Of a DNA stretch of 64,000 bases, positions 1-64,000 are shown piece by piece. Source of the DNA: Cutaneotrichosporon cavernicola (Eukaryota > Basidiomycota > Tremellomycetes > Trichosporonales > Trichosporonaceae). Both the position numbers and the translations under genes were made by a program. The first letter of the stretch is position 1, and each line of letters starts with the position of its first letter. Under the pieces are notes generated by a model. It did not search any database, was not told the DNA's origin, and was given only the letters and a program-made list of their open reading frames with translations. The DNA lies in contig NC_083395.1 in assembly GCF_030864355.1 (NCBI RefSeq), positions 248,001-312,000 of the forward strand, given 5' to 3'.

Positions 1-3000
1 GTGGCTTCAACCAGGCCCCTCTGCCGCCACTGCCGGCTGCTGTACGCGAGGCGTCCCTCGCCATCGCCGATAGGGGGCAAAACTCACTCCTGTCCTCGCC
101 GCTCGTCTCAAGCCCGCACGCGTCGCCTCGGCTCAGCGCAGAGCTAGTCAGCCCCATGAGTCCCGGCTCGAGAGTCGGCTCGGGCTCGGGTGCCTTCTTC
201 TCTGCGCGTAGCAGCATGGTGGCGCGGCCTGATTCGGAGCGCGACCCTAGTAGGCTCGACTCGTTGCGCAGCTCCATGAGATACGACTCGGGTCCCGAGA
301 CATCAAGGGGCGAGAGGAGCGACTCGACCAGACGCGACTCTGGCCGGCCCATTAGCACCATGCTCCCGTATGCGCAGTCCGAGAGCCGTGAGGCGTCGTC
401 TTGTCAATCCGAGGAGCAGCGGGCTGTGACGTCATCGGCTGCATGGGGGCTTGGCCTGGGTATAACCTCCGTCGATCTCTCGACGCCAGTGCGTGAGCGT
501 AGCCTCGACCGTGTGGGGGACAGCGGTGCGCGTCCTCTCAGCACCTCGAGCTTCGCGAGCATCAAGAGCAACCGTGCACCGCCTCCGCCACCCGTCACAA
601 TTCCAGTAGCCGCGCGTACTCCTGGCGTCACAGGTGCTCCGGACTCGGCACCCAGCAGCGCCGCGAGCTCTACCCGCTCGGCCGGCAAGAAGTTCGGCCC
701 GAAGAAGAGCAACTCGATCTCTAGAAAGCCGGTTCCAGCTGTCGACGCGGTGCTGCTAAGCAATCCGGACCAGCTGTTGGCGCGCACACCTGCTAGGAAG
801 AGCAGTTTACGTCGCGTCGTCGAGGCCAGCGTGTCACCGCAGCTTTCTTCTTCGCCTAGCGTGGGTGGGGCGACCGAGCTGCTGGCTGCCCCCGAGGCCC
901 TCAAGCCGCCCCCGCTGCGTGACTCGCCGCGCTCTTCCACGCCCCGCCTTCCCGCCTCACCTGCTTTCGGCACGCCTCCTACAGCGACTGATTCGCTCGA
1001 CATTGATGGCGGCATGCCGCAGACCATCAGCCCGAGCCCGAAGCCGCGATCCGTGCGCTCCGCATCAGGGTCGTCAACATCGAGCCCTCTCGTCCGTGCT
1101 GCAAGCGTACGCGGGAGCCCGCGTCCGGGGTCACCAGCACAACTTGAACGCTCCAGAAGTCTCAAGGGCAGAGAGCTCCGACCTGAGATCCTACCAGGCG
1201 AGGGGCGTACTGTGCGCGGCATCGATCTTTCCGCGGTCGGGAGTGACGTTGTCGGTTTGGCCCCTGCGATTGTTGCTCCAACTGCCATCGCACCAGCATG
1301 GAGGCCCCAGACACCGCAGACACAGACTCGTGCTGCTCTCGAGGACGCATCTTCACCATACAGCATCCTCTCCTCTCCGCATTCCGTGGACGCCATGGAG
1401 ATGAACGAAGCGCCATCCTTTGCCTCGGCGCAGGTCGTCACGGCCAAACCAGCCCTTGCTAGAGTCTTGTCCCTCTCCAACGGGCAGGTAACCAACATCA
1501 CCCCTGACTCGGCGAGGTCAGTCAAGACGAGACCCCTGTCGTCGCCGGTCAGCCCGTCTCGCCGCATTCCGGGTCATGCCAAGTCTTCATCAGAGTCTGA
1601 GACCACTACGCCATCCAAGTCGCCAGCGCTGCTCTCTACGTCTGCGACGCACATACAGCCGCGAGGGATTGGCCTAGGCTTCGTCCCCGCGTACGAGGAC
1701 GAGGTGGAGCGCATCACGGTCGAGGATGACGAGATTGACACCCCGTCCAAGGCGTCGTCCAGGGCACCCTCTACGGAGAGCCCAGGTTCGAGGAACGTTG
1801 TGGACCTTGGCAGCGAGGGGAGCACCCCTGTCCAGTCCGTTACGGCGACCATGCCGGTGCACCGCTCGCCGCCTAGTCGCCAGCGCGATCTGCCACCCAT
1901 TCCCCCCACGCCAAAGTCTCAACTGGCCCCTCCAGCGACGATACCAACAGCTAGTGCCACACCGATGCGGCATGTGGTGCGCCGCACAACGTCATCCAAG
2001 TTCCGCCTGCCGTTCCGCTCGCCGCACCCAGCGGCAGACGACGACGACCTCAGCCCGCCGATGTCGCCAACCTCGGCACGCCTCCGCTCGCACAGCATCA
2101 CCAACGCGTTTCGCAGACGCCGCAACACAAACTCGGGCACGCCGCCCGGCTCGCCGCCGGTGCGCAACTCGCTCGTCTCGTCCAACTCGACCTCGGAGGA
2201 CCACTCGACGCTTCCTTACGAGTACGGCTTACAGGGTCTTGGCTTAAGCAGCTTTGCGCTCGCGCCAAGCGCGTATCGCACGCCGGGTGGCGGCATCGGC
2301 TATACGCCGCCAAAAATGGAGCGCAAGTTGAGCATGACAGCGCAGGAGGCGTTTGCGTCCGCGCGTGAACGACAGGCGCTCGAGCAGGCGGCGCAGCTCG
2401 AGGCATTCCGGAAGAGCGAAAAGGCGCGTTCGCTGTCGCACACGTCGTCTGCGAACCCGACCTCACGCGTGACCAGCTTGGCGATGAGCAGCGAGTTCAT
2501 GTCCGAAGAGTCGCACTACGACGATGCAAGCGATGAGGTTCCGCAGTCGCTGAGTCTTGCGATGGTTACTGTCGCCGGCACCGAGCCGGTAGCCTCGCCC
2601 GTTGAGCAGCTCGCGGCTGCGGCCAGCGCGGCCCGCCTGAACAGACATGGGACGCGGTTCTCGCCCTCGTCGACGGCTGCTGGCGACGACGGGCTTGGCG
2701 AGAGGCAGCCTGCAAACGAAGCGGCCCTTGCGGAGCCGCGCCGGGGCAGCCTGAGAGGGGATGACGAGTTCCACGATGCCGTGTCGCAGATGGAAGACGA
2801 CTTCACCGACAGCGATAGCGAGCTCGAGCTGAACGGCTTCAATCATGATCTCGATGCCGCGGCTGCTGAGCGCGAGAAGGTCGAGCGTGCGCACCATGAG
2901 GCGGCTGAACGTGCAGAGCTTGCCGAGCGTGAGGAACGTGAGGTGGCTGAACGTGCCGAAGCCGAACGCTTAGAGTACGAGGCGGCTGAACGCGAGGCGG

Positions 3001-3913
3001 CGGAACACGCTAGGCGCGAGGAGGCTGAATTCGAGGCAGCCGACCTCGCCAGACGCGAGGCGGGAGACCTCCGAGTCCAGGAAGAGCGCGAGGCCGAGGA
3101 GCTCCGGCTCCAGGAAGAACGCGAGGCCATCCTCGTCGCCGAGACGCGCCGCCTTGAGAAGGAGCGCTTGTACATGGAAGCGGCGCGGATAGAGGAGGAC
3201 CGCATTGCAGCCAAGGACGAAGAGGAGCGCCTGGCCTCGCTTCTTCGCGCGGAGGAGGAGGAGCGGCGTGCCGCAGCCGACGCCGAACGACGTGTCCGTG
3301 AAGAGCACGAAGCCGAAGAAGCGCGTCTGGTGCAAGAACGCCGCCTCGCTGAGATGGAAGAACGTTTAGCTGCTCAGCAAGAGGAAGCGCGCTTAGCTGC
3401 CGAACGTGAAGCCGAGCGCGAGGCAGCCGAGCGTGCAGAGGAACAGCGTCTCGAAGCCGAGCGAGCGGAACAGGAACGTGCCACCATCGCCGCCGCCAAA
3501 GCCGAGCAAGAACGCTTCGAACGCTCGGCCCGCGAACGTGACGAAGTCACCCGCCAACTACAGGGTGGCAAGTCTGACGGCGGCGTCATGCTCCGCGGCT
3601 GGGTGACGGTCCAGACGATGAACTCGCCGACCTGGCGCCGGCGATACTTCCACCTCTTAGCGAGCGAACTGCGTCTCTTCAAGAGCGACAGCGAGAGCGA
3701 TACCGGCCGCGCGTTAACGACCGTCCCCCTTGGGAATGCCAAGATTAGCGAGGCGTACGAGGAGAGCGCGGTGCAGGGGAGTTGGAAGGTTGAGGCGGGG
3801 AATAAGGTGGGTTTTGCTAAAGGGAATACTGACGGAAGGAGTTTTACATGTTTGCGGATAGCGTTGATGACCGCGCGACCGTGTTGCAGGGACTCGTTAT
3901 TGCTATTGGGTAA
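1..3913 (+). CDS. PH-domain protein, anillin/Bud4-like (5' partial)
   Basis: The frame is open from base 3, so the true start lies left of the window. Roughly the first 900 residues are low-complexity Ser/Pro/Arg-rich sequence, probably disordered. A long Ala/Glu/Arg coiled coil (about bases 2850-3560) follows, then a PH domain at the C-terminus (from about base 3577) with the motif WRRRYFHL. Read straight through, the frame ends in unrelated residues. Removing a 32-nt intron (3807-3838, GTGGGT...CTGAC...AG) restores a PH C-terminal helix ending LQGLVIAIG. The WRRRYF strand and the FADS...VIG end resemble the PH domain of fungal Bud4/anillin-like scaffolds at the septin ring or bud neck. The PH domain is seen; the septin role is inference. 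A different PH cortical protein is possible, because I cannot see an anillin homology region. Confidence 0.75.
3807..3838 (+). other. 32-nt intron in the PH-domain gene
   Basis: Donor GTGGGT, branch-like CTGAC and acceptor GGAAG. Splicing keeps the frame (AAT AAG | GAG TTT) and converts a non-homologous tail into a regular PH-domain end. Confidence 0.7.
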
Positions 3914-4258
3914 ATGTGGTGGGTTTTAGTAAATGCACGCTGGGTACTTTGTCTATGTAGAGTACTATATCTGCCTTCCCTTGCCACATCTGATTTCACT
4001 CTCACACCATCACTCATCTTGTCACTCTTCGCCACTCTTCCTCATAAAACCTTGTATCCCTCAAGCCGGGACACATTACCTCTTCATCAAGTAAGCTTAG
4101 CACCAGCAGTATCTGACCGCAGCTCCCCACTCACCTCCGTCTGACATCGCCACCTTCCCTCGCTACCCCAAACTCTCGAGCACTACCGAGAACCACTCCG
4201 CGCACCAGTTCTAGTTCCACCCCACCCAACGAGCCACCCTCCCACTCCAACGTCTGCC
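3914..4258. other. Intergenic, promoter side of the F-box-like gene
   Basis: Pyrimidine-rich leader with many CCAC/CTCC runs close to the next ATG, typical of 5' leaders in this window. I see no further gene or repeat. Confidence 0.6.
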
Positions 4259-5245
4259 ATGGGGATCCGCAAGCCCCGCCGCGACCCCAGGGAGACAGCT
4301 GGCGCATTCGAAGCGTTCTCCTTCCCCACGCTCATCGATTGCATTTTTGGTTACGCGCCATACGAGTCACTCCTGGTTCTCCGTGCCGTCTGCAAGGACT
4401 GGAGGTACCGAGCCGACTGCCTCATCGTGCGGCATGTTGTTGTCAAGTGGATCCCCCCCTTCCTCACCACTTGGACGGCTGCCACACCGTTTGGTCCGAT
4501 TCCACACCGCAATTGGCACAACACTAAGATCAAGGACCATGTTGCCCAGGTCGATCTCATTGGAGATATCTTTCCGGCTTGGCTATACAGAGCACCCTGT
4601 ATTGAAGCCATGCGATTTGGAGGGAAGGGGTTGGGAGTCTGGAGCCAAAAGGTCATCACAACAGTTTATCCACATTCTTCCAGCCGATATTTGGACCCAG
4701 CTGGGAGGCCCAATCGCGGTCACATCGTCATTGTCATCGGGCCAACCACTATCCTTTGCGACTCCTCATCATACTACCACAGCCCCCTCAATCCAGACTC
4801 ACTTACAATCATCGCCCTGAACTTTTTGAGTGGTCCCAGAAGCGGTGAGACTGAGACGCTTGGGTTCATGTCATGGACGGCGGCAAGTTTCGAGTGTCTC
4901 CTCGAAAGTCTGGCAACGCATCTTTCCTCCCAGGACCCCACCCCGGTGACAGTTGTGAACCAAACCACATGGAATTTTACGGTCTGCTACAACCCCTCCC
5001 AGGGCTACCACCACAGGCTTACCGCCAACAGACCGACAAGGCCGACGACAGATGGGGAGAACGGGCCTTGCCGGTTTGCCGATGTCATCCAGGATCGCGT
5101 CCGTCTGTATCTCGCTGAGCTTGACGTACCAGAGGCGCGCCAATGCGAGTTGTTAGCAAAGGTATCCTTCATCTCCCTCGACCAATATCGCGCCAAAGTC
5201 GGTGATGATCGAGTCCAGTTCGAGACAGGGCTACACTTCACTTGA
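4259..5245 (+). CDS. F-box-like family protein, copy 1
   Basis: Single-exon gene for 328 residues, starting at an ATG after a CT-rich leader. The N-terminus (about residues 20-60) has the F-box-like core seen in all copies here: FPTLIDCIFGYAPYESLLVL, then a Cys/Trp-Arg stretch (VCKDWRYRAD) and a basic-hydrophobic strand (LIVRHVVV). The middle is a poorly conserved repeat-free domain. The end carries the family tail FISLDQYRAKVGDDRVQFET. F-box proteins usually recruit substrates to SCF ubiquitin ligases. Here the canonical LP at the start of the box is missing, so Skp1 binding is inference. The other copies lie at 8700, 11322, 28021 (minus) and 57448, with decayed ones nearby. Having no intron sets it apart from its intron-rich neighbours. 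Confidence 0.8.
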   Translation: MGIRKPRRDPRETAGAFEAFSFPTLIDCIFGYAPYESLLVLRAVCKDWRYRADCLIVRHVVVKWIPPFLTTWTAATPFGPIPHRNWHNTKIKDHVAQVDLIGDIFPAWLYRAPCIEAMRFGGKGLGVWSQKVITTVYPHSSSRYLDPAGRPNRGHIVIVIGPTTILCDSSSYYHSPLNPDSLTIIALNFLSGPRSGETETLGFMSWTAASFECLLESLATHLSSQDPTPVTVVNQTTWNFTVCYNPSQGYHHRLTANRPTRPTTDGENGPCRFADVIQDRVRLYLAELDVPEARQCELLAKVSFISLDQYRAKVGDDRVQFETGLHFT

Positions 5246-5585
5246 CGAAGGTGGGGACGAATATGGAGGACCGCGGTCGAAGCGTGAATGGTCATCGAGA
5301 TGTACATGTAGACGCGAGCTCCGTCACATGTGTAGAGGTATTGTAGTTGTTTCATACAAGCTCTGAGCAGGCTTGCCTATCGTGCTATGCTATCGTAGTC
5401 TGAGTATTGTGTTGCTCTGTTATTTGTACCGTACGACTATTAGGTATTGTATGATGTGCTTGTTTGGTGAGAAAAGGGAACCACTGAGAAGACTGGATCG
5501 TTTTTTCCTGTCATGTACGTGTCGTCTGCGTATCGGGTCACGATGCTACACATGGTAGAATACATCCAGTCCTAAACGCGAACCT
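5246..5585. other. Intergenic between convergent genes
   Basis: Holds the 3' ends of the F-box-like gene (plus) and the small hypothetical gene (minus). Slightly T-rich around 5380-5470; no gene or repeat seen. Confidence 0.6.
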
Positions 5586-5846
5586 CTACTTCTCCACTGC
5601 CTGCTTCCTAGCCTTCCACTTCTCCTCCCACTGGGCCCTATAAGCCATTTGAGAGTCTAAGACTTGACGGCGCACCTCGTCGAAAGGGTTTGTCATAGTC
5701 TTGGTCTTATCCTCGACAAGTTTGATGATTGCCTGTGATTGTTGTTCCATGAACTGGTTGTTGATGGCGTCGCGTTTCTCTGGGGATGCTGAGAGAACAT
5801 TTGCGTAGATGAGGTAGGGGTTGGGCTCGGGTTCGGGCTGGGACAT
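5586..5846 (-). CDS. Small hypothetical protein, 86 aa
   Basis: Not recognised. A short frame starting at an ATG in good context (CACC before ATG), with the GC-ending codon preference of the surrounding genes, which favours a real gene. The product is hydrophilic. A Pro/Glu-rich start is followed by predicted amphipathic helix with many Lys, Glu and Gln and two Trp near the end (QWEEKWKARK). There is no signal peptide or membrane segment. It lies alone on the minus strand with 1.3 kb of apparently empty DNA upstream. It could be a small cytosolic or mitochondrial accessory protein, but nothing in the sequence decides this. Confidence 0.55.
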   Translation of the reverse strand: MSQPEPEPNPYLIYANVLSASPEKRDAINNQFMEQQSQAIIKLVEDKTKTMTNPFDEVRRQVLDSQMAYRAQWEEKWKARKQAVEK

Positions 5847-7171
5847 GGTGGATGCGAGGGCTTTGTGAGCGAGAGCGAGGGTGACTCTTACTGGATGCTC
5901 AAGGGGAGAGAGTTGCGGATGGTTTGGAGATGTTCAAACGCAGGGGAGAGGGGGGATGAGAATAGCGAGTCCATTTGAGGGAGATCAAGCGTTGGGAACG
6001 AGGGATGAAGGATTTGGTCTTGGGAAAGGTCTCTGACATTTCTGTATGTTTGAATTTGGATGAGTGACACACGCTACTGTCTAGGCATTTCATGTTTCAA
6101 ATGACGACGGAGATCAACCGCATCGAGTAAATGATACTATTGTTTTGGACATTCTTTACCACAATTGAGTTGAACCTCGAACGCCAGTTTTCTCACACCA
6201 ACTCATCGTCCCTTGCATATCCTGACACCGTGGCAGCCGAGGCATTCTCTTTTTGTGTCACCCACGCTGGTTGCCACCCAACCCTACCGTTGTGGCACCC
6301 GTGGAATACACATCCAAACTCCAGCCAAGAGACAATTCTTATACTCGTATCTGGATCTACCGTCTCTAGACTATACTCTACCCAGTCACAGCGGTGTCCT
6401 GGGTATTCCCCGTTTCATTGGAGTTGCACTGTCCATTACCGTCCAATCCCGCTTAGTAGGTGTGTCCCATACCAGACGCGCCGAAGTGCTGCGCTGGTTT
6501 CTTACATCTGACATCTGACATTCATCGTTGGCCCTGTGCGGGATGCTCGCAGTCTCCACCGTCCCGAGCCAAAGTAGAACCAGTCTCTTCCTAATGGTTT
6601 GGATAAGTCATCATGAACAAGGTGTCTTATTCAACCAATATATCGTCTTATGCAATCAAGTATATCTGTACGTTGGGTGCTGGATGATGCCTAGTGTGTG
6701 GCTGGCTGTTTGAGTCAAGGCCTAGGCTTGTGCGGGGAATATGTGAACGGGGAGCAAGCCCTTTGAGCTAGTGTTGAGGATGCCAAGCCTTGGCAATGTT
6801 AATCTGGGCCCAGTCGTTAGGGTTAGCGTGGCTGGGCGTGGAAATTAAGCAAATTGTCGTCTTACTGTAGATCTGTTCCCAGACCTCAGCCTGGTAAAAA
6901 GTTACAGCTTTGGGCATCCGACGCTGGGATGGTAGCTGCTATGCTGCGCTGGGCGTTAAACAAGTGGAGTAAGAGGGCGTTGCTTGTTCAGGTCTGTACG
7001 TGCTTTTTCGGGGACCTCTGTCAACACCATCTATGGTGTTGGAAGATGATCCAACGTATCCTCTGCCTGTTGTTTGGGTAGTTGTTTGGGTAGTTGTTCA
7101 CACCCCTAGTCAGCCTTTGGACTCTGATCTCTGGGGGCCAGCGCACACCAATGTATTCAGACAACAATAAT
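5847..7171. other. 1.3 kb intergenic stretch
   Basis: Lower GC than the flanking genes, with scattered short frames on both strands that lack local codon preference and splice signals. I see no supported gene. Confidence 0.6.
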
Positions 7172-8208
7172 CTACAACTTGGCCTCTGCCCCACGCTCAG
7201 CTGCCGCAGCAGCGAGCACCTCCTTGCGCCACATCATCTTGCCACCGTCCCGGCCGTCCGGGCCAAGCGAGCTCACAATCACGCGATCCCAGTCGCCACC
7301 GCGCCCTGAGCCGCGCAGTTCTGGTCCAGGGTCGTCATTGCGGATCACGACTCGCCCGTCCCCAAACTGCACGCCTGGAAGAGGAGAGGGGGACATTACC
7401 TTGTCCGCCCACGGGATCAGGGCTGTGGCGTGGTCGGTGGAGCCGGTGGGCACGGTCCCGATGAACTCGAGCAGCCTCTCCCGCTGCGCCCCATAGTCCT
7501 TGTCGCCCGTGAAGAACTGGCCTAGCATGTTGATAAGGTAGGCCTGCGGCGAGAAGAGGATGATCTTGTTCTGGAGCGACTTGCGGATCCAGGTGGACAC
7601 GTCGTCAAAGTCGGCAGCCGTGTGTTCGAGGCCACCGTCATGCGTTGCGGCCTCGTTCACCCACTCAAAAGGGAGGAGGTAGACGTACATCTGCGCCGTG
7701 AAGCGCTTCTTGAGATGTGTAGCTGCCGGCGTGATCCAACGCGTGAACGGAACAAGGCCAGACGTGTCGGGCACGCCTCCTTGTTGCCGTACCCAATCCG
7801 GGAATGCGACCTTGTTCTCATGCACGGCCTTACGGCCAGCCGCCCTCACCTCAGCGGAGAGGGAGAGGAGCTTGCCAGCCCGATCCAGGGCCAGCAAGAT
7901 CCCACTCTCTTCGAACGTCTCCCTGATCGCAGCGAGCTTGTACACGTCCCCATCGATATGCCGCTTCGGGTCGTTGGGACCAGGAATCGGCCCGTCATGA
8001 AACGCATGACAGTTACCGCCGGGAAACACGTGGGCCGACGCGAAGGATGACGAAGTCTTCACCCGATGCAGGAGGAGGAGCTGGTTCGTCGGCGAGAGAA
8101 GCATGATACTTCCTGTCAGCTCAGCTATGGTTGAGCCTACCTCGCACTCGGGCTTGGCACCGGTGGTGCCTTGAGCGGCTTGCCGAGCTTCTGTGGTTTC
8201 AAGGACAT
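7172..8208 (-). CDS. Nudix hydrolase, NUDT19-type, with C-terminal AKL
   Basis: Two exons (8148-8208 and 7172-8112) around a 35-nt intron; 333 residues. The short first exon gives an ATG and a Lys/Pro-rich leader that joins in frame to the Nudix fold, whereas the unspliced upstream frame has no homology sense. The fold shows a strand ending FASAHVFPGG (about 44-53), an insert, then the catalytic helix RETFEESGILL (84-94). The Glu pair binds metal. The insert between FPGG and the RE..EE.G box is typical of the NUDT19/RP2 group, known as CoA diphosphatases. The protein ends AKL, a canonical PTS1, so peroxisomal turnover of CoA or acyl-CoA is the likely role. The family call is good; substrate and location are inferred. 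Confidence 0.85.
8113..8147 (-). other. 35-nt intron of the Nudix gene
   Basis: Donor GTGCGA, branch CTGAC, acceptor ACAG on the minus strand, phase 1. A competing GTAGGC donor 6 nt inside would put the Nudix domain out of frame. Confidence 0.6.
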
Positions 8209-8699
8209 GATGCAGAGATTGAGGAGGTGCGAGAGGGTGGAGAGCACGAAGCGAATCGTGAGAGGCGGGGCTGGTTATCAAGACGAGTGGACGAGTGGAC
8301 GAGAGATGAGAGATGAAGAGATGTTCAAAGTTCCAGTGATGACTTCCGGTTATGGTTAACCTGATGTCGGAGGTCACCGATGTGATCGGTCCTCGGTATT
8401 CGTCAAAGTGGGCAGCCCCTCACTCACCCAGCCACCAACTTTGCTTAACGAGCCAGTAGGCCCGTTGGTCCAGATCGAGCAAGTGTTGCTGGTAACAGTT
8501 GGTGCCGTCAGCTGCTCCTCGCCATCAGCTGTGGGTTTGGAGCATCTGGGGAGCAACAAGTCTGCCCAGCTGATAAGACGGACCATCGCCTTGGGTCAAT
8601 GTCACGTGATCCTCAGGTCATCCAAGTCGGCGGTATATCCGGACGACGGCGTATCCCCTCCAAGCTCCATGAATGTCTCTCCCATTCTCATCGCTCACA
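8209..8699. other. Divergent intergenic region
   Basis: Shared upstream region of the Nudix gene (minus) and F-box-like copy 2 (plus). No repeat or RNA gene seen. Confidence 0.5.
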
Positions 8700-9905
8700 A
8701 TGTCCTCCATCGCCTTCGACGAGCTCTCATATCCGGGAATCATTGACCACATCTTCGCTTACGCCTCTCGCGATGCCCTCCTCATCATGCGCCAGGTCTC
8801 GCGCGCGTGGCGAGATCGGGCGGACGCGCATTTCGTAACCCGTGTGACCATCGCCCAGCGCTCCGTCGGAGGCAAGTCGGTGGTCGAGATGCGCGGGCCA
8901 CTCGGCGTAATCCCCAGACAGGACTGGTACGAGACGAGTGTTGGCGATGCGACGCGCGTCCTCGACCTCGGGTGCGGCGGCAGTGCGGCTGCTCTAGCCG
9001 GTCTGTGCCGACTACACAAGCTCGACCTCCTCCGCGACCACGGATACGTGATGCGGAACCGGGCACCGCTCCCCCCCGCCCGCGCATACCTCATGAACCG
9101 CGTCGGCGTCGACACATTCTCGTCGTACTGGGACCACCTCGTCATCTGCCTCCCATACTTCCAGCCCACGTTTGTGCCGCTCGAGAACGTGTTCGGATCC
9201 CACGGGTCCTTCCCCAAGTCACTCGCAGGCGCAGTTCAGAACGTGCGCGGTACGGTCCGCCGGCCCTCTGTCCTCGCCTCGTCCTTGACATTCGGGGACA
9301 ACGGGCGTGCATCGCACCTCGCCGCTCCGCATCCACGGGTCAGTGCCCTCGGTGCGGGGCAATACACCGGCTTCGTGATCCCCCTCTCCCGCCCGTCGAG
9401 GAGCTTCCACGTCCCCGGAGCGTTCACCATCATCCTCGCTCGTCCACCGCCAGACTTTGCTCCACGTCCACAAGGCGTCGCTGCGTCGCGCCGTGCACCG
9501 AGACGCGCCGACGACTACGAGGGCACGTTCCGCAACATGTCACGCCGCATCGCCAAGATCGTCGCGGATGGCGGGCTCGTGCCCATCACCCTCGTTGGGT
9601 TCGATGGATGGTTTACGTTCCTCCCGCACAACCGCGTGTGCTCGTACGACACACTCATGGACGAGATCCGCCGCTCCCTCACCGACTTCCTCAAGAGCGA
9701 CGAGGGTGTCGAGGAGCGAATGTCCGCCATCGAATACCTCTCCCTGGACGAGTACTGTGAGCGCGTCGGAAACGAGCGCTTCGTCCTTGAGACCGAGTTC
9801 GCCGACACTATGGGACCCGGCCCGGAGGACGACGGCGAGGGCCGCACGACCTGGACGCCGTCAGTGGGCGTGGCGGCCCAGGGTCCACAATCGTTGCCCG
9901 CGTAA
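8700..9905 (+). CDS. F-box-like family protein, copy 2
   Basis: Single-exon gene for 401 residues. I chose the ATG at 8700 because the F-box-like core follows within 10 residues, as in other copies; an in-frame ATG at 8673 would add nine residues. The core reads YPGIIDHIFAYASRDALLIM then QVSRAWRDRADAHFVTRV. The end has the clearest family tail, YLSLDEYCERVGNERFVLET, followed by about 35 extra Gly/Pro/Glu-rich residues. The centre contains several Arg/Pro-rich loops. It is very GC-rich, which creates long mirror frames on both strands. The function is probably protein-protein adaptor; ubiquitin-ligase membership is inference from the F-box resemblance. Confidence 0.8.
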   Translation: MSSIAFDELSYPGIIDHIFAYASRDALLIMRQVSRAWRDRADAHFVTRVTIAQRSVGGKSVVEMRGPLGVIPRQDWYETSVGDATRVLDLGCGGSAAALAGLCRLHKLDLLRDHGYVMRNRAPLPPARAYLMNRVGVDTFSSYWDHLVICLPYFQPTFVPLENVFGSHGSFPKSLAGAVQNVRGTVRRPSVLASSLTFGDNGRASHLAAPHPRVSALGAGQYTGFVIPLSRPSRSFHVPGAFTIILARPPPDFAPRPQGVAASRRAPRRADDYEGTFRNMSRRIAKIVADGGLVPITLVGFDGWFTFLPHNRVCSYDTLMDEIRRSLTDFLKSDEGVEERMSAIEYLSLDEYCERVGNERFVLETEFADTMGPGPEDDGEGRTTWTPSVGVAAQGPQSLPA

Positions 9906-10143
9906 TTCGCCTTCCTTCACCTGTCTTTATCGTCGCCGGGTGGCGTCGCGCTGCTGCTGCTGCATACCCTCTGGTTTGAGTGTCCGTGTCCGGGGGGCCT
10001 CGGAGGCGCTCAGGACACGGTGCGGGGGTGGCGTTTGTGGAGATGTGGTCACGTCTCGGTTCAGGTTACATGATAACGCCATCTCACCATCCTGTTTCTC
10101 TTTCAACGTTACGCGACAACTAGGCCACCTCGACGCTCGCCGC

Positions 10144-10680
10144 GAGTTGTAGCACCTCTTGTACTCGATGCGGCGTACGCATCGATCGTCGACTTTCATC
10201 TTCACTCTCGCACGGTATGATTATCTCCTGGGCCTCCGTGCGATCTCCAAGACATGGCTGGAGCGCGTGGACCGCCAGCTCGTGCGCCACATTGCGCTGA
10301 CAATCCGGATTGTGACGGTGGATTGTTGGCAGCAGGAGAGCTTCAGCGCGACCACTGGTGATGGGCACCGGGTCCCATACGAAGGGTGGCAGGACAACAC
10401 TCTCATCGGGCACATCGAGCAGCTCGACCTCCGCGGCGAGAATACCGACAAAAGGCGTCTCGTGGCTGAAGCGCGTCCCGCGCGTCCGCGTCCGTCGCGA
10501 CTGCAGAGTCCGCATGGCGAGTGCGGCGTGGGCGCGCCCGCGGCCGCGGCCGACAAGCTCTTCGCCACGTCGTGCCCACCTCCTTACCACTCGTCTGCTC
10601 TTGACCCAGGGCCCATGATCGCCGTGCCGAGCGTCCACAAACTGTTCCGGGGTCGACAAGAGTACGGACTCCTCCCATAG
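10144..10680 (+). pseudogene. F-box-like copy with a frameshift in the core
   Basis: The family core is split over two frames. One gives ...AYASIVDF and the next, after one extra base near 10192, gives IFTLARYDYLLGLRAISKTW and the basic strand RQLVRHIALTI. A middle segment like that of copy 3 follows (HRVPYEGW...IEQLDLRG). Then similarity fades into Arg/Pro-rich sequence and a stop at 10680, with no family C-terminal tail. The frameshift in the most conserved part plus the missing C-terminal half argue for a dead copy. It sits between two intact copies in the same orientation, consistent with tandem duplication and decay. A sequencing error could explain the shift but not the missing tail. 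Confidence 0.7.
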
Positions 10681-11321
10681 ACGTGTATTGTCGCCTTCCT
10701 CCCTCCGCCTCCTAGCTTTCGCGGGACAGACTCATGGTAAGCTAAGAGACTGCGTACCGTTGCTGACACCAGTACTATGGCTACTTCACTAGGGTGGCTT
10801 AAGTCGTGTTGTTGCTCCCGGTCCACGTCCTCCCCTCCCCGTCACGATCGTGAACCTTGAAGAGTAGGTGCCTCTTCCTTGGGCCAACAGCCCATCCGGC
10901 TTCAGTGCCGTCCCTCGCCAAATCACCGCAACCGAAGGGTTCATGGCAGTCGGGCGCAGGAGCGGGCTCGGTCGAGTTTCTCGGGCTCGATGCATGGCGC
11001 GCGTGTGTCGGTGATGGCGCCTGAGCTGTCGCTTGCATCGTCGTAGCTCTCAACGGCGCGTAGCGGGACGGACATGGGCGACCGCGTGCCTGTCGACCCA
11101 GGATTGCGACTCGACGCACATCGATAAATTCCTTTTTTCTGGATCTCTGCACGCCACCGCCACGTTGATGGACGTATTTCTGTGTGCCTTCCTCCAATCT
11201 TGACATTGTCGACTCATCCAGCCGTCTCTATCTCTTCCTCTCGCCTCTCTTCCTCCTTACCTACATCCCTCCATCCCTCAATCTCCCGTCATCTTCATCG
11301 CACACATCCTGATCTGACACG
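10681..11321. other. Intergenic, upstream of F-box-like copy 3
   Basis: Decayed-looking DNA after the pseudogene, then a CT-rich leader before 11322. No recognisable family tail or other gene found. Confidence 0.5.
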
Positions 11322-12419
11322 ATGCAGCGCGAGTTTCGTGTTCGCCGACCAAAGCGCAGCCCACAATTGTCCTTCGAGCCGACGTGGCGAGTGGCGACCG
11401 ATTACCAGTCCTCTTGTGCCCTCTCGATCGACGCCTCCGCATTCCCCCACCTGATTGACATGATCTTCGACGCCGCGCCATACGAGAGCCTCCTCGCTCT
11501 GCGTACCACTTGTCGCACCTGGCGGGATCGCGCTGATGCGATGACCGTACGACACGTCGTCGTCGTGGAAAACGAGTGTGTCGATGAAGTCGTCTCATAC
11601 CCTGGATGGAAGCTCCAGCGCCGAACATTACCATACACTATCACGACAGGCGAAGGTTACCGCATTCCGCGCACCGAATGGTATTACACACCGCTCGCGG
11701 CCTGCGTTCGGCGGATCGACCTCTGGGGCGGGCCGCAGGTCAGTAGTGGGCCCGAGTGGCTCCACAAGGTCAAGCACGTCCGTGTCCTGTATGACATGAC
11801 ACCATATCGCACAGACTGGCAAACGCCTACGGCCGACGTCCACATTGTGGGCGAGACTTTCGGTCCCAACCACCGGGGGCTAGACCACACGGACGACGAG
11901 ATAGCTGCCTCGGTCATCCACGTGCCCGACCTCGCAGACGCTACACTGAAACGCTGGTCCTGGAGTCGTTCTGGCCCTAAGTGGGATGCCGTGGATGGCG
12001 GTATCCCGCGCGCGCTCACTGTCGTGCTCCGCGACCTACCCAGCCAACCCAACTATCGACACTTCAAGTACATGGGCGTCCTGGTGCGCACACTAGCCAG
12101 AATGCTTGCGGATCAAGTCGATCACCCTTCATCCACCCAGCCCCCTGTCGCCATCACCATAGTCAATCTCAACGCTTGGCGAACCCATCCTCCCGATTCC
12201 CCGCCTTCCAATCCTGGCCACCACTGGTTCACATACGTCATGTGGGCTGCTGGGGCATCGCGCCGCGCCCAGTACCAGAAGAGCGAGCAGTGGCTCCACA
12301 CATTCGAAGAGCGCGTCGAGGCGATTCGGTACCTCTCCCTCCAGGCGTTCCAGGACGAGGTCAGCAAGGAGGTGTTCGAGGCAGTCATAGACCAACACGA
12401 GGACGACATCCCTGAGTAG
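11322..12419 (+). CDS. F-box-like family protein, copy 3
   Basis: Single-exon gene for 365 residues. It has a longer, basic N-terminus than the other copies (about 40 residues), then the core FPHLIDMIFDAAPYESLLAL and TTCRTWRDRADAMTVRHVVV. A mid-segment YRIPRTEWYYTPLAACVRRI recurs in the pseudogene just upstream, so these two are the closest pair in the cluster. The C-terminal tail is the most divergent of the intact copies (YLSLQAFQDEVSKEVFE) and ends in an acidic stretch. Orientation and spacing match copies 1 and 2, giving a same-strand run over 8 kb broken only by the Nudix gene and a small gene. The adaptor role is inferred from the F-box-like core only. Confidence 0.8.
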   Translation: MQREFRVRRPKRSPQLSFEPTWRVATDYQSSCALSIDASAFPHLIDMIFDAAPYESLLALRTTCRTWRDRADAMTVRHVVVVENECVDEVVSYPGWKLQRRTLPYTITTGEGYRIPRTEWYYTPLAACVRRIDLWGGPQVSSGPEWLHKVKHVRVLYDMTPYRTDWQTPTADVHIVGETFGPNHRGLDHTDDEIAASVIHVPDLADATLKRWSWSRSGPKWDAVDGGIPRALTVVLRDLPSQPNYRHFKYMGVLVRTLARMLADQVDHPSSTQPPVAITIVNLNAWRTHPPDSPPSNPGHHWFTYVMWAAGASRRAQYQKSEQWLHTFEERVEAIRYLSLQAFQDEVSKEVFEAVIDQHEDDIPE

Positions 12420-12615
12420 GGGAACTGGCACAGGGTCACGTGCGAGGGCATGCTGAAGCGATTGCGCTGTCCACCAGGTTGCGAGGTGAGTCGGGATGAT
12501 GGGTGCGATCCCTTTGCTAACCTCAGTCACGTGTCACTGCGCTCTGCACATCCAAGCAGCTCTAATCCATGCTCTCACGGCGAGCATCAGCACGGGCATC
12601 ACACCACGGTCTCCA

Positions 12616-12675
12616 TCTAGTTCATCGTTCATATTCCTACTTGAGTCTAGTTCATCGTTCATATTCCTACTTGAG
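12616..12675 (+). repeat. Two perfect 30-bp tandem copies at the GDPD stop codon
   Basis: Units 12616-12645 and 12646-12675 are identical (start TCTAGTTCATCG). The second unit contains the stop codon and last codons of the downstream minus-strand phosphodiesterase gene, so the 3' end of that gene was duplicated into its own 3' UTR. Confidence 0.9.
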
Positions 12676-13917
12676 TCCCATGCAGTTCGCGTAGAAGGTA
12701 GTGGCAGCAGACCAGTCGGAGAAGACCTTGTCGACGCCAGCATTCTTAAGCGCGTCGAGCACGACGAACATGTCGCCATCACGCTTAACAGCGCTGTCAA
12801 AGTGCTCGTAGTAGTAGTTGCCCTTGATCTGGTCAAGCGGCCCAGACCGCTCAAGCGACCAAGCGACGACGCCCAAACCGAGCCGCTTAGCCTCCTTTGC
12901 GTACGCGCTAGGCTCGAGCTTGCCATCCACAGCGGTGAGGAGGTAGCTAGTCGGTGGCGAGACCCACTTGACCCCGTCCTTGGCGCGACCCGCAAGTGCT
13001 GCGGTAGCATTGGCTAGCTTGCCGTCGTCCCCTGTCTCGTCGAGGAAGAGCGCCTGGCGCGCAAACTTGGGCTCGTTCTTGATCCAATAAAGGATGTCAG
13101 AGTAGAGGAAGCTCTGGGGCCAAACACGCTTAAAGTCGACTCCTGCGGCGCGGTAATCGTCCACAAGCTGCTGGGCGTACTTTTCCTGACTGTACCCCTC
13201 CGGAAGTGGGACTTCTGGCGTCTTGAGCTCGGGGGTAAAGTCGAGTCCGAGGGCAAGCGTCATCTGGATATGGTCCTTGTGGCTCATGATCGTCCCGCAC
13301 TGATTATACAGCGTCGTTCGCCATGGCGCGACTCCACCCAAATACTCTTGGGGGCTAGTAGCATTGGCGTAACTAGACTCCATCTTGGCGCAAAGTGTGC
13401 GCAGCTCGGCCATGGTAAAGTCGGCCGTACAGCACTTTGCCGATGCGGGAGCGCTCCCGTTAGCCGGCTTGAAAGGCTGCGAGCACTTTGCTCCCAGTTC
13501 CGTCGCAACGACATTGGTAGTCGTATGCAAGTCGCACTGGGAATGGCGACAGACGAGCTGCAGATCCTTTGTGAACGCAACATCGCACTCGAGGATCCCA
13601 GCGCCCATCCGCGCCCCGGCGAGATTACTCTCAACAGTGTGTTCTGGAAACTGGAGTGTTCCGCCGCCTCGGTGTCCGATTGACCAACTGGACGTCTTTG
13701 CGGGGTATTCTTTGCACTTTGTCAACTTGTCCTTGAGGGGCGAAGGAGACATGTCGTCCACCAAGTAGTAGGGACGCGGACCGAGAGAGATGTGCTTGAT
13801 CGGCGAAAATGTGAAGTGGCTCAGGTCGTGGCGGAGGCTGGAGACTGGGGCCGTGTCGCGCTTGTATGGGACGGCCACGATCGCGGGAAGGAGGGCAAAG
13901 AGGGCGAGAGCCAGCAT
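12667..13917 (-). CDS. Secreted glycerophosphodiester phosphodiesterase
   Basis: Single exon, 416 residues. Start chosen at 13917 because it opens with a signal peptide (MLALALFALLPAIVAVP); the frame runs further upstream but there lacks coding sense. The GDPD TIM-barrel signature is complete: His-Arg in GHRGGG (82-83), Glu92 in PEHT, the metal ligands ECD (110, 112) and the second catalytic His125 in RHSQ. Several Asn-x-Thr/Ser sites and paired Cys support an extracellular enzyme. It hydrolyses glycerophosphodiesters to glycerol 3-phosphate and an alcohol, likely for phosphate or choline scavenging. A 30-bp duplication begins inside its last codons. The family call is firm; the physiological substrate is inferred. 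Confidence 0.92.
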   Translation of the reverse strand: MLALALFALLPAIVAVPYKRDTAPVSSLRHDLSHFTFSPIKHISLGPRPYYLVDDMSPSPLKDKLTKCKEYPAKTSSWSIGHRGGGTLQFPEHTVESNLAGARMGAGILECDVAFTKDLQLVCRHSQCDLHTTTNVVATELGAKCSQPFKPANGSAPASAKCCTADFTMAELRTLCAKMESSYANATSPQEYLGGVAPWRTTLYNQCGTIMSHKDHIQMTLALGLDFTPELKTPEVPLPEGYSQEKYAQQLVDDYRAAGVDFKRVWPQSFLYSDILYWIKNEPKFARQALFLDETGDDGKLANATAALAGRAKDGVKWVSPPTSYLLTAVDGKLEPSAYAKEAKRLGLGVVAWSLERSGPLDQIKGNYYYEHFDSAVKRDGDMFVVLDALKNAGVDKVFSDWSAATTFYANCMGLK

Positions 13918-14712
13918 GATGGCGGTGGTGTGCGGAGAGGCGGAGCAGGTGGGGCTTCTGTTGGAGGCAGAGCGGCGCCGTCGGAGCCAGGTAAGTGGGT
14001 CTGCGGTTGGAGACAGAACAGGTGAGAGAGAAAGGATCAAGGGCGCCGGCTCTTTAAAGCAAGCCAAGCGAAGCACTCCGACTGGCCGCGTCGGGGACTG
14101 GCGACTGCCGGCTGGTGGACCGTGTCGGCGGCGTCAAACAGATCTAAGACCGGCGAGCTTGCACTCGCGGTTGCCATATGGCTGTTCGGATGCCAAGACA
14201 ACCCCTCCACTACCTGACACTCGCTGACACTCGCTAACACTCGCACGTGTGAGGTCATCGGGTCATCGAAAGGATGGAGCAGCATGTGCAGCTGCAGAGA
14301 CGGGCTAAGGATCCGAGGCACGCTTGGCGATATGAGCATCTCAGGGACGGATACCAGAGTGTGCAGCCGAAATACAGGGAAAGAAAAAGCACGTGCGTTA
14401 GGTCGGTGATAGTTTGTAGTTTCAGGTTCCAGATCAAGCATTGGATGGCAGTGGAATGACCAAGCTTTGCTTTTGCCTTGGACCGAGACCACATGGTCTC
14501 TAGCCAACGACTCCTTGTTGGTTGTCGTTAGTGCATGGGCAAACGTTCCACAGCCGGCGACGTCATCGACAGGGCAAGTCTGTTGCATCCATCGACCTGC
14601 GTGTTGTTGATGCGGGCGTCGATGAACCCTGTCGTGAGCACGTTGACGTCCTCCTGTGCGTCCGTTGCAACTCCCTACTATACATGTGTATGCTACTGAT
14701 ATCCGACACGCA
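13918..14712. other. Intergenic, 0.8 kb
   Basis: Upstream region of the phosphodiesterase and downstream of gamma-tubulin (both minus). Has short direct repeats of CTGACACTCG near 14214-14240. No gene seen. Confidence 0.5.
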
Positions 14713-16341
14713 TCATCCGTAAGTGATGTACGACTCGCTCTCCATTGCCCTGTACTCTTCGGCCATCTCGGCAACCACGCGCCTGCGGTCAGCTCCAACC
14801 TAGATCATATGCTCACCGAGAGTCGTCAAACTCCTCCAGCCCATTCGAGAACATGTCCTCCTTCTTGTACTGCTCGAGGAACGCATTACGCTTGCGCAGA
14901 CGGTCGTACTGGTCGAGCATGCGTTTGAAGAGCTGATGTCAGCTCTCTCCAAACGAGGTACCAGCTGACTCACCGATGCCATGCTCGTGTGGTTCGCCAT
15001 CATGATGCCCGACACGCGGTTCTGCGACGTCTTGCGCTTCGTGAGCGCGACCTGGATACTTGCTGGTCCCCAGGGAATGAAGTTGGCGAGTTGCCGCTCA
15101 CGGATGCGCAGCAGCGACTTGTGAACGTCCGTTGGGTCGACGTCGCCAGAGATGATGTTCAAGCACGACACGTAGCACGACGTGCGCGTTGACGTCGTGG
15201 ATACTAGGCGGTTCTTCGGTTGCAGCAAGCGGCGCATGACGTCCAGCGTAGTCGTCTTGCGGATCGACTTCGCCTGTGCGTTAGTGGGAACCTAGCTATT
15301 CCATGCGGACTCCAGCTGCGCCACCCTCACCTTGTCGATCTCGTCGCCGGTGAACGGCGTGTAGCTCGTCATGAGGAAGTGACACCTGGGCGTCGGGATC
15401 AAGCTCGCAATGATCCCTACGAGGTCGTTGTTCATGTACGACGGGTAGCGGAGGGTAGTCGTGCTCGCGGCCATGACGGTGGAGACTAGCTGGTTTGTTT
15501 GGACGAAGCTCGGGTCCTGGACATGCAGGCGGTCCGCGGCGATACGGGTCAGAGCGCCGTTGTCAAGAACGACGACCGAGTCGGCGTTGTTCACCAGCCG
15601 CTTCGTGGCGAGCAGCGAGTTGTATGGTTGCACCACGACGTCGGACGCCTCGGGGAAGACTGAGTACGTCTGGATGAGCTTCTTGGGGAAGCGGTCGTTC
15701 AAGCGCTCCAGGAGGAACGAGCCAAGGCCTGATCCTGTACCGCCGGCAATGGAGTGGAGCAGCATGAACCCCTGCGTGTCAACCAGCGCCCATCATCGCG
15801 CATAACGTCTAGAACCCACCTCTAGACTGTCGCTGCCGTCCGCTTCCCTGTCGATCATCTCGATCAGGTCGTCGTATACGCGCTCGCCTGCGGCATAACC
15901 TTGTGCCCAGTTATTGCCCGCACCGCCGCCGTTCTTCGAAACGTAGATGTTCTCGGGGTTGTAGAGCCCCTTGAACGGCGACGTGAGGATGTTGTTAATG
16001 ACCTGGGGTCAGCTTGACAATGACGACATCCAAGCTACTCACTCGTGGCTCGAGGTCGATGAGGATCGCGCGAGGGATGTAGTGCTCATCGTCGGCCTGG
16101 TAGAAGAAGACGTCCTTGCGGTCACCCTGGTTCTCGGCCCAGTCCTCGAGCATACCCGTTGGTGAGATTCCATGTTCTGCACACAGCTTCTGCCAGAACT
16201 GGGGTCAGCGAGTAAAGGAAGGAGGGAGGGAAGGAGACCGACCTCTTGTCCGACTGATGTTAGCTATCAACAGGGCTGACTTTGCTACGTACTCTGGTTA
16301 CCGGCCTGGCCGGTCTGGATGGAGATGATCTCGCGGCCCAT
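14713..16341 (-). CDS. TUB4: Gamma-tubulin
   Basis: Eight exons give 441 residues: 16293-16341, 16243-16253, 16043-16198, 15820-16002, 15331-15771, 14974-15273, 14817-14932, 14713-14782. Every junction keeps the frame. The protein opens [16 protein letters not shown], has the gamma-specific [18 protein letters not shown] stretch, the GTP-binding loop GGTGSGLGS, the [10 protein letters not shown] turn, and ends EEFDDSR...YITYG as gamma-tubulins do. It nucleates microtubules at the spindle pole body within the gamma-tubulin complex. Exon 2 is only 11 nt (residues I-G-Q-E shared with its neighbours) and is needed to keep the conserved NQIGQEFW. Introns are 34-57 nt. It diverges from the cyclophilin gene across 412 bp. 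Confidence 0.95.
16243..16253 (-). other. 11-nt micro-exon of gamma-tubulin
   Basis: Flanked by a 39-nt intron (16254-16292, ends CTAACATCAG) and a 44-nt intron (16199-16242, ends CTGACCCCAG). With it the reading frame passes through the invariant N-Q-x-G-x-E-F-W; without it the frame is lost. Confidence 0.85.
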
Positions 16342-16753
16342 TATGAATGATGCCGCGTTCCTGTAGAAATCCGGCCCAGTGGATGGAGGAGGTAGGATGG
16401 AAGGACAGGGGAAGGATACCTGCCGACGCGTCTGATTCGGTACACGTGCACTAGGAGGGACGCGGGCGCGCTCGAAGGGCTGGTTGACAGTACTTCACTT
16501 TCCCGAGAGAGTGACAACTTGTTTGAGGATGGCGATGAGGAAAAGGGGATGGATGGTGATGAGAGGGGGTTGTGCTCACGAGCGGCAACCTCTCGTCGCG
16601 TCGAGTGTTGACGCGTGATGGGCGGGCGCACGTTCAATCTCCGTGAAACGGAACCAAATCCTCTTGCAACCTCCACCCAAAGTTGGATGAAAGTGACCAC
16701 GCCTAAACAGACCCAACCATTTGCAACTCACTGTCCATCTCCACCCACGCGCC
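16342..16753. promoter_or_regulatory. Shared divergent promoter, gamma-tubulin / cyclophilin
   Basis: 412 bp separate two divergent start codons, so both promoters must lie here. No clear TATA element was seen. Confidence 0.55.
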
Positions 16754-18497
16754 ATGACCCTTCCGCGTGTGTTCATGGACTTTACGGTCGCCGATGCGCC
16801 GCTCGGCCGCGTTGTGGTGAGCTCGTTTCTCAACTTGAGCTAACGGCAGTTTGAGCTCTTCTCAGATGTGTACGTCTCCAACATCGCAAGCTGCTGACAC
16901 CAGCGTACCCAAGACTGCCGAGAAGTGAGTACACGGCGACCTGATCTTATCGGCTATTTGGCCAGCTTGATCCCGGCAGATACTCTTCCCGGTCATGACC
17001 GACACTAACGCCAGCTTCCGCGCTTTGTGCACTGGCGAGAAGCGGAACAAGGCTGGCGAGCCGCTCGCGTACAAGGGCTCACCTGTCCACCGCGTCATCG
17101 AGGGATTCATGCTACAGGGGGGAGACTTTACGAAGCGGAACGGGTCGGGTGGCGAGTCGATCTACGGCGGCATGTTCGCGGATGAGCGCCTCGAGGGCGA
17201 CGGAACAGAGGTTAACCGTGATGGGTGAGCGCTCGTGCAGGAGCGCTGCTAACCACAGGCTCCTCGTCATGGCCAACCGTGGACCTGACACCAACGGGTC
17301 GCAATGGTTTGTGACGCTCGCGCCTGCGCCACATCTCACTGGCAAGCACGTGTACGTTGTCTTCAACCCATTCATGGTTGGGTGCTAACAACAACAGGGT
17401 GTTTGGACGCGTCGTCTCAGGCATGGACCACATCAAGACCATTGGCGCGCTGCCGACAGACGGTCGCGACCGCCCTTTCTCGCCCGTCATCGTCTCACAC
17501 GCTGGCGAACTCGAGCTGCGCCGCCCTGCCCGCGCAATCTCACCCTCTCGTTCCCCTACACGCTCGCGCTCTCGCTCTCCCCGCCGCAGGGGCAAGTACT
17601 CGGACGACTCGGACTCGGACGACGAGGAAAGGCGTCGACGTCGACGTGCGCGGAAGGAGAGACATCGTGAGGAACGTAGGGAACGGCGTGAACGCCGCGA
17701 CCGCAGGGAGGAGAAGGACAAGAAGGAACGCCGCCGCCGTTCCGTATCCGAGAGTATCAGCGAACTCGACGCGCGTCTTGAGGCCGAGGAGAAAGCGCGA
17801 CTTGGAGAGGAGCGCGCGATCAAGGAGGAGGAGATGAAGGCACGGCGCGAGCGTGAGCAGAAGGCTGTTCGCGAGTCGGGAGGTGTCGTCTACAAGGGTG
17901 AGCAGCTGCAATTAGGCCGGAAAGTTGACGTCAGGCCGCGGGGCTATGCGGTACCGCGACCCAGAGTCGCGGCCGACGAACTACAACCCGCGTGGACAGG
18001 ATACGAGGGCCCGTTACCGCCGCGGTGATGGCGGTGGTCGGTGGGAGCAGGACGGCGGACGCGGGGGTGCTCCCCGAGGCGACGACGAGGAGAGGAGAGA
18101 GCGCGATCGTGACGACAGGGGTGGACGACGCTGGGGTGCGGACAAGTGGGAGCGCTCCGCGCCTGCGTTTGAGCGCGCGACCGACCGGTGGGACGCGGGA
18201 CGCATGGGTGACGGCGCGAGTGCAGCGAGGGAAGGTTTGGCTGCGCGACTCAGTGCTCGTCGGACCAGTGGAGAGGGGCTGGACTACGGGGCTGATGAGG
18301 TGCAGCGCGCAGTTGAGGTTGAGCGCGACGTTGTGCGTGATGGCGGAGAAGGACGCAATGCGCGTGCGGCGGCTTGGACTGCGACGAGGCGCGAATCACC
18401 CCGCCGCTCCCACATCGCGTCTCCCTCAAAAAGCGAACGGGATGAGCGTCGCTCACCTTCCCCCGGGGGAAGCGACATGGAACTCGATAGAGACTAG
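16754..18497 (+). CDS. SR-type cyclophilin (peptidyl-prolyl isomerase)
   Basis: Seven exons, 489 residues: 16754-16816, 16850-16869, 16904-16924, 17015-17224, 17259-17351, 17398-17897, 17935-18497. The first ~170 residues form a cyclophilin domain with [30 protein letters not shown] and [17 protein letters not shown]. His replaces the cyclosporin-contact Trp ([11 protein letters not shown]), as in nuclear SR-cyclophilins. It is followed by an Arg/Ser-rich stretch ([16 protein letters not shown]), a charged Glu/Arg coiled coil, a [13 protein letters not shown] motif and an Arg/Gly/Asp tail. Such proteins (PPIG/Moca type) work in pre-mRNA splicing and RNA polymerase II CTD contacts. Exons 2 and 3 are micro-exons of 20 and 21 nt. 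The family is certain; the splicing role follows from the domain plan. Confidence 0.93.
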
Positions 18498-18839
18498 AAA
18501 TGCAGCCATGTAGAGCTGATGTCAAAATACATTGCTCAAAACCTGGCTGACAGCGCTGGAGACCTCTGGGCCTTCTCCACTCTACGTGGATATGCAAACA
18601 AAGCCGCCCACGGTGGCCTTGGAAGGATGGCTGGCTTGAGCGAAATCCGACATTTTCATACATGTACGCTCCTCATTTTACAAATTGGGCAAACTGCCAG
18701 GATCAACATCGCCACCCGTCGCGTCGCGAGGGCCAGTACCAAGGTCGAGTACTCACCCGTTCAGAGTGTAGCACTGAAGTAACATGGAAACAAGTGTCTA
18801 GATGTATGTGACGTGAAATCTACTTCTCTCCTCAGATAT
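18498..18839. other. Intergenic between convergent genes
   Basis: Separates the cyclophilin and metallopeptidase 3' ends. No repeat or RNA gene seen. Confidence 0.6.
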
Positions 18840-20891
18840 CTATCCAAAGAAGCTCTTGAACTTGCTCTTAACCTTGGACTCGATACCCTGGCGTACCGGA
18901 GCACTGGCATGCCACTGGTCCTGCAGACTTGACTGTAGTTTACCCTGCTGACTAGTCTGTTGTCCGCTCATCGGCCTCGGCGGAGGTGGCGCATGCTCGG
19001 CGCCGATCGGCTCAAACTCGAACCCCATACCCTGGCACCACTGCCCAACATGGCCATAAACTCCGCTCAGCCGATACCCCGCGGGGACGCGCGCCTCACC
19101 CGGCCCGCCGCCCTGTGACCCAAACCAAGGAGACGTCCGCTGCGTCGTGACGAACTGGATACCGTCCATCCACGCTCCATGGCGCACATTGATGCCCATA
19201 ACAGTCTCCCCTGGGTGCAGAGGCCAGTCCTTAGGCGACCCCCCACGCTTGCCGAATAACGCCCCGTCGAGCTCGATCCCGTCGAGTGCCGCGCCGCAGT
19301 ACACCCGAATATGCCGCAGGTTGGGCGGCACGCCAATCGCCTGCGGACTCCCACTTTCGCTGCCAAACGGCGGGGAACGCAGTACGCCGTGCCGTGACGG
19401 CCAGATATTCTTGAGCCCAAAGTCGTCGAGCTTTCCCCCGTCACTGGCGAGGACAGTGATGCGGTCAAAGTGGTTCAGCTCGTTCCGCGGAATGCTGTAC
19501 GTGTTACGACCTTTGCCGAAGAGGTCGATGAATTGGTCCGCCGTCTCTTTGCCGGGTTGGCGGTATTCGATGGCGAGCAACTCGCTGGATGGAGTGTAGA
19601 TCTGCAGCCCGTCGGTTGCCGCCGTTACGAGGATCGGGCCCTTGGTTTGAGGCAGCGGCTTGTCCGTCGGGAAGGCGAAAGACGGATGGGAGATGAAACG
19701 CAGGGTGTCGAGACGATGCCATTTGCATTCGTTCTTGTCGTCGGCTTGCAGCGCGATGAAGCTGTCGGCGAGGCGCGTGTAGTCGCGCAGCATGACGCCG
19801 TAGGACTGGAGTCAGCTATGGTGCCAGAAGAAGGGTGAGATCTTGGCATCCCTCAAGATGGACCCATTCGGAGGTCTCGACGAGGTGGAAGACTTCGAGA
19901 GCGAGGACGAGACGGGTGGGGAGACTGGAGAGGTCTAGGTACTCACCTGGTGTGGACACGTCAGCATGTGGCCGACCTCGTGCATCATCGCGCCGATGCC
20001 GACTTGTGCCGCCATCCCATAGTCCTTGCCCTCCGCGTCGATGCCGCACGAGCGCGTGTCGACGGCTTGGCGGTTCAGGAAGGCGGGTACTACCTGGTCG
20101 AGCGTCTCAGGCCACGAGAAGCACGTGTGACTACCGAAGATGGCGAGCGGGAACGGGCCTCCTGAGCCGCCGAGTGCAGCATGTCCCACGATCAGGCCGT
20201 TACGATCGTGGGTCGCGTCCATGATAAGCACGGCAGCCTGGAGGTCCTTGCGCTCGCGGAACTCGGGCGCGTTCTCCACTGCCTCCCGCATCATGCCGTA
20301 CAGGTCCTGCTTGCCGCTCCCGCTACCCTGCTGCGCGCGGTTCTCATCTCGAATGTCGGCCAAGGAGTGGTTGCTACGCACGAGGGTGACTTTGGGGATC
20401 TGGGCCTGTACACCGGCCTGGGAGACAGTATCCACTCCCCACTCAGTCTCGAACTGGAACGTGCGCGCGCCGAAGCCGGCGCGCATCATCTGCTCGGCGG
20501 TATACGCTTGCCAAAGATACGCGGCCATACGGAGGCGCCGCGCCGCCATGTCAAAGTTGGAGGGACCCACGTCGTCGAAGCATACTGGCGAGTTGCGGGC
20601 CGCGACAATGATGAGGCTAATCGGCCGCGTCTGCAGCGGCTGATAGAAGACGGGATGTATGGTTGAGGTTGATCCGCACTCGATATTCACCCCGTTCTCG
20701 CCCGGCGTGAGCGGCGCCAGAGCCTTGAAGCGGCCGTTTGGGTGGACGGGGAACCGGACGGGCGGGTGGGGCACGGCCGTTACCGTCACGGACGAGCCGT
20801 ACGGTGGTGGAGGGCTGATCTGCCCGATGATGAGGGCGAGGTGGGAGTGCACCGGCGCCGTTGGCGGGGGTGTTTGGATGGTGATAGACAT
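18840..20891 (-). CDS. Putative zinc metallopeptidase with jacalin-like domain
   Basis: Two exons (19947-20891 and 18840-19805), 636 residues, with an unusually long 141-nt intron between them. Exon 1 ends exactly after the zinc motif HEVGHMLTCPHQ (304-315), which fits HExxHxxxxxH; exon 2 resumes SYGVMLRDYTR, the expected sequence after it. The C-terminal half (about 440-600) is a jacalin-like beta-prism: ITVLASDGGK, then GINVRHGAWMDGIQF and LSGVYGHVGQWCQGMGFEF. The same two-domain plan is known in the fungal Metallopep family (yeast YIL108W), whose substrate is unknown. There is no signal peptide, so cytosolic action is likely. In metzincins the eighth motif position is Gly; here it is Thr. 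Confidence 0.85.
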
Positions 20892-21521
20892 TACCGGAGG
20901 GGAGTGGGAGTGGGAGTGGGAGTGGGAGTGAGGAGAGTGTAGAGTAGAGTAGAGTAGAGTGTTGACAACGACGATGCTATCGCACAGTCCCCGATCACCC
21001 TGGAGTTAGGTTTCGGATCATCCTCGGTTGAAACAGGGCATCATCGGTTCAATGTAACAAACGGGCAAGTTCAGCAAGTCCTGGTCAGTGAACGTGTTGA
21101 CCTAATCTGTCAAGGGCAGCTGATAGCAGACGCTCGCGGCGTACGTCGGATACATCCCATTCGGTGGAACACGGTGTGTTAGTTGCCCCGCCTGAGTAAG
21201 CTAACTCTGCCGCGCTGCCAGCTTACCACCGCTCAATGAGGGTTGGCGAGGGCGATGAGACGCACCGGCCCCTCGACGGCAGTGTATGGTTGCTCGCCAC
21301 TCTCAACATTCAGCCGCACCCGGGGTGCTCTTCAGGCATTTCGGCGTCACTCCAAGGTGAGCTCACGTACTCGGATTGTAGCTAACCGCAGAGCGTGGCC
21401 ACTAACGCGGTCAATCTTGTTCAGAAGTGCAAGGGTGTCACTGTACCGACCCTCGCTGGCCCCGCGTAGCTTGCTCAATCACATGCGTGTATGTATACCT
21501 TCTCTGTCTACGGTATGTCTC
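20892..21521. other. Intergenic with two microsatellites and an ambiguous small spliced frame
   Basis: Next to the metallopeptidase start are (GGGAGT)n at about 20901-20930 and (AGAGT)n at 20941-20960. At 21236-21470 there is a good 35-nt intron-like sequence (GTGAGC...CTAACCGCAG, 21358-21392) between short open frames beginning at ATGs 21236, 21255 or 21287. Each would give a different short peptide, none recognised, so I do not call a gene. Confidence 0.45.
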
Positions 21522-22345
21522 CTACTTCTCCTTCTCCTCGTTCATGACCTCGTCAAAGACGATACACACGGCAGCGATGAGCGAGACGTCGACACCCGGC
21601 GCAATCGTGACGTAGTACGTCTGTTTGTCCGCAACTATATCGGTAACCGTGACGAGCTTGCGGCTAATATGGGCGAGCGGTATACCGTTCTTGAGCTCGA
21701 TGTTGGCGCTAACACCATACATGTCGCCATTGAGCACAAGCGTGTGTTCCTTGTCGTCCTTGTCCACAGCCGTCGCCGTGAGCTTGGACCCGGCTTTTGT
21801 CAGCTACATCCCTCAAAAACTTACGCGACCACTTCTTGACCACCTTGAGGACCTCACGCCCACGGTGGTCCTCACCGACGGTCGTCTTGCGGATAGATAG
21901 CATCTTGTCCGACAAGTTGAACAGCACCTTTCCGTTGGGCGACTCGATTTCTGCGTCAGCAAAGTATGGAGAGGACTCACTTTTCCGGTCGTGAAGGGTC
22001 ATGTACTTGCCCTTGCACTTGAGAACTGTCTTGCGCGTGTTGGCGTCGGTGATGCCAAAGTCGTCCTGCCGTCAGTGTTGACTCTTGCCCATCTCCGCAG
22101 CGTTCCGTCTCCCATTCGCCTTCTCCCTCCCACTCGCCGCATTGACCCAGCCAGTCCTCTGCTCTATCTACCCGCCCTTCACCTCTGTTATCGTGTCGAC
22201 TCACCCCAGACATGCTCCAAGCTTTCTCTTTAAGACAAAGCGTCGTCGGAACTTGGGCCACGAACTCGTCGTAAACCGCGACTGGGGGAATGACCGGCAC
22301 GAGCTCCTTGGAACCCGAGGCGTGGAACATTGTCATGAGACCCAT
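21522..22345 (-). CDS. LURP-one-related (tubby C-terminal-like) protein
   Basis: Four exons (22205-22345, 21981-22065, 21825-21950, 21522-21793), 207 residues. Introns are 139, 30 and 31 nt. The joined protein is a complete LURP-one/tubby-like beta barrel: LCLKEKAWSMSGDDF, a KCKGKYMTLHDRK strand, GKVLFNLSDKMLSI, LVLNGDMYGVSANIEL and the closing helix TYYVTIAPGVDVSLIAAVC. The closing helix is buried in this fold and diagnostic for the LOR group. Relatives are phospholipid scramblases and plant defence-linked LURP1. In fungi the role is unknown, perhaps membrane-lipid or phosphoinositide binding. The fold call is strong; the function is not. Confidence 0.88.
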
Positions 22346-23471
22346 TGTGAGTAGGGGTTGAGTGAGTGGGTGAGTGTGTGATGTTGAATTCTAGTCTCCC
22401 GTTCCACAGTGTCTCTCATGGCCCAGGATCATGTTGTTGGTTGGGGGGGTGGGGAGTGGCGAGACGCGGTTTTGGGCGCAATTGGGCGACGGCAACGCGC
22501 GGAAGTGCCCTGATGCGATCGACTTGACGTCACCGCACCCAGCCGTGTGATTACGGGTGATCGGCTTCCCAACCGAGCCACGTGGACGGACCGCGGATGT
22601 CCGCAGTCGTTGGATCGTTGTGCATGTCAACATGTCAACCGTTCTTTCAACTTGACATCTCCTGCGAGCTCGTATGGACGTCGTGAGTGGAGATGGAGAA
22701 CGGGATGGTGTGGTAGGAAGATGATCGACACTGCTCTCGTCCAATTCCAATCGACAGTGGGCAATACAGTGAGTCACTTAATGCTGTGGTGTTGGAATGG
22801 AGAGCTGATGTAGCTAGCGGCGGTTCATGACTTGCAGAGTACAGCTCGCCGATCGCCGACTCGCGGTGTGACTGTCTCCCACAATGTCAGCACACTCAGG
22901 CGCTCAGACAGCAGCGCCGTAAAGGCGTTCATCCGCCCAGCGTATCATGCCTTCCTGATCCCACTGGACTGCCCACGAAGCGCATAAGGAGCACCTTGGT
23001 TCCTCAGAGCTTGAAGGCATCTCAACTCCAACTCTCACACCAGTACTCACAGTCAATTCACCGCCTCTCGATGGCAGGCGAGATCCCTCTCTACCGAATT
23101 CCTTGGACTGAGTGCAGATATGCAGAGTAAGCTGTGGTGATGAGCAAGATGAGCAATTCCCCAGCCGACGCTGTCTTGTTGCTTCTTGGCGTTGGGCGGT
23201 GATGACTTTGAGGGCGTAATCGACGAGAAGCAGAGAAGCAGTCATGATCGGACCATGCCTTGGCCCAGATGTTTGGGCCCTAACCCCAGGAGAGGTCCGA
23301 GTGTCTAGGCCCTGTTTCCTTTTCCTACTGACTGCGCAGCCAAGAACTCACAGACCCCTCACAATCCCCTCACAATCCCCTCTCAACTTGACACAGCCTC
23401 TATCGTCACACTTAACAATCACTTCACTAACCCTTCTCCACATCCCTCCCCACTCAATCCACTTGACAACA
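22346..23471. other. 1.1 kb intergenic stretch
   Basis: G-rich run near 22441-22455 and CT-rich leader before 23472 with CCTCACAATC tandem words around 23350-23380. No gene supported. Confidence 0.5.
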
Positions 23472-24688
23472 ATGGGCTTCGGTGACTTTGCTGCATCCAT
23501 GCAGAAGGTCGCACTCGACCAGGGCGATAAGCCCAAGGAAGGCAGTACAGACCGCGGCCTCACTTCCAAGCTCATGGACGCTGGGATGAAGTATGCGTCG
23601 GGCGGCAAGCCCCCCAGCCAGCCCCAGTACGGTCAGCAGAACCAGCAGGGCGGGCATGGCGGATACAACCAGGGCTATGGCGGCGGAGCAGCCGACTCGT
23701 ACTACAACCCCGGCGGGCAGGGTGAGCTTACTTTCCACTGAAGAGCTGACACCAGGCTCGCATGGCGGATACGGAGGCTCGTACGGACAGCAGGGTGGGT
23801 TGCGCGTTTGCGCGTGAGGAGGAGCTGATCGCAGGTTACGGAGGCGGATACGGCACGCAGCAGGGCAATGGGCAGCACGGTGGCCAGCAGCAGGGCCAGT
23901 ATGGTGGCCAGCAGCAGGGCCAGTATGGGAACCAGCACGGCGGGTACCAGAACCAGAACCAGGGCCACTCGGGCTCGTCAGGCGGCCTCGCTTCGGGCCT
24001 CGGCGCCCTCGCGTCCATGGCGGGCGGCTCGAAGCCTCAAAACCAGCAGCAACAGCAGCAGGGTCACTCGTCGGGCGGCCTCGCGTCGGGCCTCAGCGCT
24101 CTCGCGTCCATGGCGGGCGGCTCGAAGCCTCAAAACCAGCAGCAACAGCAGCAGGGTCACTCGTCGGGCGGCGGCCTCGGCGCCCTCGCGGCCATGGCTG
24201 GTCCCGCGCTCGCCGCGTACTCTGGCAAGCCCTCGAAGCCGTCGGGCGGACACAGCAGCGGCGGCAGCCTCCTCTCCATGGCGGCCGGTATGGCGTCGCA
24301 CGGCTCGGGTCAGGGCGGCGGCAGCGCGGGCAAGGTCGGCGGTCTGATGGCGCTTGCTGGTGTCATGGGTGGCGGTGGCAAGCAAAGCGGCGGAAGCGGC
24401 GGTGCACTCGGTACACTCGGTGCGCTCGCTGGTGTTGCTGGTGCGATGAGCGGCAAGCGCGAGATTGGAGAGGAGGACAAGCACGGCCAGAACAACCAGC
24501 AGAGCCAGTACGGCCAGTCGTACGGCTCTCAGGGCGACCACCGCGTGCCCTCCCCCCACCAGAACGAGCAGGGCTACAACCAGGGCTACGGCCACAACGA
24601 CGGCCGTACTCCCACTCCACCGCACGGCGAGGCGGCCAACTACTACAACCAGCCGGGCTCGTACCAGGCCCAGGGCTATGGTCGTTAA
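23472..24688 (+). CDS. Gly/Gln-rich low-complexity protein
   Basis: Three exons (23472-23721, 23756-23794, 23835-24688), 380 residues; the middle exon is 39 nt. The start is a folded-looking segment (MGFGDFAASMQKVALDQG) with Lys/Asp. The rest is Gly/Gln/Tyr/Ser-rich: QGQYGG units, two near-identical ~31-residue units around GGLASGLxALASMAGG and six-Gln runs, then Ala/Gly stretches that could form glycine-zipper-like helices (LGALAGVAGAMSG), ending YNQPGSYQAQGYGR. The composition is prion-like and could drive condensate or membrane association. The next gene downstream has the same style, so the two are probably paralogues or co-functional. No enzyme motif; the function is unknown. Confidence 0.8.
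23973..24156 (+). repeat. Two ~93-bp in-frame tandem units
   Basis: Nearly identical coding repeats encode GLASGLxALASMAGGSKPQN followed by six Gln. Their near-identity at DNA level suggests recent unequal exchange. Confidence 0.8.
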
Positions 24689-25167
24689 AGCGCGTCGGGT
24701 TTGATTGGATGAAGCGACAGGGACGAGAAGCATGTACATGAGATCACGACCGGGCTTTGGGTTCTTGTCATTATAGAGCAGAGTAGAGTAAAGGAATGGA
24801 TACACGATGAGGGCAAGGAACTCGATGTAGTGCGATGTAGTGTTGGTCGTGGTGCCAAGCGTCCTACTGCCAAGTGGGTAGGTAGGAGGTGGACAGAGAT
24901 GACGCGCGTCCTAGGAACAGGTGGGGTGGGATACGTCATAGACCCTGCCGAGGTTGGGCTTTGTTCGCCATCACACGGTCTTTCGGTGTCGAGGACTGCG
25001 GATAACCGATCAAGGAAAGGGGTTGCACAGCCTCACTCAGATCTCCCAACTGCCACGCGAGCTCGAGACGAGATCTGCATTCTCACTGCACCCACCGCGT
25101 CACCCCACTTCTATCTCACCTTCCTTCCATCCCTCCTTCAACCACTCCTTCACTCCAAACCATCACA
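24689..25167. other. Intergenic, upstream of the second Gly/Gln-rich gene
   Basis: Ends in a TTCCTTC/CACTCC pyrimidine-rich leader directly before ATG 25168. No gene seen. Confidence 0.5.
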
Positions 25168-26034
25168 ATGTCGTTCAACCAGGGCGGTAACTACGGCTCG
25201 GGATACACTCCCCCCGGCGCGCCTGGCTCGTACCAGCACCCCGGCTTCGGTAACCACCCCGCTCCTCAGGGTGGGCAGCCACAGCCACAAGGCGAGGCTG
25301 CAAGCTATTACAGCCAGGCGCCGCAGCCGCAGCAGCATGGCGGCGAGCAGTACGGCGGTCAGCAGCAGCAGCACCAGCAGCAGAACTACCAGCAGCACCA
25401 GCAGCAGCAGAACTACCAGCAGCACCAGCAGCGTGAGTTCGAGGAAGGCGACCTCCACTCGACTTGCACGCCCCGCTGCAACCTCGACCCAGCTCCGGGA
25501 TATGGGCTGTAGCTGACGGCAGCGTACAACCCTCCTGCGCAGCACGCGCCCCCTCCCCAGCAGTCCAATTCGTACGGCTCGGGCGTGGCCGGGATGGGCC
25601 TCGCGGGTATCGCTGGCGCCGCGGTCGGCGCCATTGGCGGATACGCCTCCGGCCACTCGAGCGGTGGCCATTCGAGCGGTGGCCTCGGCAGTCTCGCTAG
25701 TTCGGTGATGGGCGGCGGTAGCCACTCCCCCGGCAAGGACCACAAGGACAAGGACAAGAAGGACAAGGACAAGAAGGACAAGGACAAGGACAAGGACAAG
25801 GACAAGAAGGACAAGGACAAGGACAAGAAGGACAAGGACAAGGACAAGAAGGACAAGGACAAGGACAAGGACCACAAGGACAAGGACAAGAAGGACAAGG
25901 ACAAGAAGGACAAGAAGGACAAGAAGAAGTATGGGTCGCACGGGTCGGGGTCGGGCTCGGACTCTGAGGGCAGCGGCGGCAAGAAAAAGTACAAGCAGAA
26001 GAAGCGCAGTGGCTCTGGCTCGGACTCGGACTAG
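25168..26034 (+). CDS. Gly/Gln-rich, glycine-zipper protein with Lys/Asp tract
   Basis: Two exons (25168-25432, 25523-26034) around a 90-nt intron; 258 residues. The N-terminus is Gly/Tyr/Pro/Gln-rich with long (QQ)n and NYQQHQ repeats. The centre has a clear glycine-zipper helix, MGLAGIAGAAVGAIGGYASG, able to insert in or oligomerise at membranes. Next is a 60-residue tract made almost only of DKDK/KKDKD units (bases about 25736-25925), then GSGSDSEGSGGKKKYKQKKR. The charged tract resembles hydrophilins that stay soluble under desiccation. It shares start style, Gly/Gln bias and orientation with the gene at 23472. Function unknown; a stress-related or surface-linked role is a guess. Confidence 0.78.
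25736..25925 (+). repeat. (GACAAG)n coding repeat
   Basis: Degenerate hexanucleotide GACAAG/AAGGAC repeat encoding alternating Lys and Asp; strongly purine-biased on the plus strand. Confidence 0.9.
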
Positions 26035-26351
26035 ACACCACTCGGGAGCTGCTGGGAAGGGAATGAGGTGTGTAGATAGAGAGGCATTGTAGATATTAGA
26101 GGTCGTAGCATCGTCGTGACCATGCACGTTCGTCACCATGTGCTACCTTGGGCTAGATGTGAACTGGCAAGCTCGGAGGTATGATCTAGCTCTCGTGCTT
26201 TCATGACCGGCTTCACTACTGGCGGCACGGCAACGGCCATACCCGGCGACCAAGACCGACACTGCTCACCACATAACCCCAACCATTCCTCATCTCCTCA
26301 ACTCCCACTTCCTCCCTCCCTCCATAGCATTCTCTCCCGTTCAACGCCGCC
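26035..26351. other. Intergenic, upstream of the epoxide hydrolase
   Basis: Ends in a CT-rich leader (CTTCCTCCCTCCCTCC) before ATG 26352. Nothing else seen. Confidence 0.5.
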
Positions 26352-27790
26352 ATGTCATTCTACACCCTCCCGCACGCGCCCACGATCCCCGTGATCGAGT
26401 TCCACCCACACGTCCCCGACGCAGCCATCGCCGACCTCCGCCATCGCCTGGCTTACACAGCACCCCGTGCGAGGACATGGGATAACACCAACGGCCCGGG
26501 ACACCTAGGCACGAGCCACGACTGGGTCTCGGACATGATTGAGAAATGGCGCGCCTTCGACTGGTGAGTTGCTTCCTTCCATCGTCCTCAAGCTAACTCA
26601 GGCGCGCGGTCGAGGCCGAGATCGCCTCGTTCCCCTCCTACCACGCGACGGTAGAATACAAGGGCTACAAGTACAAGATCCACTTCCTGGCTCTCTTCAG
26701 CGCTAAGCGCGACGCGACGCCGATTGTATTCTCGCACGGATGGCCCGGTTCCGTCCTCGAGTTCGTGCCCATGCTCAACCACATCAAGTCCAAGTACAGC
26801 CCGGCGACGCTTCCAAACCACATCATCGTCCCGGCACTGGTCGGGTACGGATTCTCCTCGCCGCCGCCGACCGACCTCGCCTTTGGGAGTTACGATAATG
26901 CTGCTATCCTGGACAAGATGATGGCGGGTCTTGGGTTTGGGCGTGAGGGTGGGAGGGGCGGATACTATGCCCAAGGCGGGGATATTGGGAGCTTTGTGAC
27001 TCGTCAGCTCACCAAGTTTGACAGTTGCATTGGTGAGTACCGCTTTGGGTTGGTTCAGGCTATTCATCTCCAGCCATTGGGCTGGACGGGTACCACAGCG
27101 GTTCACCCGCCTTCATCTCCTTTTACTCCCCTCAATGCCCTCCTCGTCCTCGCCTCTGTCCTCTCCCGCGCTAACCCCAGGCATCCACCTCAACTTCTTC
27201 CCGATGGGCGTGCCGAACGGTGCGTCGGTTGACGACCTGGACGAGACCGACGCCAAGGCCATGGCGCGGGGCATGACGTGGCGCCAGTGGGGCGAGGGCT
27301 ACCGCGTCGAGCACTCGACCAAGCCGGCAACAATCGGCGCAGTCCTCGACTCGTCGCCTGTCGCCGTGCTCTGCTGGATCGGCGAGAAACTCGAGGGCAT
27401 TAACATCAAGGACCGCGCCAAGAAACTCCACTTCATCCTGGCCGACCTCAGCCTGTACTGGTACACCAACACGGCCGCCACGTGTATTTGGGAATACCGC
27501 TCTGTGAGTACTGAGGTGTGGCTGGGGCCTGCTGACTCCAGGCTTGGGGCAAGGACGGACATATGAACGAAGACTACCCCGCTCATATTGACAAGCCGGT
27601 CGGATACTCGCAGTTCATGCTCGAGATCATGCCTACGCCTATCCCGTTCATGAAGCGCGTCGCGAATATTGTGCACGCCAAGCGTCACCTCGAGGGAGGG
27701 CACTTTGCTGCCCTCGATGAGCCTGTTGCGCTGTGGGAGGACGTACAGGATTACGTCAAGGTTGCGAGCACGGCGGGCGCCAAGCTCTGA
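26352..27790 (+). CDS. Epoxide hydrolase (EHN + alpha/beta hydrolase) ending AKL
   Basis: Four exons (26352-26563, 26602-27032, 27181-27503, 27542-27790), 404 residues. The N-terminal epoxide-hydrolase domain (about 10-100) has the usual IEFHPHVPDAAIADLRHRL start. The hydrolase core shows the oxyanion motif HGWPGS (116-121), the nucleophile Asp198 in GGDIGS and the catalytic His376 in GGHFAALDEP. The enzyme opens epoxides to diols through an Asp ester. The last three residues are AKL, a canonical peroxisomal PTS1, so it may detoxify or process epoxy fatty acids in peroxisomes. Intron 2 (148 nt) is longer than the local norm; I accept it because it joins a conserved GIHLNFFP segment in frame. 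Confidence 0.9.
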
Positions 27791-28020
27791 ACGGGGCTCA
27801 CGGGAGCCACGGTGCGGCTTTGAAGAGCAAGGAGTGACTGCTAGCAGGTTTGAGAGGATGGTAACGTGGTCAGAAGTCTAGACAGAGGATGCAAGATGTT
27901 GCGGCGTTGAGGAACAAGGGAGGATTCTTGACCTTGAACGCGCCTGTGTGAGTGCACGTGAGAATGTGATAGCCCCAACCCTTTCGATCAGCACGACAGG
28001 GCGCTCACAGTCACTGACCA

Positions 28021-29172
28021 TCAGAACAAAAACGCGAGCTCGAACTTCTCCTCCCCGACACGCGCCTTGAAGTCATCAAGCGTCTCGAACTTGATGTAAT
28101 CTAGCCTCTCGTCCGCGGTATCGTTCCCCACCCAATCATTTTCCGGAACGCTCTCCATGCCGATGCGCATCGACCTGCGGAGGTATTGGAGCCACACAGT
28201 GCGCTCCCTCTCGTCCCTGGGGAGATGCCTGGCCACCGAAAGACCGACCTCTAGGTGTTTCATCCACGTGCCGCTGCCCGCGCCAGGTAGTCGCCAAGAG
28301 AACGAGTTGACGAGAGTTATCCGCCTTGGGCTACACATGACGGGAAGTGCTTTTCCGATCGCGGTTACGACGAGCGACGCCTGTTCGTACGGGACTGGTG
28401 AGGGGGGGCCAAGTGAGCGAATTCGCCATCCAGAAGGTGGCCCCGTACTACGGACACCCCTATACGGAGGTTGAAAGAGTATGACGAGTTCAATGTCGTC
28501 CCGCCAGGAGCTCTGACTGGCGACGGGGAATTGAAGGGCGCTGGGTGGTGCCAGGCGGAGCGACACCAAGACCATTCCGTTCTTGTGGATCTGCGGATTT
28601 TGCAGCTGCAGACCCAAGTAGGGTGAAGGAGGGGCGTGGGCGCAGTACATTTCGCAAAGGGGAAGTAAGTCGAGCTTGAAGCTACTTTGATAGTCGCGTA
28701 CCACACGGATATTGGGGAACTTGGCGATGAGGGCTATCCACTCTTCCAGGAGGTCGTCCGGTGAAATGTCCAGGATGCGAGTGTTGGTTAGTCCATCCCA
28801 GTGTTGAGGGGGGAGGCGGGGCGGTACCGCACCTTGCACGTGGAGGGACCGTGTTGTATCCCAACTGTGGGCAGCGATGTTGCGTTCCGGATGACTAACG
28901 GGTCCATAGGTCAGATGGGACCTCAAGAGCGACAGGTGGTCGACCAGAAGCGCGTCAGCGTGAGCCCGCCATTCGACGCAGACTCTACGCAAGACAAGGA
29001 GGGACGACCTCGGCGCAAAGTGAAAGATCCTGTCGATGATATCGGGGTAGGCGAGGTGGTCAACCTGGACAATCTTGGAGGCCCCACAGCAGTCTGACTG
29101 GAAGCCAACATCCGCATCGGGATGGACTTGCATTGGGTACATGTGCGCTTCCGAGCGGGTCTTGACGGACAT
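28021..29172 (-). CDS. F-box-like family protein, copy 4
   Basis: Single-exon gene for 383 residues, the only intact copy on the minus strand. Start taken at the ATG 29172; a second ATG ten codons later is equally possible. Core: YPDIIDRIFHFAPRSSLLVL then RVCVEWRAHADALLVDHLSL. The middle holds two hydrophobic strands common to other copies (VLDISPDD-like and VTAIGKALPVM). The tail is YIKFETLDDFKARVGEEKFE, a variant of the family signature. It stands apart from the clusters at both ends of the window and shares a 283-bp divergent upstream region with a 3'-5' exonuclease gene. F-box adaptor activity is inferred. Confidence 0.78.
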   Translation of the reverse strand: MSVKTRSEAHMYPMQVHPDADVGFQSDCCGASKIVQVDHLAYPDIIDRIFHFAPRSSLLVLRRVCVEWRAHADALLVDHLSLLRSHLTYGPVSHPERNIAAHSWDTTRSLHVQGAVPPRLPPQHWDGLTNTRILDISPDDLLEEWIALIAKFPNIRVVRDYQSSFKLDLLPLCEMYCAHAPPSPYLGLQLQNPQIHKNGMVLVSLRLAPPSALQFPVASQSSWRDDIELVILFQPPYRGVRSTGPPSGWRIRSLGPPSPVPYEQASLVVTAIGKALPVMCSPRRITLVNSFSWRLPGAGSGTWMKHLEVGLSVARHLPRDERERTVWLQYLRRSMRIGMESVPENDWVGNDTADERLDYIKFETLDDFKARVGEEKFELAFLF

Positions 29173-29455
29173 CAAGTCACAAGCGATCTGGATGATGGAT
29201 GTGTTGATGCTGCGTTGCTGACCGAGGGCGATTCGCCACCGCCCTGTGCAAAGGTGGAGGTTTTCGTGTTCCTAGGGCTAGTCGCAGACTCCGTGAATCC
29301 TCGTCTTGACTACTATTCCAACAATCATCGACATCTTTCTCGGTCCACCCTTTCTGGTGAGCATTACCTAAACCTCGCCCAGCGCATGCCTTGGCTAACT
29401 CTTCAGACCCAGTTCAGCCGCGACCTCAACGTCCGCCGACAACGAGGGAGATCTC

Positions 29456-30409
29456 ATGACGTTCACTCACCCACCTTCCTCGCGAAGGGGTCGGAAGGGC
29501 AAGTGCGCGGCACACACCCAACCCGTCACCAACGCGAAAGCTCCCAAGGCCACGGGCCAAGCCGCTCGCGCCGCGTCAAAGAAGAAGGCGCGGCTCAAGG
29601 GGCGCGTGGAGGAGGAACGTCCTCACACCTCAGAGGAAGACGTTCCTCCCTGTCAAAACGGATACTGGATCCGTGCGCCGACCAAAAGGGAGCGCGAGGC
29701 CCTCCCACGCTTTCCCACCCTCAAGATGCATCACATTCACATCCCGCGCTCGAAAACCGAGCTTACCACCGCCCGCACGGCCCTCCTCGCCGCCGACGTC
29801 CTCGGCTTTGACACGGAGACGAGGCCAGCCTTCGTTAAGGGCCGGCCCGACACCGGTGGCCCACACCTCGTCCAGCTGTCGACGAAGACGGACGCGTGGC
29901 TGCTCATGATCCACCGCGTTCCAGGTGCACTGGCACTCGCGCGCGAGGTCATGGCGGAGCAGTCGATCATGAAGGTGGGGTTCGGACTGGCGAACGACGT
30001 CCAGACCCTCCCTGGCAAACTTGGGGCGCAGCTCAGGAACGTGTACGATTTTGATAGCCGCTTCGCCAAGGTCGGGTATGGCAAGAGTCTTGGTGTGCGC
30101 GGCGCGGTCGCCGTCGTGTTCAACCAGGACTTCCGCAAAGCCAAGAAGCAGACGCTGGCGAACTGGGCCTCAGACCACTACAACGACGCTATGATCTTGT
30201 ACGCGGCCAATGACGCGTACATTCCCACCGTCCTTTGGGCCGAGATGGCGCGGTGGGATCAGGGGAGAGTCGACACCCCCAAGTGGTTCAAGGCTGGCGT
30301 GCAGCGGATCGCGCGGGAGCGTGCCACCGCACAGTCACGCGGCCTCACGAACACCCATGAGGATGGTGATTCCATGGAAAAGGGAGTTACTGACGACAGA
30401 TGGCGATGA
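29456..30409 (+). CDS. DEDDy 3'-5' exonuclease domain protein (WRN-exo-like)
   Basis: Single exon, 317 residues. A basic, probably nuclear-targeting N-terminus (SKKKARLKGR) precedes an RNase D/WRN-type exonuclease domain. Exo I is GFDTET (Asp119, Glu121), Exo II is GFGLANDVQTL (Asp181) and Exo III is YAANDAY (Tyr249, Asp253), so all four acidic ligands and the Tyr of the DEDDy class are present. It has no helicase or HRDC domain, so it is a stand-alone exonuclease such as those acting in DNA repair or small-RNA trimming. The enzyme class is firm; DNA versus RNA substrate cannot be told from sequence. Confidence 0.88.
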   Translation: MTFTHPPSSRRGRKGKCAAHTQPVTNAKAPKATGQAARAASKKKARLKGRVEEERPHTSEEDVPPCQNGYWIRAPTKREREALPRFPTLKMHHIHIPRSKTELTTARTALLAADVLGFDTETRPAFVKGRPDTGGPHLVQLSTKTDAWLLMIHRVPGALALAREVMAEQSIMKVGFGLANDVQTLPGKLGAQLRNVYDFDSRFAKVGYGKSLGVRGAVAVVFNQDFRKAKKQTLANWASDHYNDAMILYAANDAYIPTVLWAEMARWDQGRVDTPKWFKAGVQRIARERATAQSRGLTNTHEDGDSMEKGVTDDRWR

Positions 30410-32715
30410 TGTAGTGTACACGGGCTACCGCCTGGCCGCCGATCGGCTCAACGCCAACCAGTCATCGAGGTGCGCCACGGCACAGAGCGTGGCTGACCTC
30501 AGCCTTCTTAGTCGCCTTGACAAGCGATAGCGCGCGTGCGCAAGATACCCTGCATTCAACATTCCCCAGCGATCTATACGTGAGCGACTGCTGTAGTTTT
30601 TGTGTACGAGTCGGATATGTTGTTGTTTGTCCACAACAGAGTTGGAGCGAGGATTTGAGATTAGACACTCGTGGACGGAGACGGAATTGTGTCCGCTCCA
30701 ATACAGCAGCTCACCTCAGCACGTTCCTCTCATTGTCCTCCCATCTGTTGCCAACGATCCAGTGTACGCCAACCGCAACCACAATATCTGGAGGTCCCGC
30801 CCACACATCTGTTCCATCGTCATGGTCCACAGGCGAGCCATGAGACGCCAAGACGTGATGCATCCAGTCTGGCGCGCCTAGTGGACCAGCTCCTCGTACT
30901 GATCATACCACAACCCTACTACATTGACAGGTGAGGAGCTGGCAAATTAAGGAACGTTTAATGGCAACTGGGTAAGATCACCAACCAGCTAGACTCATGG
31001 CCATCACACCACACCACACTAACAACCGGTCATAACCGCCGGTAATGACCAGCCCGCCCCAAACATTCCATGCAGGAACGCATGTCTTGTGGGACATGGG
31101 GGGCCCAATATCGGCATGTCTGAGGTTCATTAAGCCAGCACACGACAGTGGAAACTGCGGAAAGGCTTGGTGGCATTCCGCTCGACGCGCTGTCCAATCG
31201 TTGTGTTCGTGCTATCTTCCACTCGACTCGGCCCGCTGATGCCTCGAGCCGACTTACCCGCGCGTTGTGGCGCTCGTCACGTCATTCCTCGCGCTGCACA
31301 GAAGACGACAGACTATTGTGGCTGCAATGCCTGATGTATCAGTACGCGGGTCCTCGATGTCGCGATCCATGGGTTCGTCAACCGCTTACGGCAAGGGAAA
31401 GCAACGTGGTCCAAGCTGCTGAACAGTACAATGGCCCGGTTAAGTTCAGTGGCACTTCGGTAACGGCGAAACGGCGCGCGTGGCGCTGAGCAGGGATGAG
31501 GATTGCATGTTATGGCCAAGCTGGGCTGCGTCGCCGTCCAAGTGGCGTGGAACTCGGCAATCGGGGGCACGGTATCTTGGCATCTGCGGTAGAGTGCACG
31601 AGCTGGCTATCAATCGCCTGCCAAGCGCAAGCCAAGCACTTGACCTACTCAGCGACGGCAAGTGCCGCCCGCGGTTAGCCTGCAGACGTTCCCGGGAGCG
31701 GAGACGCCTCTGGAGGAGACCCTGCATGGCGCACCGTCACGTGTGCCTGGTTCTCGGTCACTTCGCTTCTGCCCGGTTATCTCGGCGTTCGAAACCCGAT
31801 TCCCACCATCAAGTATGGTGTTGACGTCAATCCGGGCCTAGGTGCATATCTCATCACAGGATACCTAGAGTGTCGGCGTTGGAGGCGTTGATCCACTTAC
31901 GCCTCACCCTGCCACCCTGCATCGCCACCTCCGGCTACCAGCTCGTCGCTACCACTCTCCAAGCCGATGTGTTTGTTACGTTTAGCTCTTGGTTTGTGAC
32001 GCGGGCAGTCTTAGAGTGGGGAGGTGGGAAAACTGTGTCTCAGTTTTGATTGCGTGTCCCTAAGCTGACGGAGAGATGACTAGGGAAATACAAATGAGTT
32101 GAAGATGTGGTAAAGAAATACTACAAACCAACGATGACACTAACAGGCCCAGCCCCGCGGTCACGGCGTATTGCGAAGGAATGTGGAGGGTGCAGTCATC
32201 AGCTGATGTCAACGCGGTTTGCCCGCTGAGAAAATGGGTTGGCTAGAATGCCAGCCAAAGAACACTCGGTCTATTGTTTGCGGACTTCGGCTTTGCCTGA
32301 TGGCGGGGTCAGGTGATTGCCGGGGTCGGGATCCGGCCCCGATCTCAATTCAGGTTGATTATTGACACAGTCAAGGCATGGGGCCAGAGGAGAGCGGAAT
32401 GTACGGAATGAGTGGCGCCCATGTAACTGGACAGCGAGAGAGAAATGGAATGACAAGCAGCAAGCAGCGGTGCTTGCCGCTATGAGGCTCAGGGTGATGG
32501 CTGGGAGCCCGCGGGGCCCGGCTATGGATCTTGGGGAAGTGGCGGGTGTCACATGCAGGCCACTTGCATCAATGTGGATGGATGATCGTGGGTTAGACAT
32601 TCGACGGATGCCATCTCATGCGCCAAGGGCCACCTCCACATCTCTCCCAGGTTCTTATACCAGCTTGGATGCTGGGAAATACTAGCCCCATCGCCCGTCT
32701 CTCATTTGCCCAGCA
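30410..32715. other. 2.3 kb intergenic stretch without a supported gene
   Basis: Several frames of 60-115 codons on both strands, but none has local codon preference, a family motif or consistent splice partners. Contains an inverted repeat GGTCAT...ATGACC at about 31027-31050 with CCGCCGG in its loop. It could hold a noncoding RNA or regulatory DNA for the transporter at 32716. Confidence 0.5.
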
Positions 32716-34357
32716 ATGTCGTCCCCTTCACAGAACTCCAAGGAGGAGATCCGCCATGTAGAGCACACCAACGAGAAGTACTCGCCGGATGAAGGGCAGC
32801 ATGTCGAAGCCCGTAACGACGCAGGCGAGGTCGACATTGACGCCGGTTACGACCCCGCGGACGTCAAGCGCGTCATGCGCAAGATCGACTTCCGCCTCAT
32901 CCCCATCCTCACCATGATGTACCTCGTGCGTTCCATTGTCAACACCAAGCTGATGCCAGGTCTCGGCCATGGACCGTGCCAACCTCTCGCTTGCTCAGGC
33001 TGCCAACAAAAACCAGATGGTCAAAGACCTGGAGCTGCACATCGGGAACCGCTACTCGATTGCCACAATGATCTTCTTTATTCCCTACATCATCCTTGAG
33101 GTGCCGGTATGTGGAAACTTGCATTCCAAGAAACGCGCTGACATTCCAGTCCCAGGCCGGCCTCCGCGTATTCGGCGCCAAGATCTGGCTCGGCGGTGCA
33201 ACCGTCCTCTGGGGCGTCATGATGCTGTGTACGTTCCCCGAAGAGACTGGGCTGACATTCAGGCATGGGCTTTGTCAAGAACTGGCAGCAACTCACTGCC
33301 CTCCGTGCCCTCCTCGGTGTCTTTGAAGCCACTCTCTTCCCCGGCGCAGCTTACCTCATCTCATGCTGGTATCCACGCCGGTTTATGGCGACCCGCATGT
33401 CCTACTTTTTCATCGCCGCCATGTTCCTTCAGGCCTTCTCCGGCATCTTGGCCTGGGGTATTGGCGAGACCCTCCACACAAAGTCGGGCCTGCACGGCTG
33501 GCAGGTGAGTCTCTCAATATCAGATCATGCTAACGCTCAAGTGGATCTTTATCATCTACGGCCTCATGACCATCTTTATCGGCTTCTGCGCCATTGTTCT
33601 CATCGTCGACTTCCCAGACAAGGCAACGTTCCTTACTGAGGTGGAACGCGAAATCGTCCTCACTCGTATCCAACGTGACCGCAACGACGCCGTCTACGAC
33701 CACATCACCTTCAAGAAGGTCATGCACTACCTCACCGACTTCCGCATCTGGCTCTTCGGCCTCTTTTTCTGTGCGGCTGCCCTCTGCATCTACGCACTTG
33801 CCTACTTCCTCCCGCAGATTTTGGCCGGCATGGGCTTTGACAACAAGATGAGCCAGATCCTCACCGCCCCACCCTCTTTCTACTCGCCTATTCCGTGCAT
33901 CATCATGGCCAAGCTCGCCGACAAGAAGAAGTGGCGGATGCAGGTGGTCGCGTTCAACGCGCTCCTCACCATCATCGGTGTCTGCATGTTCTCGCAACTC
34001 TCCAAGGACCAGACGGCTGCGCGCTACGTCGGTGTTTTCCTCGCCGCAGGCGGCTGCCAGGCCTCAATCCCGCTCATCACGGCTTGGTCCCAGACCTGTA
34101 TCCGCTCGCAGTCCAAGCGCGCCGTCATGAGCGCCGTCGTCGTTGCATGGGGCGGTATTGGCGGTATCCTTGCTGGTGTCTCTTTCCGTCAAGCCGAGAA
34201 GCCCCACTACACCACCGGCATCTTCCTCACCGTCGGCCTTTCCGCGTTTGCTGTTGTCGGATCGATCGCCCTCTGGGTCTACTTTATGGCTGAGAATCGC
34301 AAGGCCGACCGTGGCGAGAAGATTCTCGAGGGTGACCCCGACTTCCGCTACCAGTAG
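32716..34357 (+). CDS. MFS transporter, anion:cation symporter (allantoate permease) type
   Basis: Five exons (32716-32925, 32960-33106, 33150-33228, 33263-33504, 33542-34357), 497 residues, introns 34-43 nt. A ~70-residue hydrophilic N-terminus leads to the first helix and the family hallmark MDRANLSLA. About 12 hydrophobic helices follow, split by the usual central cytosolic loop (VEREIVLTRIQRDRN). The sixth-helix region GVFEATLFPGAAYLISCWYP is typical of the Dal5/Tna1/ACS group, which import organic anions such as allantoate, nicotinate or dipeptides with protons. The substrate cannot be read from sequence. It is not clustered with an obvious catabolic gene, and 2.3 kb of empty DNA lies upstream. 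Confidence 0.92.
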
Positions 34358-34926
34358 AGTGGACATTTGAGTAAGGATCTTGGGAGTGTTGTATGTAGAG
34401 GGTAGTAGAGGGATGGGGAGGGTTGTACAATCAGTAGCGGCGGATAGGGACAGTAGGCAGTAGGTATAGTAAGAATGAAGCAGTCAAGCAATTCTATGCT
34501 AGGTGGGAGACAGTTTTCACAAGCTAACCCATTGGTCTGATTTTAAGATTGGTTGTAAAGGGGTTAGAGATTAGTAGAACATGAAATGTCACTCATCGTG
34601 AGGATGTCGTTGATTGCCACACTGGTTGTAATGCACAACCCCCGGAGTCTGTCAGATCTCCGTCCCAAGCAAGCTTTCGAGTCAACACTGCTACGCTAGC
34701 AGCTTGACTCAGCAAGGGCACTCACTGCTCACTGGAATGTCATGTTGGGGTGGTTGGGTGATGCGGAAGTACGAGCCGCTAAATCGAGCTAAGCGAGGTC
34801 GGCTGAGTCATTTGGACTGCGTGTACTGGCGGTGACTCACCACCAACATGCTACGCCACCACCATATCTACTTTGCATTCATCCATTCCATCTCCCTCGG
34901 CGGGGCTTCCATATTCTCTCACAGTC
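34358..34926. other. Intergenic, 0.57 kb
   Basis: Transporter 3' flank then the acetyltransferase promoter. No repeat or RNA gene seen. Confidence 0.55.
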
Positions 34927-35577
34927 ATGTCCGCCATCGTCCTTCCTTCCGAGCCTCCCAGCGGCACCTCGAGCCCGCCGCCAATCACAATCCGGCCCCG
35001 TCAGCCGGAAGACATGCCGGCCCTCTGTGACCTTTTGGGACGGCAGCAGTCTGCCACTCTTTATCCGGTCCAGTGGCCGCTATCGATGCCTATCCCCGAC
35101 TTTATCGCGCGCCCAGGCGAGATGGTAGCCTTCGTTGCTGAATCCTCTGGCCAGATCCTGGGACACGTGGCCGTGCGGTATGGTCCTCACGGCCCAGCCA
35201 ACGAGCGCGAGTTGACGGTCCGCTGGGCAAAGGCGCACGGCTGCGCCGAGGAAGACGTGCGCGTCATCACCGTTCTATTCACCGACCCCGCGTGGGCGGG
35301 CAAGGGCGTCGGGTCGGCCCTCTTCCGCGCCGCGACCCAAGCGGCGTTGGCGGGCGGCGGGCGGCCATGTCTCGACGTTGTTGTGTCCGACAATGGCCCG
35401 CTCGGGTTCTATCAGCGCCGCGGGTGGGAGATTGTCGGCGAATGGGACGCGCCGTGGGCCATGGGCAAGTTTCTCGTGTACCTAATGATTCTGCCAGTGG
35501 AGGCGGATGGTGTGACTAATTCGAATGCATCGGCGACTCCAGGACCAGCTACGCGGGTAGACGCGACTGGCCCGTAG
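34927..35577 (+). CDS. GNAT N-acetyltransferase
   Basis: Single exon, 216 residues, start chosen at the ATG directly before ITIRPRQPEDMPAL, where the fold begins within 25 residues. Acetyl-CoA binding motif A is present: VRVITVLFTDPAWAGKGVGS with the pyrophosphate loop (Gly-Lys-Gly-Val-Gly). Motif B follows as VVVSDNGPLGFYQRRGWE, with the FY..RGW typical of small-molecule and antibiotic-type GNATs. The C-terminal 25 residues are Thr/Ala/Pro-rich and look like a tail. The acceptor is unknown; a small metabolite or peptide is likeliest. It sits between two MFS transporters in the same direction but about 0.3-0.6 kb from each, so linkage of function is speculative. Confidence 0.85.
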   Translation: MSAIVLPSEPPSGTSSPPPITIRPRQPEDMPALCDLLGRQQSATLYPVQWPLSMPIPDFIARPGEMVAFVAESSGQILGHVAVRYGPHGPANERELTVRWAKAHGCAEEDVRVITVLFTDPAWAGKGVGSALFRAATQAALAGGGRPCLDVVVSDNGPLGFYQRRGWEIVGEWDAPWAMGKFLVYLMILPVEADGVTNSNASATPGPATRVDATGP

Positions 35578-35912
35578 CAGCCTTGTTGGGTGCTGTTTCG
35601 AGCCATGATTGAGCTGCTGTTTAGAGCATCTCACAGATGCATAGATTTGTTTCTACGCCTGTAGCGTATCGCTCCAACGAGACCAGTACGTTGCCGAGCC
35701 AGATGAATCGAGACAGTGCTTGCAGTGATTCAAGCAATCGACTCGACTTGAGAGTTGGTTGGTTGATACGGCCATTTCTCAGCCGTGACGTCAACACAAC
35801 CACATGTTCTCGCTTAATGCCGGCCCATGCCGGCCCACCCGGCACCAGTTCAACCACCATCAACCAGCCCGACATACACTTGACTTCTCACCACAACTAT
35901 CGCCTCGGCACG
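35578..35912. other. Intergenic, upstream of the monocarboxylate-type transporter
   Basis: 335 bp with no gene or repeat seen. Confidence 0.5.
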
Positions 35913-37476
35913 ATGAGCACGTCCGACATCGCGCTCGAGCGCATCCCGCCCCACTCCGAAAGCTCTTACTCTCCCGAGTCGCCGTACGCCTCCGCCCCGG
36001 GTCCCTCCATAGCTCAAACACCCGACAGCGGCTCGACCAAGCAAGCGCGCGATGAGATCGAGCCGCCAGCCTCCCCCGTCTTGACCGACCGGGAGGTAGT
36101 GCCGCTCGCAAAGGCCGACTACGGTCGCGAGGCGTGGCTCTTCCTCATTGCCGGCACGGTGATCGAGACGACCGTGTGGGGCCTCCTAAACGCCGTAGGA
36201 GTGCTCGAACACTACTGGGCCGAGGAGCAGTTCCCAGGCCATCACGACACCGTCACCGTCGCAATCGCGCTGATGAACGGTCTGTCGTTCCTCGGCGTAG
36301 GGTTTGTCGGCCCGTAAGTCTACCCGAGGCCAAGCTGATACAGTCTCCTCACGACCTTTCCGCAATGGAGCAAGGGCGCGCAAATCGTCGGCCTCGTCAT
36401 CTCCACTGCCGGGCTGATTGGCGCAGCCTTCGCCACTAGCCCAACACAGCTCATCGGGACTGTAGGCGTGTTATACCCCTTCTCAGCAGGTGAGTAAACG
36501 CAGGATCCGCTAATCAGCTCTATACCTCCCCTGCGCGACGCTAGTGTATGAGTGGTTCTACGAACGGCGCGGTCTGGCCACTGGTATCATGTTCGCCGGT
36601 ACGGGCGTGGGCGGTACTGTCTTCCCGTTCCTCCTCGACGGTCTCCTCAAACGCTTCGGTCACAAGGCGACGATGATATCCTTCGGTGTTGGCTATGCGA
36701 TCCTCAACTCGATATCGCTGATCTTCATCCGCCGCCGAGTGCCGCTCGGTGGTGCGGTCGTGCGTCGCCGTCCAAAGGTCGAATGGCGGCACTTTGCGAC
36801 GTGGACGTTCGCGTGCGGATTCCTCGTCATCCTCCTGAGCAGCATGGGCAACTTTACACCCACCCTCTGGATTCCCAGTGCGTCCTACTGTCATATCCGC
36901 TAACCCCAGCGTTTGCGGACAAGGTCGGTGCCCATAAGCCTGGTGGTGTCGCCCTCGTCGCCATCATGAACGGTGAGTCCCATGTCTGCGACTAATGCTG
37001 ATAGCTAGCCGCTTCAGTTCCTGGCAACCTCGTCATGGGCTGGGTCTCAGACCGCGTGCCCACCAAAGTGATGATCATGATCATTTGCTTTGGCGGCGCC
37101 ATTGGCGTACTCCTCCCATGGGGATTGGGGACGACTTCGGGCCCACTGGTCGTCTTTGCTCTCATCTGGGGCCTGACGGCTCTTAGCATGCCCAGCATCT
37201 GGAGCAGGATCATCACTCCGATCTGCCAGAATGATGCGACCCTCCCAGCCCTCGTGTTCAGCATCTTCGCCAGTCTTCGAGGTGTCGGCAACGTCACCGC
37301 CGGGCCGATCAGTAACAAGCTCCTCAAGGTGGACGCGTTTCGCGGCGCGGCCGGGGCATACGGAACGAACTTTGTGCGTAGACGCGCAGGAGAGCTGACA
37401 ATAGGGCGCAGTACTGGTGTACACAGCCGTCACGACGTTCGCGGGCGGCGTCTTCGGGGCGCTGTTCCCCGCTTAA
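35913..37476 (+). CDS. MFS transporter, monocarboxylate-porter type
   Basis: Six exons (35913-36313, 36344-36489, 36518-36877, 36910-36972, 37009-37373, 37405-37476), 468 residues. Introns are 30, 28, 32, 36 and 31 nt, among the shortest in the window. A ~70-residue Ser/Pro-rich N-terminus is followed by REAWLFLIAGTVIETTVWGL (helix 1), the LPCATLVYEWFYERRGLATG segment before helix 5, GNLVMGWVSDRVPTKVM after the central loop and a last helix ending FAGGVFGALFPA. The YEWF.ERRG.A.G pattern marks SLC16/MCT-like fungal porters, which move monocarboxylates or related acids. The substrate is unknown. Confidence 0.9.
36490..36517 (+). other. 28-nt intron
   Basis: GTGAGTAAACGC to CTAATCAG; removal joins SA|LYLPCATLVYEWF in frame. 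The shortest intron I find in the window. Confidence 0.75.
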
Positions 37477-38431
37477 CGGGCACAAGGAGCGACCGGCCGA
37501 CTGGGCCTCGTCGCTCACAGCCCGGCACGACGGTGCAGTTGCCCGGACTCGGTGCTGCTCAAGGCGAAAGCTGGACGAGTTGGAAACTAACTATCCATGC
37601 GCTGCCGGCTGCTCATCGACCGACGCTCGTGCTAATGATGCGCTGTACCAACTGGGCTACCCCCTGATGACTTGCAGCTGGGCCTGTAGACGCAGACGTA
37701 GACGTACGGGAAATGCATCAGTATCAGCTGCTATGTGTCTCCATTACCAAGTGGTAGGGGTTTCGGGCCTCGTGATCAGGCTTGGGGATTAGGAACGGAC
37801 CCGGATCTCTAATTGAGCATTAGGACGGCAACTTCTCTTGGTTTCGTTGTCTGCCATGGCACCCGTCTCGTATGGCCATATCCTCTTGCCAAAGACCCAA
37901 GCTGACCCGGATGGCCCTCTGTGAAGAGTTCTGAATACATAGCTCGAAGTTGGCCCGACCTCATTTTCTTCAGTTTCTTCAGATTGCCTGCACCCATCGC
38001 GACGCAACACCCCGAAAAACAACTCTTCAAGATCCCAAAGCACCTCATATAAATCCTATACCCCAATGCACCCGCTCTCATGTAAATCCTACACCCCAAT
38101 ACATCCCAGTTTGCCCCGCGCGCTCTTATATTAATCCTACACCCCCATACATCCCAGTGCCCAGCGCGCTCTCGCCAAACCCACATCGAGCACAAACCAT
38201 GTTTTCTCCTCACCCAAGCAATCTCGGCATTTTAAAGGCACGTGGCCTGTGCCTTTGATTCTGGCTAAACTGTCCTCACCTGGGGTCATCTTAAATTTTC
38301 CCCCGTTTTTTTCTGTCCAACTCAATCACAGCGTGGCGTGCGGAATGGGTGGTAAGTGGTACAAACGTCTGCACATCTCTACAGTCTATTATCTACTAGG
38401 TCTATGATCTATGATCTATGTCTTGACCAGC
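37477..38431. other. Intergenic, 0.95 kb, with degenerate repeats
   Basis: Lies between convergent genes. Contains three degenerate ~45-bp units near 38050-38165 and a (TATGATC)n run near 38398-38420. No gene supported. Confidence 0.55.
38050..38165. repeat. Degenerate ~45-bp tandem repeat
   Basis: Three diverged units sharing ATCCTACACCCCAATACATC; the drift suggests an old expansion. Confidence 0.65.
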
Positions 38432-39232
38432 TCACGCATCGGTACCGATGCCGCCGGCGCCGGCGAACGCCGTGCCGTCATTGTCCCCGTCCTCCGGGTC
38501 CGGGTCGTACATGAACGAAGGGTTCTTGCTCTCGTAATTGACGTATGCGCGGAACGGGGTTGCCAAGCCCCCAGCATGACCGGGACGGAAGTTGATCATC
38601 TTGACACCGAGAGTCTCGGCCGCGCAGTGGCGTACGACCCAGCCAGTACAGGCGATGATCTTTGTGTCCGGGCCCGAGAGGGCACGCGTCGTCTGCGCCG
38701 CCTTGGAAAAACACTCGGCGTTGACGTATGGTGGGTCCACCAAGACGACCGCAGCTTGCTCCTTCATTCCGCCCAGGGAGAGGGGGCGGGCAAAGTCGTA
38801 GAACCGAAACTCGGGGAAGACGGAGAAACGCGAGTCGTATTCGAGGAGAAGGAGTTTGTTCGGCACGCCCATTTTCTATTGTTAATAGGATTACAAGGGG
38901 AAAAAAAAACATACCTTGAGCATGAGGAAGACGGACGGGCTCGAGATGAGAACGATCGTCCCGCCCTTGGCTTGCGAGACACACTCGCGGGCGAGCTTGC
39001 GCGCCGTGTTCTCGTCGTTCCAGAACTGGCTCATTCCCCACAACTCGGGAAACGCATCCATCGACCACTCCTTATCGGCGGAGAGGTTGTCAGCGGCCGT
39101 ATAGGCCGCTGCCATCTCTTCGAGAGCCTGTGAGTCGGCCATGAATTGCGCAAGGGCCGAGACGGCAGCAGAAGAGAGACCGACTTCAGGAGAGCTGCCG
39201 AGCGGGACCGGGTGGGAGGCGGTGGCGAGCAT
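38432..39232 (-). CDS. EFM5: EF1A lysine methyltransferase Efm5 (EEF1AKMT1/N6AMT2 family)
   Basis: Two exons (38915-39232 and 38432-38875), 253 residues, around a 39-nt intron. Family landmarks are in order: LSQFW-like MSQFWNDENTARKLA, the first strand of the methyltransferase fold IVLISSPSVFLML, LLLLEYDSRF with the SAM-binding acidic residue, FRFYDFARPLSL, and the catalytic VLVDPPYVN (DPPY 153-156), then KIIACTGWVV and FRAYVNYES. The family methylates Lys79 of elongation factor eEF1A in yeast; the DPPY motif once led to annotation as an N6-adenine DNA methyltransferase. The C-terminal Asp/Gly-rich tail (DPDPEDGDNDG) is longer than in most relatives. Confidence 0.93.
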
Positions 39233-40529
39233 TGCGGACGTGGATGATAGTGCGAGGGGGAGGCGATATGGGGTGGAAGGGGGCCGTCGAAACCATCAAA
39301 TTGTTTGCGATGGAGGAGAGTGGTGGGCAGTCTGGGGATAATATGTCTTGTTGATCTGCGCGTCGCTCGGCGACGGCGCGTCAGATTTTTCCACCCCCCT
39401 GCCCTGGGTTCTGGAGATCTGGAGAGGGGCCGAACCGGGGGGACGGACCTCTTGTGGACCGCGTCATCTTGGCTTGCGGAGAAGTGGCTTGCGTCGGACT
39501 GGTTTGGTCTGCTTGGCGCCCAGAGGAGGGGGGCCAGAGTCAAACGGACCCCTCAATTAAGGGTCCAAATCTACCTGCTGGTCTTGGCACCGAGTCGGAC
39601 CAAACCACCATCAACGTTCGTCCGGTGCCTTTTGGTTGCTTGGCTGGGATGTTAAACCATAACATGCGGCCCAGCTGTGGGGTTGTTGTTGGGAGAGTTA
39701 TAGGGAGAATGCATACACATTGCGCAGGAAGAGGAGGATGCGTTGTCACTCAATTCGCCGAGATACGAGTGGAGATTATCGGGGTTTTGCCGCTCAAACT
39801 CGGTCCGGCCGCTCTCTTTCCGCTTCTGATTGTCGCGTGGACGTTCCGAGATCCGTCGGGGACGACTTTGTTACATTTCCTCGCTGTTGTTTTGATTCCG
39901 CAAAGGGTTCGTTTAGAGGTAAAACATACCAGTTCATTCCTAGCCAAGCTGGTGTGTTCCGCAAAGGTCATCTCGCCCGAAAGGCCAGTCCTCGACAAGA
40001 TCTAATGAATAGACTTTGAAAAAATGGAAAAAGGCAGCTCAAGGTGTACGCTATAAGTAAGGGATTGAGAGGGTTAAAGCTCACACTACCATCTGGTGGC
40101 TCATCCTCTGGCCTTGTAGACCGACTTCTCCTCTCCAACATGCTGTCTGCTGATGCCGGCCACACCGGAGGTACAAGCCCGTTGCAATCGAGCCGTAGCC
40201 GTCGTCACATGGTTTGGAGAGCAGTGCAGAGGGCGCAGCCTGAGTGACGCTCGTTCAAGTATACCGCAGTAGGGGACAGCAGGTGAGGGGCCTGCTGTCC
40301 GCGACTGCGGGGTCGAGCTCATGGTCCAACCTCGCACCAAGCACCGCCCTACTTTGGGCTCGACGGAAGGCTCTGGTGAACAGCCCAGTTGAGTTCGAAT
40401 GCGTCAAAGTCGAACAGGAACGTGTCAAAGAGCTCTCCCCCCCCAGGGACCGAGACGTCCTTCTGCCATTAGCACCTTGACACCGTCGACCAGCAGCGTT
40501 CAGAGAGGTATGGTCACAGGGGCGATGAT
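39233..40529. other. 1.3 kb intergenic stretch
   Basis: Upstream of Efm5 (minus) and downstream of the transcription-factor gene (minus). Short direct repeat TTCCGCAAAG at about 39897 and 39957. Frames up to about 180 codons lack motifs and coding bias. Confidence 0.5.
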
Positions 40530-42441
40530 TTAGGACCTTGCGCCCAGCCGTATTGGATAAAGCTTAGCCTTATGTTCACTGAAAACCCCAGAATGGGGAG
40601 CAGGATGGGAGGGGTTCAGGCGTTCGTGCCATGTGAAGCGGAGCTCCTCCACTCGGCCCAAGTAGCTAGCCACATCAGCACTCACCGGCGGGTCCAGGAA
40701 CGCGCGCACCGCCGCCACGAACGGCGTGATGCTCCACCGCTTCGCAAGCATCTCGAGGATGCGAATCGCACGCCGCAAGTCCGCCTTAAGACGATTTGTC
40801 CTGCTGTCAGCGCATTCAAGAGGGGACTCACGCAGCAGGGCCCGGCTCCTCGCGCTTAGCGGCGTACACGAGAATGAGCGCAGCGAAGAATACCATATCG
40901 ACATATCCCGGCCACATCACGCTCTCGCCCTTCCCAGGCAAGCCACAGCATTCGACCGCCCTGCGTTGGCGACCGTCGAGCTCGTGCGCCAGTGTGCGCA
41001 GAATCACTCGGGCGCTGGCCACACATGTCTCTAGTGCGTACGTGTGCTGCAATGCGGTTGGGGCGAGACTGAGTGCGGGGCGAGAGAGTGCGATCACCTG
41101 CTGTCGGTACAGGCAGGTGAAGAGGGTTTTGTAGGGCGAGCGAACGTCGTCTGCGTCCGGTGTCTGGTGTTAGCGCTGCCGGTGAAGGACTGACAGCCTC
41201 GCCGTCGGCGTCAAAGCCAATGTCGTTCCACCAGCGCTCGAGCTCAGTGCGCAGCTGCAGTGTCTCCTGGGCCTGGATCGAGCGATACCGCAGGCTCTTG
41301 TTGAATGCCTCCATCGCCTGGCCCATCAGACGTGAGATGCCGACGAGCGAGAACGCCGGAAGTAGACGCTGCCGCTGTGGCTCAGCGGGCTGGTGGCTCT
41401 CGACACTCTGTCCCTGAACCTGTGGTGAAGTCGATAGGGGTTCATGCGGTGACTCGCTCACGCGCCGCCGTTTTCGCCGGTCCTCGGGGCTGGCTTGATC
41501 ATGACGTGCTGGATGGCCTTCGGGGCTGGGGGGACAGAGGGGATGCTGCTCGCTACCACCAGGAACACACGTGTCGACGTCCGTGTCGTGCAGCATGATC
41601 GGAACCCCAAACTCGGCGGTGAGCAGCCGGTCAAGGGTGTACAGCGACCAGAAGACGCGCTTGCGCATCTCACGCTCAGCGGTGGACGTAAAGGTACCCG
41701 GATACCGGTCTGGGCAGCGGTGGAGGCCGGCCTCAAAGGCAAGTTCTGGGCTTAGTTCAATCAGGTGATGACGTACTGGTCACGGTGCCGCTGAGGTGCA
41801 TGGCAGGGCGGAGGCGGCGGGAGAGATACATGAAGAGCATAAGGGCCACGAGGGCTTGGATCGCGAACAAGTCATTGATGCTACCACCCTGGCACGCACT
41901 GAGGACCAGGTGGCCCAGCATTGTTGCTTGGCTCGTGGATGCTAAGCGAGGGAAACCGGCGCGCGCGGCGGTCCCATCATCGCCGATCGCGACAATGGCT
42001 TTGAAGATCGCCGTGAGTGCCAAACTCTCAGCGGGGGAGAGGAGGAAAGCCGGGCCGTCAGGCCTGGTCGTGGCAGCGGTGAGGGCGGCCTCGTAGGCGG
42101 AGAGGACGTACGCGCCGTCGAGGAAGGGGAAGAGAGGGTGCCATGTCTCGAAGTAGGATTCTAAGGCAGCGCGGAGACCGGCAGCCAGGAGGTCAGAGGC
42201 ACGGAGACTGAAGTGCTCGTACACCACACTCTCATCTGGCTCATCGGCGGCGCGACTCGTAAACGCCTGCTCGATGCCCGGTGCTGCGGCGTCGGCCTGC
42301 GCCCGTACCGTGTCGGCGAGGTAAACGCCAGACGCGGACCCCGCGAAGCGAGGGAAACCGCTCTTCGGTCAGCTTGTCTGCAGGGACACACACTGGAGAA
42401 GCGTAGAAGCGGCCGCGTTCGTATGATTGGTTTGATTCCAT
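40530..42441 (-). CDS. Fungal transcription-factor-domain protein without a zinc cluster
   Basis: Five exons (42394-42441, 41777-42362, 41195-41745, 40832-41163, 40530-40800), 595 residues, four introns of 31 nt each. The protein contains the fungal_trans middle homology region: LESYFETWHPLFPFLDG, a helix-rich middle, then TSTAEREMRKRVFWSLYTLD and the C-terminal YKTLFTCLYRQQVIALSRPA. No Zn2Cys6 cluster is found in the first exon or upstream, where only 194 bp separate it from the divergent kinase gene. Such cluster-less regulators can act by dimerising or through another DNA-binding partner, or a short upstream exon was missed. The last exon's end is the least certain. Confidence 0.8.
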
Positions 42442-42635
42442 GGAAGATGATGCGGAGCCGAGATGTTTCCAGAGGTGTCACTTGGCAAGTCGGGCCTCCT
42501 TCGCTCCCGAAAGGCCGGAATCACTTTGGTCCGCTTTCCACGTGTTCAACAGCTCCGCTCCGCACTCTACTTGCGTCCACCACCCTCCCACTCTACACTC
42601 ATCTCATTCACCTCTTAAGCCCACTCACGCCCGAC
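42442..42635. promoter_or_regulatory. Short divergent promoter, regulator / glycerate kinase-like
   Basis: Only 194 bp between the two start codons, so regulation of the two genes may be coupled. Contains CACGTG at 42539-42544, an E-box-like palindrome. Confidence 0.5.
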
Positions 42636-43752
42636 ATGAACTCACTATCTCGCACCATGACTGTCGCCCAGCATATCCGGTACAAGGCGGAACATATTGC
42701 CGCGTTCGTCGCCGGCCAGCGCAAACAACTGAAGGCAGACCGGCCGCTGCTCGTGTCCATGCAGGGGCCGCAGGGGTGTGGTGAGTGGGATGGGGATGGG
42801 GAAAGATGTGCTAGAGCTGATATCAGGTAAGAGCACCCTTGCGGCGGAACTTGTCCACGTCCTAAACGACCAGGGGATAAAGTGCGCCGTCGCATCGATG
42901 GATGGTGAGTCGTTGGGTGGGCAGGGGGCAAGGTGTGCGGGTGGGCGCGAGTGTCGACCGATGCGGTTCTTCGGCAGTGACAGACAACCTACACGCGTAC
43001 TCTTCATCCTGGCCCACATTCCAAGAACATGGAATCCATCAGAAGCCAACCACCTCCATCAACTCTCGGCACAGCTGACAGCAGACTTCTACCTCAGACA
43101 CGCGGGACTCAAGGCCGTCGCGGCGGCGCATCCCAGCAACGCAATGCTGCAAGGCCGCGGTCCGCCGGGAACGCACGACCTCTCTTTACTGGCCGATGTC
43201 TTGAACTCGCTTCGAGCCCGCTCACCCTCACCATGCAGTCCGCTCTTCCTCCCGACGTTTGACAAGTCGTTGCACGGCGGGGAGGGTGACCGCGGCCATC
43301 TAGTGCCACTGAAGGAGAGACTCGACGTCTTCGTCCTCGAGGGCTGGTCGCTGGGCTATGGCCCGCTACCCGAGTCCATTGCCCGTGAACGATGGGCGAA
43401 GGGCAAGACGGCCAGCCAACATGACTTTGAGAGCATCCAGACGCTCAACACCAATCTCGCCGAGGTGGAGGCGCGGATTGGTGGCCTTTTCGATTGTCAT
43501 GTCTGCATTACGCCCATGGATTTCTCGTTCGTATACGAGTGGCGCACGGAACAGGAACATCGGATGAAGGAGAAGAATGGAGGACGGGGGATGAGCGACG
43601 AGCAGGTGCAGGCGTTTGTGGACCGGTACATGCCGACATATGAGGTGTTTGGGGATGTGAGGCCCAAGCGCGAGACGCTTACCATCACATTCAACCGTGA
43701 GAGGGAGATTGTAGAGCCAAAACGCGGGGATGACGGACGTAGTCGAATGTAG
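42636..43752 (+). CDS. P-loop kinase, D-glycerate 3-kinase / Tda10 type
   Basis: Three exons (42636-42780, 42827-42904, 43085-43752), 296 residues; the second intron is 180 nt. Walker A is split by intron 1 and rebuilt as GPQGCGKST (44-52). The acidic pair DDFYLRHAGL (Asp74, Asp75) spans intron 2. NAMLQGRGPPGTHDL, PTFDKSLHGGEGDR and LEGWSLGYGPL match glycerate 3-kinases of the plant GLYK and yeast Tda10 group, which phosphorylate glycerate to 3-phosphoglycerate. The start could also be the ATG seven codons later. The protein ends SRM, which fits the [SAC][KRH][LM] form of PTS1. Kinase class is strong; the glycerate substrate is probable. Confidence 0.87.
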
Positions 43753-43952
43753 CGAGAGCATATGCATAGTAGTTGTTGCCGAGGGTGCTTCCGACCTGGT
43801 CCATGCTCACTGGGTCAGGTATCGACTCAGTTGAGACTTGAGACTCAACGAACAGGCTTGAGCAACGATGTGCCAAAAGGAACACATCGGATCCGGCCCG
43901 AATCGAAGCGGGTCGCGTCAACCTCCACTCTGCTACTGGGCTGCCACCCATA

Positions 43953-45059
43953 ATGTCCATCATCCCCGCCATATCCTCCCTTATCACATCGCACTCCTTG
44001 GCCACAATGTCGCGCACAGCAAACAAGGCTTTCTCCTCACAGAACGAGGCCTTCATCAAACAGGGGTGGTACCCCTCACCGACCACTGGCGGCGCGGTCG
44101 ACCTCTCCTCCTTGGTCTCGGCCGCCAAGCACCTCGTAACGTCCTACGACGAGGCCGCGACCGAACAGCTCCTGTCCGTCGTGACATGCTCTCCCAACCC
44201 AAACAAACCCACCACCCTCACAGTGACGGCCGAGACCTCGTCTGCCGCCGCGGAACGTCTACACGCCGAAGGGGCACCGCGTATCGCCGTCCTCAATTTC
44301 GCGAGTGCGCGCAACCCTGGAGGAGGGTACATGAACGGCGCGACGGCGCAGGAGGAGGATATCTGCCGCAGCTCGGCGCTCTACACGACCCTACTCAAAG
44401 CACCCGACTTTTATGCCGCCCACCAGCACCTGGATGGCCGCTACACCCACCGTATGATTTACTCGCCGTCCGTGCCCATGTTCCGCACCTCGAAGGGAGA
44501 CCTCCTCCCATTCCCTTACACGGTCGATTTTATCACTTCCGCCGCACCGAATTATGGAGCGCTCGAGAATAAACACCCACATCGCCTGCACCATGTTCCC
44601 CGACTGCTGAGAGAGCGCGCGGCTCGTATCTTGGCTCTGTGTGCTTACCATGGCGCACAGACGCTCGTGCTCGGCGCTTGGGGGTGCGGCGTGTTTCGTA
44701 ACTCGCCAGCCGAGGTTGCCAAGGTATTCCACGACCTCCTCAAGCCTGGTGGCGCGTTTCATGGACGCTTCAACGACGTCGTGTTCGCAATCTACGACAG
44801 GTCGCGCACCCAGGAGGTCATGGGTCCTTTCATGGCCGAGTTCACAGGTACCACACCTCCTCACACGCCCAGACGCAGTCACGCAAGTCCAAAGCGCTCA
44901 GCAGACAACGGTTCTGCGCGCCGGTCCTCGAGAGACATTGGCCCGCCGGGCTCCGGTTCCGACCGCAGAGAAGCCAGACCCAGCCATGACAAGCCCGCGC
45001 CTGCAGACGGACAGGCTAGAATCACGTCGTTCTTCCAGCCCAAGCGGCGTGACGGGTAG
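43953..45059 (+). CDS. Microbial-type poly(ADP-ribose) glycohydrolase with C-terminal PIP box
   Basis: Single exon, 368 residues (a second in-frame ATG lies 18 codons in). The macrodomain-like core carries the PARG signature GGG-x(7)-QEE: NPGGGYMNGATAQEEDICRS with Gly123-125 and Glu134-135. Further core strands are MIYSPSVPMFR and LVLGAWGCGVFRN. This is the DUF2263 (bacterial-type) PARG family, which removes poly(ADP-ribose) chains. After residue ~300 comes a disordered Ser/Arg/Pro linker, ending in QARITSFF (354-361), a full Q-x-x-I-x-x-F-F PCNA-binding box followed by basic residues. That suggests recruitment to replication or repair sites. The enzyme family is firm; PCNA binding is predicted. 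Confidence 0.9.
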   Translation: MSIIPAISSLITSHSLATMSRTANKAFSSQNEAFIKQGWYPSPTTGGAVDLSSLVSAAKHLVTSYDEAATEQLLSVVTCSPNPNKPTTLTVTAETSSAAAERLHAEGAPRIAVLNFASARNPGGGYMNGATAQEEDICRSSALYTTLLKAPDFYAAHQHLDGRYTHRMIYSPSVPMFRTSKGDLLPFPYTVDFITSAAPNYGALENKHPHRLHHVPRLLRERAARILALCAYHGAQTLVLGAWGCGVFRNSPAEVAKVFHDLLKPGGAFHGRFNDVVFAIYDRSRTQEVMGPFMAEFTGTTPPHTPRRSHASPKRSADNGSARRSSRDIGPPGSGSDRREARPSHDKPAPADGQARITSFFQPKRRDG

Positions 45060-45316
45060 CGAGCTCTAGTCCGGCCTCGATACGCAGCTGTTCTTAACGA
45101 CAAGACAAGACACGACACGACACGGCACGACCGACGCAACACGACATGAGCCATCTTGGGTCTTGACGGCTTGTTCCCAACGAACCCATCCCCATGCACT
45201 GGGCGTTACGCACATGCACCCCGACCACTGTCATAATTATTAGATCGCATCAGTCATGTACTATAGCCATCGTTAGGAACTTTTGTTCGCATTCTTCTTT
45301 GAGGCCTGTTTCCTTC

Positions 45317-46393
45317 TTACGCGGCGTCGTACGCGGCGTTCATGGCGCCGGGGCGCGGACCTTGGTGATTGACATCCCTGCTGTTAGACGTTCTCCCGAC
45401 TGGATGGATGCATGTTCCATGAAGACCCTGGTCAGTTGCTTACCTCGAGGGATGCATGGCTTTGTCGAGGGACGCGCTGAGGCGGCGGCCCATGTTACCA
45501 ACGCCGGCCTCGAGGGAGGCGCTGAGGCGGCGTCCCACCTGGCCGGCGTAAGTGCCAGGAGTGACACCCGAGTCTACGTGCTCGTCGTCCTCGGTGGTAT
45601 CAAGAGCAGAGCCTTCGGCAATACCACCGGCTCCGGGGGCATGCTTGTCGCCGCCACTCATGCGGCGCTTATCGTCGCCACTCATGCGACGCTTATCGTC
45701 ACCACTGGACCGGCGGTCCTGACTCTTGCGGCGTTCATCGCTGATGGTCAGCTGACTTGTTGAATTCCTGGTAAGTGGGCGGAACTCGGAGCGATGACGA
45801 ATGAATGACAACAAAAGAAAACAAACAGCAGATGAGGCGGGGCCTGATCGAGATCATAATGGTTGCATCTCAAATCTAAGCCCACCGAACAAGTCTGTTG
45901 TGTCCTATTGTACTGTACGATGATTAAGCTCTTCTCATACTCACTTCCGACCAGAAAACATCTCTCCCATGCGTGCAAAGCTGCTCCGACGACCTTGCTG
46001 GCCGGGCGGGTTTATCATCTCGTCGGCCGTCGCCTCGCGAATGTTGACCTTGGCAGGGGGTGCACCCTTGACCGGCTCATTGTAGAATGTGAGCTTGTCG
46101 TGCATGACGGCGAGCGAGCTTCGGCGGCCAGTAGGGCTCGACGGCTGAGCGACGTGGTGTGGATGCGAGTGGGTAGCGTGGTCGCCTTCACCGCGAGAAG
46201 AGTGGCGCGTCAACTTGTCACGCATGCCGCTAAAGCTTCCGTGGCGGGCCTCGTGAGCCTCACCCTCGACGTGCTGTCCAGCATCGTGACTGCCACCGCC
46301 CGTAAACTTGTCCTTCATCGCTGCGAGGGAGCCCCGACGCGGTGGCGAGGTAGGCTGCGTCATCTGGTCGGCGGTAGTCTCGAGAATCGCCAT
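45317..46393 (-). CDS. RRxS-repeat protein (PKA-type sites), function unknown
   Basis: Three exons (45945-46393, 45444-45740, 45317-45377), 268 residues, introns 204 and 66 nt. Unspliced the locus looks like two unrelated short frames; the GTGAGT at the first stop and CTGACCATCAG acceptor join them in phase. The protein is hydrophilic with ten Arg-Arg-x-Ser-like sites at 19, 50 (RH), 90, 135, 153, 159, 167, 175, 220 and 235. The first four lie in a 12-residue repeat of the form RRxS[LF]xxMx[DE][KM][LF] (RRGSLAAMKDKF, RRSSLAVMHDKL). Two later pairs are RRMSGDDK and GRRLSAS. RRxS is the classic protein kinase A site. No family is recognised; it may be a multi-site phospho-scaffold or stress protein. 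Confidence 0.75.
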
Positions 46394-47183
46394 TGATAAG
46401 TGTGTTGTGTGAGAGTTATGCGTATGCGCTTTTTGTCTGAGCGCAGAGAGGATGTGTGTAGTTATGCGCTTCTTGTCTGAGCGCAGAGAGGATGTGTGTA
46501 GTGTGGGGCCAGAAGACGGGATGAGTGGGTATATATGCTCTGTTGAGTGTGGCCATTGATCCAGCCATCCACCGAGGTCTAGAACCGGCTCTTACCCCAC
46601 TCACGTAGGTCACGGGGTCACGAGGTCTAGGTTACGCGAAGGGGGGGGGGGTTCATCGACCTATGGCATGCAATCTCTGTCGCTGCGTGATTACGCCCCT
46701 TTGGTTCTTTTGCCCCGACTGCGACTGCGACTGCGCCCACTTTGGCCACTCTGGTCAAGTCAAAACGAGCTGCAAGTGGTGGTCGTGGGAACAGCTGACT
46801 TGTTCGAATAAGGTCATGATACAACAGATGACGCAGCTCCTCCGCCCACCTGGCCTACTGACCCCCCCACCTCCAATCTAGCCGCTCGATTGTTCATTGC
46901 TCTCGGGGGCCTCGGGTGCCTCAGGCTTGGTTCCTTTGGTCTGCTGAGATCATTCTCGTGTCAGTTGGCCACTTTTGCATTTTGGTTTGTTGCGCATGTG
47001 ACTAGTATTCCTGGTGCCTTTTGTCTGAAATGCCTCCAAACCTCTGATGGTCTTCCTCGTCTCCATCCTCTCCACAACCCGCTTTAACCACATTCCCTAA
47101 CTTGATGCATGGTGACGTCGTGCAATCGAGACCAACCACTATCCATTCACTATCGCACTTATCGGCCTCGTATCGGCCTGCAT
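46394..47183. other. Intergenic, 0.8 kb, upstream of the RRxS gene
   Basis: Includes a 40-bp tandem duplication next to the RRxS start and a G9 run near 46641. No gene supported. Confidence 0.5.
46423..46502. repeat. Two 40-bp tandem copies in the RRxS gene upstream region
   Basis: Units 46423-46462 and 46463-46502 differ at one base (TATGCGCTTTTTGTC versus TATGCGCTTCTTGTC). They sit 30-110 bp upstream of the start codon, so they may duplicate a promoter or leader element. Confidence 0.9.
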
Positions 47184-47531
47184 CTAAGAGCGTCCATGAC
47201 TGGCGAATCCACGTTCCCAAACATCATTGCCCCACATTGCGCCGGTGCTCCCGAACGGCTTGGAGACGTGCTCGGATGCGGCGGGGAGGACAGGAACGGT
47301 GAACACGGGTGAGGCTGGTACGACTTCCGGGCCGACCGGCGCGGCATTGATGCTGTCCGTGACTGTCTTGGACGCCGTGCCTTCCAACGCGAGGCCGAGG
47401 CCGAGGCCAACCACAGCAGATCCGGACGATAGCGAGTGCAAGTCGACCGACGAGGCGGTTGGCGACGACACAGAAGAGACGGAGGGCGTCGAAGCCGCCG
47501 ACGACGCGGCAGAGGAGGTGGAGAGGGACAT
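47184..47531 (-). CDS. Small Ser/Ala/Val-rich hypothetical protein, 115 aa
   Basis: Not recognised. The ATG at 47531 lies in good context and the codons favour C/G at the third position as in nearby genes. The first 50 residues are Ser/Thr/Ala-rich. A short hydrophobic glycine-leucine patch follows (VVGLGLGLALEG), then Val/Pro-rich sequence, and the end is WGNDVWERGFASHGRS. No transmembrane helix long enough for certainty and no signal peptide. A striking G-rich, telomere-like repeat lies immediately upstream in the promoter or leader. It may be a genuine lineage-specific gene or a chance frame in GC-rich DNA; I lean to genuine. Confidence 0.5.
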   Translation of the reverse strand: MSLSTSSAASSAASTPSVSSVSSPTASSVDLHSLSSGSAVVGLGLGLALEGTASKTVTDSINAAPVGPEVVPASPVFTVPVLPAASEHVSKPFGSTGAMWGNDVWERGFASHGRS

Positions 47532-47557
47532 GTTCTGGTGACTGGTTGGGCGGGGAA

Positions 47558-47604
47558 GGTTGGGGTTGAGGTTGGGGTGGGTTGGGGTTGATGTTGGGGT
47601 TGAG
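47558..47604 (+). repeat. G-rich TTGGGG-like tract
   Basis: Irregular GGTTGGGGTTGAGGTTGGGG repeats on the plus strand. It has at least four G-runs of four, so a G-quadruplex is possible. Lies just upstream of the small minus-strand gene. Confidence 0.8.
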
Positions 47605-48112
47605 AGGATCAAGTCTGACTAAAGAGTCAAGCCAAGAGGGCGAGACAGGTAGACGGATGGGATCGTGACACCCAGCCAGCCGCAACATAACGCTACGAAG
47701 GCTGGCTCATAGCCTCATGGCTCGGATGGCTTGTCTGTACATGCATCGAGCAACACGGAACGGATCCTGCTCATGGAGAGTAGATCTACTGCAGATACAG
47801 AAGAACACAGCATGACTCGAGATGTTGCCCACGACACGATAAGCCAAGCCAGGCACCATGGCGATAAGACTTGAAATGCACTTTCGGCAGCTCCTTTTGG
47901 CTTTGCGGTCAACGACGGTGGTCTTGGCGGCCTGGCGGGGCCACTTGTTCAATGATGGCTGGAAGATAGCAAGTGGATGTCGTATAGAGTGACACAAGGC
48001 ATGTCAGCCATCGATAACGCCTCTATCCCCTAACGTCTCCGACTGAACCCGCTCCAGGCGAGCTATCCGCTATCATGGCGTATCCGTCTTCAGATCCCTC
48101 CATCCCGTATCG

Positions 48113-48189
48113 TCCTCTATCGCGCACGGCTGGCTCAATGTAGCCTGGATCGCCCTCTATCGCGCACGGCTGAGCTCAATGTAGCCTGG
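48113..48189. repeat. ~37-bp direct duplication
   Basis: CCTCTATCGCGCACGGCTG...CTCAATGTAGCCTGG occurs twice, with a small indel between copies. Confidence 0.85.
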
Positions 48190-48383
48190 CTCCGGGTAAA
48201 TCTACCGAGCGTATCAGCCAAATACTCAGACCTAAGTCGACTCGAACACTTCGAACTCGCCCTGACAAAGTCCATGCGCCAGCTCTACTCTACGATTGTT
48301 CTACTTTTACTTCTACTCCTGCCCCTGCCCCTCTCACTCTAAATCCCCAACTCATCGCGCGCGCGCGCCATCGCCCTCCCGTA

Positions 48384-48562
48384 GGGCTGGGTGGGGAGAA
48401 AGCTGTGCTCGGGCTGGGTGGGGAGGAGGAAGTTGTGCTGGGGCTGGGTGGGGAGGAGAAAGCCGTGCTGGGGCTGGGCGGGGAGGACAGAGCCGTGCTC
48501 GGGCTGGGTGGGGAGGAGAAAGCCGTGCTGGGGCTGGGTGGCGAGGACAGAGCCGTGCTGGG
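48384..48562 (+). repeat. 30-bp minisatellite, six units
   Basis: Units of 27-30 bp beginning GGGCTGGGTGGGGAG and ending GCCGTGCT, with one shortened first unit and point differences. It creates long repetitive frames on both strands (for example Ser/Pro repeats on the minus strand), which I treat as by-products. Confidence 0.9.
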
Positions 48563-49741
48563 CCTTGATGGGTCTAAAGACCCTCGTGGCACGTATGGCG
48601 GCATACGACGGGGTCGGGGCCGAGGTGCGATCGCGGCTGCCATTGAGGGAGAGTTCCTTCGCGGTATCGTCCAGGCTGCTCTGGTGTGGATCCAGGTGCG
48701 GGAGTGGTGAGAAGCGGCGTGTATGAGTAAGAGTATGAGTATAGTATCAGTGCTGACGCATATTATAACGCTGACAGATGACACCAGACGCGTGATCGCG
48801 TGAGAAGGCCTCACATCACCGTGGCACGGTGGCTGAGGCGACGACGCTGTCCGCCACGATTTGGGTCAGGTGATCGGAGGGTGGCACTGGAATGGAAACA
48901 TGCATTCCTCACCTCTGCCATCAGCATATCTGAGCGCTGGGAACGAATCAATGTCCGATCACGTTCCAGGCCCCCCACGTACATGGCATTTCTGCACACC
49001 ACCCCGACGCAGCCGAGTTCCGCGTGCGCAGGATGGTGAGCGTTCCTCGTGCGCAAGATGGTGAGAGTTCCGCTCCAATACAACTTGAGCCTTGGCCGCG
49101 TGAGAGATTGGTGAACCACTTTGCAACGTTGGTCCGAGTCAAGCGGATCAGAAGGATACGTCGTCTGGCCAGACAGCTGACAGCTGACAGACACCATAGA
49201 TGTCACCATGCATGTCAATGGTCAGTCACGCTCAGCAGAGCCACGGGGTACAATCGCTGCAAGTGACGTGATCGCGGATGGTACAGTCACTTGCTCACAT
49301 GAGGGGGGGCTGACGGGGGCTCGAATATCCGTGCCGGTGTTTCGACACGGTGATCGAGGCATGGAGAATCCGTCAAGTTGTTTCCGGCCGCGGTGATGTG
49401 ATGGACTGCGCAGGCTTCTGGGCTGCCCTGTCAAACCGTTGCCCAGATCAGTGACGTGCATGAGGTCCACATCCAAGGCTATCGTGACCGTGCCGTACTC
49501 GTGCCGACGTTTGATTGCGCCGTGTTCCGGGACGGAAGACGTCGGTTGCGTGCCTGGCCACTCGAGTCTGCCTGACCACTGGAGTCTGCCTGGCCACTCG
49601 AGTCAGAGCCGCCATCCAACTGTATTGCATCTGATGCATACTTCTGACCAAGACGACGTACGACAGACAATTCCACAACCTCTCTTTCCCGAGCCTCCAG
49701 AGCCTCCACTCTCTCTTCCCTTCTCTCCCTTCTCCATCTCC

Positions 49742-51261
49742 CTAGAGAATGTACCGGATGCGCTTCTCCTCCTCCGGGTCCTCCTCCCGCGCATCCATAT
49801 TACGGTTCTCGCGCAGCAGACACATCCGGAGGACGAGGCAGAATGCAACGCTCGCGGCGGCCATACACGCATTGACACTAAACGCGAGCGTGTACTTTGG
49901 CCCATACCTCTTGTCGTAGAGGTACGGCGACCAGATCTGGGCAATGTTTCCGAGACTGTTAATCGTCGCGTAAGCCGCAGCGCGCTTAGCCCTCGGTCGG
50001 GCAAAGGTGCTCGAGATCCAAGCCAAGGCAACATTGTAGCTCCCGAACATGCCGCCAACCATCAGGAAGAGGGAAAAGTATCGCGGCGCTGTACCCTTTG
50101 TCGTGGCGGCCACTACGAAGCCGACCATGCCGAACAGCAGCGGGGTGAGGAGGTGGAAGCAGCGCTCGGGCCGGCGGTCAGAGCTCCAGCTGATCCAGAG
50201 GGAGATGGCGGCCGCGAAAAGGTATGGTGGCGCCGTGAGAACCAGGCTGAGGTTAGATTGATGGGCGGGATGGACTCACGTGAGGACCTTGTCCATGCCA
50301 AACGTGTTGACGACGGTGGGGATGAACTGGGTGACTGCGCCGGCGGTCGTCTTGGTGATGATGATGAGGGCTAGGACCCAGAGCTTGTAGTCTGTCGCTG
50401 CAGCGACGAAGCTCTGCCACAGTGTCATGGTCTCGGCGTCGACGACTCCCGTGTCGCGCTGCAGGCGGGCGACGGCGAGTGCCTTTTCCCGATCCGAGAG
50501 CCAGCGCGTGGTAGCGGGATAGTCGGGCAACACAATGGCGGAGATGAGGGCGACACAGATTGTGACTCCACCCTCGAGGATGAAAAGCCAGCGCCAGGAC
50601 GCGAGGCCTGCCACACCGTCCATCCCGCTCTGTACGCCTGCCGCGATCAATCCGCCGAACGCGCCAGAGAGGAGCGAGGCAGTGTACAGCACAGAAGTGC
50701 GGAATGCAAGCTCGCGCTTAGTGTACCATGACGAGAGGAGGAAGAGCGCGCCTGGAAAGTACGGCGACTCGGTGATACCCAGGAAGAAACGGATCACCAC
50801 GAGGTGGGTAAAGTTCTGCGAGGCCGCCGTACAAGTCGACACGGCACCCCACAGCGCCACAAAGAGGGAGAGGTAGATCGAAGGGCGAACGCGTGAAAGG
50901 ATGAGGTTGGAAGGGATCTGTTATCAGCTCAGCCGTAGGGAAGGCGTACCTGGCCGAGAATGTAGCCGGCAAACAGCACTGAGATGGCAATGTTGAACTG
51001 GTTACCCACGAGGCCTAGGTCAGCCTCGAGGCCCTGTACGCGGGCCGAGGCGAGGGCGTTGCGGTCGAGATAGTTGAGGATGAGGAGGACGAAGAGGGTG
51101 GGCAGGAGGCGCGTGTCGATCTTGCGGAGGAGCTTCTTCTGCTCGATGGCAAAGTCGGTCTCGCTCAGCCCGTCGACCCAGGCCTCGGCCTCGGTGCGGG
51201 GTACGACCTCCGTGTCCACCTTCTCGTCGTATGAGAGCTCGTGCTTGACTTGGTCGGTCAT
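49742..51261 (-). CDS. MFS transporter, ACS family, paired with a dehydrogenase
   Basis: Three exons (50950-51261, 50280-50917, 49742-50246), 484 residues, introns 32 and 33 nt. The N-terminus is acidic; helix 1 is followed by LNYLDRNALASARVQGLEAD, and IPSNLILSRVRPS and FLGITESPYFPGALFLLSSW mark the anion:cation symporter group (Dal5, Tna1, bacterial TtuB). The second half has KLWVLALIIITKTTAGAVTQ and ends in an Arg/Glu-rich tail. The gene diverges from an isopropylmalate-dehydrogenase-like gene of the tartrate/D-malate type 494 bp away. This supports import of tartrate, malate or a similar dicarboxylate, although the substrate is inferred from context. Confidence 0.92.
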
Positions 51262-51755
51262 GTTGGGGGATGCTGGGGATGCTGGGGATCCGTGGGGCCT
51301 TGAACATCCCGCTGGGGTGAGATATATGTATTGCCAGATTCCATGTTGGCGGCATTGTGGAGTCAGGAGATCCAGAGAGGGTATGTGGATGTTGGCGTTT
51401 GTGGAGTTGCTCTGCTCCGCATCTTGTCTGGCGGCGGCGTGGTGGCGATGGCGGCGGCGGTGGTGGGTGATGAGGGAGAGCGAGACAAATTGGCAACGGA
51501 GGAGCGGAGTAGAGTCACTCCGTCCCGGATGCGGAGGATCATTGCTCCCTCTCCCTCTGTGCGTCTTCACACTCTGCCCACTCTCCACTCTCCCACTCTC
51601 CCACTCTCCCACTCTCTCCCTCTCTCCCTCTCTTAGAACGATACTCCGCACCATGTCGAGTATCAACTGCGCTAAAGAGAGCTGCGCGGTATAAGATGGC
51701 CCTCTCGACGCCTCTTGCCACCACCACCAACAACAACAACATCACCAACAACACA
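51262..51755. promoter_or_regulatory. Divergent promoter, transporter / tartrate dehydrogenase
   Basis: 494 bp between the two starts, with a (CCCACTCT)n pyrimidine tract at about 51577-51632 and CAA repeats in the dehydrogenase leader. Likely co-regulation point. Confidence 0.55.
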
Positions 51756-53054
51756 ATGGCGCCCGTTGCACTCGACCAGTCTCCCAGTGAGTCCCCATAC
51801 CCCACCACCCCTCGCGTGGCTCACTCCCAGAGTCCTACAAGGTCGCCCAGATCGGCGGCGACGGTATCGGCCCCGAAGTCATCTCGGCCGGCGTGTCCGT
51901 CCTCAAGGCCGTAGCCAAGAAATCCGGCTTCACCCTCGACTTTACCGAGCTCGACTGGAGCAGCGACAGGTACAAGCGTACCGGCTCGTACCTCCCGAAG
52001 GACTACATCGAGGTACTGAAAGCGCACGATGCGATTTTGTAAGTACCCTCAGAAGTGGGCCTCCTCTACGCCTTCTGTGCTTGCGCCTGGATCTAGTCCC
52101 CCTAGAGCTGCAATGCAGGTAACCTGAACAGCTCTTCCTCCTGTTACTCGTCGCTGGCTCGCTGCACTCGGCTGACCCCAGCTTTGGATCCGTTGGCGCT
52201 CCGGACGTTCCTGACCACATCTCGCTCTGGGGTCTCCGCCTCGCCATCTGCCAGCCGCACATGTACGCCAACGTGCGCCCAACCCGCATCCTACCAGGCA
52301 CCCAATCGCCTCTTCGCGACTGTGGCCCCGACGACCTTGACTGGGTGATCATCCGCGAGAACTCGGAGGGCGAGTATGCGGGCCATGGTGGACGCTCGCA
52401 CAGAGGTCTGCCACACGAGGTAGGAACCGAAGTGACAATCTTCACTCGGACCGGTATCGAGCGTATTGCCCGTTTCGCCTTTGAGACCGCCCGTTCCCGG
52501 CCCCGCAAGATCCTGACTTATGTCACTAAGAGTAATGCGATGCGCAACGGCATGGTGCTCTGGGACGAGGTTATTGAGGAGGTGGCCAGCGAGTTCCCCG
52601 ATGTCGTAAGTCGTAATATGAAAGGTCTGACGGAAAGACAACCGACCACATGCTCGTCGATGCTATGACTGTGCGCATGACACTGCACCCCAAGAGCCTG
52701 GACACTATCCTCGCAACCAACCTCCACGCCGACATTCTTTCCGACCTCGCCGCTGCCCTCGCCGGAAGTATCGGCATTGCGCCCACCGCCAACCTCGACC
52801 CTACGCGTACGATGCCAAGCATGTTTGAGCCGATTCACGGTAGCGCCTTCGACATTACCGGGATGGGCCTGGCTAATCCGGTCGGCACGTTCTGGTCCGC
52901 TGCCGAGATGCTTCGCTGGCTTGGCGAGGAGAAGGCCGCGGGGATGCTCATGCGCGCGACGGAGAAGGCTTGCGAGGACGGGATCAAGACGCGTGACCTT
53001 GGCGGGCAGGCAAACACCGACGAGGTGGCGCGGGCTGTGATTGAGCGTCTGTAG
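51756..53054 (+). CDS. Tartrate / D-malate dehydrogenase-like (isopropylmalate DH family)
   Basis: Four exons (51756-51786, 51831-52038, 52182-52605, 52638-53054), 359 residues. Start taken at the ATG after CAACACA; an in-frame ATG 60 bp upstream would add an Asn/Thr-rich leader. Landmarks: VAQIGGDGIGPEVISAGVSV (nucleotide fold), FGSVGAPDVPDHISLWGLRL, NVRPTRILPG, the active-site IIRENSEGEYAGHGGR, YVTKSNAMR with the catalytic Lys, VDAMTVRMTLHP, NLHADILSDLAA and FEPIHGSAFDITG. The VRPTRILPG...ENSEGEY pattern fits decarboxylating tartrate/D-malate dehydrogenases rather than LEU2. It uses NAD+ and Mn/Mg, giving oxaloglycolate or pyruvate. The paired transporter supports dicarboxylate catabolism. 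Confidence 0.9.
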
Positions 53055-53241
53055 ACGACTGTAGATGATGCAAGGACTGTAGATGATGCAAGGTCTGGCA
53101 CAATCGAGACGAGACGAGATCACATCAACATGCATATCAAAGTTCAGACTGTCCATTCCAGCGAGGCACCATCCGCAGCATTGTCCATGGCTGATGTCAC
53201 GTCTATGACGCAGATTTCAGCTCACACTTGTGTCTCTCGAC

Positions 53242-53914
53242 CTAGTGGTACGTAAAGTCCCACACCTGATGTCAGCTTGTTGGAGCACTGGCAGCTAACC
53301 TGGTTCTTGTAATCCGGGTGACACTGATCATGGCAGTCCCAGATCTGCACCTTGCCGGTAACACTGCCATCCGCGAGGTCGAGGCAGAAGTCTGTGTGAG
53401 TTCAAACAACAAGCTAACTCACTCGTGTTCAGCTGAGTAAACTGCGCATTGTAGCGCCACTTGCGGCCGTCGGGTGAGTCGTAGGGACTAGGCCAGTTAT
53501 CGGAGGGACAGAGCATGAGCTTGGCAATCCCACCGTTTCCGGGGTGGTATCCCGCGAGGGGGTCTGGGTCAGCTTCACGCCCTTCCCTTTCTCTCACTAG
53601 TACCCGCGTCGACGCAGAGGGTATGATCGACGCTGCTGAGGATGTACGTCGGCGAGTCTTTGAGGACGTACCACTGCTGCGACTGTGCGTTGGAGCAGGG
53701 TGCGCTGGCATCAGCTGATCTGGTACAAGCTTTGGAGGGCCACTCACATCACGACATTATGCATGTTCGCCACACCACCCGCAACGTCGAGGCACTGGTC
53801 GGCATGCGTCCGGGGATGGATGGAGACGAGTGACGCCCCGGGCGGAATGAACGCGCGGGGAGTAGGCGACGCGGTGATGAGAGGGAGGAGTGTTATGAGT
53901 GCGAGGAGAAGCAT
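53242..53914 (-). CDS. Secreted beta-trefoil (ricin-B-type fold) lectin domain protein
   Basis: Five exons (53748-53914, 53604-53704, 53423-53563, 53300-53391, 53242-53265), 174 residues, introns 31-43 nt. It opens with a signal peptide (MLLLALITLLPLITAS). The trefoil repeats show QCLDVAGGV, a QQWYVL strand with LCVDA, and a last repeat CLDLADGSVTGKVQIWDCHD, closing NQVWDFTYH, i.e. the C-L-D...Q-x-W pattern of carbohydrate-binding QxW modules. Only the sugar-binding fold is present; there is no catalytic chain, so this is not a toxin. It probably binds glycans at or outside the cell wall. Paired Cys suggest disulfides. Ligand unknown. Confidence 0.88.
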
Positions 53915-54645
53915 TATGGCGAGAGCAGAGGAATAGTGGGGGAATAGGATTTGAGACAGCCAGCTTAAGTAGTATCTCCTCGCTCCTCGCCGCTCACTGC
54001 TATAAACAGCTTGTCCAGAATGTGTGTGCCAAGAGCGGACTATGATGCGGAAGCGAGAGGCATGGGTCAAGTTCCATACCGGAGAAGCGGCACAGCCCCA
54101 TCCACAGATCTTCCTCGTTGGCTGTTCCACCAAGACGATGAGTGGAGCTCACCCAACGCCGAATCACACCTCGGCGCGTTGCCTCTGAGCGGAAAGATTG
54201 TTCTCGGCTGAGTCAGGATGGATGCCAACGGAACTCGGAGCTCAGTTGGGTGCACAGCCATGGTCGCCGAGGAATGATGGCGTCACGGTTGCACAAGGCC
54301 AGTGAAGCGAGGGCAGCCTATAATCTATTCTAGTACATGTTCGAGTGCGCGTGGCTTGGCGGCATGTAAGCATGATATTGAGATGAAGATGAGAAGAAGA
54401 CAAGTAGAGTAAAATGATAATGTATGAGGTACTTTGTAATCGGTACTTTGTAATCAGCACTTTGTAATGCCAACTTCCGGTTAGGCAACGGCTATCTCCG
54501 AACCAGACCCGACCGGACCGGCATCCTATTGACCGAAGACCGATCCAATTCATCTCATCCTCATCCCATCCCCATCCCCATCCCCATTCTCATTCTCATT
54601 CTCACATCTCCCCTCCCACTCTCCCCTATACTCTACTCACACACA
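53915..54645. other. Intergenic, 0.73 kb
   Basis: Divergent upstream region of the lectin and the enoyl-CoA hydratase genes. (TAATCxGxACTTTG)3 near 54422-54470 and (CCCCAT/CATTCT)n at about 54560-54605 in the latter's leader. No gene supported. Confidence 0.55.
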
Positions 54646-55543
54646 ATGGCTGGCCCACCCGTCGTAATGGACTCGCCCGCGTCCGTGACAATCTCGCGTC
54701 CCGAAGAAAACGTCTGGGTCCTCAGTATGGAGCGTAAGCCCGACAACCGACTTTCTATGGAGATGCTCGCTCTCCTCGCGATCAGGCTGGACGAGATTGA
54801 GGCTGAGTGGCGGCAGAAGAACGAGGGCAAGGAGGATGCGGACAAGGTTGGCGGCGCGGTGGTTTTCGACTCGCACGTCCAGAAGTTCTGGAGTAATGGG
54901 TTCATTCCAGTCTTTCTGACTCGGCCGGGATTCAAGGACCGTGAGTCAAGCAGAGAGAATAACGACTGTTGTGGGCTGATCACAGAATACGTCACTCCCC
55001 TCCTCATTCGCATACTCAACTATCCGCTCGTGACTGTCGCCGCTATTTCCGGGCACTGTACGTTCAAACCCACCCACCCACCCACCCACCCTAACCCCAG
55101 GCTTCGCTGGCGGCATGCTCCTCGCCCTCACCTGCGACTTCCGCATCATGGGCACAAAGTCGGGCTGGATGAGCATGAACGAGCTGCTGATCGGCCTGCC
55201 CCTTCAAACCGGCTCGGGCGCAGTCCTGCGTGCCAAACTCACGCCCAATGTCCTCCGCGACACGATGATGGGTAAGCGCTGGACCGCACACGAGGCACAC
55301 GCAGCGGGCTTTGTCGACGAGACTGTCAGTAATGAGGAAGACCCCGCCGCCGTCACTGGGCGCGCGATCGAAGTCGCACAGGAACACCTTCCCAAGGTCG
55401 CTATGGGGGCTTGGGGCCAGATCAAGAAGGGCCTGTACTCTTGGGTCGGGGACACCATGCTCACCAACCCACCCGGTCTGTATCCGAAGGAGGAGGGCGT
55501 TGCGTTTTTCGACCGCCTGGAGAGACGCAAGGCCAACTTGTAG
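54646..55543 (+). CDS. Enoyl-CoA hydratase/isomerase ending KANL
   Basis: Three exons (54646-54940, 54986-55057, 55101-55543), 269 residues. Crotonase fold: VTISRPEENVWVLSMERKPD, KFWSNGFI (in place of the usual FSAGxDL), then VAAISGHCFAGGMLLALTCD with the oxyanion-hole glycines, MNELLIGLPL, and RDTMMGKRWTAHEAHAAGFV. The second oxyanion segment and lack of the usual double Glu suggest an isomerase-like or divergent member rather than a standard hydratase. The last four residues KANL match the noncanonical PTS1 known from catalase, so peroxisomal fatty-acid oxidation is likely. Intron 2 contains a (CCCA)n run. Fold certain, reaction uncertain. Confidence 0.88.
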
Positions 55544-55752
55544 CCAACTTGTAGTGGTCTGATGTGGCAGAAGTATTGTATGAAAAGAGCTGTGGGACAT
55601 GGAAACGAGGTACGGAGGTTGACAAGACCGATCCATGCACAATGTACGTGAAGGCTTTACTAGAGACCTCACGACTACGGGCTATGTTGAGAACATCGAT
55701 CACGACGGACAAAGCCGGATTCCTACCCCCGCTCACCTACACAGCCTCCACC

Positions 55753-55914
55753 CTACCGCATCACATACGAGCGAGCCGTCTCGAGCTTGAACACCTGACT
55801 GCCGACCTGGCACTCGTACTCCTCAAGAGTGAGGCTCCTGACGATGTCGGGGAAACGGCGTGAACGGCGCCTGGTTTCAACGTAGTCAACGAAGAGCTTG
55901 GGTGCATAGTTTGA
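55753..55914 (-). pseudogene. F-box-like family fragment, C-terminal end (a)
   Basis: About 50 codons in one frame, ending SLTLEEYECQVGSQVFKLET and a stop. This is the family tail seen in the intact copies. No F-box-like core is found within reach upstream on this strand. Confidence 0.65.
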
Positions 55915-56030
55915 ACATGTTCAACGCCAAGTGAGGGCGCAGGAGTCACATTCCTCACTCCATGTGAATGCATGGTACAGTACATCAACATTACAGATGT
56001 CGTACAATCGCCAGGCAGACGTAGGCGATG

Positions 56031-56165
56031 TTAGAGGACAAACGTCGGGTCGGTCTCGAGTGAGAACCGCTCGGATCCGAGCTCGGCCTCATATTCGTCG
56101 AGGGAGAGGAAACGGATCACGTCGTCCACCACTGGTCCGTGGACGTCTCGATGCGTGGGTGAGTC
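56031..56165 (-). pseudogene. F-box-like family fragment, C-terminal end (b)
   Basis: The frame ends VIRFLSLDEYEAELGSERFSLET and a stop, a near-perfect family tail close to that of copy 2. Upstream sequence loses similarity, so only the last ~40 codons remain. Confidence 0.7.
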
Positions 56166-56439
56166 TAGTCTGCAGTAGGTTGAAGAAGAGTGGGAGGAAT
56201 GGCAACAACGAGTTTGCGTTGCGTTGTCGTAAAGGAAGGATTCGCTCGACACCACAATGTCAACCCGTATCACGTGACATGACAAGTCATCTTCCCTACC
56301 AGCACTTTCAAATCACAACTGTCCATTCAACATTCACCGACGCCTTTAGCCATTCAACAGTCCTCTCCGCTGCACCGCTCAACAACCTTTGCGCTGTCAA
56401 GCAAGCATTGCCCGAACCCCATCTGTCACACGATTGCGG

Positions 56440-56587
56440 CAGTGTTGAATCACGCGCGCGGCGTTCAGGGGACCGGAGTTTCCAGTCTGGTTGGCAGTCG
56501 TATTGGCTCACCCTCGAGGAATCCAAGGCCGTGGTCGGTCCGAAGCAATTCTACTTCAAGACGGACGAGCATTACGTCCTGCGGTAG
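56440..56587 (+). pseudogene. F-box-like family fragment, C-terminal end (c)
   Basis: On the opposite strand to (a) and (b), the frame ends YWLTLEESKAVVGPKQFYFKT then DEHYVLR and a stop. The YFKTDE...LR end most resembles copy 5 (RFYTDESFFLK), 2 kb downstream. Confidence 0.65.
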
Positions 56588-57447
56588 TGTATCGGGCGCA
56601 GCAGGACCTCGCAAGTTGGTCACCTCGAGCGATTATGGCTACTCGTACAGCCTCGGCCCTGTCCCTGACGAAGAATGCCTACAGCGACAGTAGTGTCTGG
56701 GTCAACAATGGTCGGATGACAAGTTCGTGATGTTCACTACTCGGAAGTATGCATCCGGGTGCGGAAGAATCTGAAATCCCTCACCCTTTCTACAATGCGA
56801 CTATCGAGACTCTCCGACCAGAGACCGTCGTCATCTTCGCGCAGCGTATCAAGCTGTCCATCTTCAACGAGCTTGGCGTACCTACCTCTTACCTCCCGCT
56901 TCCTCAACCAATCTTTAACTCTTACACAGGGCTGTTTTCCGACAAGGCCACAACCTCCTCACACCAGTCCCGGAAGAAGACCACCCTCGTCATTGCTGAA
57001 TACATTGATTTGACTATTCTATACAAGCAAGATCGATCATCTTCAATACTTAACCTCGCTCCAAGGAAATTATAATAATTAAATTAACCTGCCGCTTTTA
57101 AACGAACCCATCCATACCATAATATAAGAGGCTAACAAGTATATTTTATTTATTAAATTGATCACTTCAAGCCCCGTGTAAGGATCCATATATCCTGGAT
57201 TGCGTGTGCATCCCCATGTTTATGTCATCCATTCCACGTCACAGTCTCACAGCTGACAGGAAGCCATTTCGGGCCCTGGCTACTTCGAATCGAGGTCGGC
57301 AGACCATTTAACTGTTGCGCCACTTACGCCACGTTTTGCGACCGCGCCACCGCGCCACCGGCCCCGCCTTCCTCTCTCCCTAATATAATGCTGCCATCAC
57401 TTGTCCCATTCACTTCCACTTCTACTTTCATTTCCATCCTACTCACC
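56588..57447. other. Intergenic with an AT-rich patch
   Basis: Unrecognised decayed-looking sequence to about 57060, then a sharply AT-rich patch (about 57060-57175) unlike the GC-rich surroundings, then GC-rich DNA with a tRNA-like fragment near 57265-57330. No gene supported. Confidence 0.55.
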
Positions 57448-58602
57448 ATGGACATCGGATACATCCTTTCAGAAGCGTCCCAGCCCGCTCTCCCCAAAGC
57501 GACAGACTCTCACGCCCCCGTGATTGATCATCTTCGCTATCCCCACATCTTCGAACAGATCTTCCAGCAGGCCGAGTACCCCGCACTCGTAAGCTTCAGG
57601 GCGACGTGCCACAGCCTCCGCGAGCGGGTTGACAGGCGCCTCTCGGCTCATCTCTTGGTCCTCGCAGGGGGGATGCACATCTTGACAATGGGCCGACATG
57701 CCGTCCCATCCCTTGCCATCAATCGCCCAGGCCACGAGTGGTCTAATCCCAAGAGGGCGAGGTTCCTGCTATCCCGGACGCAGGTGGTTGATTACGTCGG
57801 CTCCTTCAACTTTCCTACTCACCTGGAGAGCGTTATGGACGATTTGAGGCCCACCTTTGCACGTGTATGGGGGGAGACAGAGGGCAATCGATTGCCGTCC
57901 TCGATTGACACACTCGTTGTCTTTGGCTGGAGCTCTCCGTGCCGTGCCACCGGAAGGCACTATCGGTGGCATCACAGAGAAATGCCCTTCCTGTCCCGCA
58001 GATGGCGCAACCCTATCTTGTCCACCGTGAACCTCGACCCCACCACCATGGTCCTCAACCTCTCCATCAGCGGCAAGAGGAGCATGAATACGGTCAGCGA
58101 ACTCATGCCCAGCCTAGGTAGTGAAGGTGTCAGGGACATTGTTATTATCATCCACTGCTCGGAGGGTCGGGCTTTCTACCAGGAAGATTCAGAGGGAGAT
58201 CAAGAGGAACCTCCAGGATCAGATATTGTAGCCGTCAAGGATCTGGAAACGATCCTCCGCTTTATCAAGTCCAGGTGGCTCACTTCCCCCACCACCCCGC
58301 GCATCATCATCGTCGACTTGCATCTTATCTCTCCCGACGAGCCAAAGAGGGGTTTCCTCAGGAGGGCACTCCGCGACTACGCTCGGTTGCGAGCAGGAGA
58401 CTGCCCCGAACCGAGTGACATTTGGGACGGCCCCGAACCGAGTGACATTGAGTTCTACAACCAGTCCCCTGGCAACGTGGTTTCCAAAGCGTTCTCGCTA
58501 CCAGACGATTCCATCACGCTCATGTCGAAACAGGAGTACAGTGCGCAGATTGGCCAGGAGCGGTTCCGCTTCTACACTGACGAGTCGTTCTTCCTCAAGT
58601 AG
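57448..58602 (+). CDS. F-box-like family protein, copy 5
   Basis: Single-exon gene for 384 residues. Start taken at ATG 57448 after CTCACC; an upstream in-frame ATG would add 20 hydrophobic/Thr residues. Core: YPHIFEQIFQQAEYPALVSF then RATCHSLRERVDRRLSAHLL. The Trp of the usual C..W..R is replaced by Leu, so this is a divergent core. The tail is LMSKQEYSAQIGQERFRFYT. Near 58404-58450 a 27-bp unit is tandemly duplicated (PEPSDIWDG / PEPSDIEF). An acidic loop (about 245-265) interrupts the middle. It flanks the fragment graveyard on one side and a decayed copy on the other. Confidence 0.77.
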   Translation: MDIGYILSEASQPALPKATDSHAPVIDHLRYPHIFEQIFQQAEYPALVSFRATCHSLRERVDRRLSAHLLVLAGGMHILTMGRHAVPSLAINRPGHEWSNPKRARFLLSRTQVVDYVGSFNFPTHLESVMDDLRPTFARVWGETEGNRLPSSIDTLVVFGWSSPCRATGRHYRWHHREMPFLSRRWRNPILSTVNLDPTTMVLNLSISGKRSMNTVSELMPSLGSEGVRDIVIIIHCSEGRAFYQEDSEGDQEEPPGSDIVAVKDLETILRFIKSRWLTSPTTPRIIIVDLHLISPDEPKRGFLRRALRDYARLRAGDCPEPSDIWDGPEPSDIEFYNQSPGNVVSKAFSLPDDSITLMSKQEYSAQIGQERFRFYTDESFFLK

Positions 58603-58845
58603 GCGAGGTGGGTCCACTTCTAGGGCGATTGCTGACGGTCAGATACATGATGTTGCGAGGCGTTGACCTCCCATCTTCCGCGTGTCGCATTCCCATCATT
58701 ACCCGGACCTATCTACCCCCGGCTCCTTCTGAATCAATCGCTTTCACCAGCATATGGATGCGCTCCCCAACCCCTATTCCAGGCTTCATTCTATTCCCAA
58801 CTTGTATTCATTGAGCACTACCGCGTGAGGGTCATATACTGTACC

Positions 58846-60055
58846 ATGCCCATCTTATCAGACACCACACTCTCTCACTCTCGCGGTGTCGCCTCCCGCT
58901 CGGATCTCGCCCGTCCCCATGATGACGAGGACGCCTCGCAAGGCGCATCACCTTCGATCCCGACCAACGATGCCACCGCCGCCATCCACCTCCTGGCGGA
59001 CACCGCGATCAAGGACATCCAACCGCTACTCCTGTAACTCTTGATTCCCTAGCCTACCCTCACATTATGAACCGCATCATCGATTTCGCTTCAAAGCCCG
59101 CCCTCCTCTCGCTTCGTGCCGTTAGCACAAAGTATCGGAATCGCGTTCATGACATCCTTGCTCGCCACCTGATTATGCGAGCGGCAGTGACCCCGAGTTC
59201 TTCACCATGCATGGCGACCGACACCCTGGTCTCACCGTGTTCGGACTGGTCACCGACGGCCCCTTGGGTGACGCGTTCAGGTGGAACAAGGCTCTCTGGG
59301 AGGACCAGCCTCCGCGCTGGCAGCCTCGCGACCAAGATATCCTCGAACATGTGCCGGTCATGGACTATACCGGGCCCAGCGGGGAGGACTGCATGATCGA
59401 TCACCGGAGCTCTGAAGACGAGCAGAGTACTGGAGGCAGCGATGCCACTGCCGACGACAAGCAGGCCACAGGAGGTAGCGATGCCTCTGGCGACGACGAC
59501 CTGAGTACCGGAAGCATCGACGCCATCAGCGACGGCGAGCAGACTGGAGGCAACGACGGGACTGAGGGCGAGCAGACTGGAGGTAACAACGTCTCTGGTG
59601 ACGAGCAGACTGTAGGAGGCCGGGAGATTGCTGGCGACGATTTGGAGGACGACTACTATCCATTCGCTGTCGGCTTCGATCTCCCAGAACCGACGACGGC
59701 CGAGTGGCTCAAGACGGTCTGTCTGTCGTTCAAGAGGCTTTCAGTCGCACTCGTGTGGCATGGCGTCGACCTCGACCTCTTTTTCAGCTGGCTTCCTGTT
59801 CCGACTCTGGTTGTGTTTGCGTGGCTGTCGCAGGAGAGATGGGAGCCTCAAAACCCATCGCTGCTCGCCAAGTCCAACGGCGGCGGCACGGCGGGCCACA
59901 TTATCCCAGCGAAGAGCGGCTTCGGGAGACGGACAAGCCTTTCCACCATTGTTGTGAACATTCCCATCGGATACACTGGTCGCCTAGCGCTAGGAGCGAG
60001 GTGTAAAGTAGACTTGTATGTTGTAATGAGGTATGGAGAGAATGCAGAAACGTAA
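58846..60055 (+). pseudogene. Decayed F-box-like copy with an acidic repeat insert
   Basis: Three frames are needed to follow the family. The first starts at ATG 58846 and stops at 59037. The core SLAYPHIMNRIIDFASKPAL and SLRAVSTKYRNRVHDILARH lies in the next frame. From about 59185 the remainder (HPGLTVFGLVTDGPLGDAFR...) lies in a third. A degenerate ~14-residue repeat rich in Gly/Ser/Thr/Asp (TGGSDATADD type) sits at 59406-59640. No family C-terminal tail is found. No splice signals of normal size fix the shifts, so I call it a pseudogene; the open 282-codon part from 59207 could still be expressed. Confidence 0.62.
59406..59640 (+). repeat. Degenerate ~40-bp coding repeat
   Basis: About five diverged units encoding QxTGGxDxxxxD; acidic and Gly/Thr-rich, inserted in the decayed F-box-like copy. 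Confidence 0.7.
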
Positions 60056-62025
60056 ATACGGGACTGCGGGTTTTATCGAACTTGGGTGCCGGGGCGTACG
60101 GACCATCCAACATTGTCGACCATCTTTGAAGGATGGTGACGATGGAGGATGGACGCGAGTGCGGAAACGACTGGTGTGGCGTGGCTGACCGTGGTTGGCT
60201 CTTTCTGCAATACGATGGCGATTGTAAGAGCGCTAGTTCCACCGAGGTCACGTGACAGATGTTGCCAGTGGCACCAGAATGGTGATCGTTACCAACCCAC
60301 AGAGGTAATAAAAACTTCCAACTTGTCGCACAGTGTGCTGTTGACCTCGAGGAGGATTCCCCGTGCTGGAACCAGTTCAAATCTAGAATGCGTTTCACCA
60401 CCACACATCCCGGGTTTCCAAGAGTTTCCATCTTTTCAACTTTTCTCCTCCGATGCAATGTAGCCTCTTGGGCTCGATAAAGGTACCGAGGAGGTACATT
60501 GCGGCTAGTCTATCGTGAACAATCGTTCAACCACCGTTTCGCCCCTTCTCATTCCGTCAACCCCCCGACGCAGGCTGATACACTGCCTAAAGGCCCTCCA
60601 GCTCTAGAGACTGCTTAGCGCTTGGCCTCTGGCACTTGACAAGCCAAGTACTTACCCATGAGACCTGGGTCGAGCTCAGCATGTCCAGTGCTCATGTCCC
60701 TTAACACCTCCACTCCTCTCTTCCACGCCGTACCATATCTGTAGTCCTGAGTAAATGGCGGCGCAGTAGAGTGTTTCGGATCACGCCTTGGCTTTCTTCT
60801 GGGTCACGTGACTTTTTGCATCGGAACGATCCATGTGCACTGCGGTGTACGCCTGATACAAAACTCCCACCAACATACTGATATCTTGCGGTCCTTGTTG
60901 CTCTACCCCATGTGATCTATTGCCATACCTCACTATCTCGTGTGAGCAAGCCACGGCCCGTCCAGGCCTGCAGATCCAGAGTTAGTGGTGCAGACCGCTA
61001 AGGTTGGGCACGAGAAAGTGCCGAAATGCCTCTCATGATACTGTCCAGGCGCAATGAAGGCTCCAGCAGGCTTTTGTGACCGAAATGCGCCCTCTCGAGC
61101 CGATTCTAAATTTGCCCTCCGATTCCCAACCCGCGCAGCTTCGAAGGGCGTGATAAATGACTATCCGGCGGAGCAGTCCTTCGCGATGGAGGTAGGTGGT
61201 ATCCGACTTGCACCCATGCTGGCCGATCCCATTGCTTCCGCCACCTGCAACGAGGATGTAAATCACCGCACCCTGCGCCCGCATCGATTCCTACGCCAAT
61301 TCTGACAACAGAGCCGGACTCATGGTTATTGGCTGTGCTATTCTAGATATTTAGAACCCCTCCAAACCCAGTTCTTGGCAAAATCGTGTTTTTCTCGTCT
61401 TCTCGCATCTCGCTCACCGTACGGCTGATAAAACCACCCTCGTCCAATGCATAATTTGGCAGCAGGCGGTCTCTGGGTTCATAGGCCGAGTCTCGGTATG
61501 GGTGCAGTTGAGAAAACTTGGAATTTTGGAGTACCACACATCGGGCCTCCACTTTATGGGAGGTCGTCAACGAGTGAAGAACTCGGCTGCATGTGTTTGA
61601 CCGCTCTGAGGTGTCCAGTACTTATGTGATAGTGCAGGAAGGTGTAGTTTGGGCATTCATCCCGTCGACCGCGGTACGGCGTGACTAAGGACACGAGGCA
61701 CTCGCGCCACATGGGAGCCGCTGCTCCCAGTCGCACGACTGGGTTGCAACAATGCTAAACATGGCTCTCCTTCTGGGAGCGTGCGAAGATATGACGAATT
61801 CGTTGAGAGTCACATCTTGATGTGTGCGAAAGGTCCTCGCATTCTCCCACGCCCACAATTCCTCTGTGCCCCAAAGTGTGAAGCTGGGATCTGCCCCACG
61901 ACCCGATATCCGTGTCAGATGAGGATATAAACCTCACCTCGACGCTCTGCATCCACATCAAACCTCCTCCTCTCCTCAGTCTCCACACCGACACCCAACC
62001 CAACAACCAACACCAACAACTAACA
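60056..62025. other. 2 kb intergenic stretch
   Basis: No frame with local codon bias or domain. The last 100 bp contain the promoter of the LEA/SMP-like gene. Otherwise nothing recognised. Confidence 0.55.
61925..61931 (+). promoter_or_regulatory. Likely TATA box of the LEA/SMP-like gene
   Basis: ATATAAA about 95 bp before the start codon, followed by a CT/CAAC-rich leader. A TATA box suits an inducible stress gene. Confidence 0.5.
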
Positions 62026-62360
62026 ATGTCGCCCAAGCAGACCCCCCAGCAGGCCCAGCAGGCCCAGCAGGCCCAGCAGGCTCAGCAGGCCCAGCAGGCC
62101 CAGCAGACCCCCGAGCAGGCCCAGCAGGCCCAGCAGGCCCAAGCTCACCACCAGTCCAAGGCCCCCCAGCTCATGACGGGTTCCGACGCCTCGCGTATCC
62201 AGGACACGCAGGTGAGTTCGCCCAGTTCCCAAAGCGCTCACTCCAGGCCAAGGCCGGCGGCGACATGGGTCCCGGTGGCTTCGCCCACCGCGCGGCGGCG
62301 GCTGGTGAAAAGAACGACCAGGCCCGGGCCGCCAAGGGCGACGGCCAGGCCAAGAAGTAG
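62026..62360 (+). CDS. Small LEA/seed-maturation-like protein with QQA repeats
   Basis: Two exons (62026-62211, 62247-62360), 99 residues, one 35-nt intron. The first half is almost pure Gln-Gln-Ala repeats (bases about 62045-62145). The second half reads SDASRIQDTQ|AKAGGDMGPGGFAHRAAAAG and ends KGDGQAKK, the pattern of seed-maturation (SMP)/LEA-type repeats found in many small fungal stress proteins. Without splicing the second half is lost. It is very hydrophilic, with no signal peptide. Likely role: protecting cellular components during drying, heat or stationary phase. The SMP resemblance is short (about 25 residues), so the call is moderate. Confidence 0.75.
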
Positions 62361-62985
62361 GCAGACGCCAAAGGCCACAGACAGGGGCTAGGAGTACAGA
62401 ATAGGAGTGTAGCCCAAAGTCTGCAAGTTCGTTGTGATGAATTGTGTGAGGCGACTTGTTTGGGCCGTGAGTAGAAGGTCATCGGAGGGTCCATGTGCTG
62501 TGACACGGCGGTAATTTTCCAGATGGTTTGCTGTGGCTTGTGTCACCGTGTTCCGTTACCAGGCTTCCATCGCGATGAGCAACACGGCGAAGGGTGATGA
62601 CAAGCTTGGTCACTTCTAGCCTTGTACAAGTTGCGCGTCTGGTCGGCGCGATGACCAGATTTCACGCCGGCACCAAATATGGCGGTGCACACATCTGACA
62701 GCGGTGGCGGTGCCCCCGACATGGGGAGCGAGTGTGAGAAGAGGATCAGGTCACAGTAGCCCAGACGGAGCCACGTCAACCTGGTAACGAGGACCATAGA
62801 GGCAGCGCCTGTCTCCACGGCAAGAAGTAGTTGCGACTGTAGGCGGTGGTTTAATTTGCTGGCCCATGTTCGCTATGAATACGTGGCATGTTCTGTGGAT
62901 GATATAGCGTCATTCCAATGAGATGGCGAGACGACAGATAACGAGCGAGGCACAGTCTAAAACCACCTGGTTCTGTACGCGAACC
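62361..62985. other. Intergenic, 0.6 kb
   Basis: Between the LEA/SMP-like gene and tRNA-Ser. No gene or repeat seen. Confidence 0.55.
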
Positions 62986-62989
62986 AAAA
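62986..62989 (-). terminator. Pol III terminator of tRNA-Ser
   Basis: Four T residues on the minus strand, 6 nt past the tRNA 3' end. Confidence 0.6.
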
Positions 62990-62994
62990 TGTTT

Positions 62995-63093
62995 CGACAA
63001 CTGCATGATTCGAACATGCGCTCCCGAAGGAAATTGATCGCTGTCTGCTTAGACCATTCGAGTCAATCGCGTTAACCACTCCGCCAAGTTGCC
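62995..63093 (-). tRNA. tRNA-Ser(CGA) with an 18-nt intron
   Basis: A class II tRNA folds cleanly. The acceptor stem is GGCAACT with AGTTGTC (one G-U pair) and a G discriminator. The D-arm is GGCGGAGTGGTTAACGC. The anticodon stem is ATTGA/TCAAT around CTCGAA...A, with anticodon CGA at 63058-63060. A long variable arm (TTCCTTCGGGAGC) and T-arm GCATG-TTCGAAT-CATGC follow. An 18-nt intron (63039-63056) sits one base 3' of the anticodon, the standard place; tRNA-Ser(CGA) of other fungi also carries an intron there. CCA is not encoded. It reads UCG codons, which are common in the genes here. Confidence 0.93.
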
Positions 63094-63503
63094 CGTTGGA
63101 TTTCCAAGCGTTCGGTAAGAATATAAGGGGCTGGCGGAAGACGGCCTAGCGGGACCACTGTGAAAGAGGACAAGGGCTTGGGAATGAGCAGACTTTGAAG
63201 CCACGTACGTGTCGAGAGTGTGCTTTGCCCGATTGGAGGGATGAGAACCTGGGAGCCTCCCTGCCGATGATGCCACGACGCTGGGAGTGCGGGAACAGGA
63301 TTACGCGACATTGTGTGTAATCTGCGTGAAAGGCCCGCAGAGCGTTATATCGCGCAAGCATGTTCGTGCTGCGTGTGACTCGGCCGCTCCTCTGCTCACA
63401 CCCGAGTCGGTCGGGAACAAGTCCGCGGCAAGGGTATATCTACCCACGGCTCACCTGAAGCGACCACTCCTAGCGCACTGCTCCCCACCAACCCACCAAC
63501 ACA
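63094..63503. other. Intergenic, upstream of the small 63504 frame
   Basis: Contains ATATAAGGGG at about 63119-63128 (TATA plus an STRE-like AGGGG) but 375 bp from the next ATG. No gene seen. Confidence 0.45.
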
Positions 63504-63728
63504 ATGTCCAAGGACAAGAACAGCAAGCAGGGCTCGCAGGGAAGTCTGGACAGGTGAGCACTCGACTCCAGCCTCTTCCTCTAATCTCACCTCCAAAGAG
63601 CCTGTGATTCGAGCTGAACCCAGTCCAAGAGTGGCCAGGATTAGCCCAAGGCCAGTGGCGACAAGCCAGAAAACAAGGGCAGCGGGGAGAGTAAGCAGAA
63701 TGACAGTGGTGGCAAGGCCAAGAAGTAG
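63504..63728 (+). pseudogene. Small hydrophilic stress-protein-like gene, probably decayed
   Basis: ATG after an ACCAACACA leader like that of the gene at 62026. Exon-like start MSKDKNSKQGSQGSLD is followed by a good intron (63556-63622, GTGAGC...CTGAACCCAG). The next stretch encodes SGDKPENKGSGESKQN and ends GGKAKK in one frame, matching the style of the LEA-like gene. That frame is reached only with a one-base shift and an in-frame TAG near 63641. Either the small gene is truncated, it uses another acceptor, or it is a dying paralogue. Not certain that it is expressed. Confidence 0.35.
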
Positions 63729-64000
63729 CTCCAAGAGCGAGGCAAGTCCACCCGGTTATAGGGATGCATTGTGTGATGGTTTTGATGTCCTCCCGTCTGA
63801 TACAAACCCAGGCCATACTAGAGTGCTTGACCACCATGTACTCCTCCGTCCATGACTCGCAATCTGCAGAGCCGCTCGCTGAGGATCTTCTCGAGGATCA
63901 GTTCTAAGCGGTATCTCTGCTTCTAAGCGAGATCTCCGGTTCTCAGCTTTGGAGTGGCGCTTGAGCCCCTCGGCGTGGTGCGCCGCAGAATTGCGAGGTA
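63729..64000. other. Right edge, no gene recognised
   Basis: GC-rich end with a GCxTCTAAGCGxxATCTC doublet near 63900-63940; may be the 3' flank of a gene beyond the window. Confidence 0.4.

Follow-up and report, generated by a model that had tools for sequence, protein, structure and literature searches.

The question raised by the window, as we call the whole stretch of 64,000 nucleotides analysed here, is what kind of protein is encoded by five reading frames that resemble one another at both ends. The original prediction described them as intact copies of an F-box-like family with a common N-terminal core, and this holds: all five frames are open (Table 1), and eight core residues (P23, I29, F30, A33, L38, R42, R49 and D53) are identical in every one of them, with 22-30% identity to the 4259 copy across the aligned window copies. 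The same prediction placed a variable middle between two conserved ends. The tail is indeed more conserved than the middle, but the middle also contains conserved blocks, found at residues 80-86, 98-100 and 231-234 of the 4259 copy. In each window copy a Pfam F-box or F-box-like model matches the N-terminus below threshold, with lowest E-values per protein of 0.00076 to 0.11; outside the N-terminus of these five proteins Pfam finds nothing convincing.

Table 1. Family genes, decayed copies and fragments in the window (positions count from its first nucleotide).
Feature	Position	Strand	Details
Intact family gene, 328 aa, single frame	4259..5245	+	F-box helices residues 23-56; tail ~5162-5233
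Intact family gene, 410 aa (401 aa from in-frame ATG 8700)	8673..9905	+	tail ~9729-9794
Decayed copy, F-box piece and part of middle	10168..10680	+	closest matches are the adjoining 11322 and 4259 copies
Weak tail-like piece	10854..11021	+	profile E 1.1; 60% over 15 aa, E 0.067
Intact family gene, 365 aa	11322..12419	+	degenerate tail ~12324-12380
Intact family gene, 383 aa	28021..29172	-	tail ~28036-28095
Isolated tail fragment	55753..55920	-	tail profile E 0.0028
Isolated tail fragment, similarity up to ~54-60 aa	56031..56312	-	tail profile E 8.5e-9
Isolated tail fragment	~56504..56587	+	48% over 27 aa to neighbouring member L069, E 0.002 (52-protein set)
Intact family gene, 404 aa (384 aa from in-frame ATG 57448)	57388..58602	+	tail ~58513-58587
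F-box piece, decayed or interrupted copy	58983..59354	+	E 4.9e-12

The nature of the core was clarified by comparing profiles. With hhalign, the family F-box profile matches the canonical F-boxes of the same genome (E 3.6e-5, probability 71.5), and the two best PDB sequence matches of the core are both FBXO22 (E 0.027-0.028). We therefore read the core as an F-box, and both AlphaFold models discussed below contain the three-helix F-box fold. Judged from its sequence, it is a diverged F-box, far enough from the norm for the window copies to miss the Pfam cut-offs, which five family places do exceed. Canonical F-boxes of this genome carry LP.. and an invariant W, while the family has Y/F-P-H-I and a variable position instead of the W. 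The F-box alignment (A6, 27 of 52 segments) and the tail alignment (A7, 24 of 49) were picked by hand with deviant segments mostly omitted, so that "invariant" positions in them flatter the family and figures for all 52 members give the full picture. The genome contains a single Skp1 match (G000:C4:3070504-3070647, minus strand). Groups of family members flank it on either side (C4:3019381-3059077 and C4:3091866-3093297), a location that may be due to chance or possibly reflects linkage of adaptor and receptors.

The tail has the consensus F-x-S/T-x-x-E-Y-x-x-x-V-G-x-x-x-F-x-L-E-T/M. A profile was built from the tails of 47 members that lie outside the window and was used to search its 1769 six-frame pieces; E-values from this search, from the 52-protein comparison and from the F-box check of tail-found places below are small-set values. 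Four of the five window tails were recovered (E 2.1e-6, 9.1e-6, 3.7e-5 and 1.1e-4), and for these copies the predicted common tail is confirmed. The 11322 tail, in contrast, lies within the shuffle noise of the window search (E 0.18, 8.8 bits), where a 21-aa piece of no relation to the family (40619-40681, E 0.068) ranks above it; cross-validation gives it 8.8 bits, and the shuffled sequences there reach 7.4 at most. The six good matches, four tails and two fragments, reach 14.4-31.7 bits, ten shuffles peak at 5.9-9.2 bits, and the best hit of the reversed-sequence control has E 1.3. The similarity is beyond chance, with a held-out profile that beats both kinds of control. In ten-fold cross-validation, 45 of the 52 members have a tail score that beats the 99% level of 1040 shuffled sequences, and 41 beat their maximum. 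In 44 of 52 members the tail follows the F-box within one frame, and in 43 of the 45 that score it ends no more than 60 residues before the C-terminus. Among these 45 is L042, in which the tail match lies upstream of an F-box because the frame is a fusion. The tail is also present in the relatives P0001, P0002 and P0003; a profile search found none in P0004.

The tail was further expected to end three isolated fragments in the window. The profile finds two of them, and the third, absent from its list at E <= 5, is recognised through its match to L069. No tail-profile match is listed downstream of the F-box piece at 58983, and the open reading frame at 59207-60055 has no family similarity at E <= 0.5. 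Downstream of the 10168 fragment, the weak tail-like piece may be what remains of its tail; the similarity is suggestive only. Other window genes include a frame with a microbial-type PARG catalytic domain (43953-45059, plus strand; PF10021, E 1.2e-40) and a putative metallopeptidase (18840-20891, minus strand; PF12044) split over two frames, the second of which also has a jacalin-like lectin domain (PF01419). At 23762-26139 there are glycine/glutamine-rich or low-complexity frames, and the opposite strand has long frames as well.

Genome-wide, the core occurs at 101 places on all eight contigs of the 20.2 Mb assembly, a number obtained by merging by hand seven protein-query genome searches at E <= 0.01 with one count per frame; it is a lower bound, in which weak F-box-only matches may include some non-family genes. 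Open frames of 280 aa or longer (median 397) hold 92 of these places, and 83 have another one within 30 kb (random mean 25.8, maximum 46 in 2000 draws). The predicted expansion is thus evident in this genome, and its extent in the lineage was sampled by six relatives only. Two of these are from Cutaneotrichosporon: P0005 (hypothetical protein CcaverHIS002_0202340) is this genome's own protein, 100% identical over 355 aa to G000:C2:594403-595467, and P0006 is the orthologue in strain HIS471; the remainder are P0001-P0004. Comparisons among members used a subset of 52, the remaining places standing outside them. This set omits the short frames L010, L025, L034 and L056, as well as L074, L078, L079, L080, L083, L085 and L086, where a simple core pattern found no frame.

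Genome queries with the tail alone revealed seven extra places overlooked by the F-box queries (search E 2.3e-4 to 0.032). In five of them a family F-box lies in the same frame (E 9.5e-7 to 8e-16), so that the tail usually predicts the F-box and the two ends are genuinely linked. The F-box match in L097 is doubtful (0.22), and no F-box was detected in the frame of L092. This 315-aa frame (G000:C3:1969000-1970300, minus strand), beside member L019, has a good tail and, by eye, the internal T-L-V block of the family; it may be a truncated gene or a decoy that lacks the F-box. L093 and L098 have their F-box and tail in separate frames, which marks them as broken or spliced copies. About 18 kb past the end of the window, the 726-aa frame L042 (G000:C3:328985-332353, minus strand) holds two units in tandem, with an F-box at 90-130, a tail at 354-376, a second F-box at 385-433 and a weak tail at 694-706. 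By its layout it is a natural fusion of tandem copies, so that the stretch from F-box to tail acts as a complete unit. The N-termini of L026 and L048 show short in-frame duplications of the F-box start, as from replication slippage (PLPAESFPHLIDD nearly twice in L026).

How such a family arose can be judged from the distances between its members. The original prediction had proposed spread by retroposition or homogenisation by gene conversion, partly because the copies seemed to lack introns where all neighbours have several. Members are found on every contig, and 44 of the 52 run uninterrupted from core to tail, counted on genomic reading frames rather than transcripts. The contrast with the neighbours was overstated, however, since four unrelated ones (GDPD, PARG-like, GNAT and 3'-5' exonuclease) each hold a largely complete Pfam domain in one frame as well. 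Moreover, the closest pair among the 52 members is 44% identical and the median best-match identity is 31%, which leaves no recent copies or homogenised pairs in this set, and the best match lies within 100 kb for 22 of the 52 (expected 4.4, maximum 13 in 2000 draws). Dispersed near-identical copies, as expected of recent retrogenes, are not what is seen in a family with 83 of 101 places clustered. Recent retroposition or gene conversion finds no support in these figures, and we hold either route to be very unlikely, while a founder may have arisen by ancient retroposition. Chance similarity in a GC-rich genome is a still weaker proposition. Five shuffled windows of the same composition have longest frames of 210-244 aa, so frame length alone means little, but the held-out profile with its reversed and shuffled controls, together with the F-boxes upstream of five of the seven tails found on their own, makes this explanation practically negligible. 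With best matches local and identities low, the sequences most likely record local duplication and dispersal, followed by strong divergence and some decay. Divergence may also be fast: the HIS471 orthologue is identical at 291 of 351 aligned residues, although the genomes of strain HIS471 and C. cavernicola share >93% nucleotide identity according to PMC10568926, and this one gene suggests rapid evolution.

The original prediction also suggested that the tail may be an undescribed domain. Pfam gives isolated weak matches only, PDB sequences give none at E <= 10, and hhalign finds no match between the tail profile and the canonical F-boxes of this genome (probability 0.4), so that no convincing named domain was matched. 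To place the tail in a fold, two AlphaFold models were made from 11-sequence alignments; one alignment was common to both, and they are therefore not independent. The model of the window 4259 copy has a mean pLDDT of 67 and a pTM of 0.64, that of P0001 70 and 0.69, and parts of the middle fall below a pLDDT of 50. In both, the three F-box helices (23-56) are followed by a run of strands, a helix at ~200-222 and a strand at 229/230-233, and the C-terminal part consists of helices at ~273-299, a strand at 302-305 and helices at 307-314 and 316-327. Block pLDDT values from residue 301 are 90, 85 and 67 for the 4259 copy and 90, 89 and 76 for P0001. The tail thus looks less like a free domain than like the last part, a closing strand and two helices, of a single C-terminal domain; we read it so because of these modelled elements and because it also marks the boundary between the two fused units of L042. 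Packing of core and tail against each other is inferred. Structural matches are weak. Among the matches listed, those extending from the F-box up to the tail's beginning include three ubiquitin-ligase or PRC1.1 entries, whose chains we take to be of the SKP2, FBXL3 and KDM2B type, and over the same span a Toll-like receptor and an unrelated phosphodiesterase, also weak. In 35 members, Pfam detected no leucine-rich repeat (LRR) and no WD40 or Kelch match after the F-box at E <= 0.1, and no second domain beyond isolated weak matches.

Taken together, sequences and models make it probable that this expanded F-box family consists of SCF substrate receptors, with a variable middle for targets and the tail as a domain cap. 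The N-terminal three-helix F-box would dock on Skp1, and the rest of the protein would form one divergent strand-rich domain, perhaps with the layout of a short leucine-rich-repeat solenoid; targets would be selected by the variable surface of this domain. The tail, as last strand and two closing helices, would be kept because it holds the domain together. Local duplication and dispersal will have multiplied the copies, which diverged strongly and in some cases decayed. The conservation of the tail could also be explained by a docking motif common to all members, binding one partner (an SCF component, a regulator or one another) while only the middle varies. Its higher conservation than the middle, its position near the C-terminus in nearly all scoring members and the residues kept in the single orthologous pair (tail 33/35, F-box 45/55, middle 213/261) would fit such a motif. 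However, in both models the tail opens with a strand of good confidence and continues in helices, the residues conserved in it (F, Y, V, F and L) are mostly hydrophobic, as would suit a packed cap, and one pair is too little for ranking rates; we consider a docking motif rather unlikely. Alternatively, the F-box could be vestigial or independent of Skp1 and the family could serve a function other than ubiquitin ligation, as the departure from the genome's canonical pattern, the scores of the window cores under the Pfam cut-offs and the one tail-bearing frame without an F-box might indicate. With the conserved P retained in 51 and the R in 50 of the 52 members, the segment is under constraint, and its profile does match canonical F-boxes; a lost or redirected F-box seems to us decidedly improbable.

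The receptor reading brings to mind several known systems. F-box/LRR proteins of the SKP2, FBXL3 and KDM2B type also have an N-terminal F-box followed by a strand-rich C-terminal domain and align weakly with the family models over most of their length. The family differs from them in the absence of a Pfam LRR match and in irregular strand spacing, and its strand-helix-helix tail lies mostly beyond the aligned part. FBXO22 resembles the family in its F-box alone. Large repertoires of F-box proteins are reported in plants. In Caenorhabditis, large F-box expansions arose via tandem duplication, as described in PMC8665587. These are likewise large, species-specific tandem expansions with fast divergence; the family here has no second Pfam domain (35 members, isolated weak matches aside), a single frame and what appears to be a tail of its own. 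Cryptococcus neoformans, also a basidiomycete yeast with F-box proteins, has at least 20 of all kinds, one with LRRs, in the account given in PMC9781138, compared with 101 places of one family here. We found no description of the family in the open-access literature, though absence there is not proof: passages in PMC8893723, PMC10406608 and PMC12062965 do not describe it, and the term F-box is absent from the main text of PMC10568926 on C. cavernicola strains.

Expanded F-box families are a known kind; what appears to be new is this branch, the number of its copies in a yeast, and the tail. C. cavernicola strains have 7,738-7,796 genes by the figures in PMC10568926, so that the family, at 92 to 101 places, would make up 1.2-1.3% of this yeast's genes. 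Since it finds members overlooked by F-box queries, the tail profile is a practical handle for annotation. Elsewhere, large F-box repertoires can track changing targets. About 100 diverged receptors served by a single Skp1, alike at their first and last parts but with variable recognition domains in between, could conceivably amount to a recognition system inside the cell, directed for instance at foreign or selfish proteins and comparable to the large nematode and plant repertoires, with a new capping module as its hallmark; we regard this as unlikely. Being small and haploid and having one Skp1 match, this yeast would be a simple system for asking what the targets are.
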